This document shows positions 1 through 64,000 of a stretch of 64,000 nucleotides of DNA, one piece after another. Source of the DNA: Gigantopelta aegis. Its lineage: Eukaryota > Mollusca > Gastropoda > Neomphalida > Peltospiridae. Below the pieces are notes generated by a model. The model ran no database searches. It was given only the letters and a program-made list of their open reading frames with translations, and was not told where the DNA came from. The first letter of the stretch is position 1. Every line of letters starts with the position of its first letter. The stretch spans positions 14,969,955 through 15,033,954 of the forward strand of contig NC_054713.1 of the NCBI RefSeq assembly GCF_016097555.1, read 5' to 3'. The position numbers and the translations under genes are program-made.

Positions 1-536
1 TTTATAAAAGTTTGTGTTTTGTTGAGTAATTTACAGATGATACACTTAATTTGTTATGTTATTTCCATTAACTTTATAGGTAAAACAAATCACTTTAATG
101 TTGATATTAATATCTAAATGAGGCCCATATGTGTAACTTGTTTCAATGTTGGCTTTTGTCAATTTATCGATAACTTACATTTGCAAAACACATTCTCTAC
201 TCCCACTAAAGATGCCATAGGATGAAAATAAAGAAAACAAACATAATTACATAATAAAAATAAATATGACCAACTATGCATGGATGTTAAAAATGGCTGC
301 ATAATATTATGCATAAATGTTTGTTTTTAACTGAACACAAACTTTGGAATGTAGATTAAAAGTTGCTACTAGTGCAACACAACATACAGAAATATATTAA
401 ATACAACACAAATATACAGAAATATATTAAATACAACACAAATATTAGAAATATGTTAAGAGTAAGAATTTAGCACAGTTGGTATATCCTACACTATTTG
501 GTAGCAATACAGTTTCTAAAAATTATTTCCCTGATG
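1..536. other. AT-rich DNA, no gene seen
   Basis: No coding or RNA signal. A 30-bp direct duplication (atacagaaatatattaaata...) sits at about 385-445. Confidence 0.6.
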
Positions 537-1668
537 TATACTGAAAGGTATAAATAATGCAATGGGTATTTCACTGATATTTATTAAAAGAAATGTCATA
601 TATATATTATGCATGCCAACAAATGAGATACTGGTAACAACTGTAAGAGAAAGAAGATCTCGTTCAGGTAAACAAAATCAAATAAACGTGTTTGAAACAA
701 AAAAACTTCACAACTTGGGGGGGTGGGGGGTTGCAATAAAACCAATTTTTTTCAGCATTACTTATCATGGAATATTAAAAAAGGGCAGGAAATCAAAATA
801 ATGGTTCCTTTCATGGGGAGACCAGTGCATACCACAGGTATCCCCAAACATTAACATCAGATACATGTATGTTATAGTAACGTTATATAACTCTTAATAT
901 ATAGAGGATTATTCACGAGTATTTTTCAATATGGAAAATATCAACCGAGTCTATGTTAATTGGTATTTGTCGAGGCTCTGCCGAGACAAATACCAATTAA
1001 CTGGATGAGGTTGATATTTTACTTATTAAAAAACACGAGTAGCGAATTCTATTTATCCTATAACACTTCTAAAATAAAATTTTAGTAAAAAAAATTGTAA
1101 ATCACAGTACTAAAGTCGCCGCCATCGATAATATGACGTCATCACGATTAACAGATTAGTTTGACGTCACGCATTTTAAACAAATCTTTGAAAACGTTAC
1201 GCTCAGGTACACGGGTCTTGTTGGCTTGTAAGCAAATGACCCATCCACAGCAACACATTACCTAGAGACCTTGCAAATTTGCATACCATTATTAACCAGG
1301 TTAATAAAGTAAATTATCACATGAATTTATGACATGGATATCATGGGTAAGTTATAGGATAAATGTAACTATAGTACACGTATTTGTATTAGGGGTTTCT
1401 GTTTGGGGGTACCTGTTGTGCAGACAAAGCATGTGCATAAAGATTTTCATATGCAATGCTGTACTGGCTTTGCAATAAACACTAAGTTATGATTTTAGCT
1501 TCAAAGGCATTTTATTCCATTTTTTCCCCCACAATTTAAAAAAAAATCCTCTTTCACTTATTATTGTTACCAATATGTCACTTTGTCCATATGTTTCATA
1601 TATATGATATGACTTTTCTTAAGAAAATATTCAGTGAAATACCCATTGCGTTATTTATGTCTCTTAGT
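537..1668. repeat. fold-back element with ~125-bp inverted arms and a nested hairpin repeat
   Basis: The left arm (about 537-660, containing gcaatgggtatttcactga) reappears inverted at about 1540-1668 (tcagtgaaatacccattgc). Between the arms lies a second repeat, about 893-1380, with its own 17-bp perfect stem (ttaattggtatttgtc at 956, inverted to end at 1001). Both look like non-autonomous DNA transposons; no protein coding. Confidence 0.65.
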
Positions 1669-2955
1669 ATATGTTTTTGTGTGTAAAATTAAGGCAAACT
1701 AATGTTTAATAGAACAAGGATTTAAGGCCTCACAAAAATGATTTAAAAGAAAATATTTACAAACTAAAAAATAAAATATTCTCAAAATGTTTATAGATTC
1801 ATTGAAAAACAAAATATGAAATTTTAGCAGTATAATCATTTCCCGGGTGAGACCTGTATTTTTGTTATACAATGTTGTTTAGAATATAGTGTTATTATCT
1901 GATCAGAAATATCCCTGTGTGACAAAGATTATATTGCTGAATCTCAAAGTTCAACCCTAGGGGACTTCAAAATCATCTGTTACAAGTTTCAAAAAGTGTC
2001 CATTATAGTCACAATCTTCAATTTAAAATAGCAGCAATATATAACTATGAATTATGGTGTTTTGTATATTAGTATAACAGACCAGAATTTAGTAGTAATT
2101 TCTGTCAATGTGTATATCTCATCATTCGAAACAAAAAATCACCCAAAGACAACCCTTGTATTTTTTAGCCAGCTAAAATACAGTTGTTTTGGAAAAACTG
2201 TTCCTACGAAACATCGAAAGTTGGTGAGATATATGAAATAACAGTTGATACTTCGTGGGCCAATTTTTACTAATAAATTTGTGGTTTAGTCATTTTTATA
2301 AATGTATATGTTGGTAATTATAAGTTCACAAATATTATTTATTGCTAATAAAAGCAACAAAACATAATACAAAATACCAGTTTGTGGTATGATTTATGTT
2401 TATATAAATTTTGTGATGTTTGTTTTTGTTATGATGATAATGCTAAATTAATAGAATTATAATTGAAAAATTATGTAGAACAGTTTTCATCATTCATCGG
2501 GGCTTATTTTTTTAATAAAATAAGTATGTATTATCAAAACAAGAGAATATACAACCATACTGCTTGTACTTGACAAAATTATTTGATAAGAAAGTTACCA
2601 AAATATTCAACAACTGAGAAAGATTTTTAACTTTACTAAAATTAAATCCATGTTCATAAAACCTTCAATTTAAAATTCTGGCTCAAATTAAGAGAATAAT
2701 TATTATGGTAGACTTTTGCACCACACTATACAAAAGTTTTATAACATGAGTCAAAAAAAAAAAAATAGTATTACCCGGTAATCTTAATAATTAAAAAAAT
2801 ATATTTAAAAAAATAATAAATGAAAAAAAAAAAAAAAAAAAAACACAAAAGAAGAAGAAGAAAAGGAAGAACGTATACCTTTTCTGATTTCCAACTTTCT
2901 ATAATAATACCTTAAAGATGACTAAAGTCTAAAGAGGTAAAATTCAACAGACTAA
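1669..2955. other. AT-rich DNA, no gene seen
   Basis: No conserved protein or repeat family recognised; includes an A-rich run at 2822-2843. Confidence 0.5.
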
Positions 2956-3194
2956 CAAACACTGTCACGGATAGAGTAACAACAATATATTATATGACAT
3001 GCATTAACTACAATATACATTGTCACGGATAGAGTAACAACAATATATTATATGACATGCATTAACTACAATATATATTGTCACGGATACAGTAACAACA
3101 ATATATTATATGACATGCATTAACTACAATATACATTGTCACGGATAGAGTAACAACAATATATTATATGACATGCATTAACTACAATAAACAT
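2955..3194. repeat. 58-bp tandem repeat, four copies
   Basis: Units begin tgtcacggata at 2963, 3021, 3079 and 3137, an exact 58-bp period with only a few differences between copies, ending in ..gcattaactacaata. Confidence 0.9.
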
Positions 3195-3354
3195 TTCATA
3201 TACTATGGTTAACAGTCTTAAAATACATACCCTACACAAATCCAAACTACCATAGGAAATCTTTCTAGTCTTTAATTTAGGTTTATTGTCTTAGTTTCTT
3301 GTTTGTTTGCCATTGTCATTTGTTTTTAAAAATTAAATATTGAATTGAATATTA

Positions 3355-3575
3355 CAGTCCTTCCCAGCCTACATAAACATTGTTTGGGTTTTTAAAAATA
3401 ATTTCAGTTTGATTTGACGTAAAATGAAAAGTAAAAGTGTTTTGGAAATAACAAAACCCCCACTATTTTTGTGTGCAAGCTACAAAACAATCAGCTCAGA
3501 AATAAATAACTTGTAGTAAATTCCATTGTATGAAAAAAGGTGTTCCCTGAAGGACAGACTATAAGTAACATATTT
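3355..3575. repeat. MITE-like repeat, relative of the 54646-55240 repeat
   Basis: cagtccttcccagcctac, tcagctcagaaataaataac and tatgaaaaaaggtgttccct match the repeat at 54646-55035, partly in the opposite order, which shows a dispersed family. Confidence 0.5.
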
Positions 3576-3970
3576 TTTTCCTATTTCTGTTTTTCTTAAT
3601 CTATAAAATAAGTTTTAATTTTGGTGATTGGGTGGGGGGGGGGGGGGGGGTTCTTCTTTTCTTCCTTTTCCTTTGCTGTTTCATTTAAAGATACAATACA
3701 TGTAGTTGGAATAAGCATATTTTCTTTTAATCTAAAAGAAACCAAATTTAAGTTTTAAAATGAGGACCTTGTTTATCAATAACATCAGTAAAAGACAATT
3801 CTGGAATACAGGAAAATGGTTTGGGTTTTTTTTCTGAGGGGGTTTGGGGTGTATTCTTTATTTATAAACTAGATTAAAAAGTAAAAAAAATAATTGCAAT
3901 ATAACAAAAAAAAATATATATATGTAAATAAACAATACTCCAGCTCTGTTGCAAAAACAACAAAACAGTT

Positions 3971-4080
3971 AGGGCCGAAATTACAAAGCCTGTTCATGTC
4001 TTTACACGCGTGTTACTACATAAATGTACAATGCTAAACGCATGTGTTTAAAGAAAAACACACTTCGTAATTTTGGCCCT
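3971..4080. mobile_element. 110-bp MITE, agggccgaaattac family
   Basis: Terminal inverted repeats agggccgaaattac / gtaattttggccct bound a 110-bp element with inner inverted repeats (acacgcgtgtt, acgcatgtgtttaa). A relative split by a SINE lies at 35621-36122. Confidence 0.75.
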
Positions 4081-4359
4081 TATTGTTTATGTAATGGACA
4101 ATGCTGGTTTAAATTAAAGAAGAGAACATTTCCACTGGTAGTTTGGACTGAGTTTTCGTAACAAACGTTAAACGCTTTACAATCTATAACAAAAGATCAC
4201 AGCTTTCATGCTGACTTGGATTCAGCCAAGAGGACAGAATATCTACACAAGTCTGTTTGGTTTCATACAAGAAATGGCAGTCAGTGGTTTCACGTGTTAT
4301 TATCACAAAAACACTTCACAATAATTACTATGGTCAGTCTTAATAATGTTCCAGAAATC

Positions 4360-4406
4360 ATTAGAGAGGAGAGGGAGAGGGAGAGGGAGAGGGAGAGGGA
4401 GAGGGA

Positions 4407-4500
<94 letters not shown>

Positions 4501-4690
4501 CAGACAGAGAGAGAGGGGGAAGAGAGAGAGGATGAGAGGGGGGAAGAGAGAGGGGGAAGAAAGGGAGAAAAGGAGAGAGAGGGAGAGAGAGAGAGGAAGA
4601 GATAGAAAGAGATAGAGAGACAGAGAGAGAGGGGAGTGGGAGACAGACAGAGAGAGAGGGGGATGAGAGATAGAGGGAGGAGAGACAGTT
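4360..4690. repeat. (GA)n / (GGGAGA)n microsatellite
   Basis: Six or so GGGAGA hexamers, a long pure GA run to about 4498, then degenerate GA-rich DNA. Long open frames here are artefacts of the dinucleotide repeat. Confidence 0.95.
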
Positions 4691-5599
4691 TGAAAGAGAC
4701 TGGACAAATATTCATGGACACTGTAAGAGTAAGAAAGATATATAAAATTATTACTTTGTATCTCCTTTTTTTCCTCCATTTGAAAAAAACCAACCAGATA
4801 TTTATTTTAAGGGTGTTCCCATTCCATTCAACTAATAATTTCTGGAACATTACAACATGACAAAACTTTGGGTTGTTTTGCAATTACATTTTAGTACGGG
4901 GAGCATGATGGTTATTTTACACTGGTTATATACTGAATTATTGAATGTTTAACTACACCCGATCACAAACTGGTTATATTGTGCATAATTATGTACAAAC
5001 TGTCGTTTGATTTGTAACACTTCATAAAAAACCCACACAACAGATTTCAAAATGAGAGAAAAAAAACATTCATTTTGAAATTTATTCATAGTAGCCTAAA
5101 TTATGCATAAATAGAGTTATTTTGACGCCCAATTTAAAAAAAGTCAACTGTCTGTTAGTTCATATTCTGGTTTACAGAAAATTAGTGTCTTGATTCATTA
5201 AAAAACATTTTTAATTTAATAAACAATTCACTAATTTTAATAAATGTTTAACAATTTTTAATAAATGATTCACTAATTTATTCATTTTTAAATATCATTT
5301 AGTTTCATTCAATTATTGTTACCACTGGTCTATTCACAGTTATCTCCCTTCACAACATAAAGCACTTACCACAATGTATGTATATATAGTTTTAGTTTCT
5401 TTTAAAAATATCACAATTCATTCACCTTTAATTCACTTGTGCATATAAATAACTGTTACCAACTGTTATTATTTAAGTTTTGTTAATTCCAAGAAAGGTT
5501 CTCCACAACTATCCTGTATCTCTCTTTTTAAGCACTTTTTCTTTTTTTTCTAATCACCTTTAATCCACATAAATGCATAAGTACCTTGAACACCATCCG

Positions 5600-6310
5600 T
5601 ATCTGTCTCAATCGATACCACCAACATTTGTCAGAGGTTGATGACCAGGATGGGCATACTTGAACCTTCGGTGGATATAGGCACGAAAATAAGACTTTTG
5701 GTTGGTTGGCTCAGAATCACTCGTGTCCATTCTACAGAAGTCAGAGGTTGTACCCACAACAGGCGTGCTTGAACAGGTTTTTGATGGAGGGTAAGCAGGC
5801 CAAAAATGAGCCATACCCATCTCCGGCAAATCCTGTAATAAGCATTTTCCAAACTTGACTTCGATATGTCCTAGAATAGAAGTCAGAGGTTGTACCCACA
5901 ACAGGCGTGCTTGAACAGGTTTTTGATGGAGGGTAAGCAGGCCAAAAATGAGCCATACCCATCTCTGACATATCCTGTAGTTGAGCACTTTCCAAACTTG
6001 TCTTCGATATGTCCTAGAATAGAAGTCAGAGGTTGTACCCACAACAGGCGTGCTTGAACAGGTTTTTGATGGAGGGTAAGCAGGCCAAAATGAGCCATAC
6101 CCATCTTTGACATATCCTGTAATTGAGCACTTTCTAAACTTGTCCTCAATATATATCCTAGAATAGAAGTCTGAGGTTGTACCCACAACAGGCGTGCTTG
6201 AACAGTTTTTTTGATGGATGGTAAGCTGGTCAAAAAATTATTCAAACCAATCTCCGACAAATATGGTACTGATAAGCACTTTCCAAAGCTGTTCTCGAAT
6301 ATCTGAATAT
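5600..6310 (-). repeat. ~142-bp tandem repeat downstream of the FAM181-like stop codon
   Basis: Four units with starts near 5738, 5880, 6023 and 6167 (period 142-144), each containing cccacaacaggcgtgcttga and a 'gccaaaaatgagccataccc' segment, plus weaker edge copies. It lies 14-700 bases past the stop codon, so it is probably within or just beyond the 3' UTR. Open frames run through in several phases because the unit length is not a multiple of three; I do not read it as coding. Confidence 0.8.
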
Positions 6311-6323
6311 TTTCCACTTAGAT

Positions 6324-6585
6324 TCATATGTGCATAACTAACTCAGACAACATCTGTGCATAGTTCGTGTCCGTGCTGAGTGAGGGCAACGTTACGGACT
6401 TACCGCCGTCGCCCTTCACGGTTATCACTTGTAACGACGTATTGCCGTATATGGGGTTCCGACCGTTTTCTAACGACAACTGAGGAAAGAGTTTTTGTGA
6501 AACTGCGTCTACCAAGTATGGGTCATCTGTTCCTATCAAACCGACCAAGTTGTTAGGATTCTTAGGATGAAGAGCTTTCTTCGGC
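6324..6585 (-). CDS. FAM181-like gene, exon 4 (C-terminus and stop)
   Basis: After a pyrimidine-rich acceptor (gttttctttttcag) the exon reads PKKALHPKNPNNLVGLIGTD onward and ends LSELVMHI-stop (TGA at 6324-6326). It supplies the P-K-K that completes the GRPKK basic motif. The rest (242-324) is of mixed composition with no transmembrane segment and no domain I recognise. A 142-bp tandem repeat begins just downstream. Confidence 0.8.
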
Positions 6586-9500
6586 CTGAAAAAGAAAACA
6601 AACAAAAAAAGTTTAAGAGCTCAATAATAAATGTACTCTTGTTACCAACATTTTACTGCACAAATTTACAAATCTAATTGATACAAGTATTGCTTATATA
6701 GCTAATTGGTCTTTTCGTGGTCTTGCTTTGACATGTGATTTTGACATCGTGTGTATTGATGCATACGGTCGCTGTCTACTCTGGCACTTCACGCTATAGA
6801 ACTTTGCATTATGTAATCTAGTGGGAAGACATATTACAAGTCAGAGGTGTTATTAGGACTAAATTGGATAGTTTTATATATGGCAACACTGAATGTCAAT
6901 ACACAGCCATGGTAGCTTGAATTTTGTTTATGCTTTGAAAATAACGATATCCTGGGAGAAATGTTTTTCCCACAGGAGACTTGATCAAATACCGGGAGTC
7001 TCCCGTGGAATTCGGGAGGGTTGACAAATCTGCTCAGTATGTATATACTAAAGGTGAGGTCACACAATATGAGTGCTTTGTACGAGAATAGCTGCTTGCA
7101 ACAAGACAAACATTATGACTTCATCAGTTGCTATTCAATCAGCTCTTTATGAATGAGGTGTCACCTTAATACCAGGAAGGAACTGTTTTATTTAACGACG
7201 CACTCAACCCCTTTTATTTACGGTTATATCGCGTCGGACATACTGTTAAGGACCACACAGATATTGAAGAAGGAAACCCGCTGTCGACACTTCATGGACA
7301 TTCTTTTCAATTAGCATCAAGGGATCTTTTATATGCACCACCCATAGACAGGATAGCACATACCACGGTCTTTGATGTACCACTGGTACTACCAGTCGCA
7401 GTGCACTGTCGGGAGTGAGAAATAGCTCAATGGGCCCACCAACGGGGATGGATCCCAAACAGACCGCGCATCAAGCGAGCGCTTTACCACTGGGTTATGT
7501 CCAGTCCCTGGCTCATATGAACCCTGACACTATAATTTAAATATTAACATTCTCACCTTCCTCGTTTGAGATGCTGACTCGTCAACTTCTTGTCGTCCAC
7601 AACGTCGAAGAGTTGAAAGAGTAAATCTGTGTTGGCCACTGTCACCTTTCTGTCCGGACAGCGGGGCGGTCTCTTGGTTACCTCCCTTTCTTCCCGTTCT
7701 TCAGGCGGCGTTACCGGTCTTATCTCTGAAACAGAGAAAAGGAAAATGTACCCATAAGCTCAGAACTATAATTGTTTTAAGATTGATAACATCAGATTTC
7801 TCCTCCCTCCCTCCCTCCCTCCCTCTCTCTCTCTCCCTCCCTCCCTTCCTTCTCTCTTTCCCCTCTTCCCTCTCTCTCTCCCTCCCTCAACCAGGTTTTT
7901 AAAATAACCATCTGTTAAGATATCAAACAGCTTTTTTTTCTTTTTTTTCTTTTTTAACATGCCAGTGTCCTTAAAACAAACATTCCTTTCCTTTCTTTTA
8001 TTGCACTGCTCACTCGCAATGATACACTGGAATGCTACATTGTTCTTTATTGATCTGACATGTCATGAAGCCTGCTCGATCGTTTATCAATTATTTAGTC
8101 AAAGGCATTCCGATTATGTTAACCAGACATCATGTGATGGTAACAGTAAAAAGAAAATCAATGCATAGATCAGAAAGCACTATCATGTTCGCTAACATCA
8201 GGAGTATTCCATGTGTCATGGGACTGTTATAGAGATAATATTAACAGGGCTTGAGATCTAATTAATTTGGGGACAACAGGAAATTTTGTCTTTTTTGAGT
8301 GCATGAAGCTTGTTTTACCTGTCATTAAAGGCATAGACCGTACATGTAGTTTTAACCCGAAAAAAAAAGGACACTAAGTTTAGTTAATTTACAAACCTGT
8401 AACTCATTTGGATAAAGTTACAATAGAAAGAAAGAAAGAAATGTTTTATTTAACGACGCACTCAACACATTTTATTTACGGTTATATGGCGTCGGACATA
8501 TGGTTAAGGACCACACAGATTTTGAGAGGAAACCCGCTGTCGCCACTACATGGGCTACTCTTTCCGATTAGCAGCAAGGGATCTTTTATTTGCGCTTCCC
8601 ACAGGCACAAACCATGGCCTTTGTTGAACCAGTTATGGATCACTGGTCGGTGCAAGTGGTTTACACCTACCCATTGAGCCTTGCGGAGCACTCACTCAAG
8701 GTTTGGAGTCTGTATCTGGATTAAAAATCCCATGCCTCGACTGGGATCCAAACCCATTACCTACCAGCCTGTAGACCGATGGCCTAACAACCACAACGCC
8801 ACTGAGGCCAGTCAAGTTACAATAGAGTCTAAGAAGAGTCTGTGATGTTAAAACAGGAAATATCCTTAAAAATAGACTAGAACTCTATTCAATAAACCGC
8901 TACTTCTCAGACGCACATTTGTTTTTAAAAATATGAAAAATGCTATTTGTGGTACTACCAAACACCAGGATGACCAGAAACACTTCGGTTCTACGGAAAT
9001 GGATAATCTAAAGAATAAAATATAAGTAATGTTTGATTTCAGTGATCACAGCTGCTGGAGAGTTGTCAATATTCACAAATGCATTAAAAAAATAAAAAGT
9101 TATTTTAATGTAATTAAACATAACATTTCAGTGGTTTTGAAGTGAAATATTTTCAGGTCAGCATGTCTGTACTTAATTTGGGTGTGATTATTTTGAGGTC
9201 AGCATGTCTGTACTTAATTTGGCTGTGATTATTTTGAGGTCAGCATGTCTGTACTTAATTTGGCTGTGATTATTTTGAGGTCAGCATGTCTGTACTTAAT
9301 TTGGGTGTGATTATTTTGAGGTCAGCATGTCTGTACTTAATTTGGGTGTGATTATTTTGAGGTCAGCATGTCTGTACTTAATTTGGGTGTGATTATTTTG
9401 AGGTCAGCATGTCTGTACTTAATTTGGGTGTGATTATTTTGAGGTCAGCATGTCTGTACTTAATTTGGGTGTGATTATTTTGAGGTCAGCATGTCTGTAC

Positions 9501-12500
9501 TTAATTTGGGTGTGATTATTTTGAGGTCAGCATGTCTGTACTTAATTTGGGTGTGATTATTTTGAGGTCAGCATGTCTGTACTTAATTTGGGTGTGATTA
9601 TTTTGAGGTCAGCATGTCTGTACTTAATTTGGCTGTGATTATTTTGAGGTCAGCATGTCCGTACTTAATTTGGCTGTGATTATTTTGGCCACAATGTCTA
9701 TCACCTCGACTCTGATGCAATCTAAAGCCCTGACTAACATCAATTTTGTTTTGTCATAGGACAATTTAGGTCATACACTGTATAATTTATTTTATATCTA
9801 CAACCTACTATAATGCACTTTTGACTACAAGATGTATACAGTATTAAAGGGACATTCCTGAGTTCGCTGCAATTTTTAAGATGTTATTGATTAACAGAGA
9901 CTTTCTGACGACTAATTACATATCAAATATATTTTTCTGCAAAAAATATTAGTGGCTGTATATTAAACGTGTTTCTGATCGTTCTAATATTTGTACTAGG
10001 TTAAATTTCATTTTATTTCCTAAAAAGGATTTGTTTTCGTACGTACAAAATTATTTGAACAAGAAAATATATTTAATATGTAAGTTTAATCATAGAAATA
10101 TTTTATTAGTCGGAAACATCTTACAATGCAGCAAACTCGGGAATGTCCCTTTTATATCCCATGCCAAAATTCCTAATATAATGTTACAGTTTGTTTTGTT
10201 TAACGACACCACCAGAGCACATTGATTCATTAATCATCAGCTATTGGATGTCAAACATTTAGTAATTTTGACATTTAGTCTTACAGAGAAAACCTGCTAC
10301 ATTTTTCCATTAGTAGCAAGGTATTTGTTATATGCACCATCCCACAGACAGGACAGCACGTACCACTGTCATTGACATAACAGTCATGGTGCACTGGCTA
10401 GAATGAGAAATAGCCCAATGGGCCCACTGACGAGGATCGATCCTAGACTGACCACGTATCAAGCAAATGCTTTACAACTGCGCTAAGTCCCGCCCCATGT
10501 ATAATAAAAGACATGACTGTATTCTTATGAAAAATTCCTTTCGGTGGCGTCGTGGTTAGGCCATCGGTCTACAGGCTGGTAGGTACTGGGTTCGGATCCC
10601 AGTCGAGGCATGGGATTTTTTAATCCAGATACCGACTCCAAATCCTGAGTGAGTGCTCCGCAAGGCTCAATGGGTAGGTGTAAACCACTTGCACCGACCA
10701 GTGATCCATAACTGGTTCAACAAAGGCAATGGTTTGTGCTATCCTGCCTGTGGGAAGAGCAACTAAAAGATCCCTTGCTGCCTGTCGTAAAAGACTAGCC
10801 TATGTGGCGACAGCAGGTTTTCTCTAAAAAAAACAGTGTCAGAATGACCATATGTTTGACGTCCAATAGCCGATGATAAGATAAAAAATCAATGTGCTTA
10901 GTGGCGTTGTTAAATAAAAATATTTTTACTCTTTTTTTGTTTCTTATGAAAAATTCCTTTCAGAATGCTAGCATTACAATGGTATGCTGAATTTGATTTT
11001 ATCATCTTCTAGGCTAAATTATCCAGATGACGATATTTAAAGGACATTAACTCTACGTAGATCACACTAACAATACATGAAAAAAAAACCTAAAAAAACA
11101 ACACTTGTTATTCTGTTCTCCTTGGATACAATTCACCACTGAAAACAAATGTCAATATCCGAGCTTATGACCATAAACAAATTTAACGACTGATACACTT
11201 AATGCACGCATGCTATGTACAGTATGGTGCTCTGCCAAAAGCTATGAATGAAATCATGCACCCAATACCAATCTAGATTGTGAACCGACTTGTAACATTG
11301 GCGACATTATCTTATAAACATGTGTCGTGTCACCATAGAGCATTCCATTCAACAAGTGGGACAGAAATAATGGCGCCACATACAGATCCATTTATATACC
11401 TCGTGTCGGTGTTTGACTACCATTAAAGCCTGCTTTTGAGTGTTTGCCATATCATAAATACAATACCATATATTTATAAAGGTAATGTTAACCAGAGCAG
11501 AAAAAAGCAAGCTGTAGCATGCTTACCGTACACGTGACTCAAATAAACAGCTGCCAATTTAAAGGTTAATTTTATTAGAAGAACTTCCTTGGTGACGACT
11601 ATTTTTGAATGAACTTGTGAACTTATATTTAAAAGTCATAAATAGAGATTATAAATAGTTATATTAGGGATGGGACAATGTTTAAAAAAAAAAAGTTCAA
11701 TTTGATTTTCAATATAATTATTTGATCCACGGTTCAATTTATTCACAATACTTTCTACAAGAACACCAGCTATCACACATACTTTTTAATAAACTATTAT
11801 AAGAGCAATAAATTAAATTTTTAATGGTCACTTGTAATCTAATTGTAAATAAATGTATAATTAAAAGAAAAATTACAGGACAAAACTATGCAGTATGTAT
11901 TTTTATATTCATATATAAAAACTATATGGTACTGAGCAAAATAATTTTGGCTAAAATATTTTCATTATCGCTAATAAAAATCCCATTTGACAAATGTTTT
12001 CTTTACGGGTCTTTTTTTATCCAGGGTGAGCCCTGCTTGTATGTCTTGACTAGAAAACAACAATATAACTTTTACCGTTTTATCACACCATGCAGGGCCA
12101 TAGCTAGGCTTTTTTTTTTTTGCTTTTTTTGGGGGGGGGTAGGGGGAGGGGGGGTGCAGATGAATTCTGTGCATACCTAAAATGCTTCAGTTAAGAAGAG
12201 ATTTTTCCATTATTTTTACCAGATTTTTTTAGCAGGTCAACTGTCCAGAACAGTGTGTTAGTTGTTAATTGTTAATGGTTAGTGAGAGAAAGAAAGAAAG
12301 AAATGTTTTATTTAACTCAATTCATTGTATTTAAGGTTATATGGCGTCAGACATATGGTTAAGAACTACACAGATATTGAGAGAGGAAATCCGCTGTCAC
12401 CACTTCATGGGCTACTCTTTTCGATTAGCAGCAAGGGATCTTTTATATGCACCATCCCGCAGACAGGGTAGTACATATCACGGTGTTTGATATATCAGTC

Positions 12501-15500
12501 GTGGTGTATTGGCTGGAACGAGAAATAGCCCAATGATCCCACCTACGGGGATTGATCCCAGACCGACCGCGCATCGAGCGGGCGCTATACCACTGGGTTA
12601 TGTCCCGTCCTTGAATACAGCAATAATGTAATTATTGTTTTGTGTACTGTATAATAAGGGAAAGAATACAATTCAAGTATACACAACAAAAACCCACATT
12701 TACATTGAAATAAAGCTATCTCTGGTTTTTGTGTTAGTTTAGAGACTATGAATTCTTCAGGAATGGCATTTCATTTCATTTCAACTTATTTTCGTGCTTA
12801 TATCCATGTAAGGTTCAAGCACGCTGTCCTGGGCACACACCTCAGCTATCTGGGCTGCCTGTCAAGGACAGTAGGTTACTAGTTAGTTATTAGAGGTTAG
12901 TGACAGAGAAGTTGGTGTAGTGGTTTTACAACTACCCATTTCATTTAAACTTATTTCTGTGCTTATATCCAATTAAGGTTCAAGCACGCTGTATTGGGCA
13001 CACACCTCAGCTATTTGTTCTATCTGTGTTCAGGACAGTGGGTTAGTTGTTAATTGTTAGTGGTTAGTGAGAGAGGAGACGGTGTAGTGAGCTTATACCT
13101 ACTCATTGTTAAAACTTGCTCTGGGTGGGAGCCGGTACTGGGCTGTGAACCCTGTACCTACCAACCTTATGTCCGATGGCTTAACCACGATGCCACCGAG
13201 GGTGGCCAGGAGTGGCAATCTGAGCAGAAGATTATATAAAAGAAACTCTCCTCCCCCACACTCCCCCCAAAAAGGGAAGTAAAATAAAATCGGTATCACC
13301 TTTATCATATATTAGGAATAAACATTGTATTGTGCTAGCCTCTGGCATTATTTTTATTCCTAATATATGTATGATCTGATTCAGCATACTGAGGTTTTTC
13401 TCTAGCAGGTGAAAGGTGGTAATTTTGAGGGCTACTGCAGTCTCCACTGCTGCCTACCTTTCATGCTTACTATAATACATCTGAATCCTTTCAATAACTA
13501 TAACCACCTTCTTTGTACAAAAATATTTAAACATCCTTCAAACTGGTTTATCATCATTATCAATATCATTGTCATGTATAACCAATATATCAAGTATGTA
13601 CAATAAAAGTTTGACATCACTAGAGCACATTGATTTATTAATCATTGGCTATGGTAATTTTGACATATAGTCTTAGAGAGGAAACCCGCTACATTGTTCC
13701 ATTAGTAGCACAGACAGCTAGGACATGGACTGGAATTCAAAGGAGAGAAAGGAAAGGGGGCAGTGGGCTACAAAAAAAAATTATCAATATAATTGTCATC
13801 ACAATTATCATCAACATCATCGTCATCGTGATCATCACTACTAACATCATCATCAATATCACAGTTATCACAGGGCTCAAAATAGCAAGTAAAAAATGGC
13901 CAAGAGAAATACATGCATGTCCTGCTATAAGAAAGAAATACAGCCTGCTAGAAATAAGACAGCAGTGGGTGAGGGAAGGATTTAGGATAGTGTGTGAAAA
14001 GATTTGAACCTCTGAGACATATTTTAAAACATTATGGGATTAGAAAATAACAGTAAAGTTTGTTTGTTTTGTTTAATGACACTACTAGAGCATATTGATT
14101 TATTAATTATCAGCTATTGGATGTCAAACATATGTTCATTTTTTGACAGTCAGAGAGGAAACCCACTACATTTTTCCATTAGTAGCAAGGGATTTTTTAT
14201 ATGCACCATCCCACAGACAGGATAGCACATACCACGGCCTTTGTTATACCAGTTGTGGTGCACTGGCTGGAAAGATAAGACAATAACAGAACCATGACAT
14301 AAATAGTAGATAAAATAATCGTACATACATATGTCCCTTTAAAAATTACCTGCAATATTTAGCAAAATTAATTTCTATTTAAGCTACTAGGCATAAAAAT
14401 GGACTGCTTGTCACTGTTTAGAGGCCACTATTTAGAACTCTACATCATCATTATCATCATGATTGTATTTGTTTCTCATCATCACCAACATCATCAACAC
14501 CATCATCATCACCACCACCACCATCACCACCACCACCACCACCACCAGCAGCAGCAGCAGCAGCAGCAACATCATCATCATCAACATTAATCTGAATACA
14601 ATGTTATGTTTACCTGTAACATCTTCCTCTGTCTCCTTGTTGTACAGTGGCGGTAGAATCGGAAACATGTTGCCAGGGGAAACCTGGTGAGGGACGTTCG
14701 GCTGCTGCCAGAATGATTGAGGCAAGGCCCGTAATCTCATCGGAACCTGGTCTGTGAGAAATAACAAATAAGTATGATAACAACAGACTATAGACTTTAC
14801 TATTAAAAACATAATCTTATCAGAACTTGGTGTGTGAGTAATAGACCGGCCTCGGTGGCATCGTGGTTAAGCCATCAGACATAAGGCTGGTAGGTACAGG
14901 GTTCGCAGCCCAGTACCGGCTCCCACCCAGCGCAAGTTTTAACAATTTAATGACTAGGTATAAGGCCACTATACCCTCTTCTATTTCACTAACCACTAAC
15001 AATTAACAACTGTCCTGGACAGACAGCTGAGGTGTGTGCCCAGGACAGTGTGCTTGAACCGTAATTGGATATACCATAAGCACGAAAATCAGTTGAAATG
15101 AAAATGAAATGTGGAAATAATACACCAGTATGATAATGACTATGAAATTAACTTCATCAGAATTTGGTCTGTGAGAAATAATACACCAGTATGATAATGA
15201 CTATAAAATTTACTTCATCAGAATTTGGTCTGTGAGAAATATTAAACAAGTATAATAATAACAGACTATAAAATTTACTATAGAACACATAACCCATCCT
15301 CATCAGAACTTAATTGGTCTGAGAGAGAAAAAACAAAAACAAGTATAATAACATTAAACAATAGAATTTACTATTAAACAAACCATAACCTTATCAGAAC
15401 TTGATCTGCAAGAAATAATAGACAAGTATAATAAAAACAAACAATCAAATTTACTGTAGAACCCATAATCTGTCCTCATCAGAACTTAATTGGCCTAAGA

Positions 15501-18500
15501 GAAATATAAAAAAAAACAAGTATAATAACATCAGACAATAGAATTTACTATTAAAAAAACATAACTTCATCAGAACTTGATCTGTGAGAAATTATAATAC
15601 ACAAGTATGATAATATCAGACATTAAAATTTACTATAAAAAAAAAACATAACTTCATTAGAATGTGGTCTGCGAGAAATAATAAACAATTATAATAATAT
15701 CAGACTTTAAATTTACTATAGAACACATAACCTCATCAGAATGTGGTCTGCAAGAAAATTTACTATAACAACTTTTAAAATAATTATGAGCTGTTTAGGA
15801 CTGTTGAGTTGTGTCACTTTCACTAACACTACATTTGAATGTGACCTAGATTCTTGGCCTCTCTAAAAGCAATTCAAAGAATGCAGCTCATGGGAAGAAA
15901 CCCTCAGCTGATGATCCATTCTACGGTAAATGCTTAAATATTAAATATTAAAAAGATACTCAATACTGCAGACCTCGTCATTCAAGGGGAGCTATCACTT
16001 TCATTCCCCTAACACTAGATCTATTTAGCATGTCAATGTATACGTTATCAATATAGTAATAACTTAAAATGGCTCTCGGGAGGGACGTAGCCCAGTGGTA
16101 AAGCGTTCGGCTGATGCGCTACTAAGAGAAAAATGTAGCTGATGAAGTGGAGACAGCAGGTTTCCTCTCTCAATGTATGAGGTCAGTAACCATATTTCTC
16201 CCATTCCTAGCCATGCAAGACAGACCCATTCTATGACGTCAGCCCGTGCAGAATAAATCTGTCTTGCATGAACTAAGACATCATTGAATTTAACATGGGG
16301 AGTATTACGGTGTTGGTAATATATGGCATCATATCAATGCGAGTTGGTTAGTTTTAGATCAATATTTTGTTATTAAAACCTTCATTATAAAAGCTATCTT
16401 GTTAATTTGTAGTGTTAAATTATATTTAACACATGAAACAGACGCAGCAAATATGATAGTGTAGTTTATTTATGATAAAACAGTCAAATAAAGAAGTTAT
16501 TTTTTCAGCCATCTTTGTTTGTTTGTGTAAAATAATGATTTATTTACTGAATGGATGGGGGGGGGGGGAAGACTCCATCATATGCGGTCATGTGGGATAG
16601 AAAAAGTACACCCTCAGTCCCTCAGTGGTGGAAATTTTGACCCTGGGACTTGGCAAGTCTCGACCCTGGGACTTGGCAAGTCTCGTCCCGAGTTGAAATT
16701 TCCACCACCCCGGGTGTACTGTTTCTATCTCACATGACCGCATATGATGGAGTCTATTAGTCTGATACCATATAACCATAAAAAAATTTGTCTTGAGTGT
16801 GTCGTTAAATAAAACGTTTCCTTCCTTCCCTCTTTCCTCTCATTTTGTTTCACAAGGTCTGACATTACGCCTTTAAGTGAGAAAAATCTACATTTTCTTA
16901 TCTGAAATCATGGAACATCTACCCAAGTAAAATGCAGTGTGTTCATAAATCTGTAAAATATCTTAAACATCCATCATAGCAACATTAACTTGAACACCAA
17001 TATTAATTTGTTCTATAGTTCCGAGCCACAGATAAAGTATTGATTTTTCTTGTTTACACCGTATCTAACAGATACGTGTATCATATTAATACACATACTA
17101 GTATGTATAAATACATGTATATTGCACGTGTACAGGTATGTAATAAAAACATGATTTTCTTTCCCGATTCTCAGTTAACCTGGGGATTATATCTGTTACA
17201 GTTCATTAAGTCAAGTTCTATCATATTACTGCTGCCATAAACAATCTTTTAGTAATCAATAACCGGCCTCGGTGGCGTTGTTGGGTAAGCCATCGGACTA
17301 TAGGTGGTAGGTAAAGGGTTCGCAGCCCAATATCGGCTCCAACCCAGAGTGAGTTTTAAAGGGCTCAATGAGTAGGTGTAAGACCACTACACCCTCTTCT
17401 CTCTCACTAACCAACTAACAACTAACCCACTGTCCTGGACAGACAGCACAGATAGCTGAGATGTGTGCCCAGGACAGCGTGCTTGAAGCTTAATTGGATA
17501 TAAGCACAATAATAAGTTAAAATGGAATAAATGAAAATTAATCAATAATATACTGAACATCAAAACAAACGCAAATAGTAATTTAGTTTTCTTTAAATTA
17601 TTTGAACTTATTCCACTTGACTCACAGTATTTTTTTATGTCTTAATTATCAATGTCGTGTGAACATTTTAAGGTCATTCTGACATCTATTTATAGAATTA
17701 ATTTCATCATGAAAACCAAAAAATACATTTTATTAAAATATTAGCTTATTTCATTAAATATACTCTGGTATATGTCTACCGTTAAAGTTTGTTCTGTTTA
17801 ACGACACCACTAGAGCACATGGGTTTATTCTTTATCGGCTATGGGATGTCAAACATTTGGTAATTTTTTTTACATATACATGTATATATACAGTCTTAGA
17901 GAAGACCCCTGCTACATTTTTCTTATTTTAGCAAGTGATCTTTTATATGCACCATCCCACAGACAGGATAGCACATACCACGATATACCAATCATGGTGC
18001 ACTGGCTGGAAGGAGAACTAGCAAAATGGGCCCACTAACGGCGATCGATGCTAGACCGACCGTGTATCAAGCAAGCGCTTTACCACTGGGCTACATCCCA
18101 CCCCCCAAAATTACACAATAAATACATTTTCTTGTTTAAATGTCTGTACATACAATATGTTATCATTATGTTTTGTAGTAGCCATACCAGTACTTTAATT
18201 TATGAAGTAAAATGAAATCTGTGTCACTACAAACGTAAGGACGACCTTAAACACACTGGACATACATGTGAACAGAGAAAGAAGGAAGGAAATGTTTTAA
18301 TTAACGATGCACTCAACACATTTTATTTACAGTTATATGGCGTCAGACATATGGTTAAGAACCACACAGATATTGAGAGAGGATACCCGCTGTCACCACT
18401 TCATGAGCTACTCTTTTCAATTAGCAGCAAGGGATCTTTTATATGCACCATCCCACAGATAGGGTAGTACATACCACAGCCTTTGATATACCAATTGTGG

Positions 18501-21500
18501 TGCACTGGCTGGAACGAGAAATAGCCCAATGGGTCCATCGACGCGGATCGTTCACAGACCGACTGAGTGTCGTGCGAGCGCTTTACCACTGGGCTAAGTC
18601 CCACCCCCTGGACAATACAGACAGTGATATTCTAAACAATAAACTATATTCAAAATGTAACTATAGTTGATAAGGGCGGGATGTAGCCCAGTGGTAAAGC
18701 GTTCGCTTGATGTGCGGTCGGTTTGGGATCGATCCCCGTCAGTGGGCCCATTGGGCTATTTCTCGTTCCAGCCAGTGCACCACGACTGGTATATCAAAGG
18801 CCATGGTATGTGCTATCCTGTCTGTGGGATGGTGCATATAAAAGATCCCTTGCTACTAATGGAAAAATGTAGCGGGTTTCCTCTCTAAGACTATTTGTCA
18901 AAATGACCAAATGTTTGACATCCAATAGCCGATGATTAACAAATTAATGTGCTCTAGTGGTGTCGTTAAACAAAACAAACAAACTTCTTTAGCTGATAAA
19001 AAGGATTTACTGTTTGGAAATACATGTATGTTACAAACTCAAGATAGTCCCTTTAAGTTTATCATGAAGACAAACATTTTTATTAAAATATTTTCATTTT
19101 GTTTGTTGTTCAGTATAAAGCAATAGAAATAAGCAAGAGATTTCACTTTCCCCATGGACAAGTACATCTAGAAATCTACTTGTCCATCAATATTTTCACT
19201 TAGTTGTTAGTTTTATTCAAGTGAAGGACCATGTTTTTTGACTGCTAAAAACGAAACAGCATTATATATTTTTACTTGTCCACTGGACAACCAACAAGGT
19301 ACATTTTCATTGTCCAAGGAGATTTTCACTTGCCAGGACAAATGGACAAGTGATTATTTTGAACGCTGGTATACAGGCCTGTAGTCAGGATTTTGAGATG
19401 GGAGGTCGTTTAGGCTTATGGTGAGGCACTGTGTGCCTCACACGAGGGTGCTTCGTTGCTTAGGGGGGGTCTGGGGCATATTGAAAAAAAAAGAGCCACC
19501 GACCCCCCCATTGGCTATGGGCCTGGTATATATTACTCTTATGCATGTCAACAGTTAAGCCACTATAGCACGCATTGTGAATCAGTGTTCTCAACCTGGA
19601 ATATTAGTAATCTGTGCTGCCAACCACATTGTGTCATGGCATTCCTATTCTAAAGGGTCATTCACAGTTGCATAATGTTCTTTGTGCATCCAAATGGGTA
19701 AACTTTAACAGGTCTTTACGAAATAAAAGGAATGTGTGTTCAACACCACTAAGGTTATCAGGCAGGGCTCGAAATTAACAGGCAGCAGGCATCTAATGCC
19801 GCTCAAAATGCACAATATTCTTTCAATGGTTGATCCAAGAGAGGGGGGTGGGGGGCATCAGAGGGGTTCTGCGATCCCATGTATCTGTACTCATTTGAAG
19901 TACTGTATCATTTTTAAAATTTATCATCCACAATAATATATTATATCAATTCTCGTTCCAACCAGTGCACTATGACTGGTATATCAAAGGATGTGGTATG
20001 TACTTGTGGTATGTACTACCCTGTCAATGTGCAATGGTGCATATAAAAGACCCCTTGCTACTAATGGAAAAAAATAGCAGGTTTCCCCTCTCTCAGACTA
20101 TATGTCAAAATTACCAATGATTAATAAAGCAATGTGCTCCAGTGGTGTCATTAAACAAAACAAACTTTTAACTTTTTTAATGTGCTGTTTAAAAAGTTGT
20201 ATTATAAAAGGTTATAGTATTTAGGATTCTAATACTGAGACTGCTTGGCATTTTCATTCATTAACTTCCAAATTAAAATTTTAGAAGCAAATACAATGCT
20301 TTCCATTCTGCAGTACTAATTTCAGGGTCGTAGCTTGCAGTAAAGATAATAGAAACTTAAAAGAAAATCCTTTTCATAACCATTTGAGGAGTTTTAACTA
20401 TGTAACCTCCCTGAAATGGCTGCAAAATGGTATTTCAGAGCCTCTTTATTGAAAAATTTCCCCTAGTGTCTTACACTTTCCATGCTCGTTCGTTCCAAAA
20501 ATTCATCTGTCCCACACACAAAACAATCCTAGCTACAGCCCTGAATTTCAAGCCTTTTTAGGGTATCTGGGACGAGACGTAGCCTAGTGGTAAAGCACTA
20601 GCTTGATGCGCGGTCGGTCTGAGATCGATCCCTGTCGGTAGGCCCCTTGGGCTATTTCTTGTTACAGTCACTGTAGCACGACTGGTATATCAAAGGCATG
20701 GTATGTGCTATCCTGTCTGTGGGATGGTGCATATAAAAGATCCCCAATCTAATTAAAATTAGCTCCACTATTACATGTGGATCTAAAGACAGCCAGTTGG
20801 AGCTCATGTCCACCAATCAAAACCTTACTTGCAGAATCCTGCCAGTGATTTAAAAATAATTTGAAAACATTCCGAATTATCCTGAGGGTATACGACATGT
20901 TTTGTGTGAATTACGAATGCCTTAAAACATGTTTTATTTTATAAAATAAATAATTTGTAATGTAAAACTGAAGACTGATTTAGTTTTTTTTAATTTTATA
21001 AATAAATAAATAATTTTTAATGTAAAATTGAAGACTGATAACCCACCCCGTACGTATTGGTATGGTTCGCTGTACTGCGGCCACTAAAATAGACTCGCCC
21101 GATATTTTTAGAATTTGTATGCTCCCAAATAACGTTATAAAAGGCGAAGTGTGATTGGTCAATATTTAAATTATTATTTACAGACGAAATGTTACCTGGA
21201 CATTGGGGACTACGCAGTGTTGTTAGTTTTAAATCACTGGCAGGATTCTGCAAGTAAGGTTTTGATTGGTGGACATGAGCTCCAACTGGCTGTCTTTAGA
21301 TCCACATGTAGGCCTAATAGTGGAGCTAATTTTAATTAGATTGAAAGATCCCTTGCTGCTAATCGAAAAGAGTAACCCATGAAGTGGTGACAGCGGGTTT
21401 CCTCTCTCAATATACGCATCGAGCCAGCACCTTACCACTGATATTCATTAGGAAGGCATAGGGGGAATATAGCACTCGTCTGAGGTGATATAGGTTGTAG

Positions 21501-24500
21501 GATCAGATGTCGTCTGTGGACCTGTCAGAAACATTTTTCCCTATGCCATCTAGTGTTAAATGACTGGTATATTAAAGGTCATTGTGCATGTGCTGTCCTG
21601 CATATCAAAAAGTGCATATAAAAAAAAATCCTTGCTGCTTTTTCGGTCTCTTGCATATGGGGAAATGGTTTCTTTGATGATGCACTCAACACATTTTATT
21701 TATGGTTATATGGTGTCAGACATATGGTTAAGGACCACACAGATATTGAGGGAGGAAACCCGTGCATTGGGGGGGGGGGGGGGAGGAGGGGACTTATCTC
21801 AGTTGGTAGAGCACTTGCCCAAGGTGCTTGGGACATGGGATTAAACCCCACTGATGGATCCATTGGGTTTTTCCTGTTCCAACCAGTGCCAAACAAGTAC
21901 AATATCAAAGGCCATGATATGTGCTGTCCTGTTTGTGGGAAAATATATAAAAAGATCCCTAGCTGCTAATTAATGTTAAATGTAGGTTTCTTGTACAGTA
22001 TGAAAATTATTGTATGTTATACATCTAATAGTCTATTATTAATTAATCAAAGTGTCATTAATTTGCTATAGCCTTGATGAACACATACATGTAGGGGTGG
22101 GTATTAAGTAAAAATGTTGTTTTAAATTTCATTGAAGAAAAAAGCATGCGCTTATTTAAAAAGAAATTTTTAAAAACACCCCTGCAAACTGTTTAATCAG
22201 TTGCCAGTAGGAAAAGAAAGGAATGTTAAAGGGCACCCCAGCACGTTCTTTAATCAGTGGTTAGTAGGAAAAGAAAGGAATGCTTTTTTAAAAGTTTATT
22301 TTTGTTTAACGACACCACTTGGGCACATTAATCAATCAATCATTGGCAACTGGATGTCAAACATTTGGTAATTCTGACATGTAATCATCGGAGGAAACCC
22401 ACTACATTTTTTCTAATGCAGCTAGGGATCTTTTATATGCACTTTCTCACAGACAGGAAAGCACACACCGCAGCCTTTGACCAGTTTTTCCTAATGCAGC
22501 AAGGGATCTTTTATATGCACTTTCTCACAGACAGGAAAGCACATATCACGGCCGTTGACCAGTTGTGGTGTACTGGATGGAACATGAAAAAAAAAATCAG
22601 TTGAATGGATACACCAAGGTAGTTCAATCCTGTGATGCAAGCACCTCAAACGAGCACTCAACCAACTGAACCACATTCTGGTATAGACATGGTATAGAGA
22701 GAAAAACCTGTGAATGACAGGTAACCTATCTAATTGGTGATTAACTGCTTTTGATCTTTTATCAGCACTTCCTACTTTAGACAGGCCTTTGATATATATC
22801 AGCCATGGTGTACTGGTTGGAATGGGATAAAACAATAATTTATGGGTTTATCCACCAAGAGGGATCCTATGATACATCACACCTCAGACAAATATCTTCC
22901 ACTGAGTCCTAGCAATTGGGTATTTAAGAATGTGACTGTATTGTAATTTGAATATTAGGCCTAAAAAAAAAAAAATTAGTGTTTCCGGCTTCCCGATTCA
23001 CCCTAACATTATGTAGCAACCCTAAAATTTTGAAAGCAAAAAAAAGTATTAATTTTTTATATTTTTAATGTTTTTAAAAATCATGCTGCCTGATTTTTTG
23101 CAACCAGCAAACCAGATTTAGAACACCTCAGCTGATTACAGTTTATCGGTTTGATTAGATTTAAAAAAAACAAAAACAAAACAACGTTTCTACCTACCTA
23201 CCCTATTTTCGTCAAGGATGAAACCTGAAACACATATCTTTTTTTAGGCCTTAGTGATGTTCCATTGATCAATTATAAGTGAAACTTGATTGGATGCTTC
23301 CCACGATACGATGATTAATTACTGAAAGCCCATGATCAGCTGTCGCTGAAAAGGTCAACTGTATAATTGTTCCTACAGTTTCAATGACGATGGAATTCAC
23401 GTAAATATGTTTAGGTCTGCTATCTTTCTTATTCCCAATCACTCCCCTGAGTCTAAGGTCAACGACAGTCACTTTCTGCACACTCTTGTTTTGGCTTTGT
23501 ACACAATAAATATAACATATCTTACTGCAATTTCACTCAAAATCCTTATTTCGTAAAAGGTACAATTTTTTAATCAAAAGATTTTCTTCAAACACATTCA
23601 GGTGCATTAGTAATGTTCAAACAAAATAATTTCAATAGCAATTCTGAATTGGAATTTTTTAAGTGTTCTTAAAACAGAAACGGAAACGGAAACATATTCA
23701 GTTTATAGTTATTGTAAGGAGATGCAAAGTTATTGGAATACTGACATCATTCAAATTAAAAATTAGCTATATTATTACAATGATTTGCCACATTAAAATA
23801 AAAACTGGTCTATTAACCTTAACCCCTGTCAAAATTCTATAACAACCAGACAACACTGTTTACAGGTCAGTATGTTTTTATTTTTCATAATTCTGGACAA
23901 AATATTACTTTTAAGTTTTAAAAGATGAAAGAAATAAAAAATTCCATTTGTCAAATATATCATATCAAAAAATTACCATTGGATATGTTTTATTTATTGT
24001 GTACGAAGCTAAAACAAGGGTCAGAAAACTGGCTTTCGTTGAACTTCAAGAAGAGTAATTTTTAGCTATCCTTAGAATGTTAATTTATATGGTAGGCCTA
24101 TCAATATGGTAATATCTTAAACTGATCACTCCCCTAAAAATAATTCATGATAAGGACTGGGTTTGGGTTTGTTGCCAAATGTACATTAAAAAAAACATAT
24201 ATTCAGTAGGTATTAAATGTAATATTAGCAATTTGTATGGGTTGTGTTCTTTCCACTGAAAATGTTTTCAGGTAACCTATTTGACTTTGCATAAACCATT
24301 GTGGTCAGGTACATATCATATCATAAATTTAATGCATGAACAAAATGCATAAGAAAGGAAGGATATGTGTTATTTAATGATGCACTCAACAGATTTTATT
24401 TATGGTTATATGGCATCAGACATATAGTTAAGGACCACACAGATATAAAGAGAGGAAACCTGCTGTCACTCCTTCATAGGCTACTCTTTTCGATTAGCAG

Positions 24501-27500
24501 CAAGGGATCTTTCATATGCATCATCCCAGACAGGATGGTACATACCACAGCCTTTGTTACACCAGTTGTGGAGCACTGGCTGGAATGCGAAATAGCCCAA
24601 TGGGCCCACTGATGGGGATCGATCGTAAACCGACCGCACATCAAGCAAGCGCTTTACCACTGGGCTACGTCCTGCCCAGTTAACGCATAAGGACTCGTGT
24701 CAGGGAATATCTGGTTTTAAACATTTTGATTTGCAACAGTTGTTAATTGATTAAGAATCGATTAGCAGCTGCTATTTAATGTGTAGAATTGTTTAGCAAT
24801 CTCAGAAACTAGCGATTCGTGACGTGATATTGAACAAAATGTTTCCTGCAAGTGCAAGCACTGTGCAAACAAAACAACATTGCATGCACATAATTTTGAG
24901 ATGTAATAATTTATTTATAACTAGTGATTTTTCAAAGGCTGTGAAAGCTTTTAGTGACCTAAGTGCACTGACTGCTTGAAATGTCCATATCATCTTACTT
25001 CTGAACAACACAGGGGATAACCGCATGTGGGTAACTGTAGTTACTCGCATCCAATATGGCTGACGACGCACATGATGAGTATTAATCACTGTGCATTTCC
25101 ATACTTCTAAGCATTACGTTCACATTTTAACAGAGTGTATCGGCAGTTGGTTTAGTATGAATATATTTTGAATCGATGCACTAAGGATATGTTGTGTAAT
25201 TCAGCAGATAATGAAATCAGAAAGTTAGGCATGATGAAGGTAACTTCGAAGCGATGATGTAGGTAACTGTCTAGTCAGCTTCAGATGGGATGTGGGTATC
25301 TGACAAAAGGGATTCGGATAACTGCAATGATGAGTGTAGCTGTAGGATGAGAGTAATTGCTGTACTTGTCTCTTCATAACTAATGATCGCCATATGCATC
25401 TAGAAACAATTAGTAAAAACATTATTCTTGTATTTTTCTATTCATTTTCTTTTTTAGATTATTACATGTGCTATTTGTGCGATACATCCTCCGCCCGAGC
25501 CAATACTATTTTAACACACACCATCGAAATGCACACTGGGGCCATTCAAATATTACGTAACGCTGAAGGGGTGGGTGGGTGTAGGTTCAAATGTTATGTG
25601 GCGTTATGGGGGGGGGGGTATTTAACATTATGTAACTCACTATTTTTTACTATTACTTCTTTTTCTATTCTTTTTTTTTCCATAAACACTGTATGATAGC
25701 GACAATGCTTAACGTAGGCCTAGTTAGTTATAGGTAGATGTATACACTCAATGAAGATTATAAATCGAGTTGAAATCGGTATCTGTGCCATCCCAAATTG
25801 CAAAACAGTACGTTAAAATTACATTACACCCATCGCATGACTTGTTTGTGAATGGTGGGGGGGGTCCAAACGTTAGGTAATTTTTGGGGGGACATATGGT
25901 CTAGCTTTACGGAGCGTTACATAGAGGAGACTAAACGAGTTCCCGTGTGAGACCGTTTAGATTACGAGTTTATTTTTTATTTTTTTAGTTGTAATATAAA
26001 TGGTCTCACACGGGAACAAGTATAGTATTTCATTTATTACACTGCACATCAATGAACAAAAATTATGTCATGTTGTAGCTACTTCATTTAGCTATTTATC
26101 AATGAAACTTTGCATTCCCATACCATACATCCATACAGGCTGAACTAAATTATTAAAATATATATTTTGTTAAATTATGCTGCTAACATTAATTATACAT
26201 AGCAAGTATTTTTCCGATTTAAACATACGAATCGAAAGAACCATGTGCACACTTTTCGCATAACATCTATGCGGAGTTGTACTGTGTGACACCTCTGCTC
26301 ACGTGACCGGAGGTAATGACCTCTCAAAAGATGTATTTTCACGTGAAGAGACGACAAATATCACATGGCTATCTCTTCCACCGCGGTGTAATAAGGGGAG
26401 GGGGGACAGGTAGGGTGTCTAATTTTTACATAATAGATTTACGTAATATTTGAACGGCCATCGGTTTAATAACAAACATTGGGGCACTAAGGTAAGTTGG
26501 AGGGACACCAAGGCAAACCTTTCCTTCAAAAGAGGGGCACGAAGGCAACTTGCTTTCTATCAAGTTTCTCAATCTGATTAAAATTAGCTCTACTGGTCAA
26601 CCAGTAGATCTAACAGCATTACGTGGACTCCCATGTCCAGGTGACATTTCATCTATAAATAACAATTTAGATATTGACCAATTACACTTCGCCTTTTATA
26701 GCATTATTCGTGAGCATACAAATTCTAAAAATATCGGGCGAGACTATTTATGCAATAGGCGCACTTGTTGGTCTATTTCAACATTAAAAAAATGGGAAAA
26801 CTCTGGATTGTATACTAGTATAAACAGATTATATGGCTATACCATCACGGTTTTTTTTTGGGGGGGGGGTTTCATCTTTAAACAAATTTTATAAAACATT
26901 TTATATTGAAATTAGTTTCCAGCATACTTCGTAATTCACCCGAATCATTTCGTATACCGTCGGCATAATCCCGAATGTTTTCAAATTCTTTTCAAATCAC
27001 TGGCATGATTTTGCAAGTAAGGTTTTGATTGGTCGAATGAAAGGCCAAATGGACATGAGCTCTAACAGGGTGCTGTTAGATCCACAGGTAATTAACCAGT
27101 GGAGCTAATTTTAATAACGTTGTCAAGTTTCTCAGACAAAAATGATTTCACTTTATGATTTTGGATTCAAGCCTATGCAATTTGTTGGATACGGATGCCT
27201 TGATATGTGTGTGGTTGTCATGCATTTGTACTGACTGGACAGTAGCTCGAATGTCTTCTGGTCCCAGCCCGCGGTCACGGTCAAACTCGCGCTCTGCAAG
27301 TCAACAGCTAATAACTATATCAAATAGCAAAACTAAGTTTAGTTGAAGCACTCATACCTAAAGACATTGAACAGCATCGCACATTTGGTTGCTGTCCAGC
27401 TAAGCTCTAGTTTTTTTGGGGGGTGGGGTTTTTGTGTTTTTTATTCTCCCTTGTCGGGGCATTTCGATGTTCAACAACAAAATACATAACTGAATGGAAA

Positions 27501-30500
27501 GCGTGCGTGCGTGCGTGATTTAGTAAGGATCGGGAGTATATTTTATTTTTAATTTTGGTATAATCTGGCATTAAATTTTCGTTTGGGGTAATTGTCCTTT
27601 CATCTTTCAGAGTTTGGGTAATATGTCGGACTATTTCAATCTTGAAAGTTAATGCAAGAAGACTATAAAGACATAAAGCTACATTATATTATTACAGAAT
27701 AGAGTATGACATTACCTTCGAGTCATTTCATCTTCTATTTATATTAAAATAATCAATCACCCAATTTTGAATTATTTGCGACTTGACCGGCATTCTGCAT
27801 CGAACAGTTACCCTCATCCAATCATAACAGATACCCACATCCTCATGATGTTGACACTTTCAGTTACTAACATCACACTCGATTTTTGATGCCCGTTATC
27901 TAATTCACAAATACTATTTTTTTTAAACGTATGATTCAAAAATGCATATTTTATATATTTTATGCAGTCTCTGTATATGGACATCTCAAAAATGTCAGTT
28001 AAGAATGGAAATTCACATCGATTAATACTCATCATATGTGTCTTCTGCCATACTGGATGTGAGTAACTAGTTACCCGCATGAGGTTATCCCCTGTGAAGA
28101 TGTAGCTTGGTCAGGCGTGGATCCAAGGTGTGCATGTCCCCCATAAAAAAAATTTGCAGATGTCAATTTTTTTTAAATAATAATAACAAAAAGTCTGTTC
28201 ATACATACATCAAGGTAAAATCCAGTACTGTAAAAATTAGAATGATCAAATACTGAATTAACAGAGCCTGATATTCTAGGCAAGAAAATGTATATATGAG
28301 TTATTAGAAAAAAATAATTCAGTTTAACGACACCACTAGAGCACATTGACTTATTAATCATCGGCTATTGAATGTCAAGCATTTGGTCATTTTCACATAT
28401 AGACTTAGAGAAGAAACCTGCTGCATTTTTCTCATTTGTAGCCAGAGATCTTTTATATGCACCATTCCACAGCCAGGATAGCACACACCACAGCCTTTGA
28501 TAAATAAGTCATGGTGCACTAGCTGGAACAACAAATAAGTTATTAAAAGGACTGTATTAGTTACAAACATGTTATACACTGTTTAATGTTCCCAACCTCT
28601 TCTTTCACAAAACCCAAGATCCATGCATGTTAGTTGTCATATAATTATAGTGATTAATTTTTGTTGTCTAAAGTTTAATGGGATATGAGATTGATTCACC
28701 TAAATGGATACATTAATCTACATGTATTATTTCTTTCTTTCTTTCTTTCTTTGCAGTGTTGCATGACACAATACAATACTTAGGAAGTTTGGTTCAGTGA
28801 GACGTGGGGTTTAAAAAGTATGCAGTTATACACATTTATTGCACTGTTTTGTCAGTGGGAAAACAATCAAAGTGTGGTTCAATATTTTGCTGATCATCCT
28901 ATTACATGTATTTTATTTCCTAATATATATTTTTTCATATGTAAAAAAAACAATAATACTACCGGTAGTTAAAATCCAGTACTGCAAAAGTTACAAGAAC
29001 CATAATGTTTAATTAACAAACACAGATCTTCTTGACAAGAAAATGAATATTTAGGTAATTAAAGTAAAAGTAAAGTTTGTTTTATTTAACGACGCCGCTA
29101 GAGCACATTGATTTTTTATCTTATCATCGGCTATTGGACGTCAAACATATGGTCATTCTGACACTGTTTTTAGAGGAAACCCGCTGTCGCCACATAGGCT
29201 ACTCTTTTTACGACAGGCAGCAAGGGATCTTTTATTTGCGCTTCCCACAGGCAGGATAGCACAAACCATGGCCTTTGTTGAACCAGTTATGGATCACTGG
29301 TCGGTGCAAGTGGGTTACACCTACCCATTGAGCCTTGCGGAGCACTCACTCAGGGTTTGGAGTCGGTATCTCGATTAAAAATCCCATGCCTCGACTGGGA
29401 TCCGAACCCAGTACCTACCAGCCTGTAGACCGATGGCCTAACCACGACGCCACCGAGGCCGGTCATTTAGGTAATTAAATGCAGGAGCAGGATGTAGCCC
29501 AGTGGTACAGTGTTCACTCGATGCACGGTCAATGTGGGATCGATCCCCGTCGGTGGACCCATTGGGCTATTTCTCGTTCCAGCCAGTGCACCACAACTGT
29601 TATATCAAAGGTCTTGGTATGTACTACCCTATCCGTGGGATGGTGCATATAAAAGATCCCTTTCTGCTAATCGGAAAGAGTAGCCCATGAAGTGGCGACA
29701 GCGGGTTTCATCTCTCGATATCTGTGTGGTCCTTAACCATATGTCTGATGCCATATAACCGTAAATAAAATGTGTTGAGTGCGTCGTTAAATAAAACATT
29801 TCCTTCCTTCCTATTAGTTGAGAAAATGTTACGACAACAAATTAAAGACAAGTCTCTTTCATGTGAGTGAAAGTTGGGAAGTTTCTTCCTCCGACTCGTC
29901 CAAGTGTTCAAATAATATGACATATTAGATGTAATGGCACAAATTCAGATCCACTCACCAACCCATATTATTATTATACCCACTTACCCACCCTCTCATT
30001 CATCTGTGTTTGAATTAGATATAGGCGTGGGAAGATGCCGGTAACTGGGGGGGGGGGGGGGGGGGGGGGGGGGAGGGAGTCAAACTGGAGAAGCCAGTTA
30101 CTATTCAAATCCATATTGAGATTGTGCTTTAACTGCAGGGGAGGGGGTGGGGGAGGCAATGTATACCTTGACCACTCCAACTTCAGAGTTGGGCGGGGGG
30201 GGAGGGTCAGTTTGTCTCGCCTCTCTCCCTGCCCAAATCTTCATACAAAAGAACACATGTATGGATAAATTAGTATTACTATTAAACTAGTGAATCCCTG
30301 AAGCTTTTAACCAAATGAAAAAGAAGAGCACACTGGTTTAAAAGGGCCATTCAAATATTATGTAATGCATATTTGCACTTTACCAAATCGCTAAAATTAT
30401 ACTGCATCCATCCCATGACTTTTTTGTGAATATGAAGCGGGGGGGGGGGGGGGGAGGGGGTCCAAGCATTACATAAAATTTAGAGGTGTATGGTCTAGCT

Positions 30501-31113
30501 TTATCGAGTGTTATGAGGGGTGGGAAGGGTGTCTAATTTTGACAAATATAGCATTACGTCTAGTAACTAATATTTAAACGGCTCCAAAGCATCCCAACTA
30601 AGCATTGCCAAATGATCTGGGGATAATAATTTAAAACTAAACAACAACAAAAAAGTACACACCAAAAAACGCCAACACACAAGAGCACACATAAACAAAA
30701 TACTCACCTCTCTTTGGTCTCATTTTAGGAGGTGTCTGTTCTCTTCTTCTAAATCCATCTTTGAGCGACATAAATGGCGTTGCAGTCTTCTTTTTCTTAA
30801 TTCTTGATTTAGCAACAATCTCGTGTGCATGATGTTTAAATCCAGGTGGGCGCACATAAACAGGTCCGCTTGCCGTACTACTGGTCGGCGAAGCAACGTT
30901 TTCATAGTCATGGTCATGATCACAGCCATATGTCGAAACGGATGGACTGACGGGACGGTTTCGTGGACTTGGGTTTGGTAAGCTAATGCTATCACAGTGG
31001 TCCGTTTCCTCCTCATCACTAGAGTTAATTATCTGTATGGGACCGGAGGGTCCTCGTTTACCACCATGCGGCTTTGGCGGAGGAGGTTGCGGAAGATGCA
31101 ACGTAGTTGCCAT
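6324..31113 (-). CDS. FAM181-like protein with a YAP-type TEAD-binding module (four exons, 324 aa)
   Basis: Four exons on the minus strand (31113-30708, 14751-14614, 7725-7557, 6585-6324) have GT/AG borders and matching phases (1, 1, 2) and join into 975 coding bases. Residues 1-135 are proline-rich, with a SUMO-interaction-like stretch (IQIINSSDEEE, 27-37) and a basic run KSRIKKKK (102-109). Residues 137-154 read QVPMRLRALPQSFWQQPN; YAP has VPMRLRKLPDSFF and FAM181A has VPMRKRQLPASFW, both of which bind TEAD transcription factors through this omega loop. Residues 214-224 (TDLLFQLFDVV) resemble YAP's TDLEALFNAVM helix. KRGRPKK (235-241) is AT-hook-like. The C-terminal 80 residues match nothing I know. 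The likely role is nuclear, as a TEAD cofactor or competitor in Hippo output; that is inference. The order loop-then-helix is the reverse of YAP. The start is the first ATG of exon 1; upstream non-coding exons are not excluded. Confidence 0.82.
7175..7508 (-). mobile_element. type B SINE
   Basis: Full-length, tRNA-like head at the right (...gcgctttaccactggg), B tail at the left. It lies in intron 3 only about 48 bases downstream of the exon 3 donor, transcribed in the same sense as the gene. Confidence 0.85.
7557..7725 (-). CDS. FAM181-like gene, exon 3 (LxxLF helix)
   Basis: The acceptor is ctctgtttcag and the donor GTGAGA; 169 bases encode residues 183-237 plus split codons. An acidic/basic stretch (TPPEEREEREVTKRPP) is followed by NTDLLFQLFDVVDDKK, whose TDLxxLFxxV spacing matches the YAP TEAD-binding helix, and by LKRG, the first half of an AT-hook-like motif completed in exon 4. 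Confidence 0.8.
7797..7890. repeat. (CCCT/CT)n low-complexity tract
   Basis: ccctcccctctct-type repeats in intron 2. Confidence 0.9.
8326..9055. mobile_element. ~340-bp TIR element split by a type C SINE
   Basis: Left part 8326-8426 and right part 8814-9055 together match the intact relatives at 33318-33718 and 57383-57757 (shared: tacttctcagacgcac, caccaggatgacca, gtttgatttcagt). Confidence 0.75.
8427..8813 (-). mobile_element. type C SINE (B tail) with 12-bp target duplication
   Basis: C head at the right (inverted gggatccaaaccc, ggcctaac), B tail at the left after a (GAAA)n run. aagttacaatag flanks both sides (8415-8426, 8814-8825). It is inserted in an older DNA element. Confidence 0.9.
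9145..9690. repeat. 41-bp minisatellite, 13 copies
   Basis: The unit 'gaggtcagcatgtctgtact' plus taatttgggtgtgattatttt repeats at an exact 41-bp period from 9155 to 9647 with almost no divergence. Copies vary mainly at ggGtgtg / ggCtgtg, and two-type alternation suggests recent unequal exchange. Confidence 0.95.
9845..10163. mobile_element. MITE with aaagggacattcc ends
   Basis: aaagggacattcctgagtt at the left is inverted at the right (aactcgggaatgtccctttt); about 320 bp, no coding. Confidence 0.8.
10188..10496 (-). mobile_element. type A SINE
   Basis: Full-length; A tail at the left, head (...ctttacaactgcgctaagtcccgcccc) at the right. Confidence 0.88.
10543..10940 (+). mobile_element. type C SINE (A tail) with perfect 21-bp target duplication
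   Basis: C head at the left (ggtggcgtcgtggttagg ... gggttcggatccc), A tail at the right followed by a T-rich end. The 21-base target site starting ttcttatgaaaa flanks both sides without mismatch (10522-10542 and 10941-10961), so this is a comparatively recent insertion. Confidence 0.92.
12241..12286 (-). mobile_element. type D SINE fragment
   Basis: gtccagaacagtgtgttagt ...agtgagag matches the type D body; truncated against the next SINE. Confidence 0.6.
12287..12610 (-). mobile_element. type B SINE
   Basis: Preceded by (GAAA)n; B tail at the left, head at the right ending gggttatgtcccgtcc. Confidence 0.88.
12766..12936 (-). mobile_element. type D SINE, partial
   Basis: catttcatttcaacttattt ... 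tcaagcacgctgtcctgggc ... body of type D; its head is missing and a second D copy follows directly. Confidence 0.75.
12937..13208 (-). mobile_element. type D SINE, full-length
   Basis: Body as above followed by the head ...ccatcggacataaggttgg in inverse, ending ccaccgagg. Together with 12766-12936 it forms a tandem D-D arrangement. Confidence 0.82.
13291..13385. mobile_element. short hairpin MITE (catatattaggaataaa family)
   Basis: Imperfect palindrome: atcatatattaggaataaa on the left, inverted tttattcctaatatatg on the right. A better-preserved relative lies at 37138-37240. Confidence 0.65.
13607..13722 (-). mobile_element. type A SINE fragment
   Basis: Tail and mid-body (tcactagagcacattgattt ... 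attagtagca), head lost. Confidence 0.75.
13778..13872. repeat. degenerate (ATC/ATT)n tract
   Basis: atcatcaacatcatcgtcatc-type trinucleotide-rich DNA. Confidence 0.7.
14055..14272 (-). mobile_element. type A SINE, head-truncated
   Basis: A tail and core present (attagtagcaagggattttt), ends at tgcactggctgg before the head. Confidence 0.82.
14445..14588. repeat. (CAT/CAC/CAG)n compound microsatellite next to exon 2
   Basis: Runs of cat, cac and eight or so cag/caa triplets end 26 bases past the exon 2 donor (intron 2 side). Confidence 0.92.
14614..14751 (-). CDS. FAM181-like gene, exon 2 (TEAD-binding omega loop)
   Basis: The acceptor is ...tttctcacag and the donor GTAAAC; the 138 bases encode residues 137-181 plus two split codons. 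The exon opens with QVPMRLRALPQSFW. The residues known to matter in YAP (Met86, Arg89, Leu91, Pro92, Ser94, Phe95 and the aromatic at 96) are all present in register, with Trp at 96 as in FAM181A. A short tail follows (PHQVSPGNMFPILPPLYNKE). The intron just upstream carries many degenerate copies of this exon's acceptor. Confidence 0.85.
14737..15765 (-). repeat. array of duplicated exon-2 acceptor sites
   Basis: About ten degenerate units of roughly 60-90 bp each contain, on the minus strand, a pyrimidine tract, an AG acceptor (ttatttctcacag or a variant) and a near copy of the first ~15 bases of exon 2 (ACCAAATTCTGATGA versus the real ACCAGGTTCCGATGA). Units lie near 14737 (the true exon), 14817, 15152, 15213, 15298, 15386, 15474, 15566, 15652 and 15732. 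A type D SINE (14844-15112) splits the array. The unit clearly came from the intron/exon border of this gene. Confidence 0.8.
14844..15112 (+). mobile_element. type D SINE inside the exon-2 acceptor array
   Basis: Head gaccggcctcggtggcatcg at the left, gaaatgaaaatgaaatg at the right; splits the second unit of the acceptor array. Confidence 0.85.
16078..16838 (+). mobile_element. type B SINE, internally deleted and split by a ~555-bp insertion
   Basis: 16078-16197 carries the head (gggacgtagcccagtggtaa), a core deletion, then gcaggtttcctctct...aaccatat. The B tail resumes at 16758 (gtctgataccatataacc ... gtgtcgttaaataaaacg). What lies between is foreign. Confidence 0.7.
16198..16757. mobile_element. 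insert with a 190-bp palindrome, inside a SINE
   Basis: 16568-16755 is a long imperfect palindrome: gactccatcatatgcggtca at the left and its inverse at the right, with an inner duplicated gggacttggcaagtctcg. A second hairpin (catgcaagacaga ... tctgtcttgcatg) lies at 16212-16270. Probably one or two non-autonomous DNA elements. Confidence 0.65.
17261..17535 (+). mobile_element. type D SINE
   Basis: Head accggcctcggtggcgttg at the left, body with gtgtgcccaggacagcgtgc, tail ending in gttaaaatggaat. Confidence 0.85.
17784..18106 (-). mobile_element. type A SINE
   Basis: A tail at the left, a small tatacatgtatata insertion in mid-body, head at the right ending gggctacatcccacccc. Confidence 0.87.
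18276..18608 (-). mobile_element. type B SINE
   Basis: gaaagaaggaagg run, B tail at the left, head at the right ending ctaagtcccacccc. Confidence 0.88.
18674..18984 (+). mobile_element. type A SINE, well preserved
   Basis: gggcgggatgtagcccagtg at the left with clear A-box- and B-box-like motifs (gtttgggatcgatcc), tail ggtgtcgttaaacaaaacaa at the right. It faces the preceding B copy head to head. Confidence 0.92.
19135..19375. repeat. repeat with multiple acttgtcc motifs
   Basis: ccatggacaagtac, tacttgtccat, acttgtccactgg and aaatggacaagtgatt recur in both orientations over 240 bp; family unknown, looks like a decayed fold-back element. Confidence 0.5.
19950..20165 (+). mobile_element. type A SINE, head-truncated
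   Basis: Starts at ttctcgttccaaccagtgca, tail tgtcattaaacaaaacaaac at the right; contains a small ggtatgtact duplication. Confidence 0.8.
20566..21440 (+). mobile_element. type B-like SINE split by a Mutator-like element
   Basis: Head and core at 20566-20744 (gacgtagcctagtggtaaag), remainder at 21344-21440 (aaagatcccttgctgctaat ... gtttcctctctcaatata). The interruption is exactly the 599-bp element with a 9-bp duplication of the SINE's own aaagatccc. Confidence 0.88.
20745..21343. mobile_element. Mutator-like (MULE-type) MITE, 599 bp, ~120-bp terminal inverted repeats, 9-bp TSD
   Basis: caatctaattaaaattagct at the left is inverted at the right (agctaattttaattagattg), and the arms pair for about 120 bp (tcctgccagtgattta / taaatcactggcagga). 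aaagatccc is duplicated at 20736-20744 and 21344-21352. Long TIRs with a 9-bp TSD suit the Mutator superfamily; no transposase is visible. Confidence 0.85.
21562..21640 (+). mobile_element. SINE core fragment
   Basis: gactggtatattaaaggtca ... aaatccttgctgct matches the shared SINE core. Confidence 0.6.
21661..21768 (-). mobile_element. type B SINE tail fragment
   Basis: gatgatgcactcaacacatt ... gaggaaacccg; truncated at a poly-G run. Confidence 0.78.
21789..22060 (+). mobile_element. type E-like SINE
   Basis: Head gacttatctcagttggtaga with gggattaaacccc as B-box region, degraded core and A-like tail (aattaatcaaagtgtcatt). Confidence 0.7.
22173..22282. repeat. ~57-bp direct duplication
   Basis: ttaatcagt(t/g)g..agtaggaaaagaaaggaatg occurs twice in succession. 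Confidence 0.7.
22291..22676 (-). mobile_element. type E SINE with internal 78-bp duplication
   Basis: A-like tail at the left, E head remnant at the right (aaccaactgaaccac). The core ctaatgcag ... ctttgaccagtttt is present twice (from 22413 and 22491). Confidence 0.82.
22690..22915 (-). mobile_element. degenerate SINE remnant
   Basis: gatcttttatcagcactt, tttgatatatatcagccatggtg and ttggaatgggataaaacaat preserve the E-type core at low identity. Confidence 0.5.
22957..23253. mobile_element. MITE-like element bounded by aggcctaaaaaa / ttttttaggcc
   Basis: Inverted ends plus sub-terminal gtgtttccgg / cctgaaacac; about 297 bp, AT-rich interior. Confidence 0.5.
23269..23493 (-). CDS. orphan open frame, possible exon or decayed coding fragment
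   Basis: The minus strand reads QKVTVVDLRLRGVIGNKKDS, then RPKHIYVNSIVIETVGTII and QLTFSATADHGLSVINHRIV to a stop at 23269. Composition and codon use look more protein-like than the AT-rich surroundings, but there is no good start ATG and I recognise no family. It lies inside intron 1 of the FAM181-like gene on the same strand, so it could be a terminal alternative exon, a retro-fragment or chance. Confidence 0.2.
   Translation of the reverse strand, partial: QNKSVQKVTVVDLRLRGVIGNKKDSRPKHIYVNSIVIETVGTIIQLTFSATADHGLSVINHRIVGSIQSSFTYN
24352..24677 (-). mobile_element. type B SINE
   Basis: gaaaggaagg run, B tail at the left, head at the right ending gggctacgtcctgccc. Confidence 0.88.
25010..25390. 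repeat. repeat related in inverse to 27785-28106
   Basis: ggggataaccgcatgtgggt, actcgcatccaatatggctg and gatgagtattaatc are found inverted near 28020-28100 (cagtatggcagaagacacat-side strand); tgggatgtgggtatctgac matches its other half. A dispersed element, family unknown. Confidence 0.55.
25541..26460. mobile_element. TIR element (ggccattcaaatattacgta ends) enlarged by nested insertion
   Basis: ggccattcaaatattacgta at the left is inverted at 26440-26460. Internal blocks (catgacttgtttgtgaat, tatggtctagcttta, gtagggtgtctaattttt) match the compact 245-bp copy at 30341-30585. About 470 bp (25921-26392) has no counterpart there and appears inserted. Confidence 0.72.
25921..26392. mobile_element. 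insertion with a strong hairpin
   Basis: gttcccgtgtgagaccgttt near 25938 pairs with aatggtctcacacgggaaca ending near 26015; located within the larger TIR element. Confidence 0.5.
26570..27122. mobile_element. Mutator-like (MULE-type) MITE, 553 bp, 10-bp TSD
   Basis: Same family as 20745-21343 (caatctgattaaaattagct / agctaattttaataacgttg), with tcaagtttct duplicated at 26560-26569 and 27123-27132. Interior shares attgaccaattacacttcgc and atcgggcgaga with the other copy. Confidence 0.82.
27148..27293 (-). CDS. orphan exon-like open frame in intron 1
   Basis: After a CAG at 27296-27294 the minus strand reads (E)REFDRDRGLGPEDIRATVQ and SVQMHDNHTHIKASVSNKLH to RLESKIIK-stop. It is markedly GC-richer than its neighbourhood. 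Its 5' phase would join exon 1 of the FAM181-like gene in frame, as an alternative last exon, but one phase in three does so by chance. It could equally be a stray piece of another gene. Family not recognised. Confidence 0.25.
27785..28106. repeat. repeat related in inverse to 25010-25390
   Basis: acagttaccctcatcc, gatacccacatcctcatgat and gtgagtaactagttacccgc mirror the other copy. Confidence 0.55.
28319..28532 (-). mobile_element. type A SINE, head-truncated
   Basis: A tail at the left (gacaccactagagcacattg), core, ends at gtgcactagctggaac. Confidence 0.82.
29064..29464 (-). mobile_element. type C SINE (A tail) with 15-bp target duplication
   Basis: C head at the right, A-type tail at the left (gacgccgctagagcacattg); atttaggtaattaaa at 29049-29063 and 29465-29479. 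Confidence 0.92.
29484..29812 (+). mobile_element. type B SINE
   Basis: gagcaggatgtagcccagtg at the left, ...gtcgttaaataaaacatttc and (TTCC)n at the right; head-to-head with the preceding C copy. Confidence 0.9.
30047..30073. repeat. poly-G run of 27
   Basis: An uninterrupted G tract followed by more G-rich DNA to about 30220; length may be affected by sequencing or assembly. Confidence 0.85.
30341..30585. mobile_element. compact MITE, gggccattcaaatatt family
   Basis: gggccattcaaatattatgt at the left, inverted aatatttaaacggctcc at the right; related to 25541-26460. Confidence 0.72.
30708..31113 (-). CDS. FAM181-like gene, exon 1
   Basis: It begins with ATG at 31113 and ends before a GTGAGT donor, leaving one base of a split Asp codon. 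It encodes residues 1-135: poly-proline start, SIM-like IQII followed by SSDEEE, Ser/Pro-rich middle, His-rich GFKHHAHEIV and a basic KSRIKKKK nuclear-localisation-like run. Its GC content is clearly higher than that of the surrounding intron and intergenic DNA. Confidence 0.8.
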
Positions 31114-31429
31114 TGTAATTAATTAATCCAATATTAAAACATATCACATACGAAACAAAATAAATTAATAAAACAATATTATTTATCACAATAAAAACAT
31201 GGACGGATATTGCCAAAGGAAAAGTCACAAGGTTCCAACTACATCTTGTTTGCAACTGGTCACATTTGTCATGCAACCAGCAAACCAAAGTAAAAAAAAT
31301 AATAATAATAAAAAAATACGTCAATAGTTGCCGATTACATGCAGATTACATTTTCGGTTGATCCTGTTACAGCAATCAAAATGGTAAGTCAAGATTAAAC
31401 CACATAATCAGCTGCTAATTGGTGTTCAC

Positions 31430-31610
31430 TGAAACGTGACAAATCTTGCACCAGCCTGCACGCCAAATCACGTTACCTTTGACAGGTGAGAATGCCGCAA
31501 GTGCGTAACGTCAAAATAATCCAGTCAAACGCAACGCGCACCTTGCACGTGAAACGACGTCGCTGTCGCATCCAACGGCAGGTGCCCGTTGGGTAAACGA
31601 GGAAATAAAT
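31430..31610 (-). promoter_or_regulatory. putative promoter region of the FAM181-like gene
   Basis: This stretch 320-500 bases upstream of the ATG is richer in G+C and CpG than its surroundings (cgcaacgcgcacc, acgacgtcgc) and has CRE-like tgacgttacgcac on the minus strand. No TATA box is obvious. Placement is inference from base composition only. Confidence 0.3.
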
Positions 31611-32030
31611 AATTCGTTAAAGTCCAGAGCCAAGAAAATTGACAGTTCATCATAATTCCGTTTTATTTACTGTTTTGACGGACATGTTGGTACAACAATC
31701 GTCTCTATGCATGAAGGTCCCAATGTCATATGAAACGGTCGTGCCGATTGGACAGATCCGCCAGTTCACGTCACGAGCTAGGTCATGTGAATCATGATTA
31801 TTTTCGTAGAGATCTATTTTTAGCTGTTGTCTCCAGGGCCTACTTATATTTTCAACCAAGATCATAGACATATGATGTCTAGAAATAATAAAATAATTTA
31901 AAAAAAATTAGAATATGAAATTTAAGTATTATAAATAAATTTTGTGTAAACAACATATGCATTTACCTTATATTTTATAATAATTAAATCTGTATTGGCC
32001 TACTTAGAAGTTCTCTGCTATTTGGTTACT
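31611..32030. other. AT-rich intergenic DNA upstream of the FAM181-like gene
   Basis: No gene or repeat recognised. Confidence 0.4.
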
Positions 32031-32033
32031 TAA

Positions 32034-32304
32034 TTTTTGTTTAATGACACCACTAGAGCACAATGATTTATTAATCATCAGCTATTGGATGTCAAACATT
32101 GGGTAATTTTTTACTTGTACTTATAGAGGAAACCCGCCATCTTCTTCAATTAGTAGCAAGGGATCTTTTATAAACCATCCTACAGACAGGTTAGCACATA
32201 CCACAGCCTTTGATATACCAATCTCAATAAGCCCACCGACTGGGATCGATTCCAGACCGATCATGTATGTATGCATCAGGCGAGCGCTTTACCACTGGAC
32301 TATG
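32034..32304 (-). mobile_element. type A SINE
   Basis: A tail at the left, a deletion in the core-to-head region, head at the right (gcgagcgctttaccactgga). Confidence 0.82.
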
Positions 32305-32344
32305 AAGGGCTATGCTGGGTTACTAATTAATTTATTTCTTTATG

Positions 32345-32346
<2 letters not shown>

Positions 32347-32420
<74 letters not shown>
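32347..32420. repeat. (AT)n microsatellite
   Basis: About 37 AT units. Confidence 0.97.
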
Positions 32421-32423
<3 letters not shown>

Positions 32424-32860
32424 AGATTAAAGTAATTAATAATGGAAACTATGAGAACTGAACAATCTGTAAGTGTAATGCTCAAGAAAATTTGATAATG
32501 GCTATCAAAAATGTATGTTTGTGATATAGATACATATCAACATAAATCAGAGAATCCTTAAAATGGTCGAGATACTGCAGAATTAAATTTCTGTACCATA
32601 AACAGATTCAGTGAATAAAAAATAATTTGTGATATGTACACGGTCAAACCTACCGTATATAAATCAGGCCTTTTTCAGGTAAACAAAATAGATGTGTCCA
32701 GAAAATAAAAATAGCACTTTTAAAAATATCTTGGTATGCACTGTCTTGTCTATGGTCTTCCCTCTACTGATTATGTCATGGAGTAGCATCCATCACATCT
32801 AGCTAGGCTTATATTAGATTGTACCTTATATACCTTGGTATGCACTGTCTGTCTATGGTT

Positions 32861-33054
32861 AAAGTTTGTTTGTTTTGTTTAACGACACCACTAGAACATA
32901 TTGATTTGATTAATCATCGGCTATTGGATGTCAAACATTTGATAATTTTGACATAGTCTTAGAGAGAAAATCTGCTATATTTTTCCATTAGTAGCAAGGG
33001 ATCGTTTATAGGCACCATCCCACAGGCAGGATAGCACATACCACAACCGTTGAT
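32861..33054 (-). mobile_element. type A SINE, head-truncated
   Basis: aaagtttgtttgttttgttt, A tail and core through cataccacaaccgttgata. Confidence 0.82.
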
Positions 33055-33064
33055 ATATATCTAT

Positions 33065-33226
33065 GGAATATGCATGTAAACAATCCCTTGCTGTTGTTTG
33101 GTATCAACTTAGGTGGTGGCAGCAGGTTGTTTCTCACACTCAAATCCCAAGTATCAATATAATCATGTTTGGATGCTAAATAGTTTAAAATGTGCTGAGG
33201 AGCTATTAAACAAAATATCCCTTTCC
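33065..33226 (+). mobile_element. decayed SINE in opposite orientation
   Basis: acaatcccttgctg, gtggcagcaggttgtttctc and gagctattaaacaaaatatc recall the core and tail of a plus-oriented SINE. Confidence 0.45.
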
Positions 33227-33250
33227 TTATTCGACTGTTAACACACAAAG

Positions 33251-33906
33251 CATTGGCGGATCCTGGGGGGAAGATCCCAGGAGTCATACCCCCCCCCCCC
33301 ATTTGAATGTCCCTTTTTAATGACTTAAAGGGACAGACCCTAGTTTCAACCAGTGAAAATTAACAATAAGTTTAGTTACCAGTCATCAACAAACCTGTAA
33401 CACATTTTGATAACGTTACATTTGAGTAAAACATGAGTCTGTGACTTTAAAATGGTGAAATACTCTCTAAAAATAGACTAACACTCAATTCCATAACTGT
33501 TACTTCTCAGACGCACGTGCGTTTTTAAAAATATGAGAAATGAATTTTGTGATATTAAAACACCAGGATGACCAAAAACACTTTGAATGTATGGAAACTG
33601 ATAATCTAAACAATAAAATGTAAGTAAAGTATGATTTCAGTTATAAAAAATGGCTACAATAGCCAAAAATATGCCTTAGTGTTTAAAAACTAGGGTATGT
33701 CCCTTTAAGTCAACAACTGTTTCTTGTCATCCACAAAATACAACACTAAATTGCTCTGAACACACACACCCCCCCCCCCCCCCATCCCCTACAAATGTCA
33801 GTCCCTTTAGGAGCTCGACTCGTATATGTCTATGACAAACTCATGCTTGCCCTTTTTCAGAATTATGTTGCCCTCCCTTTACAAAATCCTGGATCTGCCC
33901 TTGCAG
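33251..33906. mobile_element. TIR element (ggcggatcc ends) with a MITE nested inside
   Basis: attggcggatcctgggggg at the left and cctggatctgcccttgc at the right resemble the pair at 49122-49522; the MITE at 33318-33718 sits between. Confidence 0.6.
33318..33718. mobile_element. ~400-bp MITE, intact ends
   Basis: aaagggacagaccctagttt at the left is inverted at the right (aaactagggtatgtcccttt). Relatives at 8326-9055 (SINE-split) and 57383-57757 (opposite orientation). Confidence 0.85.
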
Positions 33907-34851
33907 AGATAAAAATACAAACAAAATAGGTTTTAAAACAAATATATTTATTTTATTTTACTTTTGTAAATATTTAAGTTACATAATTAACAAATACACA
34001 GTACAAATTTACAGACATGTATTTACAAGTACAGATAAAGAACATATGCATTATGATGTGTTGACATTATTTTTAATAAATATATATCTAGGCACACAGG
34101 ACATTTCAGCATACTGGTAATCAGGATGTAAGAGCCCCCCCCCCCCCCCCCACCCAAATTTTATATATATATGGTAAATATTTTACAGAGATCAAATTTG
34201 TTTTAATAACAGACCATAGTCCAAATTTTTAGCTTGAAGGCCACAATAAATTTTTAATTGGTTTATTTTCCAAAACTGGGGATACTATTAAAACCACCCC
34301 CATCTTGGTTGCCATCAGTTATGAGGTACAATGTACTTGTATTTTAAATCTCAAAATGTGTTATTAACTTAATATGCTAAAAAAAAAAAAAACCTGTTTC
34401 ATTAAAAGCTGTCTTTTAATATGGACCAAAATTTACAGTATAAATTTCAAGATTTTATTGTAATTGAGGGTAGCTATTTTAATATTACCTATGAATGTCA
34501 ATATATTTACTGCACAAATGTTTATTCAAACCATGTACAGTAGGTAGGTAGCCAAAAGTCTAGCTTGAAAAGGTACAAAAGAATAAACTACTGTAGTTTA
34601 AGACCATTAAAGAAATACTAACAATAACAACCTAATTCCATACATGTCAGTTAATAAAACAGTGGTATAACACCCCATTACAAATTTTATTCAAGAAAAA
34701 CTTTTCAACAGCTCATTAAATGTTGTTGAGCAAAAATCTGGTAACAGAAACTCTTTTCTTTTTCAGTCAGAATTTATATCAATTTGTAAAAGACAAATGC
34801 CAATTGTACGGAGTAAAATCAATTATTGGAACTGCTACAGTAGATCTGCCC

Positions 34852-34988
34852 CATGTTCAGCCAGCAAACATTTCACTAACGTTCGCAAACTATTTGATAT
34901 GGATTTCGACATGGCCATTTGGTTTATCATGAAGCGCACAAACCAGTCTAGCGAACGTTGTTCTGCTCGGGCTGGCTGAACACAGCCC
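34852..34988. mobile_element. ~137-bp hairpin repeat
   Basis: gttcagccagcaaacatt and ctaacgttcgcaaact at the left pair with agcgaacgttgttctgct and gctggctgaac at the right. Confidence 0.6.
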
Positions 34989-35620
34989 AGTTTCCAACAT
35001 CTTTAAACATAGCAAAACTATTTAACAAAAAGAGATTACAAGTAATCAGTGTACACATGATAATAGCAATTAATTTTCTTTTTAGATTTACAAGACAATT
35101 AAGTAGCCAAGTTTGAAATGAAACAATAAGTAAAACATTAATACAAATTTCATTGAAAAATATATGGAATATTTTATAGATTGAAAAAAAAAGAAAAGAA
35201 TTATATTTGTTCATTTTGAACTTTTCAGCTGCCATTTTTGCTACCCTAACACCATGGGGTTAATTTTTAAACAATCAAAGTGGTCTGATTAAACATATGT
35301 AAGTATTGAGATGAGTGAACAGCATATGTTTGTACCAGTATCAACACGTGATATTGGTGTCAACAAAAACCACTTTAAATATATATAATATAACAAACAA
35401 ACAAAAATAGAGAGATCTTTTGTGCATTATATCTTTTTCCTTTTTAAAGGTATGTCTGAAGAACGAACATCCATTTTTATTGATTTCTGCTTTACTTAAA
35501 TTTAGCACAATACCTACATAGTCAATCTAAAATCTACTTGTGGAATACATACACTATTAAATGGTGAGAAAAAAGTATAATAATATCTATGATGATAATA
35601 ATAATATATTATTATAAAAA

Positions 35621-36122
35621 ATGTACAAAGCCTGTTTATGTCTTCTACATGTGTAAACCGGCCTCGGTGGCGTCGTGGTAGGCCATCGGTCTACAGGCTG
35701 GTAGGTACTGGGTTCGGATCCCAGTCGAGGCATGGGATTTTTAATCCAGATACCAACTCCAAACCCTGAGTGAGTGCTCCGCAAGGCTCAATGGGTAGGT
35801 GTAAACCACTTGCACCGACCAGTGATCCATAACTGGTTCAACAAAGGCCATGGTTTGTGCTATCCTGCCTGTGGGAAGCGCAAATAAAAGATCCCTTGCT
35901 GCTAATCCGAAGAGTAGCCCATGCAGTGGCGACAGCGGGTTTCCTCTCAAAATCTGTGTGGCCTTAACCATATGTCTGACGCCATATAACCGTAAATAAA
36001 ATGTGTTGAGTGCGTCGTTAAATAAAACATTTCTTTCTTTCTTTCTACATGTGTAACTACATAACACTTACAATCCTTAATCACCTGCGTTTAAGAAAAA
36101 CAGGCTTCTTAATTCAGCTCTA
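35621..36122. mobile_element. MITE of the 3971-4080 family split by a type C SINE
   Basis: acaaagcctgtttatgtctt on the left and acctgcgtttaagaaaaaca / ggcttcttaatt on the right match the intact MITE; its interior ttctacatgtgtaa is duplicated by the SINE. Confidence 0.8.
35657..36042 (+). mobile_element. type C SINE (B tail) with 14-bp target duplication
   Basis: Head ccggcctcggtggcgtcgtg at the left, B tail and (TTTC)n at the right; ttctacatgtgtaa at 35643-35656 and 36043-36056. Confidence 0.92.
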
Positions 36123-36297
36123 TGTTTTCAGAGGTAAGCACATTCAGTACAAGTTGACTGGTCTCCAGTGAGATCCTCTTTAATTTACATACATATAATT
36201 ATATAACATTAATATATCACAATGCACGAGAATTACAGGTACATAACAGTTAAAAAAAACCCACCAGTGTGTGTGTGTGTGCATGTGCACATGCATA

Positions 36298-36351
<54 letters not shown>

Positions 36352-36426
36352 GATCGAATTTAATGTTCTATCTTTTCATATATTCATCCAATACACTTCA
36401 TTCTAATAACTTTTATACATATATAC

Positions 36427-36463
<37 letters not shown>

Positions 36464-36500
36464 TTATATATATACATATACACACACACACACACGCACA
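36298..36500. repeat. compound (AT)n and (CA)n microsatellite
   Basis: (AT)n at 36302-36343 and 36430-36458, then (CA)n to 36502. Confidence 0.95.
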
Positions 36501-36502
36501 CA

Positions 36503-36941
36503 CAGTTGAATCCCGTTGGCTCAAACCCCGTCGGTGCTCGAGAAAGTGTTCGACCCACTGGGTAGTTCAACCGAACCATTCGGTCAACATCGGATATTTC
36601 CGTAATATCAGTTAGAAAGTTGAATTAGATACATATTTTGGTAACTGCAAACTTAAAAATTTCATTAAGGTGTTATATAGCAAAATATCAGAGTGAAAGA
36701 ATTTATTACAAATTATTTCGACTGTGTGAAGCAGAGGCCATTTTGTGCACTAATATAGCTAATAACACAGACAGGACCGATAATTTAGTTCGAGAAAAAG
36801 CTTATAGTCGACCCTGGGCGTGTTTGACCCATCATCAGTTAATGTAAGGGTTTACCGAACAAAAAACTCGGGACTTCGTTTTTGGTTCGAGTGTTGCGGT
36901 GTGATCAACCCTTCCGAGGTCGAGCCAACGAGATTCTACTG
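36503..36941. mobile_element. pogo-like TIR element, 439 bp
   Basis: cagttgaatcccgttggctc at the left, inverted gagccaacgagattctactg at the right with TA following; CAGT ends and TA target suit the Tc1/mariner-pogo group. A 166-bp relative is at 51571-51736. No transposase seen. Confidence 0.75.
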
Positions 36942-37137
36942 TATATATATATATTTATCATATAATATCTTACATTTTCAGTGCAATCAAAGTATGTGAT
37001 ATTTTTCAGATCACATACTTTAAGAATTTGATAACTTTGCAAATTAGATGTAAATTAATCGAGGTCACGACACTAGCTTTATTGACATTTAAGCAAATGT
37101 ACTAGGGTGACATTCCATAACTGACGTATGCATTCGT

Positions 37138-37240
37138 GTGTTTTGGTATCGTCAATATCATATATTAGGAATAAAAATAATGTATTATGCTCGCATAATA
37201 CAATTTTTATTCCTAATATATATTGATGATACCGAAAAAC
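37138..37240. mobile_element. 103-bp near-perfect hairpin MITE
   Basis: ggtatcgtcaatatcatata through gcataatacaatttttattc back to tgatgatacc: almost the whole element is one stem-loop. Relative at 13291-13385. Confidence 0.8.
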
Positions 37241-37463
37241 TCTGGTAATAACCTCTATATATACATGTGTGAGTGTGTGTGTGTGTATTCAAAGTGAACC
37301 ATATGTCCAAATGTAATGGTGTGCAATACAAATTACAATTATGTAGTAAATATGTCTCACCTATATGTCAAGGATGGGAATTGTGAGAACTTTGTATCAT
37401 GACATATTGAGACATAGGTATCCTGTATCACAATACATATCATAATTTCTTACACACCCATTG

Positions 37464-37862
37464 CAGGGCTTCAAATAGCGGCCTGCGAAAGGCAAAAAAG
37501 AAGACAATATTTTTGACCTAGCAGATACAATAGAAATTCACCTGCTACCAACCCCCATCAAAATTGCAGGTCATTTTTCAAGAGAAAAATGCATGCATGA
37601 TTAATTGGCTCATGATTCTGCAGTAAAATACATCTCAGAGGTCCTATGTCCTATCCCAAACCCTTCCCTCATCCCATACTGTCTATATTCTCAGAGGTCC
37701 TATTGTTTTCACACACCATCCCAAACCCTTCCCTCATCCCATACTATCTATATTCTCAGCAGATCATATTTTGTCTTAGCAGGATATATTTCTATTGTCA
37801 CGCTATTAAAAAAAATAACAGCAAGCTATATTTTACTTCATACATGTATTTCAAGCCCTGCA
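37464..37862. mobile_element. TIR repeat (gcagggcttcaaat ends) with internal duplication
   Basis: gcagggcttcaaatag at the left, tttcaagccctgca at the right; inside, 'cccaaacccttccctcatcc' occurs twice (about 37650 and 37720), a 60-75-bp tandem duplication. Confidence 0.65.
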
Positions 37863-38744
37863 CCATATGTTATTTATGATCACACACGTTATTGATTCAA
37901 ATACATTGTAATGGCTGGCCCTAGGTGATGACCCAATTGCCACAGCCATACCATCCAATGAAATAAACATTATCAAAATTGACAGCCTTATGTCATATAC
38001 GTTAGTGTGAAAATGACTGCTCCGTAATGCATAAATGTACTCTAATACTACATGTAATATTTTCTCTGTTACTTACAACAGCAGTAAAAGCATTGAGCAA
38101 GGTGTCAGTCCTCTCCCCCCGGCCTACCCCTATATGTAGTCCGAATTACCAAGTGTATCTGTATAGGCTGCATGCAATTTTGAGGAGTCTGGGAGCCTGA
38201 GGCTCACAAAATTCATATAGGACTCTCTAGCTTGGCTAGCATACATGTACAAGGCCGCATGGCTCATAAAAGTTATTTGTACAAATTACATTGATTCTTA
38301 GAAATGACACAGTCAACATATATCTCAAAATCCTGGGAAAACACAGTCTTGAATAGCGATCTTTTCCATGGTTTCATGCAAAACATTTAGTGTATCTTCT
38401 GTTCTACTGGAGATGCACGGCATGGCTTGCTGGGTTGGTGGCGGGCTCTAAAGACTTGTAAACAGGGAGTTCTTATGACACTTAAACTTTTTAAACCAAA
38501 ATCGCATACTGATATTAGGGGCGTGTTGTACTAGCTCAGCACTGCTCAACACTGAGAGTGAAGACCCTCAACAGCATTCCACTGTAAACAGTGTTGTACA
38601 GATCACTGAGAAGTACTTCTCAATGCTGACAACTTTCTTTTTTTTAAACACAGGTTGGGTGTATCGTATAGGTATAATCACACAGGTAGGTAACAATAGG
38701 ATATGAAGTGTATTCAATAGTAGGTGACAGGCGGTGATTTCTGT

Positions 38745-39395
38745 CAGTTATTCCTACCATTACCAGTCTTCTATGCATTGAATAAATATAGCACACCAAA
38801 AGGCCAGTGTAGTTTTCATGCTGGGGTGTTGTTAAACATTCATTCATTTAGTAAACATAGCCATCCCCTTATCTTAAGTAGCTTCCTATTTTTAATGATG
38901 TTAACACCCTGGATACGCTCAACTATGCATTCAGGAAATATAACACACCCAATAACTGATGTATTTTTTGTGCTGGGGTGTCATTAAATATTCATTCATT
39001 CATTCAGTAAATATAGCCATCCCCTTTTCTTAAACAGCTTCCTATTTTCAAAGATATGGACACCCTGTATACGCGCCACTGTATAAATATAGCACACCCA
39101 ATAGCCGATGTATTTTTCATTCTGGGGTGTCATTAAACATTCGTTCAATCGTTCATTTAGTAAATATAGCCACTTTTCTCCAACAGATTTTCAAAGATAT
39201 GAACACCCTGGATATGCACAACTACGCATTCAGGAAATATAGCACAACAGCCGATGTATTTTTCATTCTGCAGTGTTGTTGAACATTCGTTCGTTCGTCC
39301 TTTTGTTCATTCATTCATTCAGTAAAAATAGCCAGCCACTTTTCTCCAACAACCTCCTATTCTGACAGATAATGAATAACCTGGATACGTATCCC
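38745..39395. repeat. ~155-bp tandem repeat, about four copies
   Basis: Each unit has a 'gaataaatatagcacacc', a 'ctggggtgtcattaaacatt' and a cattcattcattc segment. The unit resembles the tail of a SINE/LINE-like element amplified in tandem; copies are 75-90 percent alike by eye. Confidence 0.8.
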
Positions 39396-40219
39396 AAAAT
39401 GTGGGTTACGAGACAATACGGATCATGATACATGTACTTAACTTTTCATATCCATAGATATAAGTTTTAAGTACAATTCAAAAGGAAAATATCTTGTATT
39501 TGACATGACAACAATTCTTTCTTCAGGCATGTTTTAAACGTATATATGTATGTATATTTTTTATCATTTATGTCATCTTTTTGCTCCAAATGTATTAAAA
39601 TATGTACATATCGAAATATATCACGATACAGCTGCCCTAAATCAGTGTATCACTTAATAACACAGTATCATCATACATCATTTCAGCTCTAGAATATCAA
39701 GAACACGGCTCACCCTGCCCACTGCCAAATTAGACAATCGCTAAATTTGATACAAAGTGGCTACAATATTTAGGAGATAACCATATGGAGTTTTTAGATT
39801 TGTGGGTGTTATTGTCGACCCTTGAACTGTCAACTTGGCCTGTTCCAGTTGCTAATGACGTCCCTTTCTAATGATGTCATTAGCTTTCCGGGTGTTATTT
39901 TCATTTGATCCCAGAAAAAGAATGCAGTTTACCAATCATATTACAGAACACACTCGCCATCAGTTTACAATAGTATCCGACTACTAAAATTTTCCTTAAA
40001 CTAGTCTCAATCATTTTCAGAATATTCTACAAATCTGAAAACTGGCTAAAAGAAAATTCTTTCCAGCGTGTTCCCTTGCGTGATACATATGTGTGTTCTG
40101 GACACTGACAGATGTAACGTAATTATAAATACAAGTGTGTCCTGGACATTAACAGATGTAACATAATTATAAATATGTGTGTTCCCAACACCGATAGACG
40201 AGTTTAAAACACTGTGCTC

Positions 40220-40316
40220 CTATTGGATCAAGTCCGTCTGTGTAGCGAGGACGGTGATCGTGATCAGTATGGCGAGAATCAGGAAGGGCAGCCACGTCTT
40301 GATGAATGCACACAAT
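40220..40316 (-). CDS. TMEM222: TMEM222 exon 6 (terminal)
   Basis: After cttttcttacag the exon encodes LCAFIKTWLPFLILAILITI and TVLATQTDLIQ-stop, aligning with human VGAFVRTWLPFILLLGIILT. This is the last membrane span and a short polar tail; the stop is TAG at 40220-40222. Confidence 0.94.
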
Positions 40317-43300
40317 CTGTAAGAAAAGGAAAGGAATGTTTACACGTCAACATATTTTAAACTACAGATATTTGGTGTTTAACAGGGTTATTTTGATAGG
40401 AGAGACGGAGCAGGGCAGGGCAGGGCAGGGCAGGGCAGGGCAGGGCAGGGCAGGGCAGACAGAGTGACAAGGGGAAGAGACAGTGGAAGAGAGGAAAAGA
40501 GATAGGGGATAGAGTTGGGGATGTGGGATAGAGAGAGGTGGGAAGGACAGACAGGGGGAGGAAGAGAGAGATTGCAGTGAGAAAGATATTCACTATCACA
40601 GGATAGTACATACAATGGGGTTTTTTATGTATCATTACGAAGCAGTGGTCGGGATGGGAAAACACCCAAATCCACTATGGGCAACCTATACTGTGAAACA
40701 TCACACCTACGGCAATTGCTCTCCCACTGAGCTATATCCCGTCCCACATGTAAATAGTGTTTTCCCTAACTTGTTTTAGCATGGTGCAGCATCATGCCTC
40801 AATAGTCTAGCACCATCTTGCCTTAATCAGCACCATGCTGCCCTGAGATTAAATAAGCCTTTTTCACTAATTAATTCTAAAATTGCCTTTATAAAACACC
40901 CAAAAAGGTATTATTAATAATTAAAATATGCCTTTTATATCTTTTGCCATTCATTTATTAAAGCAAGCACATAAATTACATTAATGTTTATTTCAATTAA
41001 TTTTTGTGTATTTTTAATGAAAAACAAGTACCCCGAAAATGGTGAAAATGCCCCAGAAGTGTTTGGTCTACCATGCCTTGCCAAATTTCTAGGGAAATCA
41101 CTATGTAAATATAAATGATGTTATGTCTCGGGTATAAAACATTTCAGCTTTAATGCAATTTCATTACAACCGAAATACTGTATCTTCATTCACTGTTCCA
41201 TTAAAAAATTAAACTATGGTTAGCTTTTACATTTATTTTAGGCATAGAGTATTCTGGAATACTGTATATTCTTGGATCTAACACACGGAAGAATATTATT
41301 TCCCGATGGACTTGATACACTATGACATACTAACCCGACATATCTGCCAAATATCAGCATGAGAAAGCACAGCTTAATCATATTCCACGACGAACTGTTC
41401 CCATAATTCATCAAGTTCAGTGCCATGGCAACATGTGAGTGACAGTTGTCACAGCAAAGGTTGTGCTGAAATTGTGCAAATCAGCACTGATATTACAAAC
41501 ACAATAACTCATAAATACAAACAAAACTAAACACAAATAGCAACAACAATTTATATCCTTTACAAAAATAATAGCACAACTTATGTATACTTTGTATAAA
41601 AAGGGTGGCAATTTTTACCTCCCATGTAACATGTAAGTTTGTATGGTATCAATATAAAAGTTAGAGAAGCAATTAATCACTCTCCTCAATTTTATTTTCT
41701 TGGAGAGGTTTGCAGTAAATGTACAATGGCAGAAAGTTTTGTAATTTTTATTTTTTTAAATTAATATTTCACTTTTTTTGTACATAATCATATGATATAC
41801 ATAGTATGGAGAAAACTTGGACCATTTTCTTTCTTTTTTAATCCTTAACCTGACCTCAAACAATAGCATATTCCCCTGTGGAAACTAGACTAGTCTGAAT
41901 ATCCCAACAGCCAGTGGGATGCAGTAGTGGATCCAGGGGGGGGGGGGGTGTCCAGGGGGTCTGGACTTCCTCCCCCCCCCCCCCCCCACACACACCTTTG
42001 AAAACCAATCATAACCTTTAAGGGGAAACCTGATTATATTAACTGTTCTAAATGCTGTAAGAGGTGCGCTGTGTAAAAGGAGAGATCAGTTATCACATTT
42101 GGACACACACACCCCCCCTTTCAGAAATCACACATCCACGCCTGCAATGTCTAAAATCTTCCAGCGAGTCTTCTTCTTCCTGTTCCAGTCACGTGACTAA
42201 CACTTCCTTCTTTCTCCTTCACTGGTTTGGTTCGGACGTCTTTTTTCTTTACTCCAGTCAAATCTAAGCCATTGTTTGAGGTCAGGTTAAGTACAAAAGA
42301 AATTGTTTGTTTCTTTTTAAAACAGCACCCAATTTGAATACAACAATATGTGACATAAATGACCGGAAACTTTAAGTTTTCAAAAACGAGATGTACATAA
42401 TATAATGGCTTAATGAGAAAAGACAAGGAAGAAAAGAAAAGGAAAAAAACAACACAAAAACATGTGTAATTATAACATGATAATCAAGTTTCTGCGGAAC
42501 AGCCCTTACCATCCGGTGACCATATTCGTCCGAAGCTTTCGCCACCGCAGCATCCCACCCATCTTTCCCACCTCTCACCTTCTCAACATCCAGCTGCCAA
42601 TATCTGTAACACAAAACCACTATATCTAATACTATAGTAAAAGACACCAGACCCTGTACTTATAAATCTTTTAGTCTAGACTCAATCTTTAATGATGTCA
42701 CACGCATATAATTTGTATGGAGTTGTCATGACATTAAGTCTCAGACTCTATTAGAGGCTTGAGTCTAGACTCTAAAAGGTTTATAAGCACCAGGCCAGAC
42801 CATGTGCTTATATAGAAGATAAAACATTAATTTCCAGTTATTATCAAATTTATGTCCCGAGTGAAATGTTTTTTTTTTACTTGTCACAAGCTTTAGAGAC
42901 AAATAAAAATTATTTTATGAGGGCCATAAACATGATATTAACTGGTAACGAGTTTGTTATTCTATTTATTACCTCAGCTTTTTAGTTTCGATATCAATGC
43001 ATGAACATACCACTCTGTTTTGAGCATTAAGAAATTGCTGTAACTTTGTATTCTATTCACGTTCAAAGATAATTAAAAACAAAAAGTTCTATTTATTCCA
43101 TTCAAAAATTCTATAATGAGTTTTATGCAAATACTATTTGATTACAAATTTAACACCTAAAAAACTGAGAGGCTTAAAAAAAAGAAGTTTGTTTTGTTTG
43201 CTGACACCACTAGAGCACATTGATTTATTAAACATCAGCTATTGGATGTCAAACATTTGGTAATTTTGACATACAGTCTTAGAGAGGAAACCTGCTACAT

Positions 43301-46300
43301 TTTTCCATTAGTAGCAAGGGATCTTTTATATGCATCATCCCACAGACAGGATAATACATAGAATCGTCAATGGCCTTTGATATACCAGTTGTTGTGCACT
43401 GACTGGAACAAGAAATAGCCCAATGGGTCCACCAACGCGGATCGATCCCAGACCGACCACCTACCAAGCGAGCGTTTTACCACTTGGCTACATCCTGACT
43501 CTGTGAGAGGCATAAATATAAATGTCACGTCATTATCTATGTTTGCCAAACCATAATGACATCATATTTAGTACTGACTAAGTCAATGTTTTGCACATGC
43601 AAGTGCCAAATCGTCCAATAATATTATGTTCCACATATGTGTATTAATTTCTCAGACGAGCACTCTACCACTGACCTACATTCCCCCCCCCCCCCAAGTC
43701 TGTCATAAGATGAATACTTACTTTGTTGGATCTCCAAAGCCCATGTTGTCTTCCTGTAATTAAATAATGATTAATAATAACACAAAGTTAGATAAATAAA
43801 AACAATAGTGGAATAAAAAATATATTAAATTTAGCCTAAGGTGTCATTAAAGAAATATTAATTTTCTTATTTCCACTTTGAAAATGACATACTAGTATAT
43901 ATTTGATTTAAAATTACATGTATTTGATTTAAAATGGCACATACAGTCAAACCTGTTATAGCGGCCACCTGTAGTCAGCAGTCACCTGCCTTAAGCGGCC
44001 ACTTTTTTCCCTCAATAATCGATTTATAATGTAAATGCACCTGTAGTAAGTGGTCACCTGTCTAACGCGGCCAGCGGCCACCTAAATCAGATCCCAAATC
44101 GTTAAAAATTGTGTAAAATACCTGTATTAAGTGGCCACATTAAATGTTTACTATTCATATTATTATACAAAGGGATATTTTAACAACAGCGATAAGGTGC
44201 AGCAAATAACCGATCTTCACACCTTCAGGAATACTAGTACCCATTCAGTCCCGACATCTGTTTATCAATTAAGAAAGTATGACTCTGTAATACATCTACG
44301 GTAATTGGTTCTGGACAGGCTATGCTTGACATTTGTAGTTTCACTTATTATGACAATACACCGCATGAAGTAGTAACTAAGGAATTAAATAATTAAATAG
44401 AAAAAGAAAACAAACTTGTTGAGAACAGTTAATTTAATACATTCCATTTGCATTTTTTTTTGGAAGGAGATGACATGTCATAAGTTGATTTATAGTCAAC
44501 TGTGAAGCACACATCTGTTGATTAGCAGTACAGACGGTAAAATAAGAAACAACAACAAATGTTTTAAAGACTATATATATGACAACCTGTACTCAGCGCC
44601 ACCTATCTTAAGCGGTCACTTTTATCTACTCCCTTGTGTGACCGCTTAAGACAGGTTTGACTGTATTTAATTTACGAGCACATACTGAGACATAGTAAGG
44701 CCCAGCGAAGTCCCGGATAACACCAGCTGTGGTGCCAATGCCCATGTGTCCAATGAACGGGAACAGCCACCTAAAAATAAAAATAAATGAATGTATTATT
44801 AAAAAACAAAATGCATAACAGTATTGGTATACATGTATATGAACAAAACACATTTTAAAAGCACACTATAACGACACATAACAAAACATACACAGTCTAC
44901 CAAGTTATTACATCTTCATTATGCATATATGTTAAACAACATCAAAAAATGTTAACCTTTACCATGAAGATTCACAGTACTTATTTTAAAAACATTTTAA
45001 TTGCCATACTATTGTTAAGTACCATGTCTAAAATATACGAATCTTTATAAATTTGGCATAGCGAATCACACCAGAACGCTTGACAAACTGAATTTTTCCT
45101 TTAAAAAAATAATTAAACAATGTGTTCGTCAACTGTGCATAGTTACATGTAAGCAACATATTTTTTCATGTAATGGCCTTAAATTTGGAAAATGACAAAC
45201 ATCACATGTGCAGTATGATACTGTTTGCAAACGCATGCGCCTGAACATTTAAATGAAACCCCTTTCAATAATGTTCTGGTTAAATATGTAGGTGCTGATG
45301 GGATCTTTCCTGTAGTGTGTAATAAGTGAAATATTTGTTATCAGTTAACTCGAAAATGATTACGGTAATGGTATTTAACATCAAACAAAGGGTTATTGTT
45401 GTATTAGACTGGGAATCTTTGCCTACCCAGTGGTACTGGTAGGCAGCAATTATCTGTTTTCACTACACAATTATCTCTGACAGCAGAGAGCAATGATAAC
45501 TGTCCAAATGTTTGCTTAGCTCTCTAACGGCAGAATATCGTGGAAAACCATGAATCGGGCTACCCCGTAAACCGGTCTATTTACATATATGACTGGGTTT
45601 TTTAAGAAATCTGCATTGCCTGACATTAAAATATATTTGTTGAATTAAGAAAACCTTCCCAAAAACAAAGTTCACAAATGAGGAAAAGACAAGTAGACAT
45701 TCAAAATATTTTTATACATAGGGAAATGTATGTACACAACTGCCATTTTGCACTGTGCACACTATATTAAATGGTGTGTAAGAATCATAGTCACTTCGTA
45801 CCCAAGTCATATCGTACCATCCATTTCGTACCATGCTGCCTGGTCATTTCGTACCCTAGTCATTTTGTACCTTGGTCATTTCGTACCACTGCAAAAAGTT
45901 ATTTCGTACCCTAGTCAATTCGTACCATTGTGAAAAGTTATTTCGTACCCCAGTCATTTCGTACCCAAGTCATTTCTTACCCTAGTCATTTCATACCAGT
46001 ATATAGAAAACAAATTGACTATAGCATAAAAGCAGTGGGGTTTTTTTTTAATACTTTATTTGGACAGTTTGAAAATCACAACACTTTATTGTGCAGCATA
46101 TCGTTATTGATAACCATAATACCTGTCAACTGTTATTTCCATTTTACCTGACAAGAGCCGTATATGGTATTTACTACTAACTGCCAACTTCGATTTTGTG
46201 TGAAATGGCTCCAGATAATTGGTCAAAAACAACAAAACAACATAATGGACCAACAAAATATTATTTATTTATTAGGTCTTCTTTTCAAACTTTATTTTGT

Positions 46301-48064
46301 AAAAGACACTACCGGGGTGATTGTTATAAATTGTTATGCTATGGTACAATATGACTTTCAGTTATGGTATGAAAAGACTAGGGTACGAAATGACTTTTTA
46401 CAATGGTATGAAAATGACCAGGGTACGAAATGACCAGGGTACGAAATGACCAAATTAGGTACGAAATGACTATGGTACGAAATGACCATGGCACAAAGTG
46501 ACTAGCAACCGTGTGTAATATTAAACAAACCTAAATAAACAAGTTGTACACAGCTGTCAATGTCACGTCTCGTCTGCTTTACAGATTCATTGCATAAGAG
46601 TTTTGATGACATCACATGACATGCGTCACTCTTGTAAAACAAAGCTCGGTTTACAGGAGTAGCTGAAGATTGTCAGCATTAGACTATGACATGCCTTTAA
46701 TCTCTTCACAACAGAAAATGGCATGGATATAAAAAAATAAGTTTGTTTTGTTTAACAACACCACTAAAGCACATTGATATATTGATCATCAGCTATTGGA
46801 TGTCAAACATTTGGTAATTCTGACTCGTAGTCAATAGAGGAAACCCGCTACATTTTCTTAATGCAGCAAGGGATCTTTTAAATGCACTTTCCCACAGACA
46901 TGCCACAGCTAGCCTTTGACCAGTTGTGGTGCACTGGTTGGAATAAGAAAAAACCCAATCAGTTGAACGGATCCACTGAGGTGGTTCGATCCTGTGATGC
47001 AAGCAAATCTTGAAAGCAAGCCCTCAACCGACTGAGCTAAATCCCGCCCCCAGCATGGATATTAAAACTTTTTGGTTGATTAAAGTCAATAAGGTAAAAC
47101 ATTACTTCATCAAATCAATCTTACATTACAATATGTGTGTGCAGAAACCATTTCCCGTTAATAAGCCGGTTCAGCCAACTTCAGGGTTAGGCTAGCCCGA
47201 GTACTCTGACTGTAAGAGAGCTAGACGGACATTTGGACATAAATACGCTCTCATTACACTCAGAGACCAAGCTATGTATTTTTTTGGCAATTCCCGACAA
47301 CCAAAAAGTTGGCAAAGATTTCCGCTCTAATATCACAATCCTATGTTTGACGTTAAATACTTTTACATCGATCATTTTCGAGTTAATTGATTTAAAAAAA
47401 TCCACATATTAATCAGTATTACACACACTACAGAAAGAAACCCGACAGCACCCACATTCAGCTAAGCTTCGGCAAACTCCAGACAGCAGAATTCTAAGTT
47501 CGCCCAGTGGACGATCACGTGATCTACATCACGAAATAGGTCATCGAGCTTTGTAATTCTTGCGACGGAGTGTCACGAAGCGTAGCTGAATGTGGGTGCT
47601 GTCGGATTTCTTTCTGTACTATGTGTATTAGTGATTAATATAGCTCTCTTACAGTCAGAGTACTCGGGCTAGGTTAGGCCTACTCTTAGTAACTCTACAT
47701 ACCGGGCTAACATCTGATGTACAGAATTAAAATTAACAAATTAAGCAAAAAATTGCTGTGCCAAATTTATAAAGATTTGTATATTTTAGACATAATACTT
47801 AACAACAGTATGGCAATTAAAAATTTTAAGTAAGTAATGTGAATCTTCATGCTAATGATTAAAATTTTGTGATGTGTCGGAAACAGGTTCAGTGGTGTTA
47901 CAATATTATGAAGACGCTTACGTTAAACAAGGGATTGGAGTCCACACGATGCAATGCGGATATCTACATTTTTTGTGGTCTATCAAGTTGTTTCCACTGT
48001 ATGAAGGAAGCGAGTCCTTCATTGTGATAGTCGTACGCTCCGATTTTAAATCTGAAGATGACAT
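40220..48064 (-). CDS. TMEM222: TMEM222, DUF778/RTE1-family membrane protein (six exons, 193 aa)
   Basis: Exons at 48064-47922, 44770-44686, 43753-43722, 42603-42510, 41465-41335 and 40316-40220 join in frame into 582 bases. The product follows human TMEM222 (208 aa) end to end: CIVWTPIPCLTWLFPFIGHM, then GVIRDFAGPYYVS, EDNMGFGDPTKYWQLD, WDAAVAKASDEYGHRM, HNLCCDNCHSHVAMALNLM, and a C-terminal hydrophobic segment TWLPFLILAILITITVLAT. Two membrane spans are clear near the C-terminus (about 145-160 and 169-187). The Cys/His-rich CCDNCHSHVA is the family signature; plant RTE1, which acts on the ethylene receptor in the ER/Golgi, belongs to the same family. The biochemical role in animals is not settled. 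It looks intact. The start is the first ATG after an in-frame stop. Confidence 0.95.
40410..40458. repeat. (GGGCA)n microsatellite
   Basis: About nine cagggcaggg pentamer units in intron 5 of TMEM222, just past exon 6's acceptor side. Confidence 0.95.
41335..41465 (-). CDS. TMEM222: TMEM222 exon 5 (Cys/His signature)
   Basis: 131 bases encode HNLCCDNCHSHVAMALNLMN and YGNSSSWNMIKLCFLMLIFG plus RYV. It has the family's CCDNCHSHVA signature and the first C-terminal membrane span. The donor is GTTAGT, a weaker but acceptable variant. Confidence 0.94.
41930..42060. repeat. G/C-run repeat related to the 49122-49522 element
   Basis: gtggatccaggggg, a poly-G run and a poly-C run with 'gtctggacttcctccccccc' resemble the left half of the ggcggatcc-ended elements. 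Confidence 0.45.
42510..42603 (-). CDS. TMEM222: TMEM222 exon 4
   Basis: 94 bases between tgtgttacag and GTAAGG encode YWQLDVEKVRGGKDGWDAAV and AKASDEYGHRM, aligning with human YWKLDPAQVYASGPNAWDTA and its EEYKHRM end. Confidence 0.94.
43185..43498 (-). mobile_element. type A SINE in TMEM222 intron 3
   Basis: A tail at the left, head at the right ending cttggctacatcctgac; same sense as the gene. Confidence 0.88.
43722..43753 (-). CDS. TMEM222: TMEM222 exon 3 (32-base micro-exon)
   Basis: A 32-base exon encoding EDNMGFGDPTK with a split Lys codon, bounded by ..attacag and GTAAGT. It aligns with human EDNMAFGKPAK. Easily missed by gene finders because of its size. Confidence 0.93.
43944..44663. 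mobile_element. pogo/Tigger-like MITE, 720 bp, TA target duplication
   Basis: cagtcaaacctgttatagcg at the left and taagacaggtttgactg at the right with TA on both sides. Sub-terminal 'gcggccacct' motifs repeat inside. It fills TMEM222 intron 2 and stops about 16 bases before the exon 2 donor. Confidence 0.85.
44686..44770 (-). CDS. TMEM222: TMEM222 exon 2
   Basis: 85 bases between ttttattttag and GTATGT encode (T)WLFPFIGHMGIGTTAGVI and RDFAGPYYVS, almost identical to the human segment WFFPIIGHMGICTSTGVI and RDFAGPYFVS. A pogo-like MITE ends about 16 bases past the donor. Confidence 0.95.
45325..45545. mobile_element. decayed copy of the tagcccgagtactctg element
   Basis: cgaaaatgatta, aaacaaagggttattgttgt, ggtaggcagcaatt and actgtccaaatgtttgctta match the right half of 50650-51362. 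Confidence 0.6.
45787..46504. mobile_element. fold-back element with inverted minisatellite arms
   Basis: The left arm (45787-45999) is a run of about a dozen 'gtcatttcgtaccctagt' type units; the right arm (46372-46504) is the same unit in inverse (gggtacgaaatgaccag). A ~370-bp unrelated centre lies between. Located in TMEM222 intron 1. Confidence 0.85.
46739..47051 (-). mobile_element. type E SINE with ~10-bp target duplication
   Basis: A-like tail at the left, E head at the right (accgactgagctaaatcccg); gcatggatat flanks both sides. TMEM222 intron 1. Confidence 0.88.
47193..47671. mobile_element. TIR element, tagcccgagtactctg family, 479 bp
   Basis: tagcccgagtactctgactg / cagtcagagtactcgggcta ends (about 30 bp) with ggttaggc duplicated at 47185-47192 and 47672-47679. 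An 8-9-bp TSD suggests hAT- or Mutator-type; no transposase visible. It ends 250 bases from TMEM222 exon 1. Confidence 0.82.
47922..48064 (-). CDS. TMEM222: TMEM222 exon 1
   Basis: ATG at 48064 with an in-frame stop a few codons upstream. It encodes a short polar N-terminus (MSSSDLKSERTT...) followed by RYPHCIVWTPIPCL, the conserved start of the DUF778 domain, and ends at a GTAAGC donor with two bases of a split Thr codon. Confidence 0.93.
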
Positions 48065-48178
48065 TTGCAGGTACTTGTTTTCCGGATGTTGATGTTTTTA
48101 TTGGTAGTCTGCGAACGCGGACAAACGGCATACCATAGGACCAGAGTAGACACCAGAATGCGCATTATAAAAGTTGGT
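48065..48178 (-). promoter_or_regulatory. putative TMEM222 promoter with CCAAT and ETS-like sites
   Basis: On the minus strand an ETS-like CCGGAA lies at 48085-48080 and a CCAAT box at 48104-48100, both within 50 bases of the ATG, in DNA that is locally less AT-rich. A type E SINE begins immediately upstream at 48179, so any proximal promoter is squeezed into about 115 bases. Motif sightings only. Confidence 0.3.
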
Positions 48179-48529
48179 TAAAGTTAGTTTTGTTTTGTTT
48201 AACGACACCACTAGAGCACATTGATTAATTAATCATCGGCTATTGGATGTCAAACATTTGGTAATTCTGACTCGTAGTCATCAGAGGAAACCAGCTACAT
48301 TTTCCCCAATGCAGCAAGGGATCTTTTATATCATATATATGCATTTAACGGTTAACCACAGACAGGAAAGCACATACCACGGCCTTTGACCAGTTGTTGT
48401 ACAATAGTTGGAACGAGAGACCCCCCTCCCCCAAATAAATTGAGTGGATTCACCGAGGTGGTTCGATCCTGCGACGCAAGCACCTCAAGCGAGCACTCAA
48501 CCGACTGAGCTAAATCCCGCCCCTTATAA
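48179..48529 (-). mobile_element. type E SINE immediately upstream of TMEM222
   Basis: A-like tail at the left, E head at the right (ctgagctaaatcccgcccc); ataaaagttggt at 48167-48178 and 48530-48541. It begins about 115 bases from the TMEM222 ATG. Confidence 0.92.
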
Positions 48530-48574
48530 ATAAAAGTTGGTCGTCATTGAGTCACGCGCGGATTTCTTTGGGTT

Positions 48575-48690
48575 TTTTTAATAATAATAATAAGAACAAC
48601 AACAACAATAACAACAATAATAATAATAATAATAATATTAATTAATAGTGATGATAATAATAGTAATGATAACGATAATGATATAATAGA
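48575..48690. repeat. (AAT/AAC)n microsatellite
   Basis: aataataataataag, acaacaacaacaa and related trinucleotides. Confidence 0.9.
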
Positions 48691-48770
48691 TGATGTCCCA
48701 ACAACGAACCAGTTAAAATTCAAAGTAATATATAACCACTCACGTACCCCCCACCCCCACCCCCACCCCC

Positions 48771-49032
48771 ATTATGTTGGTAGAGCGCGTACCTTAGGTG
48801 TCTGGATCGTAGGTTCCAAACTCCTTGACTGATCCACTGGGTCTTTCCCGTCCCAACCAGTGCCCTGCGGCTGGTATATCAAAGTGAGTATATACATGTG
48901 TATATGTATGTGAGATTGTGCATATTAAAATATCTGGCTATAGAATTACTAAATGTTTATTAAACTTTAATATTCAATAGACGATACATTAATCAATTAA
49001 TATGCTATAGTGGTGTCGTTAAACAGAAGAAA
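48771..49032 (+). mobile_element. type E-like SINE
   Basis: attatgttggtagagcgcgt head, degraded core with a tatacatgtgtatatg insertion, tail gtggtgtcgttaaacagaag. Confidence 0.75.
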
Positions 49033-49121
49033 CTGTTTTATATATATATACAAAAATTACTTGAGAAACTCGATCGTATACGAGCTGGGGGTGGGTGGGT
49101 GAATAGCAGGCGATCCTTTCA

Positions 49122-49522
49122 TGGGCGGATCCAAGGGGGGGGGACCAGGGGGACGCGTCCCCCCAAAAAAATTGTTCAAGTGCCCTCAAAATGTCCAAGT
49201 GCCCTTTTTGTTTGTAGAATTTTTTTTTTTTTAAGTAAACAATAATTATATTGTAGATAAATGAAATCAAGATTTTCGTGTACATGCGCAAGCTTGCAGA
49301 TATGTGTCTGTGTTATTGAGTCTCAATGGGGCCCCATTGAGGTTCTAACGCGAGTGACGCCAATTTACTTCATTATTGCTAGTATATTATGACGTAGAAC
49401 TGTAGGAATTCATATTAATTGTAAATATCAAAACTTGTAGTAAGGTGCCCTTTTGACGAGTCAATGTGCCCTTCTTTTTTGGTCCCCCCCCCCTAAAAAT
49501 ATTTCCTGGATCCGCCCATGCC
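49122..49522. mobile_element. TIR element, catgggcggatcc family, 401 bp
   Basis: catgggcggatccaaggggg at the left, inverted tcctggatccgcccatg at the right; paired poly-G and poly-C runs inside. Confidence 0.75.
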
Positions 49523-49768
49523 TTTCATTACAGCAATGAATTTAGGGCTTTAGTCAAGGCAATAAACGTTGTGCCCAACATGCCTATACCCAAAATAACC
49601 ATGCCCAAATTAACTACAAATCTGCCGACCTCAAAAATATTTCACCTCGAAACCACTGAAAAGTAAGTCTTATTAGATAAATAACTTGAAATGCATTTCC
49701 CCTTATTGCTATGTTGTAGAGGAGAGCTAGAGAGGATTGTGTGTAATACTTCGGCAATCGTCGATGAC

Positions 49769-50071
49769 GTATCCCAGTGGTAAAGCGCTCGCTTGATGCG
49801 CGGTCGGTTTGGCATCGATCCCCGTCGGTGGGCCCATTGGGCTATTTCTCGCTCCAGCCAGTGCACCACGACTGGTACATCAAAGGCCTGTCTATGGGAT
49901 GGTGCATATAAAAGATCCTTTGCTGCCAATCGAAAGGAGTAGCCCATGAAGTGGCGACAGCGGGTTTCCTCCTTCAATATCTGTGTGGTCCGTAACCATA
50001 TGTCTGACGCCATATAACCGTAAATAAAATGTGTTGAGTGCGTCGTTAAATAAAACATTTCCTTCCTTCCT
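49769..50071 (+). mobile_element. type B SINE with 11-bp target duplication
   Basis: gtatcccagtggtaaagcgc at the left, B tail and (TTCC)n at the right; tcgtcgatgac at 49758-49768 and 50072-50082. Confidence 0.93.
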
Positions 50072-50274
50072 TCGTCGATGACTAAATGGTAGTCGGCTAC
50101 TGTGTCTAAAATACTTTTTTTATTTCCTAAATCTGATGCCACAGAGCTTTAGTTTGATTATTCTCAAGTCTAGTCATGACATTAAACTTATAATCATACC
50201 AGCACTACACGAAAAACCCCGACACCTCTAACCTATGCATAACGAACCTGCGCTGTACTTTCTCGTGGTGACGT

Positions 50275-50638
50275 CGGTCTACAGGCTGGTAGGTAGGCCT
50301 ACTGGGTTCGGATCCCAGTCGAGGCATGGGATTTTTAATCCAGATACCGACTCCGAACCCCGAGTGAGTGCTCCGCAAGGCTCAATGGGTAGGTGTAAAC
50401 CACTTGCACCGACCAGTGATCCATAATTGGTTCAACAAAGGCCATGGTTTGTGCTATCCTGCCTGTGGGAAGCGCAAATAAAAGATCCCTTGCTGCTAAT
50501 CGGAAAGAGTAGCCCATGTAGTGGCGACAGCGGGTTTCCTCTCAAAATCTGTGTGGTCCTTAACCATATGTTTGACGCCATATAACCGTAAATAAAATGT
50601 GTTGAGTGCGTCGTTAAATAAAACATTTCTTCTTTCTT
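50275..50638 (+). mobile_element. type C SINE (B tail) inserted in a transposon's target duplication
   Basis: Head truncated by a few bases (cggtctacaggctggtaggt), B tail at the right; tcgtggtgacgt at 50263-50274 and 50639-50650. Confidence 0.9.
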
Positions 50639-50649
50639 TCGTGGTGACG

Positions 50650-51362
50650 TAACCCGAGTACTCTGACTGTAAGAGAGCTGGACGGCCATTTGGGCAGATA
50701 TACGCTCTCATTACAGTCAGAGACCAAGCTATGTAATTTTCATTCAATCGCTGCCCACTAAAGAGTTGTCAAAAATTCCCGCTTCGGGCACTTGTATTAT
50801 TGCATGAGACGGCCCCTGGAAAACGTCCAATGGCTGAGTGGCCGATCATGTGACGCTACGTCACAATATAGGTCGGCGAACTTTCTGCTGTCCGAAGTTT
50901 ACCGAAGCTTAGCTGAATGTGGGTGCTGTCGGGTTTCTTTCTGTAGTGTGTGTATTAGTGATTAATATCTGGATTCTTTTTAATCACGGAACTCGAAAAT
51001 GATCATGTAAATGTATTTGACGTCAAACATAGGATTGTTGTGGTATTAGAGCGGGAATCTCCAGTGGCGTAGCGTAGGTTGCCAACGCCCGGGACAAGGC
51101 AAGTATTGCGCCCCGTCCCGTAACCAGTGGACCGTTAGCACTCCCTGAGTCCCTTCAACCAGTCCAGAATTTTGCGCCCGAGGCAACGGCCCCGGTGGCC
51201 CCGCCCACGCTACGCCACCTGGAATCTTTCTGACTACTCTTTGGTGGGCAGCGATTTCAAGAAAGAAACTTACGTAGCTTGGTCTCTAACTGTTGGCCTA
51301 ATGAGAGCGTATAACTGTCCAAATGTCCGCACAGCTCTCTTACAGTCAGAGTACTCGGGCTA
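50650..51362. mobile_element. TIR element, tagcccgagtactctg family, 713 bp with nested MITE
   Basis: taacccgagtactctgactg at the left, cagtcagagtactcgggcta at the right, gtggtgacg duplicated at 50641-50649 and 51363-51371. The arms pair well beyond the ends (ccatttgggcagatatacgc / gcgtataactgtccaaatg). Confidence 0.85.
51062..51221. mobile_element. 160-bp MITE with cagtggcgtagcgt ends (hAT-like)
   Basis: ccagtggcgtagcgt at the left, acgctacgccacctgg at the right; ggaatct repeated outside. CAGTGGCGTAGC-type ends are common in animal hAT-like elements. Nested in 50650-51362. Confidence 0.8.
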
Positions 51363-51537
51363 GTGGTGACGTAGAGTAAAGTGTGTGCCCACGTGTCATT
51401 TTCTTCATAAACTTGGCTCATTTACCTTCGACAAACTCAAATTGCCCTTTTTAGAATTTTACCACCCATCTCCACTTGTATATTCGCCAATCTGATAGGA
51501 TGTCAGTGGCGTAGGAAGGTGCCAAAACGTGGGGAGT

Positions 51538-51538
<1 letters not shown>

Positions 51539-51570
<32 letters not shown>
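51539..51570. repeat. (CA)n microsatellite
   Basis: About 16 CA units directly abutting the next TIR element. Confidence 0.95.
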
Positions 51571-51575
<5 letters not shown>

Positions 51576-51736
51576 GAATCCCTTTGGCTCGAACCCCGTC
51601 GGTGCGCGTGAAAGAGTTCGACCCATCGGGTAGTTCACCTTATCCATTCGGTCAAGTGTAAATCGGGACTTCGTTTTTGGTTCGAGCATTGTGGTGTATT
51701 CGATACTCCCGAGTTTGACAGAACGAGATTCTACTG
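51571..51736. mobile_element. pogo-like MITE, 166 bp
   Basis: cagttgaatccctttggctc / gacagaacgagattctactg; short relative of 36503-36941, again directly after a (CA)n run. Confidence 0.75.
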
Positions 51737-52687
51737 TATATATAAACCATAGCTGCTGCTACTGGATCAAAGTGCAAAGCATCTCCCCTTGCGCCCACCC
51801 CCACCCCGATTCCTTCGCCAAGTATGGGAATGGGAACTGTATTTACGTGCCCAAGTCCCTAGGGTTCAGGTACGCCTACCCCGGACTCAACCTCTGACTT
51901 CGCCAGTGATCGATTCCGGGGCAGGAGGGTACGCCAATGTATGTTCTCTTGTCTGTGAGACTGCATGTATAAAACTGTTTTGCCCCTTTTAAAATGGTGG
52001 ATTCAAGTAACAAAACCGCTAATCGATTAATTGTATACGATTCTGTTGAATCCCTGATTACAAAACCAATAATATTATCATTTCCAATATAACAATATTT
52101 GCATGTCAAAAACTACAAGCAGGTATTGTACTGAACACCGTGTAGGCCTAAATTATTCACTGGATCTAAAATTATAACGGTTCATAACATTTGTTATGTT
52201 TTAATAAATTATGCAGTCACCGCGGTAACAAACACTAACTGCTGAAACGTACGAATATTAATACCATAAAGCTGTATTAAATATTTAATAATAGCTTATT
52301 TCGGTCAAGTGCTGTTGCGTATAAATATATACTCTGTCAAAAAAGAAACGCATAGGTGATAGGGAAAGAAGAAACGTTTTTGATTTTACAAAATATCGGG
52401 ATTTTTTTTACAATGTTGCTGAAATTCACAAAGCTCTCTTAGGTTCTGCTAGACAACAAAGCGTCCTCTTTGCAAGTCTTTTAGCATTGCACTGCGAGAT
52501 CGCAAAGTTGCGAGAGTTTAGTGAATTAGGCCCATGGAATGGGACAGCATGCCCAAATGCACCCTAAAACAAATTTAACGCACGTTGTGCGACAATTGCA
52601 GGAAATCGGCGTTAAATGGTCAGATTTTGGCGAATACACGTGAAACTCGGGGAAAAGATTGAGGTAGTGATGGGTATTTAAAGCTGC

Positions 52688-53656
52688 AATGTTCGCAATG
52701 ATGCCTCATTTCCATTTCGACGTAGATGAGTTACAAGATGCCGACATTGCAATAGGCTGCCTCCAGTGAGGTGAATCGCAGTCAGCAGTCGCACGCCACA
52801 CGAACGTCCATCAGAGCATCATTTCACGTCTCTGGGGCAGGTACCAGCAGTTTCAGTCACCTGAAGACCGGCCCAGAAGTGGAAGACCTCGCATAACAAC
52901 TGCAGCACAAAATCGCTACATCCGGGTTCTGCACTTGTGCCATCGAACTGCCACAGAAACGAACACTGATGGACGCATACCTGGTTTGAGAAGGGTGTCT
53001 GCACAAACTATTCGGAACCGACTTCGAGAAGCTGGTTTAGAGCCTATGGGCTAGGAGACAGTATGTTGGCCCCGTCCTGCGACGTCAACATCGACATTTA
53101 CGTGTTCGCTGGTTCACAAATGTACAGGGGTGGAACTTGGGAAACTGGCGGCGGGTATAGTTCAGCGACGAGTCACGTTTCCTTCTACAGCGACGTGATG
53201 GACGACAACGTGTTTACAGACGCCGCAATGAACATTTTGCCAACAACTGCGTCACCCAAGTTGACAGATTCTGTGGAGGGAGTGTCATGATGTGGGGAGC
53301 CATCTCATACACCGGCAGAAGTGAACTTGTGTTCGTACAAGGCAACCTGACAGCTGTACGCTACCGAAATGAAATTGTTCGTCGTCACATGCTTCCCATT
53401 TTGGATCGACAGAGAGAACTCTTTCAGCAGGACAATTCCAAGCCGCATACGGCACGTGTAACAATGGATTTCCTTCAGAATGAGAACAATAATGTGCTGC
53501 CATGGCCATCAAGATCGCCAGATCTCAACAACATTGAACATCTATGGGACGAACTGGACAGACGTGTACGCCAGCGTGACCCGGAGCCTCGGACGCTTCC
53601 GCAACTGTCACATGCACTGCAGGAAGAATGGGCTAGGATTCCACGTGCCCGGACTT
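52688..53656 (+). pseudogene. Tc1-like transposase, inactivated
   Basis: N-terminal helix-turn-helix and GRPR-like hook (AVARHTNVHQSIISRLWGRY, RPRSGRPRITT), then the DDE domain: first Asp in FSDESRF, second in LFQQDNSKPHTA, and SPDLNNIEHLWDELDRR carrying the last acidic residue, 34 residues on as in Tc1. The best open stretch is 53287-53656 (MMWGAISYTG onward). There are in-frame stops, for example a TAG in place of the Trp codon just before FSDESRF, and frame changes near 52770 and 53050, so it cannot make an active enzyme. Confidence 0.9.
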
Positions 53657-54123
53657 AGATACTCATTCAGTTTATGCCAAGGAGATGTCGCGCAGTGATT
53701 GCTGCTGCTAGTGACCACACAAGGTACTGCCGTCAGCGCCCTCGCGCGACGCTGTTTGATGACAAAATCGCCTCCACTGCCGTCAGTCCATAGCAAGAAC
53801 ATTGTCACATACTCATGTTAAATTTGACTGTGATACGATCATAAATAACGAAATTATGCCACTTTGTGTTAAAGTGCTGTTCCAGATGTATGATGTATTG
53901 AGCTATATCAATCAAGATATTATTTAATATGATTAGAAAATTAAAAAACAAAAATGTAAAAAAAATTATATACCGGTATATTTTCCATTTAAAAATATTC
54001 CCCTAAAAAACAGAACCAGCTGAATTCGTTTCGGGAATTTCCGTAAGATTTGATCCGTGACGTCACGAAGGGAACTCCTTTCGATAGTCAGCGCCATTGT
54101 GCATTGCTTCTTTTGTGTTTATT

Positions 54124-54440
54124 ATGGTTAAACGGCGTGTTGTTGGCGGCTGTAGCAATACAAAAGCCGATAAATTTAGTCTTCACGCATTTCCTAGTAA
54201 TGTTGCTGTGAGAAAGCTGTGTGAATTTGATTAAAACAACGTGGAAATACTCGACAGGAAGAAAATGCCGGAGACCGTTGCGACAGCAGACACTTTAGTT
54301 TCGATTCGTCCGAACTGGCTTGTCGGCTTAAGCGAGATATGGGAATATCATGTGTTATGGCTTTTAAAAAAAGATGCCGTACCAACAATTTTTCTGCGAC
54401 ACAAAACAAATGACAACATGCCGACGCCATCCACACCGAA
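54124..54440 (+). pseudogene. THAP-domain protein fragment
   Basis: MVKRRVVGGCSNTKADKFSL then HAFPSNVAVRKLCEFD is a THAP start (Cys, then the hydrophobic HAFP, then the K/R-x-x-x). After one in-frame stop (TAA near 54232) the same frame ends in LKKDAVPTIF, the typical C-terminal AVPTIF box of THAP domains. The intervening Cys-x2-His part is not recognisable, so the domain is damaged. Confidence 0.65.
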
Positions 54441-54645
54441 ACGACCTTGGGGTGCATATCGTCAATGTCGCAAATTGCGTTATGCTTTCCAACTCCGGTC
54501 AGTTTATTTTCTCATGCACGGTTCGTGCAATCATCGAAATCCGATTTGTTGTCGTTTGCATCTCGTCCATTTGTGAGATTTTTCTTTACAGTTCGAGAAC
54601 ATTAAAACAATAAAGTACAGACAAGTAAGTATCTATAGCCTAGTC

Positions 54646-55240
54646 CGTCCCATCCTACAAAAATGTAGGGTTGTTGTTTTTTGTAAAAAAGAAAAGAAAA
54701 AAAAGAAGAAGCTAATTTTGTATGCATCTTAGAAAACAATCGGCTCAGAAATAAATTACTTGTAAATTCCATAGTATGAAAAAAGGCGTTCTCTGTAAAA
54801 CAGACTATAAATACATTAAATTAATTTTACTATACCTTCCCAGAGAAAACCTTTTTTCATACTATGGAATGTGCTATAAGTTATTTATTTCTGAGCAGGC
54901 TGTTTTCACAACTGCACACAAAAATATAGTATTGTTTTGTTATTTCCAAAACACTTTTACTTGTAATTTTTACGCCAAACTAAACTGAAATTATTCACTT
55001 AAAAAAACATCTTCATAGATGGATGGGACGGACTAAAAGTCGCTTTTGTTTATTTCTTAAATTTAAAATAAGTTATTTATTTCTGAGCAGACCGTTTTTA
55101 CAACTGCACAGAAAATAGTATTGTTTTGTATTTCCAAAACACTTTTACTTTTTTTTTTTCTTTTTTTTTTTACGTCAAACTAAACTGAAATTATAATAAA
55201 TAAAAAACCCATCTTCATAGAGGGATGGGACGGACTAAAA
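54646..55240. mobile_element. MITE with agtccgtcccatcc / ggatgggacggact ends, plus partial second copy
   Basis: tagtccgtcccatcctac at 54646 is inverted at about 55020-55037 (ggatgggacggactaaaag), with tatgaaaaaaggcgttctct pairing to agagaaaaccttttttcata inside. A right-half copy follows to 55240. Relative at 3355-3575. Confidence 0.75.
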
Positions 55241-55426
55241 GTCATTTGTGTTTATTTCTTAAAATTACCGATATCGGGTCCACTTGACTCGTAGAATTCA
55301 AGAGTTATTTATCGTCTTTTCTACTACATCACAAGTATTAGAACATACAGTGTAGCAAAATAATTTGCACGAAAAGCTAAAGAACAAAACAAGAATAAAA
55401 GTTGTAAATTAGTGGTAAGCTGTCTC

Positions 55427-55501
55427 CACGACCATTTTCATCGTCATCTGTCAGGCCGGTGGTTCGTCGGAAGATGTTCCAGGTTCAAACTGATAAGGCA
55501 T
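55427..55501 (-). pseudogene. start of a YQFEP-type protein (P2X7-intracellular-domain-like family), broken
   Basis: The minus strand from 55501 reads MPYQFEPGTSSDEPPA then a stop; an adjacent frame continues DDDENGRGDSLP. The opening (Y-x-FEP followed by an acidic stretch) recalls invertebrate proteins annotated as P2X7-intracellular-domain-like that are often carried by transposons. Short, so tentative. Confidence 0.35.
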
Positions 55502-56142
55502 TATTTGTTAGAAGAATCGCATGATCAATGAGCTTGGCAGTCGCTGTCGGTCCCACTTTCGCTTGCGCTGGAAGTCATCTCGTGGTATGTTTATGTGAAG
55601 CGCGTTCTCTTCGTGACGTCACGGCTATTTACAGGCAAATGTTTTTACCGAGAATTTTACTCGGTCGTTTCCGGCAGTGTTCTACGGGAGTGAATGTTTT
55701 AATACTTTTATGGGGCATTTTCGTAATTATTGATTTACATATCAGTATAAAATATTATTGCAATGAATTAAGAAAGCATTTAATTGTGGAATTTGAAATT
55801 TTAGTGTATGGTCTGGCACAGCACTGTCATTCCATGAATATTTCGCCTATGCGTTTCTTTTTTGACAGAGTATATTAGTGTTCGGTGCATCAAACTGAAA
55901 CTATCAATTACAAAAACATCACTGGGAAGGTTGGAATATGAACTTAATGAACCTTCTGTCTACTATTGCACTATAAACATTATTTTAGCCTCGCACTCTC
56001 AGGTAGGCCTACAGGTGGGGCTGTGAGGGCCACGCCCTCTAACCCCTTGGGCCCTTAAATACATCTATTTTCCTCCTCCAGTGTCGTTCCCCCCTCCCCC
56101 CTCAAATATATTCCACGGGCTCTAACTCCAGAGTTGAAACTG

Positions 56143-56326
56143 AGGGGTGGATGTAGCCCAGTAGTAAAACGCTCACCTGATGCAAGGTCAGTCTAGGATC
56201 GATTCCGATCGATTGGCCCATTGGGCTCTTTCTCGTTCCAATCAGTGCGCCACGACTGGTATAACAAAGGCCTTGATATGTACAGTCCTGTCTGTGGGAT
56301 AGTGCATGTAAAAGATATCTTGCTTG
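56143..56326 (+). mobile_element. A/B-headed SINE, tail-truncated
   Basis: gaggggtggatgtagcccag head and core to aaaagatatcttgctt; tail missing. Confidence 0.8.
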
Positions 56327-56942
56327 CTTGCAAACATATTTTATTGTGCAAAGAACAAAATAATTGGGCACAAGTTTGACAATTTACGAAGCCCTCTTCT
56401 ATATTCATACAATATACATGGCTACCTATATATTACATAGATGTAAATATAAACTACATGTGTACATTCAAGGATAACCAGTGTAAGGAAATGTATTGTA
56501 TACAAAAGAATGTAAAGGAAAGAAAAACAAATATGATACAAAAGATTACATAAATAGTACATCACGTGCAGTTAAATTCGCTATCACATTTACAAATAAT
56601 GTTTTTGGTAATTTAAATAATACTTTATTAATCAAAACGATGAGTTTTTTAAATATATATTTGAACATAAGTAAATATTTCTTTATTATCGGCATCGCTT
56701 AATGTGTTTCTACCATATAACAGTAACTGTAAATCTATTGGTTGAAAAAGCTGTAAGGAATTACATAGTTCTCTGTTGTTCATATTGTTTACATTGTAAG
56801 AAAAAATGGATATTGTTTTCTAATCTGTATCCACATGAAGGGTCTGTGGTTAAAGTCCACATCTGTACAAATCGGCTACTGATGGATACATGTAGCATGT
56901 TTTCTCCAAGACCACGAGTCAAAAATTACCAACCAAAACAAC

Positions 56943-57152
56943 CAACCAGTGCCCCATGATGGTATATCAATGGTAGTGGTATATGCTGTCCTGTCTGTGA
57001 AAGTGCACATAAAAGATACCTTTCTACTAATAGAAAAATGTGTCGGGTTTTCTCTCTAAGTCTATATGTGAAAACATACGAAATGTTTAACATCCAATAG
57101 CAGATGATTAATAAATCAATGTTCTCTAGTGACGTCGTTAAACAAAACAAAC
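56943..57152 (+). mobile_element. type A SINE, head-truncated
   Basis: From accagtgccccatgatggta to gtcgttaaacaaaacaaact. Confidence 0.8.
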
Positions 57153-57382
57153 TGTGTAGGCCTAAGGTGTAGTGTCCAGCAGATCTGATAGAAAACATTT
57201 ACCCATTGACTTCCTAATAATACTTAATCAATGATGATGTAATATTAGAAAATGGTACATAAGATCCTAACAATTATTGTCAGGTTCAGGTACATTATTT
57301 CGGAGGAATGTCTAAATTAATGTAATTAATTTCAATAACCCCTGATGTACCATCTCATATACTACTATGCTGTATTTATTTA

Positions 57383-57757
57383 AAGTGACAGACCCTGGTT
57401 TTTAAATACTACGACGTATTTTTCACTATTAAAGCCGTTTTTGTAAATTTAAATTAGAAGTATTTACAGTTTATTATTTAGAATATTAATTTTCGTACAC
57501 CTGAAGTGGTTCTGGTCATCTAGGTTTTTGCTGTACCCCAAAATATATTTTTCGTAATTCTAAAAACACACGTTCGTCTGAGAAGTAATGTTATTGAGAC
57601 AAGCTCTATTTTTAGACGGTATTTATCTGTTTAAAGATCATAGACTTTAGCTTCTCTCTGTTATAATCTTATGCAAATGTGTGTTGCATGTTTGTAGATT
57701 AACTAATCTTAGTGTCCATTTTCAAGGGTTAAAACTAGGTATACGCCTTTAATAAAG
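57383..57757. mobile_element. ~375-bp MITE, aaagggacagaccct family, reverse orientation
   Basis: agtgacagaccctggttttt at the left, aaaactaggtatacgccttt at the right; the interior matches the inverse of 33318-33718. Confidence 0.75.
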
Positions 57758-57906
57758 AAATTCAAATCATAGTCAAAACAGACTAAGGTCCAAGTCATCT
57801 AGTTCTCTCATTACTAAAGAGAAAACGTTAAACATAAAACAGTGAACTCCTCACAAGATCTACGTGTTAGATTGTAATTGTACATGGTCAACTGCATAGG
57901 AAGTTT

Positions 57907-58214
57907 AAAAGTTTGTTTTGTTTAACGACACCACTAGAGCACATTGATTTCTTAATCACCGGCTATTGGATGTCAAACATTTGGTAATTATGACATAGTC
58001 TTAGAGAGGAAACCCGCTACATTGTCCCACTAGTAGCAAGGGATCTTTTATATGTACCATCCCACAGGCAGGATAGCACATACCACGGCCTTTGATATAC
58101 CAGTCGTAGTGCCTGGCTGTAATAAGAAATAACGCAATGGGCCCACCGACAGGGATCGATCCCACACCGACAGCGCATCAAGCGAGCGCTTTACCATTGG
58201 GTTACGTTACGCCT
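57907..58214 (-). mobile_element. type A SINE
   Basis: A tail at the left, head at the right (agcgagcgctttaccattgg). Confidence 0.9.
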
Positions 58215-58331
58215 CGACTGCAGAGGAATGCAAGCGAATGTTCTTGTGTATTCGATGATTACAAAAAAACAATGTACCGATGGCAGTGAAATAGATGACT
58301 TCAAATGACCGAGTTTTGATATTATAATGTT

Positions 58332-58379
58332 AAAGTTTGTTTATTTTGTTTAACAATACCACTAGAGCACATTGATTTG
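58332..58379 (-). mobile_element. type A SINE tail fragment
   Basis: aaagtttgtttattttgttt ... ccactagagcacattgattt. Confidence 0.7.
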
Positions 58380-58529
58380 ATATTACACATGTATAATGAT
58401 TCGAATTGGTTTATTGAATACATACAGTATAAATTATGTTATGATTTTGCAATCGATGGCATTTGATGAGTATGGAAATTGGTGGCATTATTTTAGACAT
58501 TCGCTTTTCTCCGAGATAATACAGCTGAC

Positions 58530-58672
58530 AGTAAGCACATTGATTATTAATCATCGGCTACTGGATGTCAAAAGACAGAATAATGATTTTTATTGTCCTG
58601 TTTTTGACATCCAATAGCCGATGATTAATAAATCAATGTGTTCTAGAGGTGTGTCGTTAAACAAAAAACTAC
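58530..58672. repeat. inverted pair of type A SINE tails (hairpin)
   Basis: attattaatcatcggctact-ggatgtcaaaa and, 30 bases on, its inverse tttgacatccaatagccgat plus gattaataaatcaatgtg: two tail fragments in opposite orientation. Confidence 0.75.
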
Positions 58673-59125
58673 TTTTTTAAAATTATGAAATAAAGCATTA
58701 TTTTGAAGTCACAGTCTGCATCTTTGAGTTCACTATTGTATCGACTTAAAGCGTCACGACTATCTTAAATGAGCCACTTTGAGTCCTAATGACGCAAAGT
58801 GACATCGAATTTGCGTTATGGCGTCATAACTACGTCATAGTATAGTTTTAATAAGATATTTTAATTCTTTGATAGCATATTTCTATTTCCTTATAATAAT
58901 TTATGGGGTCTAAAATCAACCTCAAAGTTGGTTTTGGTGGCCATATTGGATTTGTGCTAATAAACACCTTTCCCAGAATCTTAACAATATTAAAAAAAAA
59001 AACACCCAAAAACCCCATTCTGTTGCAATTTGTTCTAGTTCCAGTCAATTTTTTACTGGACTATATGCGACATTTTTTGTGTTTATCAAGCAAAGAATAG
59101 TAAGTATTTGACGGTTAATGTTAAC

Positions 59126-59218
59126 AATTTATTTTGTTTAACGACACATTGATTTATTATAATAGTCGGCTATCGAGTGTCAAACATTTGGTACTTCTGA
59201 CATATAATAGTCTTGGGG
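59126..59218 (-). mobile_element. type A SINE tail fragment
   Basis: tttgtttaacgacacattga ... atagtcttgggg. Confidence 0.7.
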
Positions 59219-59456
59219 CGCGACCGGCCTAGGATCGATCACCGTTGATGGGCCCATTGGACTATTTCTCGATCCAACCAGTCCACCACGACTGGTATAT
59301 CAAAGGCTGTGGTATGCGCTAAACTGTCTGTATAAAAGATATCTTGCTACTAATGGAAAAATGTATCGGGTGACTGTGTCAAAATTACAATGTTTGACAT
59401 CCAATAGCCAATGATTAATAAATCAGTGCTCTAGTGGTGTCGTTAAACAAAATAAA
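59219..59456 (+). mobile_element. type A SINE, head partly lost
   Basis: cctaggatcgatcaccgttg ... gtcgttaaacaaaataaacc; inverted relative to the fragment before it. Confidence 0.8.
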
Positions 59457-59587
59457 CCACATACCACGGCCTTTGATATATACCAGGCGACAGAAATATT
59501 GCTAAAATTATTTTAACCTGTAGGCCTGCGCCAAAGTTTGAGATGATCAGTAGGCCTATTTATGACTTCCATATAATCATAAGTGAC

Positions 59588-59797
59588 GTCGGTCTGGAAT
59601 TATCCCCGTAACTGGGCACATTGGGCTATTTCTCGTTCCAGCCAGTGCACCACGACTGATATATCAAAGTCCGTGGTATGCGCTATCCTGTCTGTTGGAT
59701 GGTGCATAGATGAAAGATTACATGCTACCAATGGGAACAAAATATGGCCGGTTATTAATAAATCAATATGCTCTAGTGTTGTCGTTAAATAAAAACT
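59588..59797 (+). mobile_element. type A SINE, internally deleted
   Basis: gtcggtctggaattatcccc ... tgttgtcgttaaataaaaac. Confidence 0.75.
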
Positions 59798-59799
59798 CG

Positions 59800-59804
59800 A
59801 GTGT

Positions 59805-59835
<31 letters not shown>

Positions 59836-59838
59836 GGA
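59800..59838. repeat. (TG)n plus poly-G
   Basis: gtgtgtgtgtgtgtgtg followed by an ~18-base G run. Confidence 0.92.
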
Positions 59839-59839
59839 T

Positions 59840-62003
59840 GACCACGTGACGTTTAATGGACCATAACTTGGTCGAACTCGACCTGCGAACCCTACTACGG
59901 GATTTCCCCCACAACACGGCTGTTGCGGCCATTGTCGCGGCAATTTTAAAGTCCAATGGGCAGTGCCCAAATCTAGTTGGCGTTGTTCAATGATGGACAC
60001 AACAAACTCAGACCATTGGCAGTTACGTCGGATAGGTAACCCAGCAACTTGTCCATTAGTTCTGGACGTGTTTCCGTAAGTGTGACTTGTGGTGTTTAGC
60101 TGTTAACTTCTTGGATTTTGGAAATCCATTTTTAATTTTTTAATTCCTTTAGGCCTACTTCTTATCACTCGTGATCTACTTTGCTGTAACTCTTTTGCGA
60201 TCTTTTTTTTAACACAATATGTTCTTTAAACGTTCATACATTTCATGGTATTTTTGTTAAGTATAGATAAGAATGTGCAATGTGTGGGTAGTTCGCTTAA
60301 AATGTGTAAATCCTTTGTGTGTGATTGAAAGTGTGTAATGAATGTATTATCGTGTTTTACCTATTATCGGTTTTCATACAATAACATTGATAATATTCAT
60401 TACTGTTACAGATTAATTCAGGTCCATGTCATTTCATATCATTTCGAAAAGTTGTATTTTTTCCCCCACTGTATGTGTGTCTTATTTATTGACAAAGAAA
60501 GTACATTTATGATTTACATTTTGTCCAATGTATCTGCCAAAAGTCATGTGAACACCCCTCACACACACATTTTTAGGACAAATAAATATATAAAGTTGAG
60601 ACTGACGCCATTCTAAAGAAACTAGTATATTATGAACTTAGTATATACTAATTAATACAAATCAAATCGGATATAATTATCACCTTTTATATGTTTTGTC
60701 GATACCATGATCTTGCCAAGTGGGGGAGATGGTCAGAACAATACAATAATAAACATTCTTTTTTTATTTTAAAAGTTAAAATGTTTAATTAATGTATCCC
60801 CCCGCCCCTCCTGATTGATATAATAATATTATGTATACTCACCTTTGTTAAACGCACTCTCTCACAGATGGTTGACCTAATTATTGACCCAACAAGGTAT
60901 TATATGACAATATATACATTTGATTTGTACCTAAAAGTACTTTATTGAACCATCTACATAACAACCATATCACACTTATCATTGATATTTTATAAAAATA
61001 ATTGAATTATGGGTATGGTCCATAATTCTGCGAAAAATAACAGCTATTTGGAGAGCAGATGTGTGACATATTTTTTGAGTCACGTGATGTGCATTCCCCG
61101 AATAACCGCAGTGTCAAAACGATTTACGAAGCTCATGTAACGAGAACGCTTGATCGTCCTATGCGATGTAGGGTAAATAGAAAAACAACAATTAAAATAA
61201 GTTAATAAAAAATAATTAAAACATGTACTGAATGATAATAAGCTTATACATTAATTTATTTTAGTAACAGAAGCATGTTAAATGTTGACAATCCCGACTA
61301 GTTAGGCCTTTGCATCTAGCCTATAGATAAATTTATCGTTAGTCGTATGCGAAAAACTCTAAACATCTGGATCACGAATACCTTCATTTTCCACCATGTC
61401 AAATTCATTATTATGCAAAATATGCCATAATTTTACAGCTGACTTGGGATAGGAATTGTTAAATTTTTAAAGAATACGCTGAACTAGACGATGTTTATAT
61501 ACGATGTGACTGTATATATGAAGGCCATGTACATGTATATAGTTTCCGCTAATGAGGGCTGGCTATATTCACAGCAAAAATGTTTATAGGTGGTAAATAA
61601 GTATTTGCTTAATCCATATTACCGAACCATCTCGAACAGGATGAATACATACTAAGTACTGTACGAACAGAGAGTTTTCAGAACAGGGGAGGGGGAGGGG
61701 GAGTACATGAATTTAGCAGACCCTTTTGTGTACATTTTCCATAGAAATATGATTAGCGTAATATTGCCCGTACAGTACTAGCAAAATAAATAATAATATA
61801 AAAATTAACATTAATAATAATACACAATTATTATTATTATTATTAGCCTACTTCTACCTTTTTGGGGTGAAGGAGGCAGTGTTTTATCTGGGGGAGTTTT
61901 GGCTATAAAAATGCTAGATTAAAGTGCATGTACACACGCACATATGGCAGACTGAACTTGTCCCTGCACGTAGAACTGGATTCAACTGGGTTAAGTAATA
62001 ATT
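59840..62003. other. AT-rich DNA, no gene or clear repeat
   Basis: 59840-60010 is GC-richer (aactcgacctgcgaacccta, gctgttgcggccattgtcgc) but reads open only in short frames. The rest is AT-rich with no recognisable product. Confidence 0.4.
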
Positions 62004-62127
62004 CAATCTAATTAAAATTAGCTCCACTATTACATGTGGATCTAACAGCAGCTCGTTGGAGCTCATATCCAGTTGACCTTTCATTCGACCAGTCAAAACC
62101 TTATTTGTAGAATCATGCCAGATTGGT
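62004..62127. mobile_element. solo end of the Mutator-like MITE family
   Basis: caatctaattaaaattagct through tagaatcatgccagattg matches the left arm of 20745-21343; no partner arm follows. Confidence 0.78.
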
Positions 62128-63000
62128 AATAATTAATCCAACCTTTGGACGACAAAACATGCGACAGTACACTGGGTTTTTTTTTACGCTATACATTAAA
62201 TCAAATGACCACTTTGCGAACCAGTCAAAATAATTTTATAATAATAATAAATGTTGAGTTCATGTTCTGAATGTTTATTATTTTATTTCAGCGTATTCGC
62301 AATTATTTTCGTTATGAAATTAATAATATATTTTTTATTATTTGCCATGTATATAGCCGGCCCCCATTTGCCAAGTCTCTATACACAACGGTCGTTTATA
62401 TAAAATTCAAAAATACATTATACGGTTGTCATATATATAGCCTCATCAATACGAGTTGTTTTGCCGTAATTTTTTAACTTATAAACATGAAAGTTCTATC
62501 TTTTAAAAATAAAGCATGTCATGCAATTCCCTCGATCGTAGTTCAATTAAAATGTTTTGGATCATACAGTAACTAGGTTTGGTATTCCAAATGAATGTAA
62601 TTTCGATTTATAATCCATATTTAGAGAAATACGGAGCACTAAATCTGTGATTGAGCGCCTTTAATACATGTATAGCCATTTCTGATTGTTAATATTCCAG
62701 TATACTTACATTTTATTTATTTATTTATGTTAAAATACTTCAACTTGTGTTCAAGGGTGAAACAACCCATCATCCCTAACTTTTAGGACAAAACACTTGG
62801 GTTGAATTGATAGCAAGGGCGAAACAACTGGTTAGGTTTATAAATATAATCTAAAGGAAACATTTTATAATACTAGAGCAAAAATGTCCTTGTTCATAGA
62901 AAAAATTGCCAGAATAAAATTGTAAACATACCAAATGCCAATGACTTTTGTTTTCCTCTTTTTTTGTGTGTGTATACATCAATCAGTTTTGAACTTTGTA
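62128..63000. other. AT-rich DNA, no gene seen
   Basis: No coding signal or repeat family recognised. Confidence 0.45.
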
Positions 63001-63007
63001 TTTCACA

Positions 63008-63122
63008 GGGTTCGACAAATCCACTAGTCCTTGGTGCATTAAGTACTATAATATGTTAGCCACTAGCCAAAATTAAGCTTCGCTGAAGGCTAGTGCCTTT
63101 TTCGAACATTTGTCGAACACTG
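63008..63122. mobile_element. short TIR repeat (gttcgacaaat ends)
   Basis: gttcgacaaatccactag at the left; ctagtgcctttttcgaacat ... tgtcgaac at the right. Confidence 0.55.
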
Positions 63123-63373
63123 GTTTAGGAAAAATTCGGTTAGCAACACGGAACATTTTGTTCACTATTGCATCACGATATGCTATGCAAATTTTAAAGA
63201 TTATTACACAATTCTAAAACAGTAAATAATATTAATAGTTGCTACTCAATTTTCAACTGTCGCTAACCAACATTTAAAAAAAAAAAGTTCCCTGTAGCAT
63301 GTATCTAGCAATCGGCCTTGTTTTAATGCTAGTTTTTATGATAGACTGAAAATAAATGCTGAAGGATAGAAGT

Positions 63374-63640
63374 TTGTTTTGATTAACGAAACCACCAGAG
63401 CACATTGATTAATCAATCATCGGCTATTGGATGTCAAACATTTGGTAATTCTGACACGTAGTCATCAGAGGAAACCTGCTACATGTTTCCTAATGCAGAA
63501 AGAGATCTTTTATATGCACTTTCCCACAGACAGGATAGCACATACCACGGTCTTTGATATACCAGTCGTGATGCACTGGCTGGAATGAGAAATGGGTCCA
63601 ATGAAGGAGATGGTTTTACCACTGAGTTATGTCACACCCC
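63374..63640 (-). mobile_element. E-bodied SINE with 15-bp target duplication
   Basis: A-like tail at the left, E-type core (tagtcatcagaggaaacctg, aatgcagaaagag) but an A/B-type head remnant at the right (ttttaccactgagttatgtc); ctgaaggatagaagt at 63359-63373 and 63641-63655. Confidence 0.88.
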
Positions 63641-63710
63641 CTGAAGGATAGAAGTGTATTGGTCAGTTAAACAATTAAAACCATTATTTGTTCCAAGTGT
63701 CTACCATCCT

Positions 63711-63818
63711 GGGCCCCGTTCCACGAAGCGATCTTAGCCGTAAGAGCAACTTAAGTGCATAGGGTAGCTATACGCTTTTGGGTAATCTTAGAGATAAGAT
63801 CGCTTCGTGGAACGGAGC
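63711..63818. mobile_element. ~108-bp MITE, ggccccgttccacgaagcg family
   Basis: ccccgttccacgaagcgatc at the left and gatcgcttcgtggaacggag at the right form a long stem around a 60-base centre. Confidence 0.82.
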
Positions 63819-64000
63819 TTTGCAATGAAGGGAAAATTTTGAGTATAGTTTAAAGTTAGTATTTGATAACGTTTTTCTCTTTTATTTCGACTTTTAATAT
63901 TTCATGATGCCATACATGTATATTTTTGTTTGGGTAAAAAGTACATGTCTGCATGTATATACTATGGCAAAAATGTTTTACATTTTGGTGCCAGCTACAG

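Follow-up and report, generated by a model that had tools for sequence, protein, structure and literature searches.

A conserved animal protein family with a TEAD-type Omega-loop ahead of an LxxLF helix: candidate TEAD cofactors with motif order opposite to YAP

The stretch of Gigantopelta aegis DNA analysed here (the window, 64,000 nucleotides) carries on its minus strand a four-exon gene for a protein of 324 amino acids, which contains the exact TEAD Omega-loop motif PMRLRALPQSFWQQP and, further downstream, an LxxLF helix. Both motifs are conserved in this order in the relatives of the protein, and YAP and FAM181-, PERCC1- and Vestigial-like sequences were found separately in the same genome, so that the window gene represents a further family. 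Binding of TEAD via the loop is very likely, as judged from the sequence. We propose that the protein belongs to a hitherto undescribed family of animal TEAD cofactors of ancient origin, in which the loop and the downstream helix would constitute a bipartite TEAD grip in an order opposite to that of YAP, an explanation to which we assign an even chance of being correct.

Splice reconstruction revealed four exons with GT/AG borders and consistent phase, which yield a single frame of 324 codons on the minus strand; all features of the gene given below are located on this strand. Exon 1 (31113-30708) extends from the ATG to residue 135 and encodes an acidic SSDEEE patch, a conserved N-terminal block and a basic KKKK patch. 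Exon 2 (14751-14614, 138 nt), delimited by GT/AG borders and frame, bears the Omega-loop. Exon 3 (7725-7557), supported by frame and alignment, encodes the motif RPVTPPEE, a strand-like KVTV and the LxxLF helix, while exon 4 (6585-6324), again delimited by its GT/AG borders and frame, ends with the stop codon at 6326-6324. The four peptides named in a first-pass annotation of this DNA were all located on the minus strand within 6324 to 31113; VPMRLR, TDLLFQLF and IQIINSSDEEE can be read there directly and KRGRPKK solely after splicing. A minisatellite with a 142-bp unit (5736-6236; 3.5 copies, 93% matches) begins less than 100 bases past the stop codon and is probably part of the 3′ UTR.

A protein search with the 324-residue sequence identified 132 proteins at E up to 1, and a profile search, in which scoring was confined to the 8000 candidates with most words in common, identified 137. 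The best 120 of each comprised together 134 different relatives, from which 77 were picked as near full length and aligned with the window protein (78 rows). All 78 aligned sequences showed the loop followed by the helix; this conserved order supports the joining of the exons, on which the first-pass annotation had made its reading depend. Some relatives originate from contigs shorter than 2 kb, which we infer to be transcripts if their introns are as long as those of the window gene. The loop was absent in 33 of the 134 relatives, mostly short models, and the end of exon 1 (TPPKxKxRRG, then unrelated sequence) recurred in 26 of 34 short models inspected.

The best named relative among the matches listed was from Haliotis rufescens (60% identity over 100%); Ciona, Styela, Hydra, amphioxus, an acorn worm, a millipede, a termite, cockroaches and stick insects were also named. 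By phylum, we take the named matches to represent molluscs, a brachiopod, nemerteans, annelids, bryozoans, chelicerates, crustaceans, echinoderms, tunicates and a coral. The names given mostly read uncharacterized, hypothetical or unnamed, and many of the proteins bear none. Among the matches listed the family spans cnidarians to tunicates. The proposal of a lophotrochozoan regulator was therefore too narrow: the family reaches corals, Hydra, arthropods, echinoderms, amphioxus and tunicates, and its cnidarian, arthropod and deuterostome members rule out a lophotrochozoan invention. No vertebrate, fly or other holometabolous insect, or nematode was found among the named matches listed (best 120 of 132 and best 120 of 137). 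This distribution suggests, without proving it, that the family was lost in vertebrates, flies and nematodes, as it refers to the best 120 matches of each search, many entries are nameless and candidates must share short words.

The Omega-loop VPMRLRALPQSFW (residues 138-150, exon 2) forms the larger part of the interface-3 motif VPMRLRALPQSFWQQP at 14699..14746 (residues 138-153). These residues were matched by the Pfam model TEADIR3 (PF15238; Omega loop, TEAD interacting region 3) with 31.3 bits at a cut-off of 26, and the same model matched at E up to 1 in all 27 family sequences scanned, the window protein included. The interface-3 consensus PxxxRxLPxSFFxxP is printed in a passage of the PERCC1 paper (PMC9710580). 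The window protein follows it strictly in the form PxxxRxLPxSF[FW]xxP, with the last F replaced by W as in FAM181A. With F or W allowed, the consensus was present in 78 of 78 aligned sequences, all of which have L or F before the second proline (L in 75), and the segment VPMRLRxLPxSFW, on whose retention in relatives the first-pass annotation had made its reading depend, is kept in the form of this consensus. The invariant columns of the alignment include P139, M140, R143, P146, S148, F149 and P153 of this region as well as L220 and F221 of the helix. When the single sequence was searched against the PDB, the only match at E up to 10 was the FAM181A peptide chain 6l9f_C (E 0.034), aligned on the loop.

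The helix TDLLFQLFDVV, of the pattern LxxLFxxV, is encoded at 7598..7630 in exon 3 (residues 214-224, with LxxLF at 217-221), where AlphaFold2 predicted a short helix with low confidence. Its L220 and F221 were found in 78 of 78 aligned sequences, and LxxLF follows the loop in 74 of them, the remaining four having M, F or I in place of the first leucine. The spliced frame confirmed that the loop is situated about 65 residues ahead of the LxxLF helix in this Omega-loop protein, as had been claimed. Among all 134 relatives, 101 bear the loop. Of these, 96 have an LxxLF-type helix behind it, none has one solely ahead of it and five have none; this order differs from that of YAP, with interface 2 directly before interface 3. 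Four of the five proteins lacking the helix look incomplete. The fifth, P0131, has a divergent loop and the TPP and C-terminal blocks and possesses neither helix nor hook. In shuffled versions of the window protein, LxxLF arose by chance in 4.6% and LxxLFxx[VIL] in 0.8% of cases.

LxxLF is given as the interface-2 consensus in the PERCC1 paper (PMC9710580), and L at position −3 and V or I at +3 around the invariant LF fit this motif. Neither a profile of the helix only nor one of strand plus helix matched any YAP chain when the PDB was searched at E up to 10. A position-specific scoring matrix gave YAP's helix a score no higher than that of randomized controls (reached by 227 of 2000 permuted and 249 of 2000 shuffled ones) and did not place it in the LxxLF register, and hhalign against a two-sequence YAP profile gave a probability of 1.7% (P 0.03). 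The profile in native order reached YAP at E 0.0015, with the best stretches on the loop region. A profile built from 36 of 74 distinct sequences, in which helix and loop were re-joined in YAP's order, matched YAP1 at E 1.4e-7, and the alignment included the helix. In a local control on human YAP, for which 77 of the 78 sequences were used, 35.3 bits were obtained with the re-ordered profile and 25.7 bits with the loop alone. The score of 35.3 bits was reached by none of 150 column shuffles (mean 25.2; 32.7 at best) and none of seven other family blocks (23.9 to 25.8). The join of helix and loop in the re-ordered profile was chosen with YAP's spacing in mind, and the gain of about 10 bits was seen for human YAP only, being absent for the genome's own YAP and its FAM181-, PERCC1- and Vg-like sequences. 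As the tests of the helix alone were negative and those of the re-joined helix and loop positive on human YAP, we consider the chances about even that the helix would fill YAP's helix site (interface 2); its likeness to YAP's helix remains one at the motif level. Correspondence with the N-terminal helix of FAM181 was rejected, since the matrix performed no better than permuted columns (1076 of 2000 reached the B-like and 1702 of 2000 the A-like score).

A different reading of the same data is that the protein binds TEAD by its loop only, the helix being an acidic activation motif, presumably of the PhixxPhiPhi type, which would recruit a coactivator such as CBP/p300 or contact another partner without any permuted grip. 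Acidic residues flank the helix in the family alignment, no test of the helix alone linked it to YAP, and linkers of 33 to 206 residues separate loop and helix across the aligned family, so that the two do not have to engage the same surface. Moreover, the isolated Omega-loop of YAP is described in a passage of PMC7566471 as binding TEAD tighter than its strand-helix, so that a loop can be the main anchor. The fit of the residues around LF to interface 2 and the gain of the re-ordered profile on human YAP argue against this reading, which we regard as possible, though on the doubtful side.

According to the bipartite-grip explanation, a mostly disordered protein would dock on the YAP-binding domain of TEAD by its YAP/FAM181-type Omega-loop. 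It would presumably compete there with YAP, FAM181 and Vg for the same pocket, because the residues defining interface 3 are exactly conserved, and the loop alone should suffice for anchoring and competition given that YAP's isolated loop binds more strongly than its strand-helix (PMC7566471). The downstream LxxLF helix would, with about even probability, provide a second contact in the interface-2 groove via the long flexible linker. The earlier conclusion of a chain running in the other direction over the TEAD surface is unwarranted, since either motif could retain the local polarity it has in YAP when joined by such a linker; its length and variability would make both pockets reachable in either order, and the chain need not run backwards through either of them. 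The RGRP core may add a DNA contact. The output of such a cofactor is unlikely to be governed like that of YAP, because the searches revealed neither a WW domain nor a conserved LATS-type site.

Taken further, these sequences would describe an additional class of TEAD cofactor of pre-bilaterian age, its two contacts wired opposite to those of YAP and VGLL and its own DNA-contacting hook placed beside the helix, kept in corals, many invertebrate phyla, amphioxus and tunicates and lost in vertebrates, flies and nematodes. We hold this extended proposal tentatively, as having somewhat less than an even chance. Flies and mice have been the main systems for dissecting Hippo signalling. If the family binds TEAD, a further competitor of YAP has been overlooked across much of the animal kingdom, and, if the extended proposal is true, the Hippo output of many animal phyla includes such a competitor invisible in model organisms. 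The reversed order, if true, would imply that the two main pockets of TEAD are used as independent docking sites and not by a single fixed cofactor fold, and the protein would serve as a natural scaffold when considering TEAD inhibitors that reach across both pockets.

TEADIR3 was also searched over the whole assembly and gave eight matches at E up to 10, five of them above the cut-off. As the same model matched in 7 of 14 prokaryote genomes, never above the cut-off, weak matches need context. The paralogs were labelled from their architecture and from recall. One gene (L002) is presumably FAM181A-like and another (L004), with LxxLF ahead of the loop, FAM181B-like; we assume from inspection by eye that they share the FAM181-type N-terminal block. 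YAP (L005), with strand, LxxLF, loop and the start of a WW domain, is encoded by a gene separate from the window gene. A PERCC1-like exon (L007) has LxxLF ahead of a loop scoring below the cut-off. Two Vestigial-type loops (L006 and L008, the latter below the cut-off) are located on C4 at about 6.99 and 6.87 Mb; because they lie about 117 kb apart on the same strand, a tandem duplication of vestigial is probable. A further weak match (L009) probably arose by chance, and the eighth match is the window gene itself. In all paralogs with a visible helix (L004, L005 and L007) the helix precedes the loop, whereas it follows the loop in the window gene.

YAP, TAZ and Yorkie share with the window protein the interface-3 Omega-loop and the LxxLF helix; YAP has strand, helix and loop in this order together with WW domains and LATS sites, whereas the window protein has the loop first, no WW match and an AT-hook-like core. 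FAM181A and FAM181B share the Omega-loop, and SFW occurs in FAM181A as well (6l9f_C). Bokhovchuk et al. 2020 is said to be a study on FAM181. FAM181 combines a conserved N-terminal region with interfaces 2 and 3 in this order, and PERCC1 has consecutive interfaces 2 and 3 (PMC9710580). The FAM181 block is absent from the alignment of the window family and the order is reversed. PERCC1 shares both loop and LxxLF and differs in having these interfaces consecutively within about 50 residues, an order and spacing unlike those of the window family. Homologues of PERCC1 with consecutive interfaces 2 and 3 are listed for echinoderms, molluscs, annelids and chelicerates (PMC9710580), and some member of the window family may be mixed into that alignment. 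Vestigial and VGLL2 resemble the window protein in using the Omega-loop as one of two TEAD contacts; their strand-helix TONDU motif precedes the loop (PMC7566471), and for YAP and Vg/VGLL only strand-helix or strand-helix-loop arrangements appear in the passages of PMC7566471. The name FAM181 is used for the N-terminal domain of YAP in a passage of PMC8526868, a FAM181B gene of Urechis is named without sequence in one of PMC10380512, and the passages of both do not describe the window gene. We found no description of the family in the open-access papers searched.

The suggestion that this gene is the invertebrate root of FAM181 is ruled out by the two FAM181-like genes that coexist elsewhere in the genome. 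A related alternative, in which the protein is a diverged member of FAM181 or PERCC1 with changed motif order instead of a separate family, can draw on the FAM181A-like loop, which scored best of the genome's own paralogs with the family loop profile (26.7 bits, compared to 25.7 for human YAP). Separate FAM181A-, FAM181B- and PERCC1-like sequences in the same genome and the family's own N-terminal, TPPEE, hook and C-terminal blocks leave this descent with very little probability; deeper descent is beyond the reach of a tree on a 16-residue motif. A convergent loop in a protein that does not bind TEAD is highly improbable: the motif spans just 16 residues, yet PxxxRxLPxSF[FW]xxP arose in none of 20,000 shuffles of the window protein, which rules out chance for the loop, and no other decade of the alignment is as conserved as residues 141-150.

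Apart from loop and helix, several parts of the protein are conserved. The AT-hook-like KRGRPKK is split by intron 3, with its first part at 7557..7567 (residues 235-238) and its second part at 6576..6585 (residues 238-241) across the junction of exons 3 and 4. An RGRP-type core was found here and in 70 of 96 relatives, and the Pfam AT-hook model reported no match in the window protein. The N-terminal block DYENVxSPxxSSTxSGPxYVRPPGFxHH (30918-30814, residues 66-100), defined by the alignment in exon 1, contains YEN, which we take as a Grb2-SH2-like YxN pattern; DYEN was present in 37 of 96 relatives, and the block is unclear in the cnidarian rows. The motif RPVTPPEE (7720-7697, residues 184-191), seen as RP[VIL]TPP in 76 of 96 relatives, looks to us like an FBW7-type TPPxE phosphodegron and could control turnover. 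A C-terminal block without a named domain (6327..6530, residues 257-324; alignment and AlphaFold2) reads DDPYLVDAVxxKLFPxLSL ... NYxQMLSELVMHI, its last part being the second most conserved decade. The SIM-like IQIINSSDEEE of exon 1 (residues 26-36), which had been put forward as a further feature, proved weak: even a loose pattern occurred in just 11 of 96 relatives, so that a SIM was discarded as a family feature. The sequence PPLY at residues 169-172 may be a ligand of WW domains (PPxY), through which the protein could be linked to YAP itself; PPxY occurred in merely 5 of 78 aligned sequences.

The absence of a WW domain, noted before, was corroborated, as Pfam gave only TEADIR3 at E up to 10 in the window protein and no WW domain in the 27 family sequences scanned. 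A Vestigial/TONDU match was likewise absent from the window protein at E up to 10. The pattern HxRxx[ST], taken here as LATS-type site, was not found in the window protein and gave scattered matches in 3 of 78 aligned sequences. In the AlphaFold2 model built from the 78-row alignment (mean pLDDT 56.8, pTM 0.23) most of the protein is disordered; the model shows a short helix at residues 215-220 and a C-terminal alpha-beta-beta-alpha unit at 260-323, whose ten-residue blocks have pLDDT values of 60-89; Foldseek and VIA-align revealed no convincing match to the predicted fold.

Elsewhere in the window, overlapping plus-strand frames at 52770-53655 resemble a broken Tc1-type transposase, with weak helix-turn-helix matches below the cut-off. 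A dispersed repeat resembling NVLFNDALNTFYLRLYGVRHMVKDHTDIE in one frame was observed on both strands at 7170, 18216, 21622, 24340, 29711, 35744, 49895 and 50499.
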